Assembly (NCBI GenBank): GCA_907163375.1
Contig: CAJQUW010012964.1
Coordinates: forward strand, 310,001-374,000
Length of the DNA: 64,000 nt
Direction: 5' to 3'
Origin: Prostheceraeus crozeri
Taxonomy: Eukaryota; Platyhelminthes; Polycladida; Euryleptidae
In this document: positions 1 through 64,000 of the stretch, piece after piece
Numbering within the stretch: the first letter of the stretch is position 1
Layout of the letters: each line of letters opens with the position of its first letter
The notes under the pieces: model-generated
What the model saw: only the letters and a program-made list of their open reading frames with translations
What the model was told of the DNA's origin: nothing
Database searches by the model: none
Made by a program: the position numbers and the translations under genes

Positions 1-231
1 AGCTCATGCGCTACTGCAGAATGCAAAAAAGTTCACACTGAAGGAATTAGCATGTTGGGAGTGAGAGCTAAAATTCATCCACCCCCTTGTTATGCATCTA
101 GGGTAAGGAGAGCATCTTCATTGTCAGTGACACTTTATAAATTTACAGAAACCCTCCTGAGAATACACTTGTATGCAATTAAATTAGCAATAGAATGAAT
201 TGAAAGAAACGATGATCCAAATTTCCATACG

Positions 232-299
232 ATGTGCGGCTGGGAGGATTCGAGCCCTGGTTAACAGACATGTGCTCCACCAGCCGAGCCACAAGCCGC
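232..299 (-). repeat. tRNA-derived SINE head or tRNA pseudogene
   Basis: On the minus strand the ends pair as a 6-bp acceptor-like stem (GCGGCT with AGCCGC). There is a D-arm-like GCTC/GAGC pair, a CTGTTAA stretch where an anticodon loop would lie, and a box-B-like GGCTCGAATCC (plus 246-256). The anticodon and T stems do not pair properly, so this is not a functional tRNA. It looks like a tRNA-Asn-like pol III promoter head of a SINE, or a decayed tRNA copy. I could not delimit a SINE body. Confidence 0.45.
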
Positions 300-2277
300 T
301 TACATGCAACCTTGTCGATTGGCAGGATCAAACCCTCACCCTCATCACCACGCATCAGTTGTCATAGCAATTATAACAAATGCCTGAATATTTCGAGTAC
401 AAGCCGAAGTACGAGTATAGAATAGTGACGATCGTAAACAAATAGTAATTCTTTTTACTTTTCAGACAGGGCACCTGACGTGTTACCTCGAATAGTAATC
501 CATCCAATGCAATGGATGGATGAATTGAAAAAACAATCATATGTAACCTTCACGTAGAGCCCACACCTAAATTTATCAATCTGAAGGTTTCTGTGACTGA
601 TAGTATGAGACCATTGCCATTGTAATTTGCCAATAAGTCTGACGATTTTGTATTGTCTAAGAATTGATGTCAATAAATTTTTTTGTTCAGCTATTGGTCT
701 ATCAATATTTGATTTCTATATAATCAGCATAACATAGATGATTAATACCTAATTTCCACCGTTGCTTATTTCAAACATAATAAAATAGAACTGCATGTTC
801 AAGAAATCTATTTTCATTGTTATCTTAAGCTTCAAAATGATGCCAAATTAAGATAATAGAATCGATAATCACTCCACTAATACGTCAAAAATCGAAATTG
901 AGCGATTAACAAAAGCAAAATGGTCAATTCTGTTTCCTCACTCAACATAAGCTCTGATTCCACTTCATGCAAATTTTGCGTCTCGACTTCGTCGTCTCTG
1001 TCGAAATTATTTCGCCCGTCGCTTTCTCTTGGATTTATTCCATTTCTTTTATATTCCTCCTGATCATCAATGAACACAATGTCTGTATTAAATCACTTAA
1101 CGATCAAGAGTCAGATAACAAACTCGAAAATATGTTCATGCAGCACGCCCGCAAACAGAGCACGCACTTACAGAATAACATGAAAAGATCACATCAGTAA
1201 TGAAGTTGGAAATTATTTGTAACCTGATAATCAATAAGCAAGTGGGAAATGCCGCTTTGTTTTTTGGCAGTAAGATATTGAAATGTAGTATGAAGATGCT
1301 ACTTAAATAACTACAAATTAAATTGTGTTTCTGCATTTTCGGCACCTGTCGAGAGCAGGTTTTTGATGCTAAACAGAGAAATCTTCTGTTCCATAACATT
1401 TAACGGCTCCTCTAATTTTACTTCAACTGTTCTAGCACTGTAATGTACGTGTATATGTACTAAATTTCCATTTTTGTAGTTGTCTGACCTGTGTAGTGCA
1501 AATGCTTTTCATAGTCCAGTTGTTCAAAGTCAAAATCGCATTTTTTTGACATTTGTCATTATTGGATTATATTTTTGGTCAGTACGTATGGAATCCTTTG
1601 AGACAACCGCACTAAGTTAATACGAGCCTCCAATCCAGACAAAATAATCCGTCAATGAATTATCTTTGCTCAGTAGTAATCAAGTTCTGTCACACTTGAC
1701 ATTCAAAAAAAATTATTTCGTTTACGATGAAGTACAGATAGCATCTGGAAATATGATACAAAGCAGTCAATATAAGCTAACAATCTTCTTGAATTGTCGA
1801 ATATTAGAATCATAGATGTACGTATTTTGCCTTATTCTAGATGACCGAGCATTTTTCTCTAGGCTGTCAACAAGTGTTTCCCGATTATCAGGTGCTTGAA
1901 ATTGATTTCAAGAGTTTCGGCTTGAATGTTGATACTGTATAAATGTATTTAGATAGTTCTTACTGCATGCAGATGAAATGCTTCATCATCTTGACAGGCA
2001 GCTGACAGAGAAGCAAGCAACTCAATCTCCGAATCGCATTGACCATTGGAAGTGGAGCAGCAGCTAAATATCAAATTCACTGCTTGAACACATGTTCCCG
2101 TAACTACAATCTGTGATAGGCAATACTCCCATGATCTTTATTGCTGGTCAGACTTTTTTCCCATTTTACGTGATTCTAAGGATTATGTCAGTGCGCTGTG
2201 TAGTATAACACATAATGAATCGTATAATAGTCTCAATAGAACATTCGTGCATTCTAGGATTGATGTAAATTACGATT
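300..2277. other. no gene recognised
   Basis: AT-rich sequence with only short chance frames on both strands. I see no splice-bounded coding stretch, RNA gene or clear repeat here. Regulatory sequence for the downstream membrane-protein gene could lie in it, but nothing specific is visible. Confidence 0.5.
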
Positions 2278-2297
2278 TAATAATAATAATAATAATA
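2278..2297 (+). repeat. (TAA)n microsatellite, 3' tail of the LINE
   Basis: About six TAA units directly follow, in minus-strand sense, the LINE polyadenylation signal. Microsatellite tails instead of poly(A) are known for several non-LTR families. Confidence 0.8.
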
Positions 2298-3458
2298 GAA
2301 TGCTTTATTTTCAATCAATACAACGAGCGGTATGACTGGTTACAGCAATTACATCATGTGAATCTCGAGTATTTCACGAAACTTCCATTGTAGAGTGAGG
2401 AGGATCGTCGTTGAGGTAGCAATTTCCGGGAGCGACGAACAACACGAGTAGGGTCCCTCACAGTAAAAAGTTCGACAAGTGGATGAATATGGGGATTACC
2501 ACTGATATTTTTAATTAGTTTAACACACATTTTGTCCAGAAAGTCACGCAGATGGGGTTTGCCTTGAACATTTGACCATCGAATTGCAAGACGGTATAGA
2601 CGGTCAAGTTTTTGAAAGTTCTTTACACTTACATCACAAATGATGGGCCAACAAAATGTTATATGACACAGCATAAGACTTACAAAAGCCTGCCAAACGA
2701 CTTCACCACGGTTGTTATTATTACGTAAACGGCGTACAAATGACATGGAACGACAACATTTAGCATACAGTTTTGCGAATTGGACGTCCCAGCGAAGGTC
2801 TGATGTAAAATACACTCCCAAAAATTTTATACAATCAACCTGTTCAATCGTGGAATTATTAATAACAATATCCATGGTCTTACAATTAGAAATATTCCTG
2901 GAAAGGGTCATACATTTAGATTTTTCAACATTAATAATCAGTTTCTTCTTTTTTGTCCATGCACAGAAAATATCTGTATCAGAGTAGAAGTCAGAGTTAA
3001 TACTAGGACAATCAAAATACAACAATGTAATGTCATCGGCATAAACAATAGGTTTTGTATTTACAAAGTCGGGCAAATCATCCATGAAAAGAGAAAACAA
3101 CAGTGGTCCCAAAATGGAGCCCTGGGGAACTCCACTAGAAATAGACCGCCAGGGTGTTACCAAATTATCAGAAACAACACGCTGATACCGATCAATCAAG
3201 AAATTGTAAATAGAATCTATGACATGAGGTGGGCAACTAAAATTGTCACGAATAGATTCAAGCAGTTTGAAATGACTTAAAGTATCGAACGCCTTCTTAA
3301 GGTCAATAGCGAGAAGGGAGACTGAATTTTTAGGGTTGATTGAGATGTGTTCAACAATAGAGAGTCTGATGGCAATTAATGTGTTGGTGCATCCTCCAAA
3401 GCTATTGGGTGTAAAGCCAAATTGTCTACGATTGATATTTTTGCGTTGATATATTGAT
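2278..3458 (-). mobile_element. 5'-truncated LINE, reverse transcriptase C-terminal half
   Basis: Read on the minus strand this is the C-terminal part of a non-LTR retrotransposon reverse transcriptase. An open segment from 3458 to 3199 gives QFGFTPN and LLAIDLKKAFDTLSH, the palm motif with the first catalytic Asp. The frame from 3199 to 2354 continues with SSGVPQGSILGP, the catalytic IVYADDITLL and FLGVYFTSDLRW. The frame stays open for most of about 1.1 kb, so the copy is not very old. The 3' end has AATAAA (plus 2304-2309) and then a (TTA)n tail (plus 2278-2297). The 5' truncation abuts a short ATATTG-type repeat at 3447-3470. A CR1/Jockey-like group is likely, but I cannot assign the clade. 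Confidence 0.85.
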
Positions 3459-3470
3459 ATATTGATATAT
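3447..3470 (+). repeat. short ATATTG-type tandem repeat
   Basis: Three to four units of ATATTGAT-like sequence lie at the 5' truncation point of the LINE. It may be the insertion target or slippage made during target-primed reverse transcription. Confidence 0.6.
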
Positions 3471-3526
3471 TTGTAATCAATCGTTTGAAAATGTTGACGA
3501 AATATAATTGCTGTTCTTTCTTCCAG

Positions 3527-3623
3527 TGCTGTTGCCGATTGAAGATGCGTTGGACATTGGATTCGATTTTAAGTCACATTTTCTACTGCCTCTATTTGTC
3601 AATAGGGAGCTTTCCGTATTCAG
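3527..3623 (+). CDS. Gene 1 exon with start codon and signal peptide
   Basis: A pyrimidine-rich acceptor (TTCTTTCTTCCAG) precedes 18 nt of 5'UTR and an ATG at 3545. The 26 codons read MRWTLDSILSH, then a hydrophobic core IFYCLYLSIG, then SFPYS: a plausible cleavable signal peptide. The exon ends at 3623 before a GTGAGA donor, in phase 1, as is usual for signal-peptide exons of extracellular modular proteins. The acceptor implies an upstream 5'UTR exon that I could not locate. A LINE ends about 70 bp upstream, apparently inside that 5'UTR intron. The matching exon of the paralogue (47354-47461) has the same layout: acceptor, short UTR, ATG, signal peptide ending near SIG-F, phase 1 donor. Confidence 0.65.
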
Positions 3624-3899
3624 GTGAGAAGAAAATTGTACGAAAATTATGTGTTAGACTTTCAACTTCGTATTCAAGAGATGAATACAAGATTTAATTA
3701 AAATAATTAATGGAACTGCAAGCGTTTCTAGCTTATTAGCCATTATTGCCTCTTGTGCCCGTGCACTATAAACCCTATTGCAAATAATTGGTAACTCAGA
3801 TGTAGATGTGTTATCATCAGAACTATAGACTTCAACAGTCAAAGAAATAATTCAAATTTCGTTCTCAGATCTCCGATTCAAATTTCAATCTTTCAAATG

Positions 3900-4341
3900 C
3901 CTAGGTGCCATGCTTGATACACGCTCGGGCGATCATGCTTCTCCACCTTGAACGGTTCCGAGCACAGCTGAAGATGGCTGAGCGGTCCAGGTATGTCGTT
4001 TGTTGTCATCCTCTCGATCGTCTTCCTTCATTGCGACCCTCTTCGGCCTCCACCGCGAATCCGCAGCGTTTGTACAATATCAACTCGAACTGGTGCCTTC
4101 TGATTTCAGTATAGATTTCTAATCAATTGCATGTCTTTTCCATCTGCTCCGACATCTCGAAGAAGATTGATGACCTTCTCATGACGAACTTTGTCAAATG
4201 CTTTGACACAATCGATGAAGCAAAGGAAAACATTCTGCTTGTGTTGTATAGCTCTTTCGCACAGCATTCGTAGTGTAGAAATTGCGTTGGCAGTTCCTTT
4301 GTCTGGCATAAATCCGAATTGTTCGCCGGTATAATATGCAT
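3900..4341 (-). mobile_element. decayed LINE fragment (RT palm and C-terminal end)
   Basis: Minus-strand frames at 4341-4106 give TANAISTLRMLCERAI and FLCFIDCVKAFDKVRHEK, the palm motif of an endonuclease-type non-LTR reverse transcriptase. Beyond 4090, broken frames give a C-terminal end typical of the same group (RNRSRWRSMIARA). The catalytic YADD region between them is missing, so the copy is internally deleted. It sits in the first intron of gene 1. Confidence 0.75.
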
Positions 4342-4772
4342 GTATATCTAACTTAAATAACGAGGTAAAACTGCAGATATTTATTACCCTTTCATGCTCA
4401 ATAATATAAATCTGGTTATCTCAACGATGATGGTAGCATCATTGTCAGCACAGGAAGATCTAGCAAGGTATTTCTGTTACTAGTCAAATGGGAACGCCAG
4501 AGCTTTGTCAATACTAGTTCTCGTTAACCTATCCATCGGTTTGGTAGGCTGTGATAAAGGATGCACGAACAGAAGCACTGAGTTGAAGAGGAGCTTCATG
4601 TTGTTGGTCATATCGATTCAGTTCCGTCGGGAAAATGAATTGTGCTGCTCCGAAGCATGACAACAATGCCTACCCTCCTTGTGTCCTTTTTTCTAGCTGT
4701 TGCTTGTTTATCGACCTCCAATTCGGCCGATCGTAAGAGACCAATTCCTGAACTCCAAGACTTTTGAAGTCG

Positions 4773-4994
4773 TCATTCACCACGTTTTCCAGTTCCTCTT
4801 TTGCTATCCACGTAACTTCTTCTGATCCACTCCGTCTCATCTTTTCTTACCACGTGGCTAAACCAACGTAGTCTTCGCCTTCTCGCGACGTCTGACCCAT
4901 TGGCGATGGTCTCAAGACCCATTGCTTTACTGATGCTGTCATTCGATTTCGTGTGCGATAGGCTGACACCAAACATCCACCGTAGCATTTGCAT
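4773..4994 (-). mobile_element. LINE C-terminal fragment
   Basis: The minus-strand frame reads MLRWMFGVSL and RRRLRWFSHVVRKDETEW, the conserved C-terminal RLRWFGHV-type motif of endonuclease/RT LINEs. In minus-strand sense it lies upstream of the palm fragment at 4106-4341, the wrong order for one intact element, so it is a separate insertion or a rearranged copy. Confidence 0.7.
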
Positions 4995-5861
4995 CTCCGA
5001 CGATCAAGCATTATTTCATGGGTTGAATGCAACACCTAGCCAATACTTGCTACCTTATAGCATAACTGTAATACACAGACTTCATGTACACAGCTCTTGG
5101 TTCTCAAAGGTGGTCCTTTGGACGTCAAGCAGGCAGTTCACAGAATTTTTAACCATGCACATCTTATTCTTGACACTATTGCTTAATCAATGCCACCAAG
5201 CTATCATGAACGTCCCCAAGACAGTAGAAACTGGTCACACACTTAAGGTGAGTTCCCTCCTTGTCGACGCATTTCACAGGCGAATCAACGTCCCGGTTTG
5301 GACTTGATGTTTGGGAAACTAAGTTGTAGCTCTGCTCAGGTGTCTCCTCACTCACTGTGTTGCATCCCGCAATGAACTCATGTCATATAGGAAGTGCACT
5401 GACACCAACTGGATTCATAGACTCATATTCATGTAGAACTGCACTCTTATCTATCATTGATGTTACGTTAAAGGTTATCATACAGTTGTTTCCAAAAACA
5501 TGGCAACATCAGACATTTGAGAAAATTACTTTCCACAGTAGGTCAAAAATTTGACCTTCCAGTGGTCCAAATTCAATGATTTATCGTGAGAAGTTTGAAA
5601 AGGCACTGCAATTTAATTTAGCTCTCAAGTCCTGCAGCCCTCCTTTAAGAGAACCGTAGTAAAAACCGAAAGTCAACAATACAAAAGAACCGAATTCCGC
5701 CCTCCGTATGTATAGTGTTAAGAGATGATCTACTAATTTTAGAGTTTTCTTGCTTAGAATTGATGATTTCATTGTGGATATCACACCAATTTGTCTCGTC
5801 TCCCCAGGAATACGTTTGCTGCTAAAAAATATTTACACTTTATCGCTAAAAACTATTTACA

Positions 5862-5898
5862 CGCCCGAGCTTTCGCGAGTCGGCTCGCATTCTCAAGG
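5862..5898 (-). other. hairpin-GAAA motif, copy 1 (hammerhead-like, degenerate)
   Basis: Minus strand: CTTGAGAAT, a perfect 5-bp stem GCGAG/CTCGC with loop CCGA, then GAAAGCTCGGGC. The order 'CTTGANGA-like / stem / GAAA / G+C-rich arm' recurs near 42346 and 62850. It resembles a hammerhead ribozyme core, but the CUGANGA box is imperfect, so catalysis is doubtful. Confidence 0.3.
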
Positions 5899-6097
5899 AA
5901 TGAGGGCACGTTCAGCGTCTGGATATTTCGTGTCGTCGATTGAGTGCTGGTCAATACATTATTTTTATGATTGGCTTCTGAAAGTAGAATTGATGAATTT
6001 TCGATGGTTGAATGATGCATCGATCTTTCATTGTTAATTTATCAAATTCTTCAAATGATCTTTTACTGATGCATTCAATTATTCCTTTCATCTACAG

Positions 6098-6260
6098 TCT
6101 TTGCTGAATCAATTTCTACAACGAATTTCGATATCACGCGCGAAAATGCAAGCATTGGTAATGAGACAACGACGCAAATGTCATCAACGACTACTTCACC
6201 ATGCAATCTTGACTGCAATTATGGCGAATGTGTGATTTTAAGTCATGGACCGCAATGCAT
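6098..6260 (+). CDS. Gene 1 exon: Ser/Thr stalk and first half of the EGF-like module
   Basis: The acceptor is CATCTACAG and the donor GTAAGT, a strong consensus; it enters in phase 1 and leaves in phase 2. It encodes residues 27-80: a Ser/Thr-rich linker (SISTT, NETTTQMSSTTTS, with sequons at ENAS and GNET) and then EGF cysteines 1-4 in the pattern C-x3-C-x4-C-x8-C (CNLDCNYGEC, then HGPQC). The split codon after cysteine 4 is completed by the next exon. The paralogue exon 53150-53357 ends at the same point with the same donor, so the gene structure is conserved. Confidence 0.75.
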
Positions 6261-6424
6261 GTAAGTGATAATTTGTTTAAAATTTTGAAACCATCAAAGA
6301 TGCTACTGTTATTGTATTCAGTATTTTATATATCTCATTCATTTATGTTAAGTATGTAATGTTTCGAGTAATGAAGCTGTTGACAGTTCAGCTTTAAAAA
6401 TGTATATATGTCCACAATTTCAAA

Positions 6425-6515
6425 ATTTTCGTGGATATAATATTATATTTTTATTATATTATATATAATAACTATATTATAATATATTATATTTATATAT
6501 ATTTGTATTTATGCC
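6425..6515. repeat. AT-dinucleotide-rich low-complexity tract
   Basis: Imperfect TATA/ATAT runs lie in the second intron of gene 1. Nothing else is visible in them. Confidence 0.7.
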
Positions 6516-9045
6516 AGGAATATACATATAGCCAGACCATATTTCTGTTCTCAATATGACATCCTGACAGTTCAAAAGAGGATTATTTTGTTGAGATATC
6601 AGATGAGTGATGGAAGCTTCACATTAAATTTCTGATGCTTTCCCACCAACCTTGTGAAAAGAGAGTCGATACAGATTCATAATCACTCTTCTTGAATCAA
6701 TCAGTGCACATTCCAACTCACAGTCATCGTATGACCGACGCCTTGATGAATTCTGAGGGAAGTGTTGATGCGGAAATTATGAGACTTAGTGGCAAATGGG
6801 ATCTTGTCTGAATTCTATTGCTGCCGAAGTGTATAGACGAACTAATTCGAAATGGTGCATTAGTCCATCTTCTTTAGTCCATCAATCATGGACTTCTCCA
6901 GACATCTATAAGTCTTTGTCTATGGATCAAATCTAAACTATTTTCTCTATCTAGCTTTCCAAGGATTTTGATTTGAATGCTAGTTTGATATATAAGCATT
7001 CGCTCATAACAAGTATCGGCGGCAGAAGATCAATGGTGCATCTAGACCGACATTCGAGTCGCCGACATCATTCATGATAAGATTACTGTGTGACTTATAG
7101 AATCACGGATTGATTATGTGATGCTTTACGACAAAACCGCACGTCTCGAAAGCGAACCGTTCGTCAGCTAAAAAGGACCACTTGATTTTGTTGGCGTTGG
7201 TAGTACATGTACTAAATTTGATAGATGTAAAACTAAATCAGAAAAGACGTTGCGACTTCTTCCAGAGGCCTTAGTTTAAATTTATAAATCACTATAAATA
7301 ATCTTAACAGAGTACTAAGTGCAAACTTAAGTCAACTAGAAACCACAGGCCATCATTTCTCAGTTTGAATCTGAGTAGAAATAGTGGCCCCAAGTGGGAA
7401 AATATACATGTGGAAGAAGAAAAATCAACATTCTAATAATATCATCACAAGCCTATTTCCAATCGAATGAAGACACGACACGGTCAAAAAAATTCGAAGG
7501 ATCCAGAAAACGGAAGATGCCAAAGTTAAACAACTACCCTATTTTATAATCCTATAAATAATTAGGTAATTAAAAGTCATAAACGAATGAATGCAAATTA
7601 ATACTAACTGCATAGAGTAATCTGCTCCAGTACAGAGTAGGAATTGAAATACGAAAAAAGGCTAGCCGACCCAACTTAAGACGGGAAGGGCAATAAATTA
7701 AAGCGTATAATCAATTTTTATTTTTACAATTTAAGAACTAGAATGAGAGTTCGTCATGGACTTGACGAGAAGCTAACTTAAAAAATAACAAATGGTGAAA
7801 ATTAAGAAACCCAAGAAACCAAAATTAAGTTTTCTATGTATGGAGTCATCAGAGAGGAACCATGTGGCTGCACGAAGCAAGGTTCGGCCCCTAACCTCCA
7901 ACCTATACCACATGGCGGGGCCAGGCCAACCGTATCGAATGCACGATATGGAAGGGCTCTCCAAGTCTGAGGAAACATAGCAGAACCCAACCGAAAATGA
8001 AATTTTTGCAATTTTTGAGGACAAAAGGGAGGCAAATGAATCTGAAAGAGATTTTTTAGTTCAACATACCAATGATGGAAGGCATCTGTCGGGGCCGAAA
8101 AAAATCAAGGATTATAAAAGTGCAACATCGGTTTACTAGTCACGCTTCGTCACGGTGCATCGCATGAACACGCAAATCACATGTGGCTGGAATCCAATCT
8201 GAAAACAGCAGTGTTTCAGAGTTTTCAGCGTCTTGAAGTATAAGCTACAGTTCAAATACACCCATGTTTGTGCGCAAATCGATAAGCTCGATACAAAATT
8301 AATCTATTTTTATCAAAACTCAGACAAGATCTTCCATCTTCCTCAAAGAATAACTTTATCCATTATGAAAGAAAGGGAATAATCGTAAGATGTGCAACAA
8401 GGGATGATAAAAGGCAAGCCGAAATCGATGCCGTAACAAATTAAAACTCAATAACTGCCCTGAAAGTCAATAAGATCGAACAAAAGAAATTTTTGAAGTT
8501 CAAAAGATAGTAGAAAATACAGCAGAAGTTTCATTCACCTTTTGTTGGATCTTTTCTTGAAATATGTATAAATAACGATGTATTAAGAATACTACCTGGC
8601 CCCTGGAGTTCATGTGACCAACCAACGTTTTTTCAAAACATAGTTTTCAGATGTATGGCCTCTGTCGACGAAATGGACGAAAAATTGCCGTCTTCCATCA
8701 ATAAAAGTAGAAGAATCGAGATGCATTTGTTAGATGCATCATAATCTTGTGACATCTAAATGTACGCCAATCAAATGTCATTTCACTCAATTTCAATAAT
8801 TTTGACGATTCGCTGAGATACAATTATGGTCAGATTTGAATGTTCAATTCGACAAATAGGATGGAAAAAACACATAGAATACAATGCAGGGATACCTACT
8901 GCTATTTTTGGGTGACGCGATTCTTTTTTTAGGGGTGAGGTGATTCAATTGAATACAGCAACACTCAAGCGTCAACTCCAAATAGCACATTGTGAAAACT
9001 GCACAATTCAAAGCCTATTTCAAAGTCTTTCACTGATATTTCCAG
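6516..9045. other. gene 1 intron 2, mostly unassigned
   Basis: No supported coding exon. A patch at about 7840-8040 is clearly richer in G+C than its surroundings and open in several frames on both strands; it may be an old repeat copy, but I cannot classify it. Confidence 0.4.
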
Positions 9046-9110
9046 ATGCTTTTCCGGAGTTCGAGGAGAATTTTGTGATCAGGTACATGGTGGAGCAAAT
9101 CGCCGGCGAT
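9046..9110 (+). CDS. Gene 1 exon: second half of the EGF-like module
   Basis: The acceptor is ATATTTCCAG and the donor GTGAGT; it enters in phase 2 and leaves in phase 1. It encodes an Ile completed across the junction, then CFSGVRGEFCDQ, which supplies EGF cysteines 5 and 6 with the usual G-x-x-C ending, then a short basic linker (VHGGANRRR). Together with the previous exon this makes a complete six-cysteine module (spacing 3-4-8-1-8). It lies only 72 nt upstream of the membrane exon. The paralogue equivalent is 60345-60394. Confidence 0.7.
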
Positions 9111-9182
9111 GTGAGTAACTCGTCATGTTACATACACAATATTATTATTTTGATCGTAAAATACATGCCGTCTTTTTTACAG

Positions 9183-9261
9183 TTGCCTCAGCAAAGATAA
9201 TTATTCCAGTCGTGATTGGAATCATCGTCGTTATAGCTGTGATAGGATACATAATCTACAG
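9183..9261 (+). CDS. Gene 1 exon: transmembrane helix
   Basis: Preceded by a pyrimidine-rich acceptor (CCGTCTTTTTTACAG) and followed by AG|GTGAGA; it enters in phase 1 and leaves in phase 2. It encodes ASAK and then a 21-residue hydrophobic run IIIPVVIGIIVV-IAVIGYIIY ending at a split Arg codon, a single-pass membrane anchor. The paralogue exon 61409-61484 has the same phases, almost the same length and a matching start (IVIPVVIA). Confidence 0.75.
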
Positions 9262-9616
9262 GTGAGATCTATGATACATGATTCATGGCTGTCTACACTA
9301 GTATAGTGACAGGAACAATTCTGAACACTGTTGCTCTTTAGACTGGTTGTTTGCAACGAAGGACAAGCATTTCCAGCATAATATGGTAGCACTTTGCATT
9401 GTAATGCACTGCAAATCGTACAGCTATTGTTTCAAATCTTCCTAGACAGCGGATTAGCTCAAAATCCTGTTAAACCATCTCACTCTTTGTTTATTGTGAC
9501 TGAAATTCTGAAGTCAGTGCTGATTATGGGATATATGATTGCTGTGAAAATTTCAACTTGCATAAGACTGGCATAATAAGATGCAGAAGTCGATTTTTTG
9601 TGAATATTTTCTTTAG

Positions 9617-9646
9617 TCACTCAAAACAATTTCTATGGACATGCCG
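9617..9646 (+). CDS. possible optional gene 1 microexon
   Basis: A TTTTCTTTAG acceptor and a GTAAAA donor bound a 30-nt open piece that keeps phase 2 on both sides (SHSKQFLWTC). It would fit between the membrane exon and the exon at 18970 without breaking the frame. It has no other support; chance is quite possible. Confidence 0.12.
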
Positions 9647-11130
9647 GTAAAAGACAATTTAAATACGGCAGGAGAGCAAAAATAACTGGAGACTCTGATT
9701 CTTCAAACAATACAGTCTCATGCTTTCTTTATTTTTTTTACTTTAACTACTTTATTTAAATTGAACAAATAGCAAAAATTGTGCCATCGTTTAAAGCACA
9801 TTCTGCAAAAGTATGATAAAAAATCTTGGTGGTTAACGCGGAGGCAAGAGGAGACTTTTTAACTTTATGACTTTCACTTGAGATTTTTAATCATACTCAT
9901 GCTTTCTTAATCCTCTGTTGAAATACATTTTGATCTTGTCACTAATACAAGACAAGAAAGTGTACATTCGGAAATGAAGAAAATCATAATATTGCACGAA
10001 TATAAATTGACAACATTTTAAGTGAAACGACAAGCATGAGAGTTTAGGGCGATTCAGCTAAATGAAATGAATAACGTCACGACATCCTCTATACAAGACA
10101 TATTGGTTAAGACATGATGATGAACCAGTCTCCATACGAGGCTAAATATTTGAGAGTCAGTTAATTTACTACAATTCACACTCATGCTTTTTCCTCCATT
10201 TTCTCCATTTTGCGAGTGCTGAATGTGGGCCAATATCGAATATATGCCTGAAGGCGCTACTCCACGCATCTCCATCTTGAACGTCGATGCGCCCAAGCAA
10301 AGTTGTAACCTGGCCTGAACACGATTGGAGCACTACTGTTGCCTACCGCACCTTTATGAAGTTAAGTATATTGATGCAAGAGTGAATGTGGCCCTTGGGC
10401 TAGGTCATTATCTCTTCAGTAGTTGTCACGAAATGAATTTGTTGTCCGTAGATGCTATCTGCTCAGACGAAATCAGATCGAGCTGCTGACATCGCTACAC
10501 TTCAAGCTATCGTATTTAGTCTGGACACATATTACATGTAGCACTAACATTTTGTATGATTCGATTTGCTATATCATCAATGGCTTCATTATGATGCTAT
10601 AATATAATCTATGTAAATTAATGCTATTAGTATTAATGAATTAAGTTAATATTAAATTATTAGTTAATTAAGCTTTAATAATTCCAATTTATACATCAAA
10701 TCCACGTACGAATGATGATACATGTGGTTGAGGGCAATTACATGTATATGCATTGTCTTCTTTTTCTACATCGGTGATAGTATTAAGTCATGTGGTTGCG
10801 GAATATCACGCAAGTTTATGAGACAATTAGCCGGCTTTCGAAAATCCCGGTTGCCCCTGTTTGTGTTTTTGTGTTTCACGAAAACAGTTGCAGTTATATA
10901 TTTTGTTTATAATGATGGGCATATCGGCTATACGTGACTGCTCTGGGTAATCCGCGTAGCATGTTGGCAATATATTCTCAGAGATACGCAGTTAGCATAT
11001 TAAGCGGAATTTCGACTGATAATCAATAAATTTCACTTTAAATACACCACTGACATGTCGCATAAGTTAGTGCATCTGTAATAATTAATAAATGCTGTAT
11101 TTTGCAAACACAATGTAAATAGAATGATGA
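9647..11130. other. gene 1 intron 4, first part: no confirmed exon
   Basis: No confirmed exon or repeat seen. An isolated signal-peptide-like frame at 10722-10773 is listed separately. Confidence 0.4.
10722..10773 (+). CDS. possible isolated signal-peptide exon
   Basis: An ATG opens MWLRAITCICIVFFFYI, a signal-peptide-like stretch, and meets a GTGATA donor in phase 1, the layout of the two other signal exons in this window. I found no partner exons, and it lies inside gene 1. It could be an alternative first exon, a relic of a third paralogue, or chance. Confidence 0.15.
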
Positions 11131-11215
11131 AACATTGAGTTGCATCCTCAGTTGAAAAATTGGAGCAGACCTGAATAGCTGCCACTACATCCCATATCAG
11201 GAATCATCACCACGC
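11131..11215 (+). repeat. intronic segment homologous to 61654-61735
   Basis: ATTGAGTTGCATCCTCA and GACCTGAAT plus surrounding bases match, with few changes, a segment at 61654-61735. Both lie downstream of the membrane exon of their gene (about 1.9 kb and 0.17 kb). This is either retained intron sequence from the duplication of the two paralogues or two copies of one dispersed repeat. Confidence 0.6.
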
Positions 11216-11881
11216 CTAGTTTACATCTCCCACAACATCGACAGAACTCCCTCTTTAAAGTAACAGCCATGCACGGGTAAATTTGCAATTAGCATGTTAG
11301 TGAATGTTCTCACTCCATCATTCATACAGCATCGCCGTTGGTGCTTAAACAATAACAGTGACAGAGACTCATTCGGTGAAGTTGTCAGAAAAAAGAACAG
11401 CACTAAGTGAGGAATTCTTTCTTTCTTAATTCGTGGTGGACTCACAAGTGGGTTTGACGATGCCCTATGGTCGAGTCAAGCCACTTCGTTCAATGTCTCA
11501 TTCATCTCAGTCAAGAGCTCTTGCCTACTTCTCAGGTGCGACGCCAGTCGTCTTTTGTGTTATTTTCCTCACCACATCCTCAGCACTGGCTGAAGGAAAT
11601 CATCTTAACCAATAGGCTTTTCATTCAAATGAATTGACCGCTCTTCAAACATAAATCTACAGAACAAATTGCTTGATAAGAAAAATACCAAAGTCTGAAC
11701 AAAGAGTCTGTAGATTTCACTTACCGAATCATAGAATTCAGTGCAATCATTTTGCAGCGACTACTAAAAATATTCTTATGGATATCAGTAGGTAATTTTT
11801 TGGATTTTTTTCTGACATATATCTTTTGCTATATTGTTTGGAATATTGTTTCTAGATACTCATATATTACTTCCGTCTTAC

Positions 11882-13760
11882 TTACATACGATGATGCTGA
11901 TTTGGATGAGAAGGATTGTGAATAAGTTTTTGTCTGAGCTTCTGAATAATTGTGCGGGTCAGGCCTGGCCCGGTTCTAACTATGCGCTCAGGGTCCAACT
12001 CCTGAAGTACGTCGTCGCACCGCCTCCTTGATTTGCGTCCTTCTACCTCCAGAGACATTAATTTCCTTGACCAAGAGTCCTCTAGCATTCTTTTCACATG
12101 ACCATACCAACGTAGTCTGCCCCCATCGAATGACTGCTTCATGCTGATGGATTTCAAGCGTCTCCCATTTTTTTTCTGTAGGTCTCCGATTAGGTAGTTA
12201 TTCCAGACAAATCCTTATAATCATTTCATAGCAACTGCGGCTGAAGCGACCAAAGTCCTACATAGGCCACGTATCGCTTGCAAAAACATCACACTACGTG
12301 CACACATGTTGTAAGCATGGCCACGAGTTCTGAATTTAATACTGCTGCTCGTGCGAAGTGAAGGAGCTCTTGAAAATTCTTCCATGCACTCATGCCTCTC
12401 GACGTGACAGCATCACACAGCCACCCCCGTTTGACCAAGTATGTCTCTGAGAGAGCAAAACTTCGGAGAAGCTTCATACGGATCCTTGCGAATCTGGACA
12501 TGGGTAGTTATTGCTTCGAAGGGAGAGGCCTCGCCGTGATATTTCCTACATCTGAAACTGGGATGCTGTCTCAATGCACCCGTGATCCCTGAAAATGTGT
12601 GCTGAATCTATCTCTTGCAGAAGAAATAGATCGAGTTTCTCCCCACGTCTCGTCTGCATCAGCCACACGAAATTCTGCATGTTTCCTTTGTTGTGCGATC
12701 ATTTTGGTTTACAGTGATCTCGTTCAGATCAGTTCAAACACCATGTGACTTGAGACCATCGTTCCAGGCATTGTCTCTTTGTTCTAAGTGCAGAAAATCA
12801 ATCTGCCGAAATATCCAAATCCATAACATTTCTTATAGACAACAACTTGCTCGAAATTCGAGAGAAAGGACCTCCATGAAGATGACAAAAAGAAGGGAAC
12901 TCAGCCCCGATGTTCGACAAATGTACCTTAGAATTCAATTCAGCACTGAGACTACACTCATTCGGAACATGAATTCTGGCCGATACGTGGCTTGATCAGT
13001 CCGAATGATCCACTCCTCAGGTACCCTCAGTGCCTACAAAGGCACTTTTCTCGGCACCTGATCAAACACTAATCAACAAAAATGAAATGCAGCTCCTTTT
13101 CCTTCTCAACAAGATTTCCTGGAACTGTCGTAAGGTGAAGAATGCATCAGTTATTGCGTGCCTGACATGAAGTCGAGCTGCATTGAGTTGAGTCAACTGA
13201 AACCTGCTACCTGATTGATGGCTTAAGCACTCATTCCAGGATTCGTAGGACTTGATCCTTTAACTTAAGACCTCTTTTTAGAGCATCGTCTTTACCTTCT
13301 CAGCAGTTGATAATGATACATTTCAATCATCGGGTATTTGTTTTCACGGATACCGACAGTCAAGAATGCGGCTAACAAATCGACAGTGACTATCCATACA
13401 GCTCGAATAATGTCCACTACTACATCCGATGAGTTAATAGCTTTCCTGTCCCTCATGTCACCAACGACTATTTTGATCGTAGAGGTATTAATGCAACAGA
13501 GATGACCCAAAGTCGGTGGACACGTGTAATAATATCACGATCTCACGGGAACATTCAGCAAGGTATCATAATGGCTCTTCCATGCAGTAAGCTTGTCAGC
13601 ATCTGAATATGCGATTCTACCATCATCTATTTTGATGCATGTTTCGCCCTCATCATCTTGATTTTGTCTTGCGGGCAAGCTTGAATACTTGATTCGTCTT
13701 TTGAGCTGCAGTTATTTCGCCAAATATCTCCAGTTTGGCGTTCTTTTTGGCGAAGCAGAT
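11882..13760 (-). mobile_element. decayed LINE, collinear linker-RT-C-terminus
   Basis: Read on the minus strand in order: a linker with GETCIKIDDG and KLTAWKSHYDTLLNV (about 13660-13540); the RT N-terminal part with MRDRKAINSSDVV and IIRAVW (13510-13292); RT core remnants such as LLFVIFMEVLSLEFRA and WNDGLKSHG with stops and frameshifts (about 12960-12690); and the C-terminal RLRWYGHVKRMLEDSWSRK (12157-11882). Domain order is right, so this is probably one old element. The YADD catalytic box cannot be read. Inactive. Confidence 0.65.
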
Positions 13761-14387
13761 TGCAGATGTAGCGGCCCGCTTGGAAACAATGTGGGCCTTT
13801 CTAATTTCTCACAGACCAACAAGTGCGGAACCAAAGGGGAGAAGGTCGACAATTTCCTTGTGTAGAGAATATTTCAAAACATTGAAGGAAACTGAAAGAT
13901 CCAGATGTTGCCTCACCTGATGTTGTTAGCAAAGATAATATTCCATTGTCATTTTTTTTGGATAAACCCGCATGGAGTGCATTCAGGTAGAAAACTTTCG
14001 CTGGGAAAATGATATGATGAATACCTTTACTGTAACTATGAAAAGGAGAGTTTTACAAGACAATTACTCTGTAAAATTCTCGATTTTCTCTGTCTAAAAT
14101 TATTCGACATTTTGCACAATTCTGTGTCTAATAATCGAGGAGGCCTATCATTTGTTTCCAGCCGGCTAAATGTCGCTCAGTCTTGCTGCACATTAAACAA
14201 TCTGATATGATGAGCAGAACTGGACGATGCGTGTTCAAGAAAAAGAGATTTACGGTAAAGCTTAAGAAAATTGTAGCATAATTTAAATGACCAAGATATA
14301 TTCGCTAAGGAAGACAAGAGGAAGTCACCAAGGACAGTCGCTGATGCTGAGCACGGTCTAACTACATCCGAGTAACATACAGTGATC

Positions 14388-14816
14388 CAGACCTGTCAAC
14401 TGTCCCGATTTCGTCGGGACTGTCCCGATTTTGTTGCCTTTTTCAGCAGTCCCGATTTTCTGACAAGTGTCCCGATATTTTAATTTTTTATGTTGTAAGA
14501 TTTCTACTGGTCAGTTTTTAGATAAGTCTAGCAAAATAATTCAAAAATTTGCGGTGTGCGCATTCCATATTCACATGTGTGCTATGATGTATGTGTGTTG
14601 TCGTGCTCATAAGATGCCACTCGCTTTTCACAGTCATATTATGTCATATATATTTTATGATTCCATTGTCTCAAATAGTACGTCGTATTTTAATGTATTT
14701 ATGGTCAACAACATATTCAAAATAATGTAGATTTTGTAAATATATGTGGGTTAGTTTGCATACCTGATGATAGTGACCATGTCCCGATTTTGCAAATGTG
14801 AATGTTGGCAGGTCTG
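14388..14816. mobile_element. 429-bp terminal-inverted-repeat element with TCCCGATTTT motifs
   Basis: Ends are inverted copies CAGACCTG(T/C)CAAC. Direct repeats GTGATC flank both sides (14382-14387 and 14817-14822). The ends carry about five copies of TCCCGATTTT-like sequence, four within 70 bp of the left end and one near the right. No transposase is encoded, so it is a non-autonomous DNA transposon. The CAG...CTG termini resemble hAT elements, but hAT normally gives an 8-bp target duplication and I see only six matching bases, so the superfamily is open. Confidence 0.65.
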
Positions 14817-14829
14817 GTGATCGGTTCTG

Positions 14830-16537
14830 TTCGATTGTCACTCTCTTGAATGTGCCATTATAGTCAGAGCCCATTTTGCAAGTTTCGGTGCGCTGCTTAA
14901 ATGAATAATTGTGTTTTAATTTGAGATAATGATTTCCTCATGAGATTGTTTAATATTGACTCCCTGGTTCTGCTTGTTAGCCTATATTATTCATTTAGAT
15001 GCACCAGAAAATGTGAAACTGGAGGAATTTAGCGTGATGAACTATTTAAGCGAACTGGTTTGATTAATAGTAGGTTCGCCTACTCTTCATGGCTCTTGGT
15101 ATAATAGAATTACATGTAGCTGTTAATACTGTTTAGCTTCCATAGACCACACATTTCTATTGGTCTCTTTGCTCGATTGCTGGACGAGCCCGTCTTTCCT
15201 CTGAACCTGAGAACGAGACCATGAACAGCGTTGACCAGTCGATATTCTTCTATCTTCTTCGTATTTCGGCGGCTTTGAATACCACGCGCTCACCTATCCG
15301 CAAAATTTAGCCTCATTACTGGAAGGGTTTCAATGGGTTTTGTAGCCGCCATTGTCGACAACCGAAAGATATTACAAAACTGTGATAAATGAGAGAAGCT
15401 GAACTGCGATGTACATCTATGTATCTACAACGTCAGAAGAATATAGAATTTGCCAATGTCACTCTGATTAATGTGAGGTGAGCCAAATCAATCGAACGGT
15501 GTGTTTGTCTTCGTACACTGACCAAAATAGACTGGTATCTTACAGTGACGGTGTTGGTACCTCCACAAGCGACTGATAAGCCAGCAGCCAGAGCGAGTTT
15601 CTGCAGGGAACGAGGCCGAAAATGAGAATTTCACAGGATGATGTACAGCCTATGCCTACTACGAAGACTAGACTTGCTACTTTTCATTGAAATCAGAGAA
15701 TTTAATCAGAGAAACCATTGAAAATTTCACTCTTGCCGAAAGCTGTAAGCTGCGTCCCGTTGGATTGACATGTGTTTTTCTTTGATCCTGTCTGACAAGA
15801 ACGCTCATACTCGTAGTAGACATAGGGTGTGCATCATTCTGTGAAAGTCTCATTTTCATGCAGAAACTCGTTCTGACTGCTGGACTGTGACTTGTTCGTG
15901 TTCTCTTTGCATGTCCTAACCGAAGCGCGGCGCTTAAACATGTTATTTTCCAGTTTGCGCTTTCAACTTGCGGATGGTTGCAATTCGAGAGCAGCTCAGT
16001 GACTGTAATTCGGCATTCAGACTTACTTCATTTGTATGCAGCGCAACTCAGCAATTCAGTCTTCGTTCCCTGGAGAGACATCCAGACATCTTCAGGAAGT
16101 TTATCTATGATAATGATTCTACCATAAGATATGATGAAAGTAATTCCGTCTGCTGCGCTTATGCCGCATTACAGTAGCAACTGGCAATAATACATTAGTT
16201 GTGAAATGACTTATGATTTAAGATAACAAAGATAAGAATTCCTACTAAATTCAAACTGCATTAACACTTTCATCATTCTGTACCTGTCACATTCTCTATG
16301 GAAGTGAACAATGACAGCACAACCGCTCAATGAGTAAGGTGTAAGCCTAGGTACACGATACGAGTTCGCAAGAAGTGCAATCAATGAGAGTCGATGCAGA
16401 GGAATAACAGTGATAGGCCTACTAGTAAAAAAGTTTAAATATTTGGAAAATACCCATGTATGAAAACATGTTGGTCTAAAGAAATAGATCGGCACTATAT
16501 ATTATAAGGTCAAAATTCTTCTTATATAACTTCTCGT
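14830..16537. other. gene 1 intron 4, middle part: nothing recognised
   Basis: No coding, RNA or repeat feature that I can support. Confidence 0.4.
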
Positions 16538-16599
16538 TTGTTGATCCATCTTGTTGAGCTGCCGGTCTTTTGGTACAATAGTTGTATCATGAATAATCA

Positions 16600-16925
16600 A
16601 GTCCACTGCAGGCATTCAGTGATAACCGCTATAACAATCACGTGTGTGGCACCCTGTCATACCGCCAAAGTTTGTAAGGAGTTCTTGCGAGTGAATGGTG
16701 GTTGGGTTTTGGCATGGCCAGGAAACAGACCTGACTTGAATGTTATATAGAACTTGTGGAACATCCTGAAACAAAGACTTACTCAACATGAGGCACAGAC
16801 AAAGCAAGACATTATCAGACAATGACTCAACATCATGATGCGAAACATTGAAATGGCCGATGTTTGTAGGAAACTTGTTAAAAAAATCGATGCCTCGAAG
16901 AATCGGAGAAGACATCAAGCCTAAA
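16600..16925 (+). mobile_element. Tc1/mariner transposase remnant
   Basis: The plus-strand frame gives APCHTAKVCKEFL, then WPGNRPDLNVI, a stop, then NLWNILKQRL: the C-terminal DDE region of a Tc1-like transposase. The Asp-Asn normally before APCHTA is replaced (CV), and the codon where the third catalytic acidic residue sits (x in NVIxNLW) is TAG at 16748-16750. Another stop follows. Clearly inactive. Inverted-repeat ends were not identified. Confidence 0.8.
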
Positions 16926-17889
16926 AGTGGACAACTGACTTAATGAAGTTTGCTCTCATATTAACACATTTTGTTTGTTTGGATAAATTATTAATTGATT
17001 AATATATGTTCCATGCTTTGCAGTAACAATGAAAACAACACGCAACACATTCAGATATTTATTTGCAGAAAAAATATGACGAAACAATAATTTGATAACT
17101 TACACTTTCCAAAAATTAAGATGAATTCGTGATATACCTTCGTTGATATATTGGTCGAGCATCTCATAAAAGTAGCGTTGAGGCAATTTTTCTGCACAGT
17201 GCTGTAGGCCCAATTTCCTCATTCAAACACATTCGATATGAAGCATTGCAGCCTTCTATGACTCGTCAACCGAAAATACGACTACCTCGGTTCATGGCTT
17301 GCTTATGTTAGTCGGCCGTATCACTGAGGAACAAAACGAGTCATCTCTGAGACTTATTTTGTGGTCAAGTATCTTTCATCTTCAGAAGGATACTCTCCAT
17401 TGTCTACCATTTAAATACAGTCGACCACAGTAACTCGAGATCGTTGGATCGCGCATCTTTTGCATGACAATTTGATCTGTCGTTTATCGCTTAGAATAGA
17501 AATGTCCTGTATTCATGTCCGATGAAGCTAAAAGAAAAATTTGAAAGTAATGTGCTTTTTGCTCGTCTCAAGTGGAGGAAAGCCGACATATTTCATGATC
17601 TAATGAGAACTGATTCTTCAATGGATCCAAACAGTATAATTATATCGTATTCACTGAGAAAAACGGGTTATTCCTGATAAAACCGAGAGAAAATTGACAT
17701 TTGAAATTTATGGTTTTAAGCATGTAAAAATTCTAGAAAATTGCTACAATTAAGTGTTTATGTTTTAGCATGTTAGAGATCAGAACATAATATTTCAAGG
17801 GGATAGATGATGAAATTTAAGATACTAGCAGCCAAAATATTTTGAAGAAATCGAACAAAGTTTTCAAAAGTTTCGAAAATATTCAAGTG

Positions 17890-18005
17890 GGCTCCGTGTC
17901 ACAGTGGTCAAGGGCTTTGTCTAGCGATCTTTATGTCCTGTGCTCTACACCCGAAAGTCTCATTGGACGTCGGCAGTAAGGGCATCCGGGTTAAAAAATC
18001 TCAAT
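17890..18005 (+). repeat. tRNA-derived SINE head and short body
   Basis: GGCTCCGTGTCACAGTGG with box A-like TGGTCAAGGG (17905-17914), an AGC-containing anticodon-like stretch (CTAGCGATC), and a degenerate box B, GTGCTCTACACCC (17940-17952). The body contains GTCGGCAGTAAGGGCATCCG. It abuts the 3' end of an oppositely oriented RTE-like LINE. The box B changes mean pol III activity is unlikely now. Confidence 0.5.
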
Positions 18006-18047
18006 GGTCCAGTGAGGGCCACTATAGGGGAGTCAGAAATCAGTCTG

Positions 18048-18563
18048 TCATCGTCGGCCGGGTTCCGGTCGGCACAGACCACAAAGAACGGCCCAGGATT
18101 CTCTATCCCGAGCAAGTCTCATCCAGTTCCTTTCCATATCCTGTCGAAGGGAATCGCGCCATCTCGTTGCTGGTCCGCCTCGCGGATGCTTGATGTCGAG
18201 CGGCACCCACTCGGTCACCAGCAGCGTCCAACGATCGTGCGTCTGTCCATCGAGATGTCCGACCCATCTCCTCTTTGCTTTGTCGGCCAAGTCGACCACG
18301 TCCGCCACCCCGGTCATCGTCCGTAGCCGCCGGTCGATCTAGCTGACGCCAGCCATGCGGCGCTCGATCGCGCGCTGAGTGACGGCCAGTTTCTGCCGGT
18401 CGGCTGAAGTTGTCGACCGTGTTTGTGACCCGTAGAGCAGAGCCGGGATCACACAGCTGTTGAACAGGTTTGCCCTGATGTCAGAATTGATCCAGCGTAG
18501 CTGATCCAGGCGGCTTTCCTCCTGTGCGCCGTGCGACAAAGTGCGACCTTTTGTGTGACCCAA
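18048..18563 (-). mobile_element. RTE-type LINE C-terminal fragment with one in-frame stop
   Basis: The minus-strand frame 18563-18342 gives IRANLFNSCVIPALLYGS and DRQKLAVTQRAIERRM. After a TAG at 18341-18339 the same frame continues with IDRRLR, DLADKAKRRWVGHL and HPRGGPATRWRDSL to 18048. This is the C-terminal region of an RTE-like endonuclease/RT element. The block is notably richer in G+C than its surroundings, as expected for a foreign insertion. It ends about 400 bp before the gene 1 juxtamembrane exon. Confidence 0.8.
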
Positions 18564-18969
18564 TGTATGCCGGCAAGCATCACAGCGATCGTTTATTTAT
18601 TTGTTGTAAAGGATCCAGTGAATCACAAAAACATGAACATAGAGCTAAGAAATCAAGTAACCATCATTTGCATTCAACTATTTTTGAAAGGGAAGGTTTA
18701 AGTACATAGATAATAATATCCAGAACAACAGATCCGCGACTGAGGTTCGAAGTGATAACTGCTTTATCAGTAATCATGGAAACTTTGCAAAATACACCAA
18801 TGATGTCTCCAGAGCAGTGAAGGAAATATTGTTAAGTTAGGAAGAGAAATTTTGACTGAAAGCAACTCAACACTGCCTAACTGTCAAATTTTCTTAAAGT
18901 CTGGCTGCTGGCCAGCGTTTTTATAATAACATTAGCGGACGGAATAACTAATACCTCTCTTCTCCGCAG

Positions 18970-19039
18970 ATATCGGCAGAAGCGGCGTTCAACAGCATTA
19001 TCTAATTCCTCTTACTCCAAAGTCGAATCGAAACCTGAA
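18970..19039 (+). CDS. Gene 1 exon: basic juxtamembrane and cytoplasmic segment
   Basis: The acceptor is TCTTCTCCGCAG and the donor GTAAGT, both strong; it enters in phase 2 and leaves in phase 0. Joined to the membrane exon it continues with R-YRQKRRSTALSNSSYSKV-ESKPE. The YRQKRR cluster directly after the helix is a classic stop-transfer signal, which is the main argument for placing it here across a 9.7-kb intron. SSYSKV fits the loose S-x-Y-x-x-V immunoreceptor-type tyrosine pattern, but such short matches are common by chance. Confidence 0.5.
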
Positions 19040-20527
19040 GTAAGTCATTCATGAAAAGTTATGTGAATTCCTACCATCTCATGATTATGCATGACAAACA
19101 TTTGTTTATTGCATGTCTTCTTTTTAAGAAACATTTTGAGTATTACAATGGATTATAAAGGCACAATTTACATTCTGTGGCATTAAATTAGTTTGTTATT
19201 GAAGCACTTAGTGACCTTTATCAAATTTGCGATGAATTGTAAACAAATTAATTGATTGTCATTATATTTCACGAGGTTATCAAGTGAAACTGCGGGAAGA
19301 AACAGAGTTGATGTACAACGGTCGGTCTTAAGGTCCATTCACACGGCGCGCCTTGTCCAACAAAAATGCCTGTTCTCACCGAGCCACGAGGCAAGGGGCG
19401 GGAGAACGGAATGTCACACAACAACGAAGTATGCAATTACAGATACCATATAATTATGAGCACTTCTTATTGCTAAATAATTAGCATATTCGCATTCCTT
19501 GTGTTACATACATTCGAATGAACCCAAACACACCGTCATATGACAGATAGTAAGTGTAAATGACGGACTCAGTTTTCAGAAATTTCATGAAATCAGATGT
19601 AACATTTCACGCATTGGGTGTAGACTCGAAATTGATGTTTACATGACACATTTTTGAGGAAATACAAATTCTTTTTTGCATTAGATTTGCGAGCGTGAAC
19701 AATGTGTGATGTAATCAAGTTTTTAGATCTGCGAGTTTCATCTGACGAAAGTAGTTCGCTATATGATGAATAATTGAAGTGATGCTAGGGGCAGTCTATT
19801 TTAGAGCGATATCCGATGAGTTTTGGTCGACCAACGGTCTAGATAATAGGGTCAATCTGAAAAGATTACTGATGTGAGTAAGAAACGGCGATAAAAAGGT
19901 ATTCCGTCTTGTTAATTTTCATTAAGTAAATCCAAATCTACAGAATTTGTTCTCTTAAGTATCAAAATCTGTAAGTTGTCGAATGATTGATGGAATATCC
20001 GATCAGATATTTCACTGCAATCATTTATCATGCTGTCAACACAATCATAAACTAATCGGCTGTTGTCACGCTCTGAGCGATGCAAATGAGCATTTTTTAA
20101 GAGAATAAATTGTAACTGGTTGCAAAATAGACACCACCATCATCTTCTTCGTGCAACTTCCTTTTAAATGAAGTGTGTTTAATCACATAGATGGATTCGA
20201 CAATTTATCTCTGTGGTTTCAGCTAAATTAGTTTAGAATTCTACAATCTGCATCAAATAAACTATATGTAGCGTTTTGATGACTTCCTCGTAATGCTTGA
20301 AGGAGTGGCGAGCAATTTAAGACAGATGATATTGCAAAACATTGAGAAAGATATCTTTACCAATTGCAAATGAAGTACGGCATACTTTTGACTGATTGAC
20401 ATTGCAAATTAATCGTTAGTATATGTATGGGGATTGCTATAAACTACATAATTTTGCGAAAACTAATCATTTGATATTTTGCATTTGTAAAGAATAGGTT
20501 TTTAAGGACACACATTTTCAATTATAG
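19040..20527. other. gene 1 intron 5: nothing recognised
   Basis: No supported exon or repeat in this AT-rich stretch. Confidence 0.4.
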
Positions 20528-20736
20528 AATGACAACAAGGCACAGGTGATAGATCATGAAACAGAATTGATGTATGGATTGACTTTGCCGCAACTTAGCT
20601 CACAAAAAGACCTGTCTGTATTAACTTCCATTGTCTATTCTATATTAATCGGGAGTATCACTCTATTCAAGACTCTATCACAGAAGTTGAGAACAATAAC
20701 AAATTTCTCATCTTCGTTTCTTATACTCGTTTTGCA
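20528..20736 (+). CDS. Gene 1 candidate cytoplasmic exon
   Basis: An acceptor TTCAATTATAG opens a phase 0 frame and a GTAAGT donor closes it in phase 2. It reads NDNKAQVIDHETELMYGLTL, then QLSSQKDLS, then a more hydrophobic stretch (SIVYSILIGSITLF) and LSQKLRT. Both phases fit the neighbouring modelled exons. The hydrophobic second half is unusual for a cytoplasmic tail, so the true exon may be shorter (a weak donor GTGATA lies after KAQ) or this may not be coding. Confidence 0.35.
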
Positions 20737-20899
20737 GTAAGTAAAATATCATTCATCTCCAAATGCATTCATGGATTCGAATTCATGGTTGACAAAGTAT
20801 GAAAGTGCACTGATAAAGGATTTTGATATTCATTTGGCCAAATTGTCCCCATAGATGGTCAGAATTATCGGATAGCTATGTCGAAAGTCAATCATTTCT

Positions 20900-21709
20900 C
20901 TGTACGAACATGGGGCAACTTGTGGTGTCAGGTTGGAGTGCGGGCAGTTATAGCAAGCCGCGAGGCACAACACATGCCACACTAGACAAGAAAAAAATAG
21001 CAGAGTTCATCTTCATATATTGAACTCTATCTAGAACAAAGGATCAGATCCAGTAATGTAAAATCCCATCATTGCTATAGGATTTCAGCCTAATAAGGAA
21101 GTTTCGATATGGAACTGAATCGAATGCTCTACGAAAGTCGACACATTTTCTGTGACAACAAGGGCAGTTTCGTCATCCAGAAAGTCCACTAGTGCAGTAC
21201 TACATATTTTACCTGGCAAAAAGCCATGTTGTGAATCACTCAATAGCGAGTCATTCAACAAGTAGTCCATCAAACTAGACATCACATTTTTTCCATTGAC
21301 TTGCAAACAGCTGATGCAAGGGATATGGATCCATAATGAGAGCAGATGGATTTGGATCCTTTATTGTGTACTGGTGTAATGCAAGAAATTCTCCACATGG
21401 GTGTGGCACTACCCCCAGCAGATATAAGTATCGAGAAAAACACGAGATGGCACTTATAATAGTCGTGCCACCTTCTTTGATGAAATAGCTCGAAATACCA
21501 TCTGGAACAGGAGCCGCAGGAGGAGACAAGTGTTTACGATGATAAAATAAATGATCATGAGAAAGGGCAACATCAGATAAATTGCGTGCATATGTGAGCA
21601 TGCATGCAAATTGAGCTAACATAATCATCCTGAGCAACAAAAACAGACGAAAATACCCATTCAAAATTTCGGCTTTTTCTTGGTTGTTAACCGTCTTTTC
21701 ACCGTTCAA
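20900..21709 (-). mobile_element. decayed LINE fragment, RT N-terminal half
   Basis: Minus-strand frames give KAEILNGYF and PVPDGISSYFIKEGG (21709-21275), LLSDSQHGFLPGKICSTALVDFLDDE (21306-21085; broken here by a frameshift), then SVPYRNFLIRLKSYSNDG and a possible remnant of the PQG box near 20960. Motif order is correct for a CR1-like RT. Several stops and frameshifts; inactive. It lies in the sixth intron of gene 1. Confidence 0.75.
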
Positions 21710-22147
21710 TTTAACAACAGTGATACAAGATGGGTCACAAGAAAATCATCACTTGATATAATCCTAAAATAACTTAGGATTTTTCAGTAGGAAGCCCGTT
21801 CAAAATTTTTTAGCAAATAATGAAACAAAAGAAGCACTTTTCATAATTAACTTATAGTGAATTCATGGGCAATTCTCGGGCTTCGCCCTCGATCGACACT
21901 CGTGATGCAACTTTCAAATGAAGCTCTTTAACCATAGTAAGTTATCTATTGTTATAATGAGATCATAGGCGAACACATACACATTTGTGGTGATAATGTG
22001 ATGCGTCTTTCTGTGGCTAACCTTTAACGCATTTTTTGACATGTTAAAAAAAGTGAAGATGTTAAAAAAAAGATAAATTAGAAGAAAAGCATTGTCGGGG
22101 AGCTTCGTGATGCATGTATCAGAATACAAAGATGTACGAGAGCTCAA

Positions 22148-25100
22148 TTGAAATTAAAGCAAGAAGGGTAATAGTGATTAATCTTGTGTTACTTCTCAGT
22201 ACTGATTCAATTCAGTCTCATTACGGAATCGAGTTTTTAGATCATATCCTGTTCTACTTTTAATCAGAAAACTGGTGCACCACTAATTGAAGGTTGATGG
22301 GAGACGATAATCGGTAACGTACTGAGCATGATGAGCGATTCAAACGATCAAAGCTTTCGCTTATCCAGTGATGTGACCAGTCTTTCTTTGCTTTATCTAG
22401 TTATTTGCTTGTAGATCCTTATGATGTCTATGATCATTATTTGCGTTTGTAAATTTAAAGATCGAAGTCTGAATCTATGTTGGTTCCAATCTTAATTTGT
22501 AACGTACGTTACTTGACTGAAGGCAAAACAAAATGTTCGAAGATTTTAGCAAAAATCGTCGGATAGATATTGGCCTTGCATCTTCAAAGGATGTTTTTTT
22601 GGGAAATTGGTCTACATTCCCCCCTACTTCCAGAATTTCTGCTGAGACAATAACCCGTAATAGTAGAAAGAACATACAAATGTGACAGAGGTTCCACAAA
22701 TACTGGTGCATATACGTGCATAAAACACGGAGGATTCCGTGCTGCTATTGTATAGCTTTTCCGGCTTTGCTCTGTGGAGATGGTTAGATTTCAATCCCAA
22801 TCATCGGAAGCTTCAGATACGAGGCAAGAGTTGTCAGCAGCATTAGTGATACACATCTATTTATTAAGCCTAGAAACTGTCTCCTACCTAGAATCTACCT
22901 ATTCCGCCCACCAGATTACGTATACATGCAGTATTTGCACATTTTCAGTGGTTATTAATTATTAAAGGTATTAATGTAAATACAGTGATATCCTTGACTT
23001 AACAGCTCAAATTCTTGCCAAAAAAATGTTCACTTGGACGTCGGTACTTGCCGCTACCTAGTTTTGTACCGTGGGTCTACTGGAACAAAGATGACTCCAT
23101 TATGCGAAATTTATCTAAAATTGGAAAATCAAATGTAAACATTGATTGATTTGTCCGAGAGAAATATCCAGAAAATATGAGTTAAAGCAAAGTGTGCTTG
23201 AAAAGGAAGCTTGATAAACTTGGTAATCCAATTTCATTCAGTAGGCCTACATGTATATATGTAGCATTCATACAATCAAAGACAACAAATAACATGGCTA
23301 ACAAATAAGTAACAGCCAAAACATAACAGTGTTTCAACTGGAATATATGGGAATTTGCGTATGCACACACCCACTTTGTAGTAGGAGTTTCATCTGTGTG
23401 TCAATGTTTTGCACCTAGAAGATGGTACTCGGTATTTCAGAGTTCCACTTGATGTAGACCTATTTAAGTCATTTTGAAACAATTTATTTCAGACTGTATT
23501 GGTGAAGAGCTATTTTAGATTGCGCATAAATTTAATTAGTATTTTTGTAGACAACTTCAACCAAAAGCTCTGCAGCTGTCTTGATGAAGCACTCTCATTT
23601 CCATTGAGAGGGAGTAGCAAAGAGCGACTACATTACAGAAAAGTTCTGCAGGATTGCATCGAGTTATGCGCATGCTACTAAACAACAGGTTTCTTCTGTT
23701 CATTAGATCTTTCAGTCATTTGTATGCATTATAATCAGTGGTCATAACTGGTCGGATCGAAGGGGTGCTTCAAAATTTTGTTGAGATGAAACGACATGGG
23801 AAATGAAGTCTTTGTTCACTTCGGGAAGTATGATTTCATCAGTATTCTTCGTGCTCGTTGCCCTATATCTCTTTAGTGTCACTTACTCCTCGCTATTGGA
23901 TAATTTGAAACTAGCGTGAGACATCTTGCCGCTAGCAGGGAGAGTTTCTGTTTCTATCAGATCTCAGATTAGTAAACAGAGAATGATAGGTGAAATAGGC
24001 CTATATATCCATGTAATTTATAAGTTCTGGATCCGTGATTACTGAAGAAACCTGTGAACTGAAGATTAGTTTCAACCTCCAAGGTGAATGGCTTTTGTTT
24101 TGGGACGCATTCGTCAATTCACTAGTTGCAAAGTAAATTGACAAAACACATCAGTTCGAAACAAATAAAATGTAGAAGATTTGTCAACCGGGAAAATTCA
24201 GCAAGTTGAAGGCGGCGATCCATCGGAAACATAACACAATAATTCCGTCGAATGTTATTCAGAAGCATAGAAATTGATATAAAAAGGTATGAAAAAATAT
24301 ACCAGGATCGCATAATGATGGTTGGTATTAATACTATTGCTCAAATTCAGTTACCTTATAATTTTTTTCCTCATTGTATAACACTTCAGGTGAAAAGCTA
24401 CATCTGTAGTCTGATGGGCGGAATCATATGAAATTGCATTCCATTTTTTTTAAATTAGAAAAATCAGTTAGAAATGCTCATGGCAAATGTTAGTAGCGTG
24501 AGTTAATTCGACATGAAATTTTATTGAAATTGGAGTTGAACTTCCAGATTTGAAAATCAAATGAAATCCAGAATGAAAATCAAATCCAGATTGAAATGAA
24601 AATCAAAGAAACTACCCTTCATGTAGTCTGGTGGGCTGATGAAGGTTAAGTATACAATTTACATGTGTGCGTATTCGGATTAATGTGCATAACGAAGGTG
24701 TTTTCAGCAATGTCAACATCATCCATTTAATTAGCATTCTTAAATTTCGAAATGATAGTGCCGAAATTACATCAGAGTTTTGAACATGAAGCCAAACAGG
24801 AAGTCGGTAGCTACAAATTAAAGGTTATCCCAGGTGTCGATAATTTGTTCGTGGTGTCAATTATGCTTATTACATTAATGTTCATTCACGACATGCGGAT
24901 AAATTTAAAGATTAAAGTAGAAAGTGAATGATTTCGTCATTGTTCTAAACATAGGTTGCAGATGATAAAACTATCATCAAAGCCACATCTTTAGAAGCTC
25001 TAAGTCTGTGATTAAACCTCTTCCGTTAACGCATTCGAAATTGTCAACGTAATGTTATCATTGTAGAAACGAGTTGTGAAGTTATTGCTACAAGTTATTT

Positions 25101-26069
25101 ATCAATTCCTTTTGATCATTTCATCAATTGTCAAGTAATGGAGGCAACTATTAATGAATAGTCTCGCCAGGATGACAATCGATTATTAAAACGGGGAAGA
25201 TGAATCGTCGCATGCCCATCATCTCATGTTATAACTTTTCTCACTTTGTGTACGACGACCATTAATGTTCGAGTCTGTGTTCTTTACGCTCCTGATTTTC
25301 TCTGTTTTGACTGATTAGTAGTAAATCAGTAGTGAGTTTTAAAACAGGGAAAATGAGAGCAGAACCGCAAAGGTGGCTCATCGCTTTCTGACAAAATGTT
25401 AATGATCGTTTTCTCTTAAATACTGTGGTTAAATAGTAGTTTTCAAGAAGCCATCTAAAGCTTGTAGAAATTCTGTTCGAATTTATCAAGTAAGATAATA
25501 CGAATCTTGAAATATCCTGAATGACATTCATCCGGTCATGTTTACCGTCATACCTGCATCTGTTGGAAGAATGTATGCCATATTTTCTTCGCAAATGAAA
25601 CTAATACACATTTGTACGACTTACTAAGATGTCAAAATAGCCTCTTGTTTGCATACATGAAACACGGGCTATCTTGTCATGTGATTTAAGGAAAGTAGGC
25701 CTACTCTTGACTACCTCGAGGTCAATGTTACCCAGTTGTTCTCTTGATGGGTCACCCCAGTAACGTCGCAACATTTGGCAAACTGAAGACAGCAGTTATG
25801 AAGTCCGCTAATCAGTGTCTGTTGTTGGTGTATCGCGTAAAATTGATAATTTCATAAGTTTGGTGAACTCTATTGATTAAAAATAGTCAAAATTAAATGA
25901 ATATGTATCACTGGTACTTTTTATTGTTGCAAGTTGAATCAGCTCGTAATAAATAATAAAGTTTGAAATTTATTCGTAAATATTTGATTGCTTATTTGCC
26001 TATTGATGTCGAATTACTGGTAGTTGAGCAGAGATGTGAAACTGAATCCTCCTTTTTTCATTCTTTCAG
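22148..26069. other. gene 1 intron 6, distal part: nothing recognised
   Basis: AT-rich; short chance frames only. Two TAGGCCTA palindromes occur at 23242 and 23996 and one at 25696. A degenerate GAAATCAAAT-type tandem tract lies near 24550-24610. Confidence 0.4.
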
Positions 26070-26112
26070 AATGCGGTCTCCCTCTAGCGCCTCAAACACA
26101 CCTACTATTTAG
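26070..26112 (+). CDS. Gene 1 candidate terminal exon
   Basis: A strong acceptor (CCTTTTTTCATTCTTTCAG) is followed, in the phase left by 20528-20736, by Q-MRSPSSASNTPTI and a TAG at 26110-26112. AATAAA lies 335 nt downstream (26447-26452). The short Ser/Pro-rich end is plausible for a cytoplasmic C-terminus. In the other open phase it would read CGLPLAPQTHLL and end at a TAG further on. Confidence 0.4.
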
Positions 26113-26446
26113 AAATACGGATATGAAGAGGTCTTAGTTGTGGCTCAATATTTTGGGCAAGACTTAATGTGTTAAGATTCATTTGAAGAATTTCTGTTGA
26201 ACTATCAATCACATCTGAAGGAACCTCGAGAACATTTTTGTGTCACCTTTTTGTATTGATTGATTGTTTTGTCGCTTCCTGATAAGTTTTCTTAAAAATG
26301 TTTTGCATCAGATGATTTTGCTTGTACTTTTTGCATTTTGTTAGAAAATAGAGATTTAGATATGGAATTCCAATGAATTTTAATTTCATTTCATTAATAC
26401 CTATATAAGTTGTCGAAGTCATACAAGTGTGACTTACATGATGTTG

Positions 26447-26452
26447 AATAAA
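26447..26452 (+). promoter_or_regulatory. AATAAA polyadenylation signal, possible gene 1 3' end
   Basis: Canonical hexamer 335 nt after the modelled stop codon. Such hexamers are common in AT-rich DNA, so it supports the terminal exon only weakly. Confidence 0.3.
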
Positions 26453-26459
26453 AGGACGG

Positions 26460-28170
26460 TTTATCCCTAAATGAAGGACATTTACATATAATTTATAATT
26501 GGAGGCACAAATCCGCTAATTAGAAGCTACATGTAATTCCAAGTTTGTTGCTAATTTCAAGTTCCGTTAAATGCGAAATTTCGTGTTCTCGAGATTAGGG
26601 TATTCTGATCTCGAAATTTTGAGATTATAAGAGAAGCACTATTTACACGAACAAGTATCTCTCAAGCCCTGATCTTAAGAGTTTCATAAATCTGTGACTG
26701 GTCTGACAGTTGCTGGCAGTCAATCTTGAATGCATGAATAGATTTCAGACTCACGAGATAAATTCAAGTTACTGTCACTATCTTAATAAGGCCAATTCAG
26801 CAAAGTTTCGGTTATAACATAGCTCTGTTTCGGTACCGCACTGCTCCGAAATCTAAAGAAAAAATACCCACTTGCTGAAGCCCGATATAGCATTTTGTGT
26901 AACACTGACCGATTAAATGAACGTGATAAGTACCATTAATAACTGACCATGAACTTTATCTACTTGTTCTTATGGATAAAACAAGTCTGACAAGTGTCCA
27001 CTTCAACCACTGTCAATGATGCAACACATTTTGTGAAGAAAAATACTTCTCAACGCTGGTAATAATTGTTTGTTTTGTGAAAGGATTTTTAACTCTTCAA
27101 GAATATTGAAAAGAGTTGATCTTGCGATCGAGGAGATCTGATTTTGATTCTGACGCAGTTTGAAAATTGCCAACCTGTAGTCAAGAGATGGCAGTCTGAC
27201 TTACTATGTGCATGAAAATTGCACTACATTCGATTCAAAACGTTGCTCTTCCATTTTATGACTTTCAAGTGACAAATTCTCCCTACAGATTTTATGATGC
27301 GTCTGTCCGCAATACAGTTGAGTTCTTAGAAGCTCTATCCGAAATTCAGTCTTGCAATCAAAATTCGGAATTTTTCATCCTGCTGGTGAAATGTTTCATG
27401 CGCTACAGAGAGAATTTATCGAAAAGTCGTACATTTTGTTTGTACACATGTTTCATGAAATTGATGTATCCTCACAGCCCCATTTTGACACACTAGAAAA
27501 TCGGCAATCTAATTCATTAATTACTGAAATCGACGTGATATCAAAATTCATAGATATAGTCGGTACCAGTCATAGAAATAGATTGTTTATCTGAAGTTCG
27601 CTAGAATGGAAATTGACTCAAGGGGAACTAATAAAAACTTCGATTTACTCATGTGACTGATTCTAACCCAATGATACAGACGTTGGCAGGTGCATCTAAG
27701 TGAAAATGCGTGCGATTTATGTGCCGATATTGTGCATTACATGAAGCTAAATTTCCATTCTAGGGTTTTTTTTGTTGTCAATTTCTATGGTACCAGTAGA
27801 TACACAAAATGGTCAAACGAACACAATGATCATCAAACGCAGCATTGATAGAGTGTGGTCGTGTCGATTCTTGCTCTCACAACTTCTGTGTATACTTATT
27901 GGATTAAATAGGTGTTTCTCTACATTTCAACGTCGAAAATTATATGTCCGTTATCCTTAGATCATCAAGAATTCTATAGTGTCAACGGCGATTATTCTTG
28001 TGGACCGGATTCTGTGTATTTCCGTAAAATTCATCTCCATCGCGTCCATTCGCTGAGTATTGTTCAGTGCGTCAGAAAGCTTTGTCATCGAAGAGATTCC
28101 TGACCACTTGATAAGTGAATGCACCAGACTTTACTGGAATCAACTTATTACCATCTAGTATCACCGTCTT
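26460..28170. other. intergenic, nothing recognised
   Basis: No supported gene or repeat. Two overlapping open frames at 27206-27594 have no recognisable protein pattern. Confidence 0.4.
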
Positions 28171-28176
28171 AAGCAG

Positions 28177-28244
28177 TGCTTCAGTGGTTCAGTGGAATAA
28201 CGGATCAACTACCATATACAAGGTCTGCGGTTCAAGCTTGAGCT
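28177..28244 (+). repeat. tRNA-like pol III promoter sequence upstream of the LINE
   Basis: A perfect box A, TGGTTCAGTGG (28185-28195), and a near-consensus box B, GGTTCAAGCTT (28229-28239), are 33 nt apart, as in a tRNA. The cloverleaf is degenerate. It ends about 27 nt before the first in-frame ATG of the LINE ORF1 relic. It could be a SINE head, a tRNA relic, or part of the LINE 5' region. Confidence 0.45.
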
Positions 28245-28270
28245 TTATAAAAAAATTTGTTTCACACGAA

Positions 28271-28894
28271 ACATGCCATCAAGTAATAGCAATGTTTCAA
28301 CTTTCGAATAGCATCGAGTCATTGAAATCAGATGTTTAGACTTGAAAAATATCATAAGTGGGTTAGCATCCAAAGTCTTTGAGTTAGAAGAATCAAATAA
28401 GCGTCTTCAATGCAAGCAAGAATATATGCATGGATATTGCAAGCGAAACAGAAGAAAGAATTAACAGACGCTGTAACATTATAATTTCCGGTCTATCGGA
28501 ATCACATGGAGACTCTGTGGAGGCTGTAATTGCAAATGACACGAAAAAGGTTGGAGCGCTTATTAGCAAACTGACGGAATGTAATCCATCTGACGCGATA
28601 CTCAATGTCAAACGCATTGGAAAAATTGCACCACATAAACCGAGATTGTTGTGAGTTGTTTGCAAGGATGTGGAAATCAGAAATAAGATTCAAAGAAATG
28701 CAAAGAAACTGAGATCAATCAGTGAATACAAGAAGATCTTCATCAATCCTGATCGCACACCTTATCAACAACACGTGTTTCGTGAATTGCGCTTAGAGCT
28801 AGAAAAGAGACGAAATAACAACGAAGATGTGATAATTTTCAGAGACCAAATTGTCCTTAGAAGCTCAGTACAGAATTTTCAAAACGGTTTTTAA
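28271..28894 (+). pseudogene. LINE ORF1 (nucleic-acid-binding protein), broken
   Basis: Pieces in order: a coiled-coil-like part (GLASKVFELEESNKRLQ, near 28350-28410), then after a frameshift TEERINRRCNIIISGLSES at 28430, and after a TGA at 28652-28654 RNKIQRNAKKLRSISEYK and an RR-rich C-terminus ending at 28894. The IIISGLSES and NAKKLR...FINPD pattern is that of RRM-type ORF1 proteins of CR1/Jockey-like LINEs, which bind the element RNA. The in-frame TGA and the shifts make it non-functional. Confidence 0.8.
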
Positions 28895-28911
28895 CTGACC
28901 CCAAATTTTAC

Positions 28912-31521
28912 ATGGAACACCTGCCGTCAATCTTTCTGTCGAATGTTCAATCAATTCACCGAAAGCTTGATGATCTTTTATGTTATAGCAATACACTTTC
29001 GCCTGATATTATTGCTTTATGCGAAACGTGGTTAACGGAGTATACTTCCGATGAGGAAATCGCCCTTCCTAGATATGGTGCACCTTTCAGATGCGACAGA
29101 TTGGATCGTCGGGGCGGAGGAGTCTGTATATACATCAAGAATTATCTAAGAGCGGACTAGTTATTCCTGAACCGATGCCCAAACACTGTTGAATGTAAGT
29201 GGTTGTCTCTACTGAAATGGAACATTGTTTTGCTGGTTATTAACGCACCTCCAAATCTTGTAAAGAGGCAATACACCGAAATCGAGGAATATGTGATTCA
29301 GTCTGCAGAAACCCTCCTGGATAATTCGAACTCGTCCAAACTGATTATCTGCGGTGATTTAAATCAGTTACCGTGTTCCTCTATTTATCACACGCTGGGA
29401 CTGCGGCAAACAGTCAACATGCCAACAAGACAGAACTCAATCTTAGATAAGATCTTGATCGACTGCTCACTCATGCATCGGTATAATGAACCCATCATTT
29501 GTCCAAATTTAGGTAAATCGGATCATCGCAGCGTGTTCCTGGAGCCACTAACTGGTATGTCGACATGTAAATCGGTGCATAAAGTAATGGATTTACGTCA
29601 AAGTAACATCGATGCGGCATTCACGTTTCTCAGCGAATACTCCTGGCACAAATTCTACCTAAATAACAATGGTTTGGAAGATAAGTGCGAGATGTTTTAC
29701 TCAATAATATCGGAAGCAATATCGACTATACCATACACATTGGTAGAAATGCATGACAATGATCGACCGTGGATGACCCCAAAGCTAAAGCATTTAATCA
29801 ACTTAAGTTATGAAGCATTCCGTACATATCAATATTCGAATTATGAACATTATAAAGAAAAAGTCAGAAAAGAAATTACTCAAGCAAAAGAAATCTGGAA
29901 ATTAAAAATTCAAAGGTCAAAGACTGATATGTGGAAGGCAGCCGATATGTTCAGTGGAAAGAAACTCGTTGCTGACAACGCATTATGCAGAATCATGAAT
30001 AAATTCCATTCGAGCTATGAAGCAGCTGACGCTATGAATGAAACTTTCGCGAGAAATTTCTCAGTGCCTTCAGGCTTTTTGGAAATTGAAGATAAAGTCA
30101 TATCTTATGCCAGTAATCAAGTGTGGCAGCCGAACATTGACGTTGCAACTACCTTTCACTATCTGTCCAAGATTGATGCCAAGAAGGTCAGCGGCAGTGA
30201 TGGAATACCCTCTCGCTTCATCAAGGATTGTGCTTCTGTGTTGGCGCCTCCTTTGACTCACATGTTTGCCCTATGTCTAGAGAACTTTGACCTCCCAAAT
30301 AAATGGAATTTAGCGTCAATTATCCCTGTACCAAAGCCTCGAGCAAAGACTGTTGCTGACCTGCGTCCGATTTCCCTCACTCCTATCTTTGCAAAAGTAC
30401 TGGAGAGAATCCTGATTAATTCCATCAAACCCTGTCTCCTGAATGCTTATGACGATATCCAATACGAATTCAGACCACACTCATCAACACTAAGCGCCCA
30501 CATCAGAATGCATGACCTAATTACAAAAGAACTGGAAAAGCCCGATATAACAGCTGCATTACTATCTTTGGACCTCTGTAAAGCATTCGATCGACTATCT
30601 CATACATCTTTGATCAATAACCTAATGTCATCTAATATACCAAAATCATTTGTGCAAATGTGCGTTGGATTTCTAAGAAATCGTCGTGAACAAGTCGTCC
30701 TTCGTCGTCAGCTTATGAGCGGTATAGTGGATGTATCATCAGGTGTTCCGCAAGGGTCAGCTCTTTCCCCTTATCTTCTCGCAATTCATATCAGTTCATT
30801 GTCGCCATCTCTTCCATACTCGCATATCATCAAATATGCTGATGACATTCTCTTTGTTCTAGCATTTACTGATCCGTCTTATGTGGAAGAATCCATACGA
30901 TCTGAAATCGAGAACACGAGACAATGGTGCACTCATAATGGACTGCGCATTAATGAGACGAAGACGAGTGTCATGGTTATTCCTAAGAGTAAAGTGGATG
31001 TTCCTCTTTCAAACATGTGTTTCTGCGAAGAGATGAAAATCCTTGCTGTCACAATACAATCAACCCTGAAATGGACTGAGCATATTAATCAGATAGTGAA
31101 GAGAGCTAGCAGCCGTTTATATGTCATTCGCCGACTCCGAGAGTGTCTATCTAAGGAACAGCTGATTTTGGTACACAACGCATTTATCCGGAATGTATTG
31201 GAGTACAACTCCCCTTTATTTGTCGGTCTAGGTTCCCAGGACAACAGGCGACTCGAAAAGGTACACGAAAGGGCGCACCGGATAATGTGTGGTCCATCAT
31301 GTGAATGCGGTGAATTCACTCCTTTACATATTCGACGGAACCATCGAGCCATGAAGGTTTTCATGGATCTAAGTAACAGTGATAATATACTACACGATAT
31401 GTTTCCGAACTTTCATCGTTTCTCGCGTCATGTCATCATGCCACCGTCTAGCACACAACGACGAAGTAATTCGTTTATCCCCTTTTGTAGCTCTATGTAC
31501 AATCGAATGTATGCTAAGTGA
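28912..31521 (+). pseudogene. LINE ORF2: endonuclease-reverse transcriptase with one in-frame stop
   Basis: A single frame of 870 codons with one TAG at 29158-29160. N-terminal APE-type endonuclease: LSNVQSIHRKLDDL, CETWLTE, DRRGGGVCIYI, then after the stop ICGDLNQLP and KSDHRSVF, so the expected Asn, Glu, Asp and His residues are there. Reverse transcriptase: KVSGSDGIPSRFIKD, ADLRPISLT, LSLDLCKAFDRLSH (first Asp), SGVPQGSALSP, IIKYADDILFVLAF (catalytic Asp pair), MKILAVTIQSTLKW. The ATG at 28912 follows the ORF1 stop by 17 nt. In life the protein nicks target DNA and reverse-transcribes its own RNA; the stop in the endonuclease probably prevents this here. Confidence 0.9.
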
Positions 31522-31648
31522 CACCTGAGTCTTAATTTCGTCTTCATTCATGTGTAACTGAAAACCACACTTTACATGTGCACCACTTAAACTTTTCCTC
31601 TTCAAACTGATGTATCTCACAATGTATTTACTTGATTTTTATTACTTC

Positions 31649-31676
31649 AATAAACGCATATCATCATCATCATCAC
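31649..31676 (+). repeat. LINE polyadenylation signal and (ATC)n tail
   Basis: AATAAA at 31649-31654, four nucleotides, then ATC units to about 31676. This marks the 3' end of the element. Confidence 0.8.
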
Positions 31677-34600
31677 ATTTGCGGCAAATCTACTGCTACT
31701 CATGTAATGTAAAGCATATTGATTATTATGCAGATTTAGATGTAAATTCTACGATAAAGTCGCAAAGACAATTGTAGGTAGAAGTAGGTAGAAGCAATTT
31801 CATAGACTTCGAAAATATGTAAAAAGCCTTCGAAAAATCTATTGTCTAAATTAGAATTTATTAATGAAGCAAATGTTTTGTATATCAATGATCTGATATG
31901 TTTAGTGGTATGTAACTTCAGCATTGATATGCGCAAATTCGCAATTGATATCGTCGTATCTAAGTTTTCACTTAAATACATTTCATGTAAATTTTCCCAT
32001 TGCCGCTCAGTGCCACTATTTTAACAAGCATTCACTATGTTTACTATCGTCTCAATATTCCACCGCTCTCTTAAATAGATGGTTTAACATGCCTCCTAAA
32101 ATATCAACTGATTTTAATTTATTTTACTCCAATAATATGAAGCAAAATCAGGTTGAGAGTTGCCATTGTGGAGGGGTCCCGACTTCATTGTCAAAACTAG
32201 AAGTATGACTGAGTATAGAGAAGCTATAAAAAACAGATGAATGTGCATAATGCGCTTCTAAATACATCACTGCAACATAACTCGAACTACTGCTTGATTG
32301 TTATCCACGCCTGTAATTCACGTTATTTCCATGCGCATCTGTAGAATGTGTTTTCTATGATCCTTTCGTTACAATAAAGCAGATCATTATGAAATTATAG
32401 TAGAGAATATTTTTTAAAAAAACAGTTATGCGCTTATTTGTAAAATTTGTCAGTTCAAATGCTTGCAATTTAGATAACTTCATTAAAAAAACGCAGAGAA
32501 ACCAACTTACTGTTATACAAGGTATTAACAATTCAATCTCGCTTCTCCTCAATGGAAATATATGCTGCTGAATGATATGTGCAAAAAGTTAGCGCTAAAA
32601 CGGCTCTATGTGTAAAAATATATTACAAAAAAGGAAGAATTATTGAATAGTAATGAAAAAATATTTATTGAGGAGAAGCGATTGCATCAGAAAGGATGTA
32701 CGGTGCGTAGTTGAAAAGGCTTAAATACCTCATCAACTCAACAATTCGTGCGACTTCCCGATGTTGCTGCTTTTGTCGAATCTTCTTGAGAACGAATCAA
32801 AAATGATCGTGCTTGTTCTCATCAACTCTCTGAAGGTCATCAATAATTTTCATCTACGTATATTCATGTATATTGTGAGCTTAGAGGCCAGGTTCATCAA
32901 GATTTAGTAATCAAATGAACTTTTATTTCTATTTTTCTTTTTTCTTTTCCCACCATAAAATCTCTGAACAAGCTTAAAGTTCTATATTTAAAGCATCTTT
33001 AAAACGTGACTGCAACTTAAGATGAAGAAAATACTCAGCTATCGATTGCTTGTAGTATATCCTGCCACTTACCTGCTCTATTGGCGTTATTGGATAATCT
33101 ATTTCTGGTGATCTAATCATCAACGGATCCTGAATCTGTAAACAATACCGTTCATGTCTTCTGATAAGTATTCGGAAACAGATTCACCTACTTACAATGG
33201 AATGATAAGAGCAATGCACATCTGGAAGATGACCACACATCTGTAGGTTAGACTTATTAATCATGAATCAATGATATTAGTCACTGTATCATTGATTATC
33301 TCAACTATAGTATCGCTAAGTATCATCCGACGTGGTTTCGACTTAATTCATATTTGTAAAGGAAAAGCAACGCAAAGTGCATGCTGCATGCGCGGCATTT
33401 CGAGCGGTTCTCTTTTAGGCATTACACCGGTGTGAAACAGATACACTGGCATTTGAAGTGTTGTACACTGTGGAAATGATAAATCACTGATATGTTTTAA
33501 CAAATATAACAAACCACTAAAAACAAAATTAATGAAAGTTAAATCACCAAGGTAAAGCTAAAGACAAAACATTTTCTTTTAGCACACAAATTTGCCCGGA
33601 GGGGTTTGATGCACAATGTCTCGACAATACGCAGACGCAACAGATTGCTGCGCCCAACATTAAATGACCCACTAAAAACCGCTTCTGAAGGCTGACATTT
33701 TTGCTCAAATACATGATGTCTCACCTAAACTTAGCCATTTTAGCAAGTGCTCTTTTACTCTTCCTTGAAGATGCCGACGTGTTCTGCTGATGTATCTGCA
33801 TCTGCAAACACACAAAAGAATAAATTACGTTTGATTGTGCAGTAACAGGAAGGCGAGCTTTCAAAAGGGCCACGGAAACTTTGCGCACAGAGGAAACAAC
33901 TTTCGGCTCAACGGCTGAACAAAACAGAAAACATGAACAAGCTGGCAGAAAAAACTGGCTCCACTGTCTCCAATACATGGGACTTTGATAACAACACACT
34001 TTTTCTCAAGACCAAAAACGGGAATTTTGTCCTCGAGAACACACTTCATATAACTGCTGATAAAAAGGGGAGGGTAGCCATTAGACATTAAAGTTATTAA
34101 AGATTACTAATTACACATTTATTAAAGATCACTTGAATCTGGGTCCTTTCGCTATTCAAACCTACGGTAATGTCAGTCAAATCACCAGAAATTACCGTTT
34201 AATTACACAAAAGAAGAGCTTTCATGAGTTGTAATAGGCCTATTCGCTCTTCAATGGTCAAATGGATTGCAGAAGGTAAATGATGATTCCTTAATATTAA
34301 ACAAATTAGTTGCGCACAATACTGCTGTATACATTTACATGTAAAATTTTGGTATGTTGTGCGACCACTATGTATGCACGTGCGGTGCAGCAACCCATAT
34401 GTGCACCTAAAATACATATACGGAATAAAAGAATTTTGAGCCTATACTGCCACCTTTTAAAATTGGTGGCCCACGAGCCTTGTCGCGGGCCTCTCCCTGT
34501 GGCTCGCTACCCCAATTTGGTTACTCACTACAGCAAAGTCCAAGCATGTTGTTATGAAATGCATGCTTTGCTTTGGAAGAGTGATGTCCCTCTTTGTAAT

Positions 34601-36470
34601 TTAGCTTATGACATTGAAGCAAACTCACGATTTTGCGGGAAGTCATGATAATAAAAAGCTGAACCCAATAATTGATAACTAGATTCTGCATGAATACAAA
34701 TCAATCAATAGTAAACTAGATATCAGAGTTTCATCCAAGACGAATACAGTCTCCGCCAAAATTAGTAGCATGCCTCCGTTAGATCCCTAAAATTTTAGCC
34801 CCCTCTTCTAAGAAGAATCGTTCCCGCGTGCATGGTACAGCATTTCCCAAATTAACTTTTTCGCGACCAAAAAATATAGTTAAAGAACAATGGTTTTCTA
34901 TGACATTTTGTTTTCATTTTTTAAATAATCCCATCACATGAAGATTTTATAATGTTTACCTATTAAATGAGGTGTCAATGTCATTGCTGTAATATAAAGA
35001 CAATCTTTTTTAAGCTGTCTTAAAAATGCGGTCGAGATGTTGCTTAAAGGACATAAAATACATGAAAGGGTTGGGATTCAAAAATATTCTAAAGAATTTA
35101 CAACCATTATCTATCATAGTTTTCAAAAGAATTCATTACATGACGCAATACGCACCGTTTGCATCAATTGTACATTTAAAACTATGATTCAGTGTTTATT
35201 CGGGGACAGAGATTCAGAGTTTACTCTAAGTTATGTCGTGACCGTAGTTCAAAGAAGCTTTATTCATAATATTCTTCTGCAGTTAGCTTCATAATGTCAA
35301 TAAGTCTCCCTTGATTAGATCTAGTTATCGTGAAATCCTAAATAACGATATGCAAAGCAGACATCAAAGACTTTTAAAAAAGTTAGACTAGACGAAGCTA
35401 ATAAAACAGGAGAATCCAGTTCATGTTATTTGCAATCCGTTCCTTACCTGTCACGATCTGAATCAGATCGGATTAAATCTGCTAACATCATATTTTCATG
35501 AGGAATGCTCTTTTCAAGTTACCGTTCCGGTAAACCAGCACGCATGGTGTCATGCAAAGAAGATGTTTATTCTTGCGACATTTGATATCTTGTCAGCACG
35601 ATTTTTTTTTGTCAATGCATTTACTATTGCAAATTCAATGACACAGCAGGTCAGCTTCTTCCTAATAATTCGAGAAATTATATAATGCTCGCTTTCAATT
35701 TCAAAGTCAATGCAAAATGTACACTTCGGGAACATTATAAAACAATGAGTGAGCCAAATTATTCCCTTTCTGTCGATCCAGTGAATGGTTGGGACAAATA
35801 GGGCAAACATAACTTGATAATCCGGTGTCCCAAAAGTGACAAGTGGTAGGAGCAATTTTTGATTATAATAATATTTTTTGACATCGCATTTGACAGCAAA
35901 CGTATATACATGTGTAGGTACAACTGTAGTTGTATAAAGGAGGGCTGGGCGCTGATCCAAAATTCAAGATTCGTCTATTCGATGCCATGACATTTTTCAC
36001 GTTGCAAAAATAACTTCTTGTGCATTCAGTTTAATGTGGCTTGATCAAAATGAGGCATCAAGCAGGTATTAGAAGAAATTTAGACAATCGAATCGAATTG
36101 ATTTAGTAATGACTTAGGCTTACATTTACTGTAAATATCCGCAAAAACAGACGTTTTTTTTGTCTGATACGAATGGATTTTAGCTGCTACGTCATCACTC
36201 ATCACGTTGTGACGTCATCTTTTTAACAGATATTTGCGTACTAATCATATATAACAACTGTTTTTAACGGTGTACAGTTCACTACAATGCAATTAAATCC
36301 ATATCTAGCAAAGTTGCTTAAACACAGCAATGATAGACCAATATCTAAAATAAGTTGATCCACTAACTTAGCGCACAAACATAAATAAATAAAGCATAAA
36401 ATATAAAAAATAGAGCATAAATACAGCATACTCAACATAAATAAAGCCTCCAGTTATTGGCCTACATTAA
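31677..36470. other. long intergenic stretch without recognised genes
   Basis: AT-rich with chance frames, the longest being a 136-codon minus-strand frame at 35550-35960 with no recognisable motif. One weak exon candidate (33725-33942, minus) is listed separately. A TGACGTCA-type palindrome (CRE-like) lies near 36210. Confidence 0.4.
33725..33942 (-). CDS. weak exon candidate, minus strand
   Basis: On the minus strand an excellent acceptor (TTTTCTGTTTTGTTCAG) opens a frame reading VEPKVVSSVRKVSVALLK, then VCLQMQIHQQNTSASSRKSK and RALAKMAKF, ending at AG|GTGAGA in phase 2. A second acceptor (TGTGTTTGCAG) inside would give a shorter 77-nt exon, 33801-33725. There are no partner exons or recognised domain. 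Confidence 0.2.
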
Positions 36471-36689
36471 CCTTTTCACTACGGCATGGCTGCGATCCAT
36501 GAAAATTTCCTCTTATTTTTGGGGCCTGGTGTAAAGTACTGATTTAGTCTTTGAGGGCATTGATCGCGGCAATCACTTGTCAAGATTGTTCTAAGCGCTG
36601 ACATAGAAGTGAGTGCAAATACCTCATTCCCTTCCTATGTCAGCCAAGAAAAGGGATTTCAGTCAGATATCTTGGCCTCATTGAAGGGG
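36471..36689. mobile_element. TTAA-flanked MITE (piggyBac-like)
   Basis: TTAA at 36467-36470 and again at 36690-36693 flank imperfect inverted ends CCTTTTCACTACGGC and, reverse-complemented, CCCCTTCAATGAGGC. The TTAA duplication and CCYTTT start fit piggyBac-type elements. At 219 bp with no coding capacity it is non-autonomous. Confidence 0.55.
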
Positions 36690-37141
36690 TTAACAAGGAA
36701 ATCTGGAAACTATGAAAAATGGATAAGATCCAAAATTGCAAATAAACTGACTATTTGGCATGACTATTGGTATGTTTGGTAGGTTTGGCATAATTGAAAA
36801 TTAATGGGATCATAACTTAAGGAATGAACGAAAAAATCCCTCTCTCTTAACTGAGCTCCCGGTTTCTCAATGCACGAATACTGAGGTAAATAAGAATTAC
36901 ATAAATACTACACGATGTAAACAAAAAAAGACTGCTTCCATCCATTTATTCTATTGTGATGCTGATGGAAAAAATTCCGAATACATAAAGCAATAGGCCT
37001 TTATCGTTGAAACCGTGAGAGTATAGATCAATTGATAATGAATTCCTCCCTTTCTGTGTTTTATCCTTTGATGAGTAAAACGATGAGTTATGGGATTATC
37101 ACGAGCGATTCAAGCGTCAACTCAGAAATCTAGCGATCTCG

Positions 37142-37345
37142 TCAGAATTTGATCGTCAAAGAGATAGTGGTCTGTAAGTCTTGTGTTGTCACATCATTGC
37201 GCACAAGAGTGTAGGATGAATATCTGTGTGACGCATCGGACGCACGATTTTTGTCTTCACTGTCTCCTTGACTCAAATATGGCTGGGAAGTCTGGAAATC
37301 TGTAGACTGCGTCATTTTATTTCTCCTCTTCAACGATGAAATCAA
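37142..37345 (-). CDS. weak exon candidate, minus strand (tail-like)
   Basis: The minus-strand frame reads NKMTQSTDFQTSQPYLSQGD, then SEDKNRASDASHRYSSYTL and ends at a TGA. Composition (polar, Ser/Asp/Gln-rich) resembles a cytoplasmic terminal exon, and in-frame acceptor-like CAG sites precede TDFQ. No partner exon identified. Confidence 0.2.
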   Translation of the reverse strand: MISSLKRRNKMTQSTDFQTSQPYLSQGDSEDKNRASDASHRYSSYTLVRNDVTTQDLQTTISLTIKF

Positions 37346-38072
37346 TGAATGTCTGGCTCAAATCCAGTTTTCATAAAACAGCGACGGAATGAATAAATTA
37401 TTCAAACTTGAACAAAAAGGAAAACATCATGAATTGATTCGCCTTTTTAATATCACAATCGATGTTTTGAACATTTGAGTTTTTAAAACTTTGGAAAGTG
37501 TGAATTATTAACTTCAGACGCAGTACATATGTAGCTCAGCGGAATAAAGAAAAGAGGGTGGGGGGAGTTAGATGTATCAGATGTAAACTGAAATGAAGCA
37601 CTCTGTGAGGCTCATTAAAAGTGTGCTATTTGAACGATCTTTCGAACGGGTGAAGCAGTATTCAGTCTGGACAATTTAAAGTTAATTGTCTCCCTCTGAA
37701 TCCGATATGTCGATGAGTTGATCGTCTTATAGAATGTGGCGATATCATCACACGAAAGTAAGTTCGCTTGACGTCGAATAATGTGAGGCTCTGGTCACCG
37801 CATGGAATGAAATAGATATCAAGCATAGAGTAAGTATATTAGGTAGAGTGGTAACTCAGCATTTGTTAAATCCCTAATGTGCATACAGTTTCGATTTCAT
37901 TAAATGAACATGAGCCGATGGCATGGTCGAGACCCAGTACCACCTGTGAGATATGCAGTTTTTACACTTTTGGAGAAATGTAAACGGATTTGACTGATAA
38001 TGATAGCAATACAGAATGAAGAATAGTATTCCACAAATCCTCCATGTCACGTCAATTTGGAGAGGCAATATA

Positions 38073-39046
38073 CAGGGTGGACCAAAAGTTTCTGACCCCC
38101 TAAAGCTTTTTAAGAAAAAACAGAAATTTGTCGGATAAATGTATATTTTTCATTCATGAATGCATGCATTTTCAGTGTAGAAATATGTAAATGTCAAAAA
38201 TTAATATTTCGTGTTCTTATCTTCATTTCTCAGACATTCCAAGACACGAGCAAGTAAGCCTTCGACCAACGATTTGAGAAAGGACGGTTCCAAAGAATCC
38301 CACTCATCTTTCGCTCTCTGTTTCTCGGTCGTGGATACTGGACATGAAATACTGTCGTGGATTCACTAGCAAGCACACCTCGTGTCCCAGTACCTAAGTT
38401 TCATCTGAATATTATGGTCGCAGGTGGCATCACTCGATACTGTAAAGCGGATTTTCATGTGGTCCAAAACGGAAAATCGGTGAATGGTGACAACTGTGGA
38501 CAGAATCTGTCTACGTCGATTCAATACATGCTCTTCGAATCGTCCCCTATCCAGAGAAAGAAGTTCTTATGCAGGATGGAGCACGAGCACATACAGCGAA
38601 GAAAAACTGGAAAAACCGGCTAAAGGACATTGAATATTCACTGTTTTGGACGATGTTGGACCTTACTGTTTGGAAAGACTGGCCTGGAACTTCAGACGAC
38701 CTAGACGTCATTAAAAACATTTGGTAGATTCTTCAGGAATTAGTGTTTAAGTATCCATGGCCGAGAAACAGAGAGCAGCTTGTTTGCGAGAGTAAAAGAT
38801 GAGTGGGATTCTTTGGAGCCATCCTATCTCAAATCGTTGGTCGAAAGCTTACCTACTCGTGTCTCGGAATGTCTGAGAAATTAAGGTAAGAACACGAAAT
38901 ATTAATTTTTGACATTTGTAGTTTACATATTGTTATTTCTACACTGAAATTATATGCATTCATGGATAATAAATAGATTTTTATCCGACGAATATCTGTG
39001 ACCCCTTAAAAAGCTTCAAGGGGTCAGAAACTTTTGGTCCACCCTG
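38073..39046 (+). mobile_element. Tc1/mariner derivative with ~270-300 bp fold-back ends
   Basis: 974 bp between TA dinucleotides (38071-38072 and 39047-39048). Ends CAGGGTGGACCAAAAGTTTC and its inverse. Inside, plus-strand frames give a Tc1-like transposase C-terminal half: GGITRYCKADFHVVQNGKSV, LMQDGARAHTAKKNWK (second catalytic Asp present), then DLDVIKNIW, where the usual Glu is Lys. Several frameshifts and stops. The left 38073-38339 is an inverted copy of the right 38750-39046, including transposase 3' coding sequence, so the original 5' end has been replaced and the element can fold into a long stem. Confidence 0.85.
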
Positions 39047-39099
39047 TAGTTTGTTAAATTAGCAATTCGATGGGTCAGCATCACTAAAAGCTCAGCTTT

Positions 39100-39530
39100 A
39101 TTATAATTAGATTATATGGGTCCACATTGCTACTCTGATTCAAGAAATGACGCCTTGTGAATAATAAAATCATGCCGCTGAAAATTGAATTAAAAACATG
39201 ACATCCCAGCTAAGAGGATTTCAATAAGGTATCAACTTTTCCTTGAAGGCTTGCAGGTACTTGCAGTAATGTAGTTCATGAAATTTCATTGAAAATTAAT
39301 ATTAATTACTTTTGATATCCAACTTGTTTCATACTACTTATATAGGGGCTTCATGTCGGCAGTATATAATTTGCATAAATTAAGCTTCTTAAAAACTGCT
39401 CAAATAATTTTTTGGACCGCAGGAACGCAATCTCCGCAAAAAACTGAATCTTTTGATATAAAAATTTTCATTGAATACAGATATTGAGATTTTGAGTCGA
39501 CATTCTACCTATATATACTGTACTTACTGT
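39100..39530 (-). repeat. dispersed repeat, copy A (inverted match to 54362-54785)
   Basis: The reverse complement of 54362-54785 matches here along about 430 bp, with shared blocks such as ATCATGCCGCTGAAAATTGA, TTTCATACTACTTATA and TTTTTTGGACC. Divergence is moderate with indels. No coding capacity and no obvious inverted ends; an unclassified non-autonomous element. Confidence 0.7.
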
Positions 39531-40192
39531 GTGAGATCAATACCTATTTTATAAGTGAAAGCTTACATGCACTGACTGTCATCAACTTTGCAACAACTGA
39601 AAATCTGTCTAAAAGTTATTTTCTATGTGTAAAAGTCTCTTCTATGTCTAAAAGATATAAAATAAGTATAAAACATTACCGCTCTTAGTTTTCTGCCCAC
39701 AATTGCTTGTACGATGATCGTTCATGGACACAACCTCGCAGTCTGCTTCATTCCCAGCCATGACTCATCAACAGATCAAGAAATTCAATCGTCGTCTGGG
39801 TCAATAATCTTTTCTAATGGCACCTAAAAGTGAACCAAATTTTCAAGGATCGAAATTTCTCACAGAGATGTCACACAAATCAACCGATAATCCAAAACGA
39901 GCACAATGTCGTAGTACTGATTTTCATGTCACAAAGACTAGGCCTATCACAGAAGAGGTATTGACCTGATTTCTTTGAAATGCTTCAATAGCTTTGTTTC
40001 AAAGGTATTGTTGAGTGATCTTATGCATTTTTTACTGTAGGTAATAACATCTATACCAACTACCATGCGAACGTATAATACAGTTGACGTTCAATGCTGA
40101 AAGAATACCCGGCACTATAGCAATTGAATTTTTCCAGATGTGTAGCCATCATAAATCTGAACGTAACATTGTTTTGCTAAGATATTGTAATA

Positions 40193-40449
40193 TCATACAG
40201 CTGAATATTTCCCACACTTCGTTGCAGATTTCGTGAATTCCTTGATCACCACATCTCCTCCTTGTAGTACTTCACCAGCAATATAATCATTGATTGGGAA
40301 CTTTCGAGGCTTCAATCGTCTGTCTACCGCCTCCACTTGGCTGCGTAGTATTGTGTCATACTGAAGATCATCTCCATACATATTACCGGAAGCCCCCGCA
40401 AGATCCAACCTTGCACTAAGTGTCTCACTAATTTTGAAAGTATCATTTG
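40193..40449 (-). CDS. unidentified minus-strand protein, last exon
   Basis: After an acceptor (GATCACAG) the frame reads NDTFKISETLSARLDLAG, ASGNMYGDDLQYD, RSQVEAVDRRLKPRKFPIND, YIAGEVLQGGDVVIKEF and KCGKYSAV with a stop at 40193. The composition looks like a real soluble protein rather than AT-rich chance coding. It is in phase 1 with a GTAATG donor at 40793, giving one continuous model with the next entry. I do not recognise the family. Confidence 0.4.
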
Positions 40450-40793
40450 CTGTGATCGGATATCAATTTTAGATAAATTAGACGATTGCAGACGATCAAT
40501 AGATCGATAATAGATTAATTTGATATTGAACCACTAATTACCATGCCACTCGAAAACTGCGCGTGATTCCACAAAATACTTAGCCGTCTTCACGAAATCG
40601 CGAATGAAAGCTAAAATGCTATTATCACTTATTATTTTAGAGTAACTTAATTTTGCTCTCATTTCTCTAATTTCAAAAAATTAGATACGAAAAGTGACCA
40701 TTCAGCCAATACACTTGTAAGGAACAAATGTTTAGGCATCCATAATCAATCAATTATGTTTGGTAGAGCTTCCTCTGACCGAAGCAGCATTAC

Positions 40794-40995
40794 CACGCTG
40801 AACTGCAAGACTCAATCGTTGAGTGAGTTGGACTGTTGTTAAAGGGTCACCTAGCGTGCTCCCGATCTGTCGAACAAGAAGTGTAGCACCTGGTCCGAAC
40901 GCACCTGGTCTCATTTGAAACTCTCCTGAAGTCATGAATTCACACGACTTCAGGGGAGTGTCAATGCCAAAGGGTCGCAACATGTGAGATCCCAT
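40794..40995 (-). CDS. unidentified minus-strand protein, upstream exon
   Basis: ATG at 40995 opens MGSHMLRPFGIDTPLKSCEF, MTSGEFQMRPGAFGPGA, LLVRQIGSTLGDPLTTVQL and TQRLSLAVQR, then a G|GTAATG donor in phase 1. Spliced over a 344-nt intron to 40449-40193 it gives 152 residues. Unspliced, the frame runs on to a stop at 40750. The open frame extends upstream to about 41041, so the ATG may be internal to a longer exon. No signal peptide. Function unknown. Confidence 0.4.
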
Positions 40996-41044
40996 GCAAG
41001 AGGTTTCCTTTTCATGAATGGGATAAACAACATATCATCAGTCT

Positions 41045-42275
41045 ACTTACTATCAGATTGTATAAGACAAGAAGGTTCAAGAATTGAAGGCATGTTGATT
41101 ATTCATACTATTATTTACCCAACATTTTTAGCCTAAATATTTGCGTAATTTCAGTTCCTCTTAATAGGTCGAAATAATTCAAAGCTTCATCGAAATATAC
41201 GGGTATTTCTGGAAGCATGTCTGACAGGTGTTGCTATATCCTAGCATGTCAATAAGTGACAGATTAATCAGCACATCTCTGGCATTTAAATCTCGCCGTC
41301 TCAGCTGAATTCCACTGTGCCAATTCTTTGCTGATATCCCTGCAATTGACTCTTTGTTGATTCAAAATAATTATTTCTGTTTATGTTGCCTCTATGAAAC
41401 TTTTTGAAGCATTTCCTGTGTCGCTGCATAATCATTTCAACACCGTCATTGTTACTCCTAGATCTGAAGCGAATCGCTTGTCTTTTCATACCGCCAAAGC
41501 TCATTAAAGTTTGATGTCAATCAAAGGATCTCGAAATCGATTGGTGGCTATTATTCCTTTTTAGCAGTGTCGAAAACCGGTTTTGTGATTCCCAATAAGA
41601 GGCACATTTTTCTGAAATTTTGGGCGGTCTGCAAACTTTGGTCTTCCAATATATAACTAGTAGACCCTGAGGTTTTGGGGTAATACGCATGTCTTTAAGC
41701 CAATGTAATGTGGGCATATGACTTATTTTTCTCTTATTTTATCTATGAACTATATTACTAAATATCTATCTACACTACTAAACAAGAATATTCTTCTGAC
41801 ATTTTTTACAATACGTTTAAGATGACTCACCATTTACATAGAATAAGCAATTTTTGACGTGTGAACTTTCTAATGGTGATATTCATTTGTCTGAGCTCGT
41901 TTATCTTCGAACTGTAAATAGCAATTCGAAATTCCAAGTAGCAAATCTTTCACAAATGTTTGAAATTTTTGACATTTTAGCGGAGTAGTATATTTCTATT
42001 TAAAATTTAGCCAAAATGTGTGGAAAAAGTATACTACAGGTCTAATTGCCATCTAATGTGATCATCAGGACTGAAGACCTAAAGCAACTGATGAGAAGAG
42101 TAGGGACAGACACAAAAAGACAATACATAGTTATACCATAACTACTAATCGATTTAATAAGTATGAGCAAAACATTCAGACTTTAAGACTGTATACGTTG
42201 TTTGTGGTATAATAGATGATCATGTACTCACCATGCAAATATTTTACGTTGTCGAATAAAGGACTTGTCATAATT
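41045..42275. other. no gene recognised
   Basis: Minus-strand frames at 41301-41504 and 41517-41717 lack recognisable motifs and splice context. Confidence 0.4.
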
Positions 42276-42398
42276 AAGAAATCTGGAGAAAAGTCCTTCT
42301 GATTGATGGTACATTTTTATTAAATTGGCAAGGCCTTTCAGCCGTCACCGACGGTCATCTTCAAGCAACTCTCAGAAGGACTTTTCTCCAGATTTCTT
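42276..42398. repeat. 27-bp perfect inverted repeat around a small hairpin
   Basis: AAGAAATCTGGAGAAAAGTC (first 20 of the 27-nt left arm, 42276-42302) returns exactly inverted at 42372-42398, with a 69-bp spacer. The perfect arms contrast with the decayed surroundings, suggesting recent origin or gene conversion. A Penelope-like coding remnant lies 190 bp downstream. Confidence 0.85.
42327..42365 (-). other. hairpin-GAAA motif, copy 2 (hammerhead-like, degenerate)
   Basis: Minus strand inside the inverted repeat: CTTGAAGATGA, stem CCGTC/GACGG with loop GGT, then CTGAAAGGCC. Same plan as at 5862-5898 and 62833-62873. Hammerhead motifs are reported in Penelope-like elements, which fits the neighbouring remnant, but the conserved core here is imperfect. 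Confidence 0.35.
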
Positions 42399-42586
42399 AT
42401 TTTACGTTGTGTTTACGTAATTTTTCGAATAATTGCGTATTTCTGTATGGTCGATTTTGCGTCACATTTATGTAAGTTTTTGTAAATCCCCAATAAGGTC
42501 ATATATTAGTACGACGATAAAATACGACGAATAAATATATATAATTTAGTCATATATTAATACGACGATGACATATTAATACTAAT

Positions 42587-42820
42587 TTAACATTAGATTT
42601 TGTATATAATAGGACTAACAAGCAAATCCACAAATTTATGGACAAATATGACATAAAAGCTAACATAATTAGTAAACCAAATAAGTCTCCCTCCAGTGGC
42701 CTAGCTAATAAAACTAAAGTTGAGAAGCATGAAAACTGCCATCTCTGTAGCTTGCTGAATGATAAGTATAGGTGCAATTTGTATGTAAACTTATTTTGTT
42801 CATGTGCGCATTTGTAAATT
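42587..42820 (+). mobile_element. Penelope-like element remnant (RT to GIY-YIG linker)
   Basis: A plus-strand frame reads DFVYNRTNKQIHKFMDKYD, NIISKPNKSPSSGL, then a Cys cluster HENCHLCSLLNDKYRCN before a stop at 42819. A 'KPN...' stretch followed by C-x2-C and a further Cys is how the linker between the reverse transcriptase and GIY-YIG nuclease of Penelope-like retroelements looks. The nuclease itself is not visible. An imperfect direct repeat of GTCATATATTA-TACGACGAT occurs just upstream near 42500 and 42550. Confidence 0.4.
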
Positions 42821-43388
42821 TGTCTGAAACGTAGGCAATTACACATCTATAATTCGAGAAAATTGGCTTTATTACTTTGCCTGGAGGCATCAATCTCATT
42901 TTCAAAATTATAAATGCTAAGCACCTCCTGCTCAGGGCTCTTTTGTATGGGATAACTTTTGTTTAAAAATTCGTCTTCTCGACAATTCTCGAAAATTTCT
43001 TGAAAATTTCTCAATAATCGTATTTTGAAGTTCAAATGGAACTGTTCAAACTGCACCTGTGAGTAAATGATCCACCTCATCAATGTGTTTGCTCCATACC
43101 CACGCGCAGACTTGAGGCGATTTATGTCATCGTGAGTACACTGCACTGATTAACAAAGTTGAAACAGCCCTCCATCCAACAGCAGGGAAGCCTTAATAAC
43201 AATAATAGCAATGATGTGTCGTTATTGTTTAAACCTCTCTGACAAAAGATAAGAACCATGCGCTTGGCTGGCTAGTGTCAAAAAAGGATTGACAGCGAAG
43301 TGACGTCATCAAGGAAAGTATGAGAAAGAGAAATAATAGGTGTGTGAGCAATAACAGTGTGCACAATCATGGAATGCACCGAAGTAAT

Positions 43389-44168
43389 AGAGAGAGAGAG
43401 AGATGTTTATTTTTCAATTACAATGAAAATCATGGCTAAACATTTGAAAGTGGTCTTTATAAGTTACATTCAAGTGAAGTAATACTATAATAATCAGCAA
43501 AGTCAGTCGACATGTGTCTGATTCACAATGATAGTTGTCTTTGGGAAAAAACTGTTTCGTCTACGTGTAGTTCGAACAATTGGCTGTATGAAGCGTCCTG
43601 AAAAACTGGATTTTGTCGGACAAAAGCTGTAGAGTGGATGTTGAGGGTTATTAGAAGCAATTAACATCAGTTGCATTGACGCGCTTTGTCTGCGCGACCT
43701 CAGGTCAGGAAAACAGGAGCAATGACAATTCTCACCATAAATGATGTGGTGGGCTCGACGCTGAATTCTCTCTAGTAGTTCTTCATCCTTGGCTAGAAGG
43801 CCAACTAATACGGGAGAGCAGTATTCTATTATGGACAGAATGAGGCCATGGTAGATGCTCATCAGATTTCTGTGACCTAGAAAAGGCTTGAGGATTCGCA
43901 AGGCGTATAGGCGTTTGGATGAGAGACTGCTAATGTACTCAACATGCTTACTCCATTTAAGGTCAGATGTAAGGTAAAGACCAAGAATTTTCATTTCAGA
44001 TACCAGCGTCAATTCGTCAAGAGTAGGCAAATGTACATGAGGACTTCTTGGGATCCAGAGCTGTTTGCATTTGCGAGAATTAAGTTGGAGACCCACAGAT
44101 GCCGACCAAGTCATCATATTATTGTGCTCATCAATGCACGCTTGAACAGATCTATCTGTTACTGGCAC
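43389..44168 (-). mobile_element. 5'-truncated LINE, C-terminal part of ORF2
   Basis: The minus-strand frame 44168-43503 is intact for 221 codons: WSASVGLQLNSRKCKQLWIP, MKILGLYLTSDLKWSKHVEY, IIEYCSPVLVG, LLERIQRRAHHIIYG. These are the motifs after YADD and the C-terminal domain, closely parallel to the end of the LINE at 28912-31521 (LEKVHERAHRIMCG), so the same family or a sister one. AATAAA (plus 43406-43411) and a (CT)n tail (plus GA repeat, 43389-43403) mark the 3' end. Truncated after the RT active site. Confidence 0.85.
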
Positions 44169-44329
44169 AACAGATAATAATTGTCTATTTGATGAAAATG
44201 CACTTTCTATAATTCGAGAAATTCAAAAGACCTCGAGGTAATTCTCTAAAAGCTTGAGAAATCAGAAATTCTTTCTCGGTTCGATTTCTCGTTTCTCGAT
44301 TATCGCCCGTATATTATTGACTTTCTTTT

Positions 44330-47300
44330 TTTAACAAATGAACTGGTAAGGCAAAGAGAATCCATTTTGAGAGCTGTTTTTCTGTAAATTTGGCCAATAA
44401 TTCATTAATTTCAAAGGAAGTATCACTGACTCGAAATGATACTTATTCATATTCATATATCCGAACTTTCTGCTTCTACATGTACGTGTAAATTGTAAAG
44501 GTCGTGAAAATGGAAATTACCGGAAACTGCCGTCATAATGTATTCCACATTCAATGTTGAAGCAAGTTAAGTATACTACTGAAAAATCTTTACTAGTAGA
44601 CGAATTGTTCAGTACTTTTTTTGATTCCAGAACTGACAGAACTTCACGCCTGTTCGCGGTAGTGTCATCAAATCTTGGCTCTTTAAGACTGCATTATCAA
44701 ATTAAATCATGTTTTCATGAATGGTGTGGTTATTTCACAGAAAGTCTGATCTTAGCTGTTTTAGATATGAAGCTCTCTAATTTCACGTTCTCATCACAGC
44801 TTCAAGTATTTGCATATGTATAAATGAATGTGGCCTACATGGCGACACTTGCTGGTGAATCTGTGAACATGCACATAAATATAGCTTAAGTACCTATAAA
44901 TCATGCTGACTTCCTACCCAATACAATCTACGAGTTGGTGCTACATGCATCACATGGTGGGCAGTGGGCAGAGGGTTTCATTCTTTAGTCTTCAACCACA
45001 ACCTAAAATGTCACTGAGCTAGGGAGAAGTCCTACCAAGAGTGCACATCACAGCACCAAGAAGCATATTGCTTTGTCTAGTCCCGCCGCTTGGAAGAGCA
45101 TGGGACCACACAATCGAGGGAAAGGCAGAAAATAAAGTTCCTCCAGGCATTGTTTAGAATGCAATTTGGAAATAGACGTTTCAATAAGATTGTTATGTCA
45201 GATGTTTCTTGCATTGGGATCGATCACAGAGATGTATTCGTTTGTCGCGGTTACTCTAAGGGTGACGCGATTCTATCTCAGCTATTGTATGCAATGTGGA
45301 GAGATTCGTATTCCTTTGGCTTACGTGATTGGCCAAACGCGCGCAAAGCTTAAGGAAAGTTATATTAGGAAACACACGAACTGCGGTTGTCACAATTAGG
45401 ATTGAGCATCTGCCAAGTGAACAGTTCTTATCTTTGACTCCATGTTTCTCTGTGATCAATTCATCAAATGGAGATATTATTCACACCGTTCGAATCCCCA
45501 CGATCGAAATGTACTGACTGTGTACGTTCAATGTGGTGTCAATGATCTAGTTCGTCAGAATTCAGACTCCAGTTTGCATTTCGTTGAATGGAAAATTGTT
45601 TTTCTTGCCCTTTGAGACTACTTCTAAGCGTGATCATCAGTATTGAAAAATGTCCTCTCTATACCCAAACACGCGGACAAAGCAATTTATCTCTGTGGGA
45701 TTGATATTGCGCATTCTCAAATGATTGCAGTTATAATTTTCATGCATTATCAAGTCAATTAGATTATTGATTATCTTTTTATCAACCCTTTAGGTGCGAT
45801 CAATCAATGTTGCGCCAAAGACAAGTGCAGAGTTGGAACCGGTGCCGACTTTTGACTGGTAGGTTTTTGGATTGATTGAGCTTTCACATGTCTCTACAAG
45901 GTCAAAATATAGCAAGGTGCAAAATAGTAAATCTTGAAACTTTGAGAAGTTTGAGGAATATCTATGTTCATCATGTTTCCAAGTTTCCTGTAACCTCGCT
46001 TTTCACACGGATTCTGCCGGTTTAAGGGACACTCTGCCGAAGGGGCACCATTCGATCAAGCCACTAGATATCGTTTCAAAGAGAATAGCAAATGATGTTG
46101 TATCTTCTCTTCTTTTGATAGCGGATTTTTTTGAGACTTGTGCTACCTTCAATCTGGATGTATATCTTTCTAGGCTGTTTAATCATCGAGCGGACTTTAA
46201 GAGTTGCGAACAGGCCTATAGGATTGATATTATTAAGTGTAACTGTACATATGTAACATTACAGTTTCGCCGAATAGACACAGAAATAATCTAACTCCTT
46301 GAATGAATATACGAGTACATTTAGTTGTAGCCCTACTTTCATTTTATGAGTTGTGGACACTCAATGTTCTTCGCAATAATGTGGTTTCATGCTTTTTCTG
46401 TTAGACAGCAATAGAGCATAGGCATAAAGTAAAGCCGGTCAAACCGGTCCGATTGTGTGACCGGTACTAACAGACCGGTCATTGGCACCGATATGCGGGT
46501 TTCAACCCTACACCATTACCGGATATGGAACAAATTTGGCCGTGATGTTCAGTCATCCCATCATCTGCATCTTTAGGCTATAGACAAAGATTTTAAGTTT
46601 AGACTTTCAGAAACGCAGTTAAAACCTACATGCAGTTATGAATGATTCACAGTCATTGTTCATGTAACTTAATTTTAAACATGTAGATTTAAAAACTCGA
46701 TAATGCTCCGTTAGACTTAAGAGATTAAATTAAATTGACAACGCAGAGTAATATGAGGCTGTAGTTAACTAATAGATAATCAAAGGTTTTCTATTCTCGC
46801 AATAATTCCTCATATCTAAAGAATCCAACAAATATACCGTCACACCGAAACGATTCCTTTTTGATCAAGTACCTACCACAGCTCATTGAGATTTCGCTAT
46901 AGTGATGAAAATGATGAAATTTTGTAAATATATGATATGAATTGGCAATTCATGTAATCCTGCTTATCCTACTCGATCTGGAAATATTTAGACTGCATAC
47001 AACTTTCGAGACCAATCAATCATGTGTTTCGATTGATAATGACTGATAAATTCACTATCTATATCCACGGATTTTACACACAATACATTGTTCTCAATTA
47101 CAACAGTGTCAGCAAGTGTGACCGGTACTCCGATGAAGGAAATGGTTTCACATTGAATTATTACAAATTCATGTAATTTTGCCGATTCAATGACCAAATG
47201 GACCGTTATCAGAATTATTGAACAAGTCGACCTGAAGCGATAAGAGGAAATTGATAAGCTACCTAGCAGAAACCCATCTTCACATTGTTTCACCATCAGG

Positions 47301-47353
47301 TAAAGATTTACCGATTAATCTGATATACCACTTGAATTCGAGAAGTCTTTCAG
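44330..47353. other. no gene recognised; ACCGGT-rich patch near 46470
   Basis: Only chance frames. At 46434-46500 the sequence GCCGGTC / ACCGGTCC / ACCGGTA / ACCGGTC crowds four CCGGT palindrome-like motifs into about 65 bp. This may be a decayed transposon terminus with subterminal repeats. Confidence 0.4.
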
Positions 47354-47461
47354 GTCACATCGAACAGACAGACGGCTTCATGGATCTCTCATTGGTTTCA
47401 CCGGCATACATCGTCAAGAGTTTCTTGTGTGTTGTCATTTCAATTGGATTCTCATTTTGTG
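47354..47461 (+). CDS. Gene 2 exon with start codon and signal peptide
   Basis: The acceptor is GAGAAGTCTTTCAG, followed by 26 nt of UTR and ATG at 47380. It encodes MDLSLVSPAYIVK, then the hydrophobic SFLCVVISIGFSF, then Cys, and a G|GTGAGC donor in phase 1. This corresponds to gene 1 exon 3527-3623 in layout and phase, and both hydrophobic cores end in S-I-G. The frame is open upstream, but the acceptor and the signal peptide favour this ATG. Confidence 0.65.
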
Positions 47462-47469
47462 GTGAGCAG

Positions 47470-50400
47470 AATATTGAAGCTTAGATGAGAATAGAAAAAG
47501 CGTTAGATAAGTCAGTGACCTAAGCCAGTCCGCGGTTCACAGTGCGTTTCATGTTTTCAATGAAAGTCCTTTTGACTTGACACGCTCGGGGAAACAGAAA
47601 CGTACGGTCTCTTCGATAAAAAATTACTCTAAAACCACGATGGGCCTCGGCGTCCTGCGCCTTCTGAGGTCGATGTTAACGTCTGTAAATTTCTGTTTTC
47701 TCGGGATTGTCCAGGCAAAATGACTTTCATTGAGAAACGTGCAGTATCCAGGAGATTTGTCAATTACGGTTCATATTTGAATTTCCCACGCACTGAAATC
47801 TTCCAATGTAAACTGAATCTTTATTGTGACCTCCGACAACATTTTGCGAAACATAAAGCTCTTTACAATTTCTTTAGTGAAAGGTCTTGTTTTCAATTTT
47901 GTTTATGTAGAATTTATGATATGGATTTTATTATAATGACCTTAATTGTTTTAGTTATTACTGGTATTGATTTTGCTCACAAAAATTAATATGCTGAACA
48001 AAATATTGTAAAAAGCGCTGTTAAAGCAACAAAAGTACGTAAATAATCAACACATGATTACAGCAATGGCAACATCGCGAGATGTATAACAGTGCAATTA
48101 ATTTGCAAAATACACCGAACAAGAAGTTAGAACTGCAAAAACAGTAATGAAATTGATAATAATGTGATTCAAACACGATCAAAGCATGATTGCAGCAATA
48201 AAAATACGTCATAAAAAATGAGATCCCGAACATTGGCACCAATCCAAGGGTTTTTAAAACAAGCGCATGACGGCAACCTTGAAAAATAGTAGCGGGCCGA
48301 ATGTTGCCGATTATCTTATTAGACATCCAATACCAAGAAACAAAAAGATCTCATAATCAAAAATAAGGCGAACTCGAAGGCGTGGATGATGGCATATCCT
48401 TTCGAGCTGTTGCGAGATTGTGCTACTCAAGTCCCTATTTCTTGACGCTCTTCTCACCACCAGGCGTGTTTTGGGACAAGTGAGCGGGAAGATTAGGAAC
48501 TATTTCGCGAAAGCCACGTTCATTAGAGAGGAGATTCAAACTGATCAAGAAAAGGAATATTGAAGTGCTGAAGATCTGGGCACTTGCTCTGCCTACTGAA
48601 GAAAAGATGCAAAAGAACGAGAAGATTTAGTTATCCGACGAACACTTCAGCGATTTTTTGTCTCAAAAAATTGAAGCTTAGAAGCCTTTGCAAAAGATTC
48701 TGTTCTCCTTCTCAAGCAACTTCAATGCCATCAATGTGTCTTTATCAGTTCCCAACAAACAATCATCTCAAGATATTATAATACGCAGACGGCACTTTTG
48801 AAGATCATTAGTGATGTGCTTACTGCGATGGATGATGGTAACATCACACTTTCTTCATGTTCCGACCTATCATCTGACCCGACCAATTTAGATCCGAAAA
48901 GCCATTAGTGATATCTTGCTGATATTCATATGACCTCAAAGCGATCGCGTTACAGACATGCAGGTAATTTTAGAGCTCTGAGAGACCTATTAAAACTCTG
49001 TAGATAGTCTTTAGGAAGGGAATTCACCAATATTCATTTGTATCTTATTGCACTACATTTTCACATAGTCTACATCAGCGGCCGGAGACTGAACACATGC
49101 AGGATGGAAAATAATCTGAAAACATTCCATGCTAAATATTATGTCTAATGACTTAGCTGGTACTTTCCACTTAAGACTTTTTATGAGACATGAGTCGCAC
49201 AGGGAGCCATGAAAGCTTTGGGGGACTGATTGAAGTCTCTAATTTTAGTCCTTGGGTAAATTCACTTTACAACATCTGTCAAAAAACGTGTTTTCCGCCC
49301 GTAAAATCCTTCGTTCTGAAGCGATTTGCATGATTAGCATCTCCTCGTTTCGGTCATGATAAATTCAAATTAATCCAAAAAAGTTTTCTTTACGAAAAAT
49401 TTAGCTCAAGGCAGAAAAACTACCATAGAAACCTATCTACAACATAGGTACTCTATCTTAGTGAAGAAATTTCGCTTGATCTACTTAGATTATGCAAATG
49501 AAGTTATGTGTCATGTGATGGCGCATGAACCGTAGTTTTAACCCGACTATAATTCATGATCGCATTTACATTGATTTGGGATTTTTCTTCAATTAGCCTT
49601 TGTCCCCCAAAAATTGTCTTCTGACCGATGCATATTTCTCAACTTAGAAATGATGTTTTCGCATTCCGTAAACGGCCTTTTCCGTATAAGTTTAGTTGTT
49701 GTATCAAAAAGAAAAATCAACTATGGATCATCACAATTGAGCAATTGTGAATTTTAAAAAAATGACCTCTATTATTTCGACCAGACTTCTTTGATTTTTC
49801 TCAAAATTTCAATTTGATGCTGAAGCCGCATTTTTTATTCGGATCTCATGCAAACCATAATGTAATCATGCATGCGAATTTTATGAAGAGACAATGACTA
49901 TCATTTTTAAAATCTCGTAAAACACCCAAAATGTCCCAAAACGAGACCACAAAATTATAGGTCAGAAGACACTTGATAATATATATTGCAAATGCAAAAC
50001 TTGTAAGGATACTCATTTAGTGTGGTCGCCACTATGATTCTTGAGTTCAGCGTGAGAAATTGACCCTATATTCAAATTTTCAAAGAAAACGAGGTTGCAA
50101 TGTTGAAAAGACAAAACTGCCCAAAATGTCATTATATAAAATGGATTTGCCCCCTTACCACGACAGCTTTTTGCGTTTCATCAGATGTACAAATAATTAA
50201 TTCTTCCAGAGTGATACATTGCTAATCAAAAAGAGGTATTTTAACCAGACACATCGGCCACAGTGACAGGGTTTTTCATAAACTTTAAATCAAATCAAAG
50301 TCAAATAAACGTTTATTTCATAATATATAAATCATAGCCTCCTTTGTGAGAATCGAAGAGACTTGAATACATTTATGATACAAGTGTTGCAATGAAGCAT

Positions 50401-51750
50401 GCCGTACAGTCACTGTTAAAAAATCAGAAAGTAAAAACCATATTTACATTGGTCGGAGTTGATTCAGAGGCAGTCCACACATTGATGAAGAAGCAGATTT
50501 TAGGCGGTCTACAACTATTACCTACAACGATGACAGATTTGCGTTCGCTTCAGCTAAACCGTCAAATATTTTCTGTCGGCTCCGGCCTGTTTTCATAGCT
50601 CCGGGCGGCTCGGCTTCGGCTCCGAAACTTGCGGTATTTATCGGCATGTACATGTACATAGATTCACGTAGACTGCATTTCATGGTTAACACTTAGCAGT
50701 AGCATTCAAAACATCAGCTAGAATGCTTACTTCTTTTTAACACTGGTGTGGGAATTTTATATGGAACTAACAAGTAAGTACTGGAGCATGAAAATCATGA
50801 ATTATTGAAGCAAGCAGCCACCCCAGCATTTCCACAGTTATTACAAATCATCAGCCGCTGTAGGCCCCCACCTTTCACGTATTTTGTTCCAAGCATCTCT
50901 TGACGCTTCTGTCATTACCTTCTCCAGAAGGCTCTCAGTCGTCGATAACTCGAATAAAAGTAAATAGCACAAGCAATGCGTAATAATTCCCTATATTGTT
51001 TTGTCAGAACAATGCCAAGTATTAATTAATACTCGCCAAGATGATATCGCAACTTTTCCGAGAATGGTATGCATTTCATTTCTGACAGGTTTCCAAAGTG
51101 TGTGTACTCAAAGCCGAGAAAGTCGAGTTCGGTTTTTTTCGGTCTTCTCGGATCTGTGACAAGAGCGATAATCCGACTCGACTTCCCATTGTCATACCCG
51201 AACCCGTAGGTATTGGGTCGGATCGCTGATCTCTACTTCATAACCAGTTATTCAGGCTTCAGCGTGCTATCAACGCCTATGACCTTCCGAAGCTATATCA
51301 TATCACGCCTCTTGGAGTGGCTCAGAATGAGAACATAAGGATTGATCTTCAGATGGTTATTCTGACATGTAGATGTCTTCAAAGTTGCTCGTCTCATCAT
51401 CTAGTAGGGCCTGCTCGCTACCTTCCGTCCTGATCTCGTCTTCGCGCCTCAACAATGAACTCACTCAATTTGTCAAGACATCGGTTGAAGGCTGTTGCCA
51501 AGAAACATTTATCTTTTGCCCATTTATGTAGCATTAGACTCTTGAAGCTATGTAAAAGCGCTATTTTTTTAAATTAATCGTTACCAATTCAACATAGCAA
51601 ATGGCAGTTCTTTCACGATGGAAGAGATTTCGGAAGAGAAATTGCACAGCGAGAAACCGAGGTAACAGTTGTGGAGGAAATCGTTCCATCCATCAGAAGT
51701 TCATCCAGCAGAGAAACTGGAAGCCCGCTGTAATGCAAGCGCGTAATCGG
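47470..51750. other. gene 2 intron 1, first part: mostly unassigned
   Basis: No supported exon. An 11-bp inverted pair GTCTTCTGACC (about 49613 and 49960) may be a decayed MITE or chance. A G+C-rich patch with repeated GGCTCGG/CGGCTCC words lies at 50575-50625. Confidence 0.35.
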
Positions 51751-51756
51751 CTAGAC

Positions 51757-52729
51757 CAGTGGTGGGCAACCAAGTTGGGATAGAGGGCCACAGGTATTGG
51801 CCAGCGAGAAGGCTCGCGGACCACCAAATTTAAAAAGGCAGAAATATGCATGTTCAAAATTCATTTATTGAGTACTTTTGAGCGGAACTTTAAGGACTGC
51901 TGAACTGTACATGTGGTGGTACATGACATAATTGTATTTGTAAATGTATGCAGCAAAATTGCATCCAACAAAGCTGTTGTCTTTTAACGAACTGTATTTT
52001 AAATTCCAAAATCTATACGAGTAATGAAATGAGAATAGGCCAAACTGCATGTAATTGCGGAAGCTATTTGTGATGGCAATATGGCCCTATTTCATCTAAA
52101 AACGGCGGTCTATAATCTAAAAGACGGTCTATAGCATTGTATATTCATCCGCCTACATGCCACACAAATTAAAATCATATGAATGAAAACTGGCTTGACT
52201 ACATGTCCCTAAGTGTACCCAGGCCTACGTCACCCAAACATAAACGGCTTTCGAAAACCAGGCATAAGCTCTCCAAACGATACTCGTACGATAGTGCCAT
52301 TCTAGTACAAAATTGGCGCAATATAGAAATAAAATCAAAAAAGAATGCTTGAAAGAAAAGCTGGCATATAGATATCACATATATCCATGCGGTTGGAATC
52401 CTTCATGCGTAGCCTGCTCTATGTATCTAGGCTAATTGCAACGCTGTTAACTACGTGGTGAAATATTCTCAACAAGGTATCGAACACCATGCGACTTACC
52501 ACTCACGCACTTAACGGCTTTCATATTGAGAAGATTCATAGCGAACGAAACACGGTTTGAGCATCGAATGAAACTTTCTGTGCTATGATATGCTAAATAT
52601 GTCATTTAGTTAATGCTTTTGCAAATTCTAAAGAAGATCAACTTCAAGCTGTGACGTTTTTCTTAAATGTCAAAGCCGGAGTGGGTCGATTCAAGTAATG
52701 TCCGCGGGGCCTTGCGCTGTCCACCACTG
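51757..52729. mobile_element. non-autonomous hAT element
   Basis: Terminal inverted repeats CAGTGGTGGGCAAC on the left and ...GTCCACCACTG on the right, flanked by an 8-bp target duplication with one mismatch: GGCTAGAC (51749-51756) and GACTAGAC (52730-52737). The 5'-CAGTGG-like end and 8-bp duplication are diagnostic of hAT transposons. At 973 bp with no transposase frame, it needs a transposase in trans. Sits in the first intron of gene 2. Confidence 0.85.
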
Positions 52730-53149
52730 GACTAGACAGTGAACTACACAATTTCCGCCGAAGATTCTTCACAGCTTTGGAATACACTGATGTGTAACTA
52801 TGAGAAGAGAGGCTCGTTGCAACCCTAGAATAAAGCCGTTAACAAACCCTTGCTACCGTCCTGTTTCTGCTCGGTCCCGACCGATTGCATGTCACCGAGA
52901 TTTGACTGACCAAAGGATGAGACCCAAAGCCCATAACCATGATAATGCTCAATCCTACTATTTGCTAGAAAATGAACAGTAATGATAAATGCACGGATGA
53001 CTCCAGCTAGAATGATGACGGAATTGAATCTAGGGATGGGGTGGTTCAAAAATCAGATAATATGACTAGCCTACTACGTAGGCCTAGGGGTAATTGCTTT
53101 TTCTACAAAATGTCAACAAATGTATTGCAAATTCTCAATTATTCAACAG

Positions 53150-53357
53150 AGTCTGCGACCGTTCCTTCAACTACAACCCCAACGACATCGACAACATCAC
53201 TCAGAGCATCATCGGCAACACCATCATTGACATTATCTGCATCAACATCCACAAAATCTTCTGCAGCATCAACGACAACAACAGCTCGACCGTGCACACT
53301 CATATGTCTCAATCATGGGGTGTGCTACTTTAATTATTTCGGAGAAGAGCGCTGTAT
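53150..53357 (+). CDS. Gene 2 exon: mucin-like stalk and first half of the EGF-like module
   Basis: The acceptor is TCAATTATTCAACAG (modest pyrimidine tract) and the donor GTAAGT; it enters in phase 1 and leaves in phase 2. It encodes 68 full codons: ESATVPSTTTPTTSTTS, then further Ser/Thr/Ala-rich sequence to STTTTARP, then CTLICLNHGVCYFNYF and GEERC, EGF cysteines 1-4. The NHGVC pattern is typical of EGF modules. The dense Ser/Thr run predicts mucin-type O-glycosylation. Ends at the same EGF position and phase as gene 1 exon 6098-6260. Codon choice (ACA, ACG, TCA, GCA) makes this a near-simple repeat, prone to length change. Confidence 0.75.
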
Positions 53358-54361
53358 GTAAGTGATGTCTTTGAAGCTATCCATCTAGCATTCCTTGAAA
53401 TTCATTGAAGCACTATCATGGGTATACTTAACTTTCAGCCCAAAAACTAGCACAACAACTTCATGCAGGACGAAAGGCAGCGTCTAATGCTGCCAAGGAA
53501 TTGTTGTACTTAAATTGTTCAAGTTTGAGGACATCTTTCTATTGATTCCAATTTCACTAAAATTGTTTATCTTTTTCTCGGCGTCGTTCGTGATTATGAC
53601 AAAGTTTTGTGTCTGTTGCACTTATTAACATATCACAGATCCTGTACATACTATATAACTTCATCTTTTTTTATTTTTATCATAATCATGAATTTTCATA
53701 ACTTTTTATCACCAAAGAAATCGCTCAGCATGATAATGATTATGCTGACAATGATTACAGAATACATATTTACAATCTTTAAAAAAACATTCATTGTGGG
53801 TGTCAATTTGCAAATTATTTTGAAATGTGAAAAGTTAGTCTTACATGTATACGGTGATTTATTGCCCGCGCTTCCTCCTTTGTTCACAGGCTATGAAGTG
53901 GAACTGAAGGGACAAACACTTGATTGCACATCATGGCAGTTATCGGTTAAGCAATGCTAACAAATGTCATAGGTTGAAGAAAAGAATGCACTACGTGTGA
54001 TTTATCCGCAAAGGTTTATTGCTAAAAATATGTACATACGCTCGTACAAGAGACAGTCGTTTCGTGACACAGTCGCAGCCTCAGTGTCTAGTAAAGATCG
54101 TGCAGAATGTTCCCAACAAATCAGCGAGTGTGCTTTGATACGGCCTGTGTCCAGTCACTGAGACGAGAGCATCTCTCAACCGACCAGCTCGTGTTTCCGG
54201 TTTAGATCTGGGATCCTATCTCGTATGTACATAGCTTCTTTTAGACGAGATTCTATTGGTGATTTGCGTTTTTCAAGAAAGTGGAGGTCAAACGCAAATG
54301 ATATTTACCTGAAAATATTTCTTGAAAAACACGACTGCACCAAAGATAACCCCATGGAGTA

Positions 54362-54785
54362 GGGATAGGCCTATATAGGTAGAGTGTCGACTCAAAAAAA
54401 GTATCTGCATACAGTGAAAATTTTTATATGAAAGGATTCAGTTTTTGCGGTGATTGCGCTCCTGTGGTCCAAAAAATTATTTGAGCAGTTCTAAAAAAGT
54501 CAAAATTTTGCAAATTTGTATACTACCGAGATGACGTCCTCTTTATAAGTAGTATGAAACAGTTTGGATATCAATAAGAATGAATCTTTGCAAGCAGCAT
54601 CCTAACTAAGCAAAAATTAAGCTGATTATCAAGAGAATTCCATTATCCATATTATGATGGAAGTCCTCATGAAAAAGTCGCGACATTATTCGTGTTTTCT
54701 TAGCTGAAATTTCAAGTTTTAAATTCAATTTTCAGCGGCATGATTTACATGTTTTATTTCCTGAATCTTAATAGTGATGTGGATA
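54362..54785 (+). repeat. dispersed repeat, copy B (inverted match to 39100-39530)
   Basis: See the copy at 39100-39530. It lies in the second intron of gene 2. Shared blocks include GGTCCAAAAAATTATTTGAG and TTTTCAGCGGCATGAT. Confidence 0.7.
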
Positions 54786-54789
54786 CATT

Positions 54790-56115
54790 TACATTTTTCA
54801 AATTAAATTGAAATCATTGTATTTGATTATGTGGTTTTGCTCTGCCAGTGGCAGGTTGCCTGTGATATGATGACGCTTAAGAAACTCTTGAGGTTGAGCA
54901 TGAAAGTAATAGGAACCCATCGAATTGCTAATTTAACAAACATTTAATCTCTAAGACTGTCATGACACTGAGAATCTGTAAAATACCATCATTCCTTCTG
55001 CATTACAATCATGATCATTCAATTCCGAGGCAATTTCTTCAGAACTGCAAAAATTTGCATATCTCACAATTGGTAACAATTACCACCTACATCACCCCCA
55101 CCCCCGAGTTCATTTAATAAAATCGAAAGTGTATACACATTGGGGAATTGATAAATGCGGAGTTACTACTCCACCTAATATACCAACATTACGGATGATC
55201 TTCAACAGAAAATGAAACATAAATTGACAAAATGAAGGGGCGAATAGAGGAGAATTAAGTGAAAATTTGCATGGCGATAGAAATGTAGAAATGTAATTTC
55301 ATTTGCAAAACTGCCATGATCAGCGAAACTGAAGCATGATATCATACTGAAAATTGATAAATTAATACGAAAAAGAATATCAGAGTCAATGCAACTATCA
55401 AATCTCCACGAATCAATGCAGGCGCTTATTGATCTTTAGAGAGCCAGGTAGCAGTCATTTGGGGTCCCTCGGAAATCTGAAACAGGATCCTAAGTCTATC
55501 AAAACAACAAAATAGAATAGAGCTTAAAATTTCAAACATTTCAGCAGTCAGGGTAAACTGTAAGTCACAACCACGTCAGATGTATCTTACTATCCACTCA
55601 ATCTACGCAAGCCACTCCTGTAATACTCAAATGCACTTCTCTTTCATGTAGGGAGTTTAAAAGTGTGGATAACAGGATAATTCTGACTTGGATAGAAATA
55701 ACTTGGTACTTGCAAAAATCTATCACAATCTGATGTAGACAATATAAAAGCCTGAAACGTAGATTTTTGCATTTACTTAAAATTAAAGGAATCGTGAGAA
55801 TTCAAGCATTCTGAAGATATCCACATACAACCGTAGGCGAAAAAACTACTTTTGTTGTTCAACAGATGCAATGAGATTTTCTACTCACTTAATGAGTCGT
55901 TGCAGCACCACTGAAAAATTTGTGTTTAACGCATTTAGTAAATGAGAAGCTTGAATAATTTAAATTTGAAGCCTTATATCAATGAGAGACTTTTTATCTC
56001 TGAACTCGTACTGCGTTCTGCATCATTAACACATCAAAAGTGACGTCCATAAGCACATACTTGTACGTGAATAGTACTGATTTAGGAATGAATCATTCTG
56101 AAATACTTGAATCTA
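54790..56115. other. gene 2 intron 2, middle part: nothing recognised
   Basis: AT-rich, no supported feature. Confidence 0.4.
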
Positions 56116-56442
<327 letters not shown>

Positions 56443-56688
56443 TTAAACCCCTGTTTCATAATTGACATGGATTTGATTCACGATTGACTAAAATTATAGA
56501 GACCTGGCATTACATAATAGTGTATAAAGTAATATCTTGTCTAGCGTTCAACATAGTGTTCTGGTTGCATTGAAATTTGAAATTTGCTGTGATATACTGT
56601 CAAAGGCATTTTCCTTCTGTTTATGCCCTGTTACAGGTAGCTGTGGTTGTATTGCATTGGGAGACATAGAACAAGGCTCTTCAATATA

Positions 56689-58209
56689 ATTGGTTTTGAT
56701 ATTCTATCTAGGATTTATATTTCATTCCATCACTCTATAACTTGAAACAGAAGGAATCCACCTATGACGGATCACAGATCATAATTTGAAGCTAAAAATT
56801 GGGGCTGTGCGCAGTGCACCGGTTCTTCTGTTTGCATCGGTTCTCGGGCCGGTGCACCGAAGTGCATGAATTTCGATTAAATTGATATTTTATTATAAAA
56901 TTTCAATAACAATTAATTCATTTTATCTGTTATCTTAGTCACAGCAAATTGGAGAGAAATATTTTAAGCATCTTATATAATTTATTCAAAGAGGAGAGAA
57001 CATTGCTGAATTATTTTTATTAATTCTATTCAAACTTAAAATTTCTGTGTTATGAAGATGAAACTTTTTGAATATCACTGTTATGTCATAAGATAGCCGA
57101 TGCATTTCATGATATCGAGTAAAAATGTGAAAAAGTGACGTTCATGTTCATGATGAATCATTTTAAGTCACGAAATTTCAATTCCCGCGACTTCAGAAAT
57201 TTGGAATCTCATAGTGAATACTGCGCAACCTGCAATTGCTCCTTTTCTAAAGATTTAGACTAATTTGGTATTCCAGCGCCAGCTATCCGTCCAAAAGACT
57301 TTTTTAGGCATCGAGTCATGTCGAGGTGTTGACACTCGTGCATATTCATTTGCAGACAAAGGTGACATTGCTTCGAATCTATCTCCACTTCATGATGTGT
57401 TCAGGTACTTCGGAAAAAAGTAAAAAATAATCTCTACCATTGATATATCTTTAATTTTGAACTAATCAATTAACTCGACATCTTGTCTGCCACTGACTTA
57501 GTGATGCAGTCACTGCTATTTTGTGTTGCATATCTGTATGAATTCTGTTTCAACTGCTTTTAAAGAATTCCATCAGAGCTGTCATGGAGACATGGGTTAA
57601 GTAAGATGAGAGTCACTTGCAAGGATTGGCAAAATCAAATTTAAGGAAGACGATGTAAATCTGTTTCAAATTCTTTCGCACTATTGGAGGATTTCATTGC
57701 ATTGATTTTTAGAAAATAACAACATCAATTATGAAAGATCGTGAAGCTTTAATTGACTGTTACACGGCAATCTAGAGCGCGAAACAAATTATCTTTTGTC
57801 GGCTTTAATAACTGCTTCAGTGCAGCTTTTTAAATTTTTCGGTGCACCGGTGCAAGCAGTACGGCTAGCGCACAGCCCAACTAAAAATACTTCAGTCAAT
57901 ACTTGCATGAAATTGCTGACATATTTAGAACATGACTTGATGCCGGAACAGCCGATAAAATCTATTAATTAAGAGGATTCCTATTACTAAGAAACAGCTA
58001 ATTTCAATAAGTCATTTTGCTTGAAACGAATTTCGGTTGTTGCGCCACCAAGCCATATTCTAAAGTTGCCAGCTATTTCATGCGAGGATTGACTGAAGTA
58101 GTTTTAGCTTCAAATCATGATCAGTGATCCGTCATAGGTGGATTCATTCTGTTTCAAGTTAAATAGAGCTTGAATGGAATATAAACCTGGAAAGAATATC
58201 AAAACTAAT
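56689..58209. mobile_element. MITE with ~150-bp inverted repeats, split by a nested hAT
   Basis: Left end ATTGGTTTTGATATTCT to GAAGCTAAAAAT (56689-56799) and right end (58050-58209) are inverted copies, sharing ACTTGAAACAGAA and CCACCTATGACGGATCAC. The left arm continues after the nested insertion at 57889 (ACTTCAGTCAATACTTGCAT), matching the inner part of the right arm. Without the insertion the element is about 440 bp with no coding capacity. Confidence 0.85.
56800..57880. mobile_element. nested non-autonomous hAT element
   Basis: Ends TGGGGCTGTGCGC and GCGCACAGCCCAA are inverted repeats. A perfect 8-bp target duplication CTAAAAAT flanks it (56792-56799 and 57881-57888). Subterminal GGTGCACCG motifs occur on both sides. 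1081 bp, no transposase frame. It interrupts the left arm of the host MITE, so it is the younger of the two. Confidence 0.9.
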
Positions 58210-58377
58210 GCCATTCCAAATAATGCACAGTAGGTCAATTACCCTAAAAATTACTAACTCCGAAGCCTAAATTCTTTCAATATTTCGGATTATAACTCAG
58301 AACAGAACTACAGAAATAGTAGTTCTGTAAACAGAAATACTACAGATATTGAATTAATTTTCAGTCATGCAAGACAA

Positions 58378-58575
58378 TTGATTTTATCAGATCCTTCGAC
58401 GTTCACGCGGAGAACTGGTAGATCTGCAACTGCTTATCAGAAAGCTAGGCATGCTCATGCCCAATATCCTTGCTTCTTCTGTGGGGATGACTATTCAAAT
58501 CCTCCAAATGAGGACTGGATGCAATGCTGGAGCTGTCATGAAGGAAGCGCCAAGTACAGTGCTAGACATGTGTGA
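58378..58575 (+). pseudogene. Cys-rich zinc-finger-like fragment, probably transposon-derived
   Basis: The frame reads KARHAHAQYPCFFCGDDY, then SNPPNEDWMQCWSCHEGS and stops. C-x2-C ... E-x-W-x-Q-C-x2-C-H is the pattern of PHD-like fingers found at the C-terminus of some DDE transposases (pogo/Tigger type) and other TE proteins. It is cut off after the fourth Cys/His. No surrounding domain seen. Confidence 0.3.
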
Positions 58576-58739
58576 CACCTGCCGTGGATCATGCCTTATC
58601 CGGCAGAGTTGTTGTATGCCATCTGTTATCAATTGTTTATTCTGAAATTCACTATTTGGACTCCATGAAATCAATATGAATCTTCATCCTAATCTCACTG
58701 TTGATTACTTTTCTTCCTTTTACACTCGGGTAGGCCAAT

Positions 58740-59605
58740 CCTCACGAAATTCCTCATACATATTTCATAAACATTTTCTCATACATATCTCATGAAATTA
58801 CACGCGGATTTGGAACGTTTTCGCATGAAATATCTCATCAAATTTCATGACTTTCTCATGAAAATCTTATCAATAAATTAACAGTTGCCTTTTCATGTTT
58901 CTGAACTCATTTTCCTGGCATTTAGTTATTGCGGCTTTCTTAGCCTAGCCACGTTGCGCCCCAGAGCATTCCCATGTCATGTCCAACATATTATTTCAGC
59001 ATTCGCAATAATAGACAATTTCTGATCATGATATTGAACTGTGATTGTATATAAGTCTATTTTCAAAATCTTGCATAGTAATGGCAAATGTAAAGTCCAA
59101 TTACATATACACTCCTTAGCAAAATTTATATTGCATCACTACAACTGTTGAAATATCTCAGTGTCTGCAGCCACTCAGTTAATTTGATTGCAAAAGTATC
59201 ATACATCATCTGAAAGGTATTGATCTCCTCTTGGGGATTCACTATGATTATTGGCTGCATCTTTGAACGGTTGTCTACCACATAAATGATGTTACAGATC
59301 GCTATGATATATTCTATATTTTTGCTTTTTGTCCTATGTATGATGCATGCCTACTAGACTAGCATGCATACCTTACTACTTATCAACTAATTTTAACAAA
59401 ACTTCATGAATGCTTATGATTTCTCCATGAACGCATCATGAGATATTATCCTCATGAAAGTCCTCATTATCACGCATCATATTCTCATCAAAGCATCATG
59501 AGAACATCATAAATTAAATACTTTTTTGTGAGAATATCATGAGACTCATAAAAATCTCATGAATCCGCATTAAATTTCATGCGTTCTCATGAAAAATGTT
59601 TCGTG
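58740..59605. repeat. two clusters of degenerate TCATGA repeats
   Basis: At 58740-58880 and 59400-59605 the words CTCATGAAA, ATCATGAGA and related TCATGA palindromes recur about a dozen times, separated by an unrelated ~520-bp spacer. The paired layout suggests the ends of one decayed transposable element with internal repeats. Confidence 0.5.
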
Positions 59606-60043
59606 CTTTAATAATAAGCCCTGTTTGGGCGCATTTTTGTCCGTAAAGTTTATAGCAATTGGTTGGAGCTCACAGCAGTTTATAACATACTTTGGTCGTA
59701 TAGTACAGTTACCAATATGGCTTATTAGTTCTGTTGATAGCATAAATGCGATACGAAATACATAAATCATTTCATGATTTTTCTCGGTGGGTACTATTAC
59801 TCGCACATAAACGGTAAAGCCTTATGTCCTCAGCAGCATTGTCTTAGCTATGTACGAGTATCAATAGTCGAGCCCTTATTCAGTCATTTTGATTAATTAT
59901 ATTGAGTAGAATGATAAAGCGAAAAAAGGCTAATCGAAATACCAATAAATGATTCATAGAGGTAGCTAACCTTTGGGGTGCGACAATAACCCTCTTCCTG
60001 GTGGATGTGCATCGAAGGTCTGCCGATCAGCTGCTTAGCCACT

Positions 60044-60112
60044 GAAGGAATTAATCTAAATGTAGATTCTAAGAAGGAATTAATCTCATGTAGAGACTAA
60101 GAAGGAAAATAG
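60044..60112 (+). repeat. short tandem duplication
   Basis: A unit of about 30 bp (AAGGAATTAATCT...ATGTAGA..CTAAG) occurs twice in a row, followed by a partial third. Confidence 0.65.
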
Positions 60113-60344
60113 CTATTTTTTGAAATTTTACCTTTCTATCGATGAAAAATGTCCCATGATCAAATTGACTGACTGAAGATTGCCTGGTTTTCACTCAATT
60201 GGTTATATGATAACAAAATTTACATCAACAACAATCTCTGGAGGTAGAAGTCGATATGGTAGCTGTATTCCGTGTTTATTATTCTGTTTCTGATTTCATT
60301 TTAGATTCTTACAAACACACTGCAAACCTTTTTTTTAATTTCAG

Positions 60345-60394
60345 GTGCCCTTCTGCGGACTATACTGGTAATGTGTGCGAAACGTTGAATAGAG
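60345..60394 (+). CDS. Gene 2 exon: second half of the EGF-like module
   Basis: A pyrimidine-rich acceptor (CTTTTTTTTAATTTCAG) and a G|GTGAAT donor; it enters in phase 2 and leaves in phase 1. It completes Met97 and adds CPSADYTGNVCETLNR, with EGF cysteines 5 and 6 and the aromatic-Thr-Gly-x-x-Cys ending. 15 nt shorter than the gene 1 exon because the basic linker is reduced. The donor is weaker than the others; the frame stays open beyond it, but phase matching to the membrane exon favours this site. Confidence 0.65.
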
Positions 60395-61408
60395 GTGAAT
60401 ACAACAGTAGAGTAGAAACATTTTTTCAGATACTAGGAAGACTGCTCACTCATGCTATATCTTGAATATAATCGCTGTGAAAAATCCCACTCTTCAGGGG
60501 AGAAACTGATGTAGATAATCAGGTGGTTACGGGATCGAATTTCATCACGAGCACAGTTTTGCATAGCTTTTTGATTAAAAATAATTGGTGAAATGAAATT
60601 ATTCTTTTTAGCAGATGATGGAAAAATCTACACTGTACAAAAAATATAGTACTAATCGGGGAAGTTCTTAAAAGATATTCCTTAAGTAGCTACTAGTCCA
60701 GAAGACATAGAAAAATTGTATTTTATTTCTTACTGTGGTTCTCTTACAAAAACATAGTAAAAGCTGTCCGTTGACATAGAACATTTGTGAATATAATAGT
60801 ATGCATTCCTCATGAATCTACTATCTTTTTCTTTTAAATATATTTGACATCTACATACCTTCCAATTCTAAAATCAAGTTTTTAAAATCGACTAAGGAAG
60901 AGTCAATGTTTTGCTGATACAATATTTTAGTGAGCGATTTCTGTTGCTTTTTGGCAAACACCATCAGATAAAAGGATATAATCCATAAATAGTTGCATAA
61001 TCCATGTAGCTATGTATCATGGATGCATCACCAGATTATTATAATTAAAGCTTCAGTCAGTTCACTTTTGCTATCGGCAAGATGCAAACGCAATATCATC
61101 TGTTGCATATTTTTTTTCTCTTCTTCATTTTCTTCAACTAAACTTTTGTTCATTTTATACAATTTGCTACGTTTCTTTGATATTATATGTGAAATTTGAT
61201 TTCTTTTTGCCTTTTTTGTCTTAACTTTCTTTATCTGGTAATGGTTGCTGAATAGTAGCTGAATATAGCTAAATACATGCATAGTGTTGCGTCAACTAAT
61301 TTTAAAAATAAATGACTAAATCAGAAATATTAAATCTCTAAAAATTGGTCAAACTTCCTCATTGCCATATTGACATCCTAATTACAATGAATTGCATTCT
61401 CGTTTCAG

Positions 61409-61484
61409 CTAATCTTGGAATTGTTATTCCGGTTGTGATAGCCGTCGCTATTTTAATGATCATAACAATTTACTTCGTTTGGAG
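61409..61484 (+). CDS. Gene 2 exon: transmembrane helix
   Basis: Acceptor CATTCTCGTTTCAG and donor AG|GTGAGA; it enters in phase 1 and leaves in phase 2. It encodes ANLGIVIPVVIAVAILMIIT and IYFVW, then a split codon. One strongly hydrophobic span with no charge. Same phases, donor and start (I-x-I-P-V-V-I) as the gene 1 membrane exon 9183-9261. The following tail exon is not identified; an acceptor at about 63099 (TGCCTTTCAG) gives a phase-compatible frame RKDEYFCATCHFV but has no other support. Confidence 0.75.
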
Positions 61485-61653
61485 GTGAGATTCTGAATGC
61501 TTATCTTTCAATGAAAAATGATCTTTGAAGACAGAAAGAAACTTCATTAACAGATGAATTGCATTATCGTTGCTTGATTGCCATTTTTTCTTCGTTGCTT
61601 GTTTTGTTATTATTATTATTTTTGCGTTCAATTGGTGTACATAAAATAACTAG

Positions 61654-61735
61654 TTATTGAGTTGCATCCTCATTTGAAAAATAGGAACAGACCTGAATTG
61701 CCTGCATTTCACCCAGCATCAGGAATTATCAGCAA
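61654..61735 (+). repeat. intronic segment homologous to 11131-11215
   Basis: Matches the gene 1 intron segment (see 11131-11215), 170 nt after the gene 2 membrane exon. Confidence 0.6.
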
Positions 61736-61739
61736 GCGT

Positions 61740-64000
61740 AATTTTTTTTACGTAGTGTGCATGCAGAAACTATTAGTGGTCTGGACTTTAATACACTTTC
61801 TCCTTCATTTTTCATCTGAAATGAATAAAATCAATTCATTCTACTCTAACTTTATTTGTTCCCGAAGCATCACTTGACAAGAGTCAGGCGAAAGGTCACG
61901 TGATATTCAAATAAATTAATGAAATCAATTCATTTGTCTAAATTTTATCGCAAAACTCGTATATTTTGTTTGTTATGCTTTGTTTCTTTTTTCGTATCTA
62001 CTTTCATCGGGCAGGGTTCATTTCAAACAATGATTATTTGGCTTAATCCGCTGCCAGACGCTGCCAAACGAAGGAGTCATTTAGTAGATAGCTCTTCATC
62101 GGTTTCGTAGCGTACGTTTTATTATAGACATTCCGGAGAGGGGTTTAGATTTATGACAATAATGAACGGACCTCTATTTAAGTGCAATAAATGTCCTTCA
62201 AGTATCTACATAGCTAATTTGTAGTTTAAAATAAAAACGATATTGATGTCGTACTATTTCAAGATCTCTCAAAGCCTCTCGTCAGGAACAGGGGCGGCGC
62301 AGTATGGAGGGACAATGGACATTGTCTACTTCACTTTTCATAGGGATGGTGATTGTCTCTTCCACTTTTGATTTAAGTTTGAATCAGTTTTCATGCATGA
62401 GTTTAATCAGTTTCCTAAGCCATACTTACGTATCAGAATAATCAAACAAAATTCGCTTGCGTGATAAGAAATCGGCAAAATCAATCTTTTCTCCGTCTGA
62501 ATCACCAACGGCATCTTTCCGAAAAGATGGACTGCTGCAGATTGAACTTCGAATGAATTTTTCCACGTTTACCGTCAGCATAAGGATGAAATCCAACATT
62601 CCTTTTACTGCACCTAATATTGATATTGTGAAATTAAGTTATGATAACTCAGTTTCAAAAATTGTAATGATATTTAATCACATAGAACAGTGGTTTATGT
62701 ATATCTAAAGTGGTTTATATCCATGTAATATCAGCGTGAAAATCCTGCTGAACAATAAAATCATAAACAAAACATTTTGAAATGTCAAAGACATATGCAT
62801 CCTTACTTTGAAGTACAGCAATCATTCACCTGCTTGACGACGGTCGCCTGAAGTGACCGAAAGGCCCCGCGCTTACTTGAAGATAATTAATCCCGGAAAT
62901 GAAAATGATGATGTTCAAGGGCAGAAATCTCCACCAAAGACGATGAATTTTTGGAGTTTTTTGCATCTAGCCCTTCCTTGCGATCTGGTAGTCAACATGA
63001 TTTCATAACATATTGAATGAACTTTTGATTCATTTCATTTAAATCACGAAGAAAGACTTGTGCATCAGATTTTGGTTCGCTTTTCAATGTGCCTTTCAGG
63101 AAAGATGAATATTTTTGTGCTACATGTCATTTCGTAAAACTAGACTTGGCATGTAGACGGACAATGTTCTAAAGTATGTAACCTAAGAAGAACTTTCCAC
63201 ATCGAATCCCTGCTTCAGGAGAAGTTCTTAAATATTAGTGGCTCACCTGAGGTCCATTGGGCAACGGTGATAGAAAAAAGTGATAGTCATCATAGCAGAC
63301 AAAATTGCTTACTTGAGTTATAAAGATGTAATTTCCTTGCGTTTGTGACTCTTCGATTCTATAGCAACTTAGTACAAACTATTACTAAAATGTACAGGTC
63401 AGATTGGCCCTAACAATTCAAGTAGGCCTACTGCATCACAGCTTTTGAATTCAAAGTGCTCAATGTTTTGCGTCCAAATGATGGATTAAATGATAACTTA
63501 ATGTGTATCGTGGCACATTCAATTGCTTCATGAAAGTACGTGACTATTTCTTCTATTTTCACCACTGCTAGACTGTTTTGATGGTGACATGCGAAGATGC
63601 GTTTGCGAATCAATCCTGACGACGAATCATCGACAAAAGGCAGACGGGTATAAACAAGATAAAACATGTAGATAAAATGCAATCCATCCTATTTGATGCT
63701 TCTAAATTTTCGCTCGACAATGCAAATATACATGACTGATAAGCTCAAGAAACTCTGTAATCTAGGTTTAATATCCGAAACCATCTTCTCCCAATTTATA
63801 ACCTATCAGATCTCTAATTCCTAGGCTCTATGGGTTGCCAAAAATCCACACAGACCTTACGACCTATTTTGTCTATGACTGGCTCACCAACTCACAACTT
63901 AGCTCGATGGCTCACTGACTTGTTAGAACCTGTTGAAGCCTTGTATTCTGGTTTTCTGTGTTCGCGACACATTTGAATTTTCAGAGAGTATTCGTAACTT
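61740..64000. other. gene 2 downstream intron, mostly unassigned
   Basis: No confirmed exon. It contains one hairpin-GAAA motif (62833-62873) and a TAGGCCTA at 63423. Confidence 0.4.
62833..62873 (+). other. hairpin-GAAA motif, copy 3 (hammerhead-like, degenerate)
   Basis: CTTGACGA, stem CGGTC/GACCG with a 9-nt loop, then AAAGGCCCCGCG, so that GAAA spans the stem end. Same order of elements as copies 1 and 2. Confidence 0.35.

Follow-up and report, generated by a model that had tools for sequence, protein, structure and literature searches.

Two loci on one strand of the flatworm Prostheceraeus crozeri genome appear to encode small surface proteins with a single EGF module, and the question they raise is to which kind of molecule such a pair belongs. 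They lie in a stretch of 64,000 nucleotides (contig CAJQUW010012964.1, positions 310,001 to 374,000), referred to here as the window. The reading favoured below, at a probability of roughly 45%, is that they are old tandem paralogues for small type I membrane proteins of the EGF-type ErbB/EGFR-ligand class, acting as a divergent ligand or modulator.

Gene models and exon plan

The exons, intron phases, cysteines, stalks and membrane spans described here are predictions from the DNA. An initial annotation of the window had reported two loci on one strand with a common exon plan, and all eight exons are indeed present (Table 1), the phases after exons 1 to 4 running 1, 2, 1, 2 in both genes. The borders are GT-AG throughout and the joined translations contain no stop, the donor of gene 2 exon 3 being the poorest.

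Table 1. Predicted exons of the two genes, with window positions, the ends of the preceding introns (acceptor) and the starts of the following introns (donor)
Feature	Position	Strand	Acceptor	Donor	Phase out	Content
Gene 1 exon 1	3545..3623	+		gtgaga	1	start codon and probable signal peptide
Gene 1 exon 2	6098..6260	+	ctacag	gtaagt	2	35-residue Ser/Thr-rich stalk, two N-glycosylation sequons, EGF C1-C4
Gene 1 exon 3	9046..9110	+	ttccag	gtgagt	1	EGF C5-C6, juxtamembrane stretch with Arg run
Gene 1 exon 4	9183..9261	+	tacag	AG/gtgaga	2	membrane span (IIIPVVIG...)
Gene 2 exon 1	47380..47461	+		gtgagc	1	start codon and probable signal peptide
Gene 2 exon 2	53150..53357	+	aacag	gtaagt	2	48-residue Ser/Thr-rich stalk, EGF C1-C4
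Gene 2 exon 3	60345..60394	+	ttcag	gtgaat	1	EGF C5-C6
Gene 2 exon 4	61409..61484	+	ttcag	AG/gtgaga	2	membrane span (IVIPVVIA...)

The weakest exon is the first of gene 1, whose best 11-residue hydropathy (1.74) falls below the cut of 2.0 and whose surroundings (3500-3640) match only themselves in the genome; this exon and the 3' ends of both gene models are uncertain. An alternative first exon for gene 1 at 4657-4732 was set aside, as its opposite strand resembles what we take from its motif to be the tail of a non-LTR retrotransposon. The region around gene 2 exon 2 (53140-53380) likewise has itself as its sole genome match, and gene 2 exon 1 has a second copy on another contig (C7340) in which 1 of 82 bases is changed and the start, frame and donor are kept. 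Rfam at gathering cut-offs gave no match in the window, and a bacterial promoter scan was discarded as irrelevant to an animal gene.

The exon chain was defined for a chance test by three criteria: (a) an EGF N-half with a phase-2 GTRAG donor at its end, (b) an EGF C-half after a pyrimidine-rich acceptor and (c) a hydrophobic exon ending in AG/GTRAG. On the plus strand of the window these found 2, 3 and 3 matches and two chains, and on the minus strand none for any of the three. The corresponding means in 200 first-order Markov simulations were 0.01, 0.085 and 0.0, with a chain in none of them; the criteria were framed after the genes had been seen, and the figures therefore demonstrate rarity and are not a formal P value. 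Across 212,557 bases (contig positions 210001-422557) the full chain occurs solely at the two loci. Looser criteria over the same bases added isolated partial matches, namely a single weak EGF N-half, a further two EGF C-halves and several hydrophobic candidates, and strong EGF N-halves stood at the two loci only. A gene-model artefact or a pair of decayed genes, which the weak first exon of gene 1 might suggest, is very unlikely, given that eight open exons with GT-AG borders agree in order and phase, that the simulations produced no chance chain and that frames and cysteines are kept despite saturated synonymous sites.

The membrane exons of the two genes end in phase 2 at an identical donor, and retention of the following intron would in either gene give an Arg-stop reading. 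A homology comparison of the two downstream regions yielded no convincing pair of cytoplasmic or last exons among its 25 best rows. The shared exit and the lack of such a homologous tail-exon pair would suit a single transcription unit, in which the two ectodomain cassettes serve as alternative 5' parts for one common cytoplasmic exon beyond gene 2. This arrangement is nevertheless highly improbable: no tail exon was identified downstream, the best downstream pairs were judged by eye to be repeats and the one that was checked is high-copy, while the missing pair means little because a tail exon may be small and divergent.

EGF module, stalk and membrane span

All six EGF cysteines are present in both genes, and in each a phase-2 intron separates C4 from C5, as first described. 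Counted on the translations, the spacing is C-x3-C-x4-C-x8-C-x-C-x8-C in gene 1 and C-x3-C-x5-C-x9-C-x-C-x9-C in gene 2, and the residue preceding C6 is Phe in the former and Val in the latter. The modules score below the Pfam EGF cut-off (14.7 and 11.0 bits against 21.5) and give weak matches, all under cut-off, to the EGF_2 and teneurin EGF models. Tenascin/teneurin-type EGF modules share the C1-C2 spacing of 3 and stand in arrays, whereas each gene of the pair has a single, intron-split module. In the PDB the gene 1 module comes closest to HB-EGF (E 0.044, weak). For gene 2 all 13 PDB matches up to E 10 are named phosphoethanolamine transferases or alike, and these are judged to be chance matches; as the best of them reached E 0.031 with an unrelated enzyme, the HB-EGF match is not proof.

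Counted as the residues of exon 2 ahead of C1, the stalks contain 43% Ser+Thr in gene 1 and 60% in gene 2, where there is no sequon. The 48 residues given earlier for the stalk of gene 2 are borne out; at 35 residues that of gene 1, which had been called short, is not very short. None of the 14 tandem arrays overlaps an exon. Pfam searches gave no SEA domain among matches up to E 1, no match to follistatin domains and no extracellular domain above cut-off to go with the single EGF. The stalks of membrane mucins are Ser/Thr-rich, as are those of the pair.

Relationship of the two genes

From C1 through the membrane span the two products are 38% identical. The similarity of the membrane exons noted at the outset is borne out by a segment alignment score reached by 5 of 5000 shuffles, and the EGF alignment with cysteines held weakly beats its shuffles (168 of 5000). 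Over 61 codons pS is 0.78 and pN 0.44, so that dN/dS is not estimable; with synonymous sites saturated, the duplication must be old. Gene 1 and gene 2 are supported as two related genes with a common plan. The 3' flanks also share a 91-bp DNA match (11134-11222 with 61656-61744), which was rejected as a duplicated block and is no evidence of one, since it is a high-copy repeat with at least 43 matches in the genome (40 of 2672 first-look candidates scored).

Searches of the genome with gene 1 gave five matches and with gene 2 six, three of them in each case being the query itself; the inspected stretches of the five non-self matches (E 0.10 to 7.7) held no EGF cysteine pattern. A membrane-exon pattern found five matches (backward control, one), of which two are the window's own and three were read as not membrane exons. 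Pfam EGF has at least 140 matches in the genome (150 of 696 candidates scored), none of those scored being on this contig. No third copy was found in contig positions 210001-422557, nor, at the sensitivity of the genome searches, anywhere else in the genome; contig positions 1-210000 were covered by these genome searches only. Neither gene recovered the other as a query, so equally distant relatives would be missed and the lack of a third copy is a weak negative.

These results bear on the proposal of the initial annotation that the pair are adhesion or recognition receptors from a family expanding by duplication. Two same-strand copies with divergent stalks would fit such a role, and the open phase-2 exit of the membrane exon permits a cytoplasmic tail. 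The expansion is not borne out, with only two copies found at the sensitivity used and saturated synonymous sites that speak against recent duplication, and the one EGF is accompanied by no other extracellular domain above cut-off. A receptor of this kind is distinctly unlikely.

Comparison with ErbB/EGFR-ligand genes

According to Stein and Staros (2006; PMC1618406), ErbB-ligand genes are characterised by an EGF module near the membrane span and a splice site between C4 and C5, which mucins 3, 4, 12 and 17 also have. The same survey gives this splice site for tomoregulins, meprins and IMPG2, describes Drosophila spitz, keren and gurken as being without it, and presents Arg before C6 as near-invariant in ErbB ligands, with other residues in tomoregulins, IMPG2 and MUC12. 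The 2025 IGEG-2 paper (PMC12485627) describes the C4/C5 intron as near-invariant in EGF ligands, and a nematode gene that has it is reported there to behave as an EGFR ligand when overexpressed.

Each gene of the pair has a single EGF close to its membrane span, if one that Pfam detects below cut-off only, and a splice site between C4 and C5. The architecture that had been called undescribed is therefore that of a published criterion for ErbB-ligand genes, even if a literature search did not find these particular genes in print. The likeness in layout and C4/C5 intron extends to ligands of this class such as TGF-alpha and HB-EGF, and in layout and the presence of introns to planarian Smed-egf-1 to -5 and -8. 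The pair departs from the EGF ligand consensus CX7CX4-5CX10-13CXCX8C (quoted in PMC8943033) in C1-C2 (3 in both against 7), in the shorter C3-C4 (8 and 9) and, in gene 2, in C5-C6 (9), and it lacks the Arg before C6. The C1-C2 spacing and the missing Arg had been raised against an EGFR ligand; both are real in both genes, but the C4/C5 intron, a hallmark of ligand genes, had been listed and left unused. On account of these two features the pair is not filed as EGFR ligands proper, and a divergent ligand or modulator is probable rather than a canonical agonist.

The same splice site and near-membrane EGF in MUC3, MUC4, MUC12 and MUC17 (PMC1618406) also recommend a different reading, namely short membrane-mucin-like surface proteins in which the glycosylated stalk does the work, in a mucus layer or glycocalyx, with the EGF as a structural stub. 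The 60% Ser+Thr of gene 2 and the Thr of MUC12 in the place of the ligands' Arg (same source) agree with it. The predicted stalks are, however, very short for mucins and free of repeats, and the SEA domain is absent from the matches, which leaves this reading somewhat unlikely. Tomoregulins (TMEFF1/2) resemble the pair in the near-membrane EGF, the C4/C5 splice site and the lack of Arg before C6, but carry two follistatin domains. In its working the pair appears closest to EGF ligands or modulators that are anchored in the membrane and have a changed contact face.

In this genome 25 matches to the Recep_L domain were found, as would suit several receptors of the EGFR or insulin-receptor type, and the published counts for P. 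vittatus are 6 EGFRs and 9 putative ligands, 7 of the 9 being EGF-type. Barberan (2016) listed EGF ligands by the presence of one EGF module in a suitable arrangement, and a flatworm ligand-receptor pairing of this pathway, EmNRG with EmER1 and EmER2, is reported for Echinococcus.

Proposed role and significance

As old tandem paralogues of the EGF-type ligand class, to which the juxtamembrane EGF and the C4/C5 intron point, the two genes would encode a signal peptide, a Ser/Thr stalk that probably carries O-glycans, an EGF adjoining the membrane and one span. The EGF would be displayed at the cell surface or freed by cleavage between EGF and membrane, for which the juxtamembrane Arg run of gene 1 and a Pro conserved in both spans close to their outer end are possible cues, and would act on EGFR-type receptors. 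For both proteins we infer expression, glycosylation, cleavage, receptor and role. A bolder version, to which only a slim chance is given, makes the pair tandem descendants of an EGFR ligand that kept the gene plan but lost the contact Arg and four residues from the first loop, and that now serve as membrane-tethered antagonists or as selective ligands for some of the several EGFRs of the animal, possibly with one cytoplasmic exon in common through alternative splicing.

The pair is not a new kind of molecule; it has a known growth-factor ligand gene plan with changed receptor-binding features. The shortness and variability of the EGF module leave the ligand set of flatworms with several EGFRs unclear, and the present case suggests that genes of the ligand plan which module scores miss, as Pfam did here, can be recognised by their C4/C5 intron. 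If the two proteins act on EGFRs although Arg is missing in front of C6, they would reveal how far the receptor-contact face is replaceable; if they do not, the ligand gene plan would have been reused in another role at the cell surface.

Gene structure and predicted proteins

Gene 1 and gene 2 are two predicted loci on the forward strand, each with four exons encoding a signal peptide, a Ser/Thr stalk, a single EGF module and a membrane span. When both genes are rebuilt from the sequence the exon phases are 1, 2, 1, 2 in either case, all borders are GT-AG and there are no internal stops, which reproduces the shared exon plan and phases described in the initial annotation. The intron between the EGF cysteines C4 and C5 is in phase 2, as it is in known EGF ligands. 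Introns are long and the GC content of the window is about 37.5%; for the Prostheceraeus crozieri assembly (2,065,465,794 bp, 17,074 scaffolds) a GC content of 37.64% and a mean intron length of 5,263 bp are reported (PMC9469890).

Features of the two loci and their surroundings (window positions unless contig C10756, which carries the window at 310001-374000, is named)
Feature	Position	Strand	Remarks
Gene 1 exons	3545-3623, 6098-6260, 9046-9110, 9183-9261	+	rebuilt from sequence
Gene 2 exons	47380-47461, 53150-53357, 60345-60394, 61409-61484	+	rebuilt from sequence
RT open frame	2354-3568	-	404 residues; PF00078, E 9.4e-25
Rejected first exon	4657-4732	+	gene 1 intron 1
High-copy short repeat	11100-11260		
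RT open frame	29161-31521	+	786 residues; PF00078, E 4.7e-28
Stretch matching contig C7340	45915-48686		around gene 2 exon 1
Histone frame	56137-56442	-	PF00125, E 9.5e-22
Inverted repeat	56689-58209		88% over 109 bases
Paired open frames	C10756 279689-280201, 289273-289785	-	171 residues each
Dense long open frames	C10756 404-422 kb	both	loci L022-L023; contig end

From the DNA, each gene is predicted to encode a stalked type I surface protein whose EGF module lies next to the membrane. The stalk of gene 1 has 35 residues with 43% Ser+Thr and two N-glycosylation sequons, that of gene 2 has 48 residues with 60% Ser+Thr and no sequons. Both membrane exons end in AG/gtgaga and, if read on unspliced, encode Arg followed by a stop; a tail of one residue is therefore, strictly speaking, still conceivable for either protein. 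Because the donor is identical in membrane exons that have otherwise diverged, the sequence argues for splicing of both to a putative tail exon. A rival explanation is that the two loci are alternative cassettes joined to one shared tail.

A further rival, a gene-model artefact, has to be set against the rarity of the exon chain. Full chains of an EGF N-half with a phase-2 donor, an EGF C-half and a hydrophobic exon occur twice on the plus strand of the window and not on the minus strand, and in none of 200 simulated first-order versions of that plus strand, a figure that serves as a rarity estimate since the scan terms were chosen after the genes had been seen. Under looser terms, in 212,557 bases of the 422,557-base contig (positions 210001-422557), EGF N-halves with a strong donor are confined to the two loci, and the remaining rows are isolated partials, namely one weak N-half, two C-halves and several candidate hydrophobic exons.

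First exons

The best hydropathy of exon 1 is 1.74 in gene 1, below the cut of 2.0, versus 2.48 in gene 2. Four plus-strand rows and one minus-strand row exceed the cut; of the former, one is gene 2's own exon and two are the same stretch in gene 1 intron 1, which was rejected as an alternative first exon as it looks by eye like the antisense of a retrotransposon tail. A genome search with the 141 bases around gene 1 exon 1 (3500-3640) gives no match but their own. The domain of a reverse transcriptase frame begins just before this exon on the opposite strand, and the promoter of gene 1 may be located within or beside that frame.

Exon 1 of gene 2 recurs on C7340, a contig of 13,265 bases that aligns at 95.3% identity over 2,847 positions with 55 gap openings. 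The 82-base exon differs by a single base (47432, Val to Ala), and the copy retains start, frame and donor. C7340 would be either an allelic contig, a leftover of the second haplotype, or a recent duplicate; assuming equal spacing, it is too short to contain exon 2.

Relation between the genes and copies elsewhere

From C1, the first of the six EGF cysteines, through the membrane span the two proteins are 38% identical, with the same residue encoded at 23 of 61 aligned codons. The observed EGF score is reached in 168 of 5000 shuffles with cysteines fixed and the alignment score of the membrane span in 5 of 5000, while the plain identity of the span (8/22) is reached in 847 of 20,000. Homology is thus indicated mainly by what the loci have in common in exon plan, phase, order and neighbouring position, to which the sequences add modest support. 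Over the 61 codons pS is 0.78 and pN 0.44; because pS is saturated, the putative duplication is old and dN/dS of the pair is not estimable. Frames and cysteines that are intact despite saturation argue that both genes would have been maintained.

The genome search covered 2.05 Gb in 14,165 contigs. The gene 1 protein returned five rows, three of them gene 1 itself, and the gene 2 protein six, three of them gene 2 itself; the non-self rows have E values of 0.10 to 7.7, and the EGF cysteine pattern is absent from the stretches inspected. A search with gene 2 exon 2 finds that exon alone. For the conserved motif of the membrane exon the genome has five occurrences versus one for a backward control, two of the five lying in the window and three judged by eye not to be membrane exons. 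The proposal of a family expanding by duplication finds no backing here, as either query is significant only to itself; each also misses the other gene, and equally distant relatives would escape too. A small, diverged family is possible.

Neighbouring elements

Between the genes lies what is, by its sequence, a long non-LTR-type retrotransposon reading frame of 786 residues. The histone frame, antisense in gene 2 intron 2, matches its profile as far as position 80 of 122, follows H3 at first before diverging, and is probably a truncated copy. The arms of the inverted repeat are 1.3 kb apart and enclose an extra inner pair, a layout suggestive of a small DNA transposon. The short repeat, with 2672 first-look candidates in the genome, has other copies at most 89% identical among the 40 scored and recurs 0.17 kb 3' of the gene 2 membrane exon. 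Elsewhere on the contig, the run of dense open frames looks by eye like a Maverick/Polinton-type element, and the paired frames, 9.6 kb apart with seemingly one difference in their first 100 residues, are possibly a recent local duplication.

Relation to EGF ligands

Stein and Staros recognised ErbB ligands by an EGF module that is split between C4 and C5 and lies near the membrane span, a criterion that also selects mucins 3, 4, 12 and 17, meprins and IMPG2 (PMC1618406). In Drosophila, spitz, keren and gurken are without the C4/C5 intron, but spitz of several other invertebrates has it (PMC1618406). The intron is described as near-invariant among EGF ligands in a 2025 study of IGEG-2 from C. 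elegans, a gene that is reported there to function as an EGFR ligand on overexpression (PMC12485627). To list EGF ligands, Barberan and colleagues relied on a single EGF in a fitting layout, and gave Prostheceraeus vittatus six EGFRs and nine ligands, seven of them EGF-type (PMC4914847). Since they combine a single juxtamembrane EGF with the C4/C5 split, the two predicted genes belong to this recognised class on layout and gene plan; a mucin-like coat protein is a rival reading of the same architecture.

In other respects the pair deviates. The EGFR-ligand consensus quoted in PMC8943033 has a C1-C2 spacing of 7 and a C3-C4 spacing of 10-13, whereas both genes have 3 for the former and 8 and 9 for the latter; C5-C6, at 9 in gene 2, is also off consensus. 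The Arg before C6, near-invariant in ErbB ligands with tomoregulins as exceptions (PMC1618406), is replaced by Phe or Val. Pfam EGF models remain below cut-off on both genes; comparison with the PDB gives HB-EGF (E 0.044) and TGF-alpha (E 0.32) for gene 1 and only unrelated transferases for gene 2. Because of these deviations the pair is not classed as EGFR ligands, in agreement with the earlier argument from the short C1-C2 spacing and the C6 end. An adhesion receptor, the kind of role first suggested, is a rival. These genes are not described in the literature retrieved on Prostheceraeus EGF and on flatworm single-EGF mucin-like transmembrane proteins, and orthologues are possible among the nine P. 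vittatus ligands.

It is proposed that the EGF would be presented on the cell surface or shed, and both spans have a conserved Pro towards their outer end, which would fit cleavage within the membrane. The 25 Recep_L-domain matches suggest that the genome encodes EGFR-like or insulin-receptor-like receptors, and in Echinococcus a flatworm ligand of the EGFR-type pathway is reported together with receptors (PMC12963305). The EGF of either protein may act on EGFR-type receptors as a divergent ligand or modulator.
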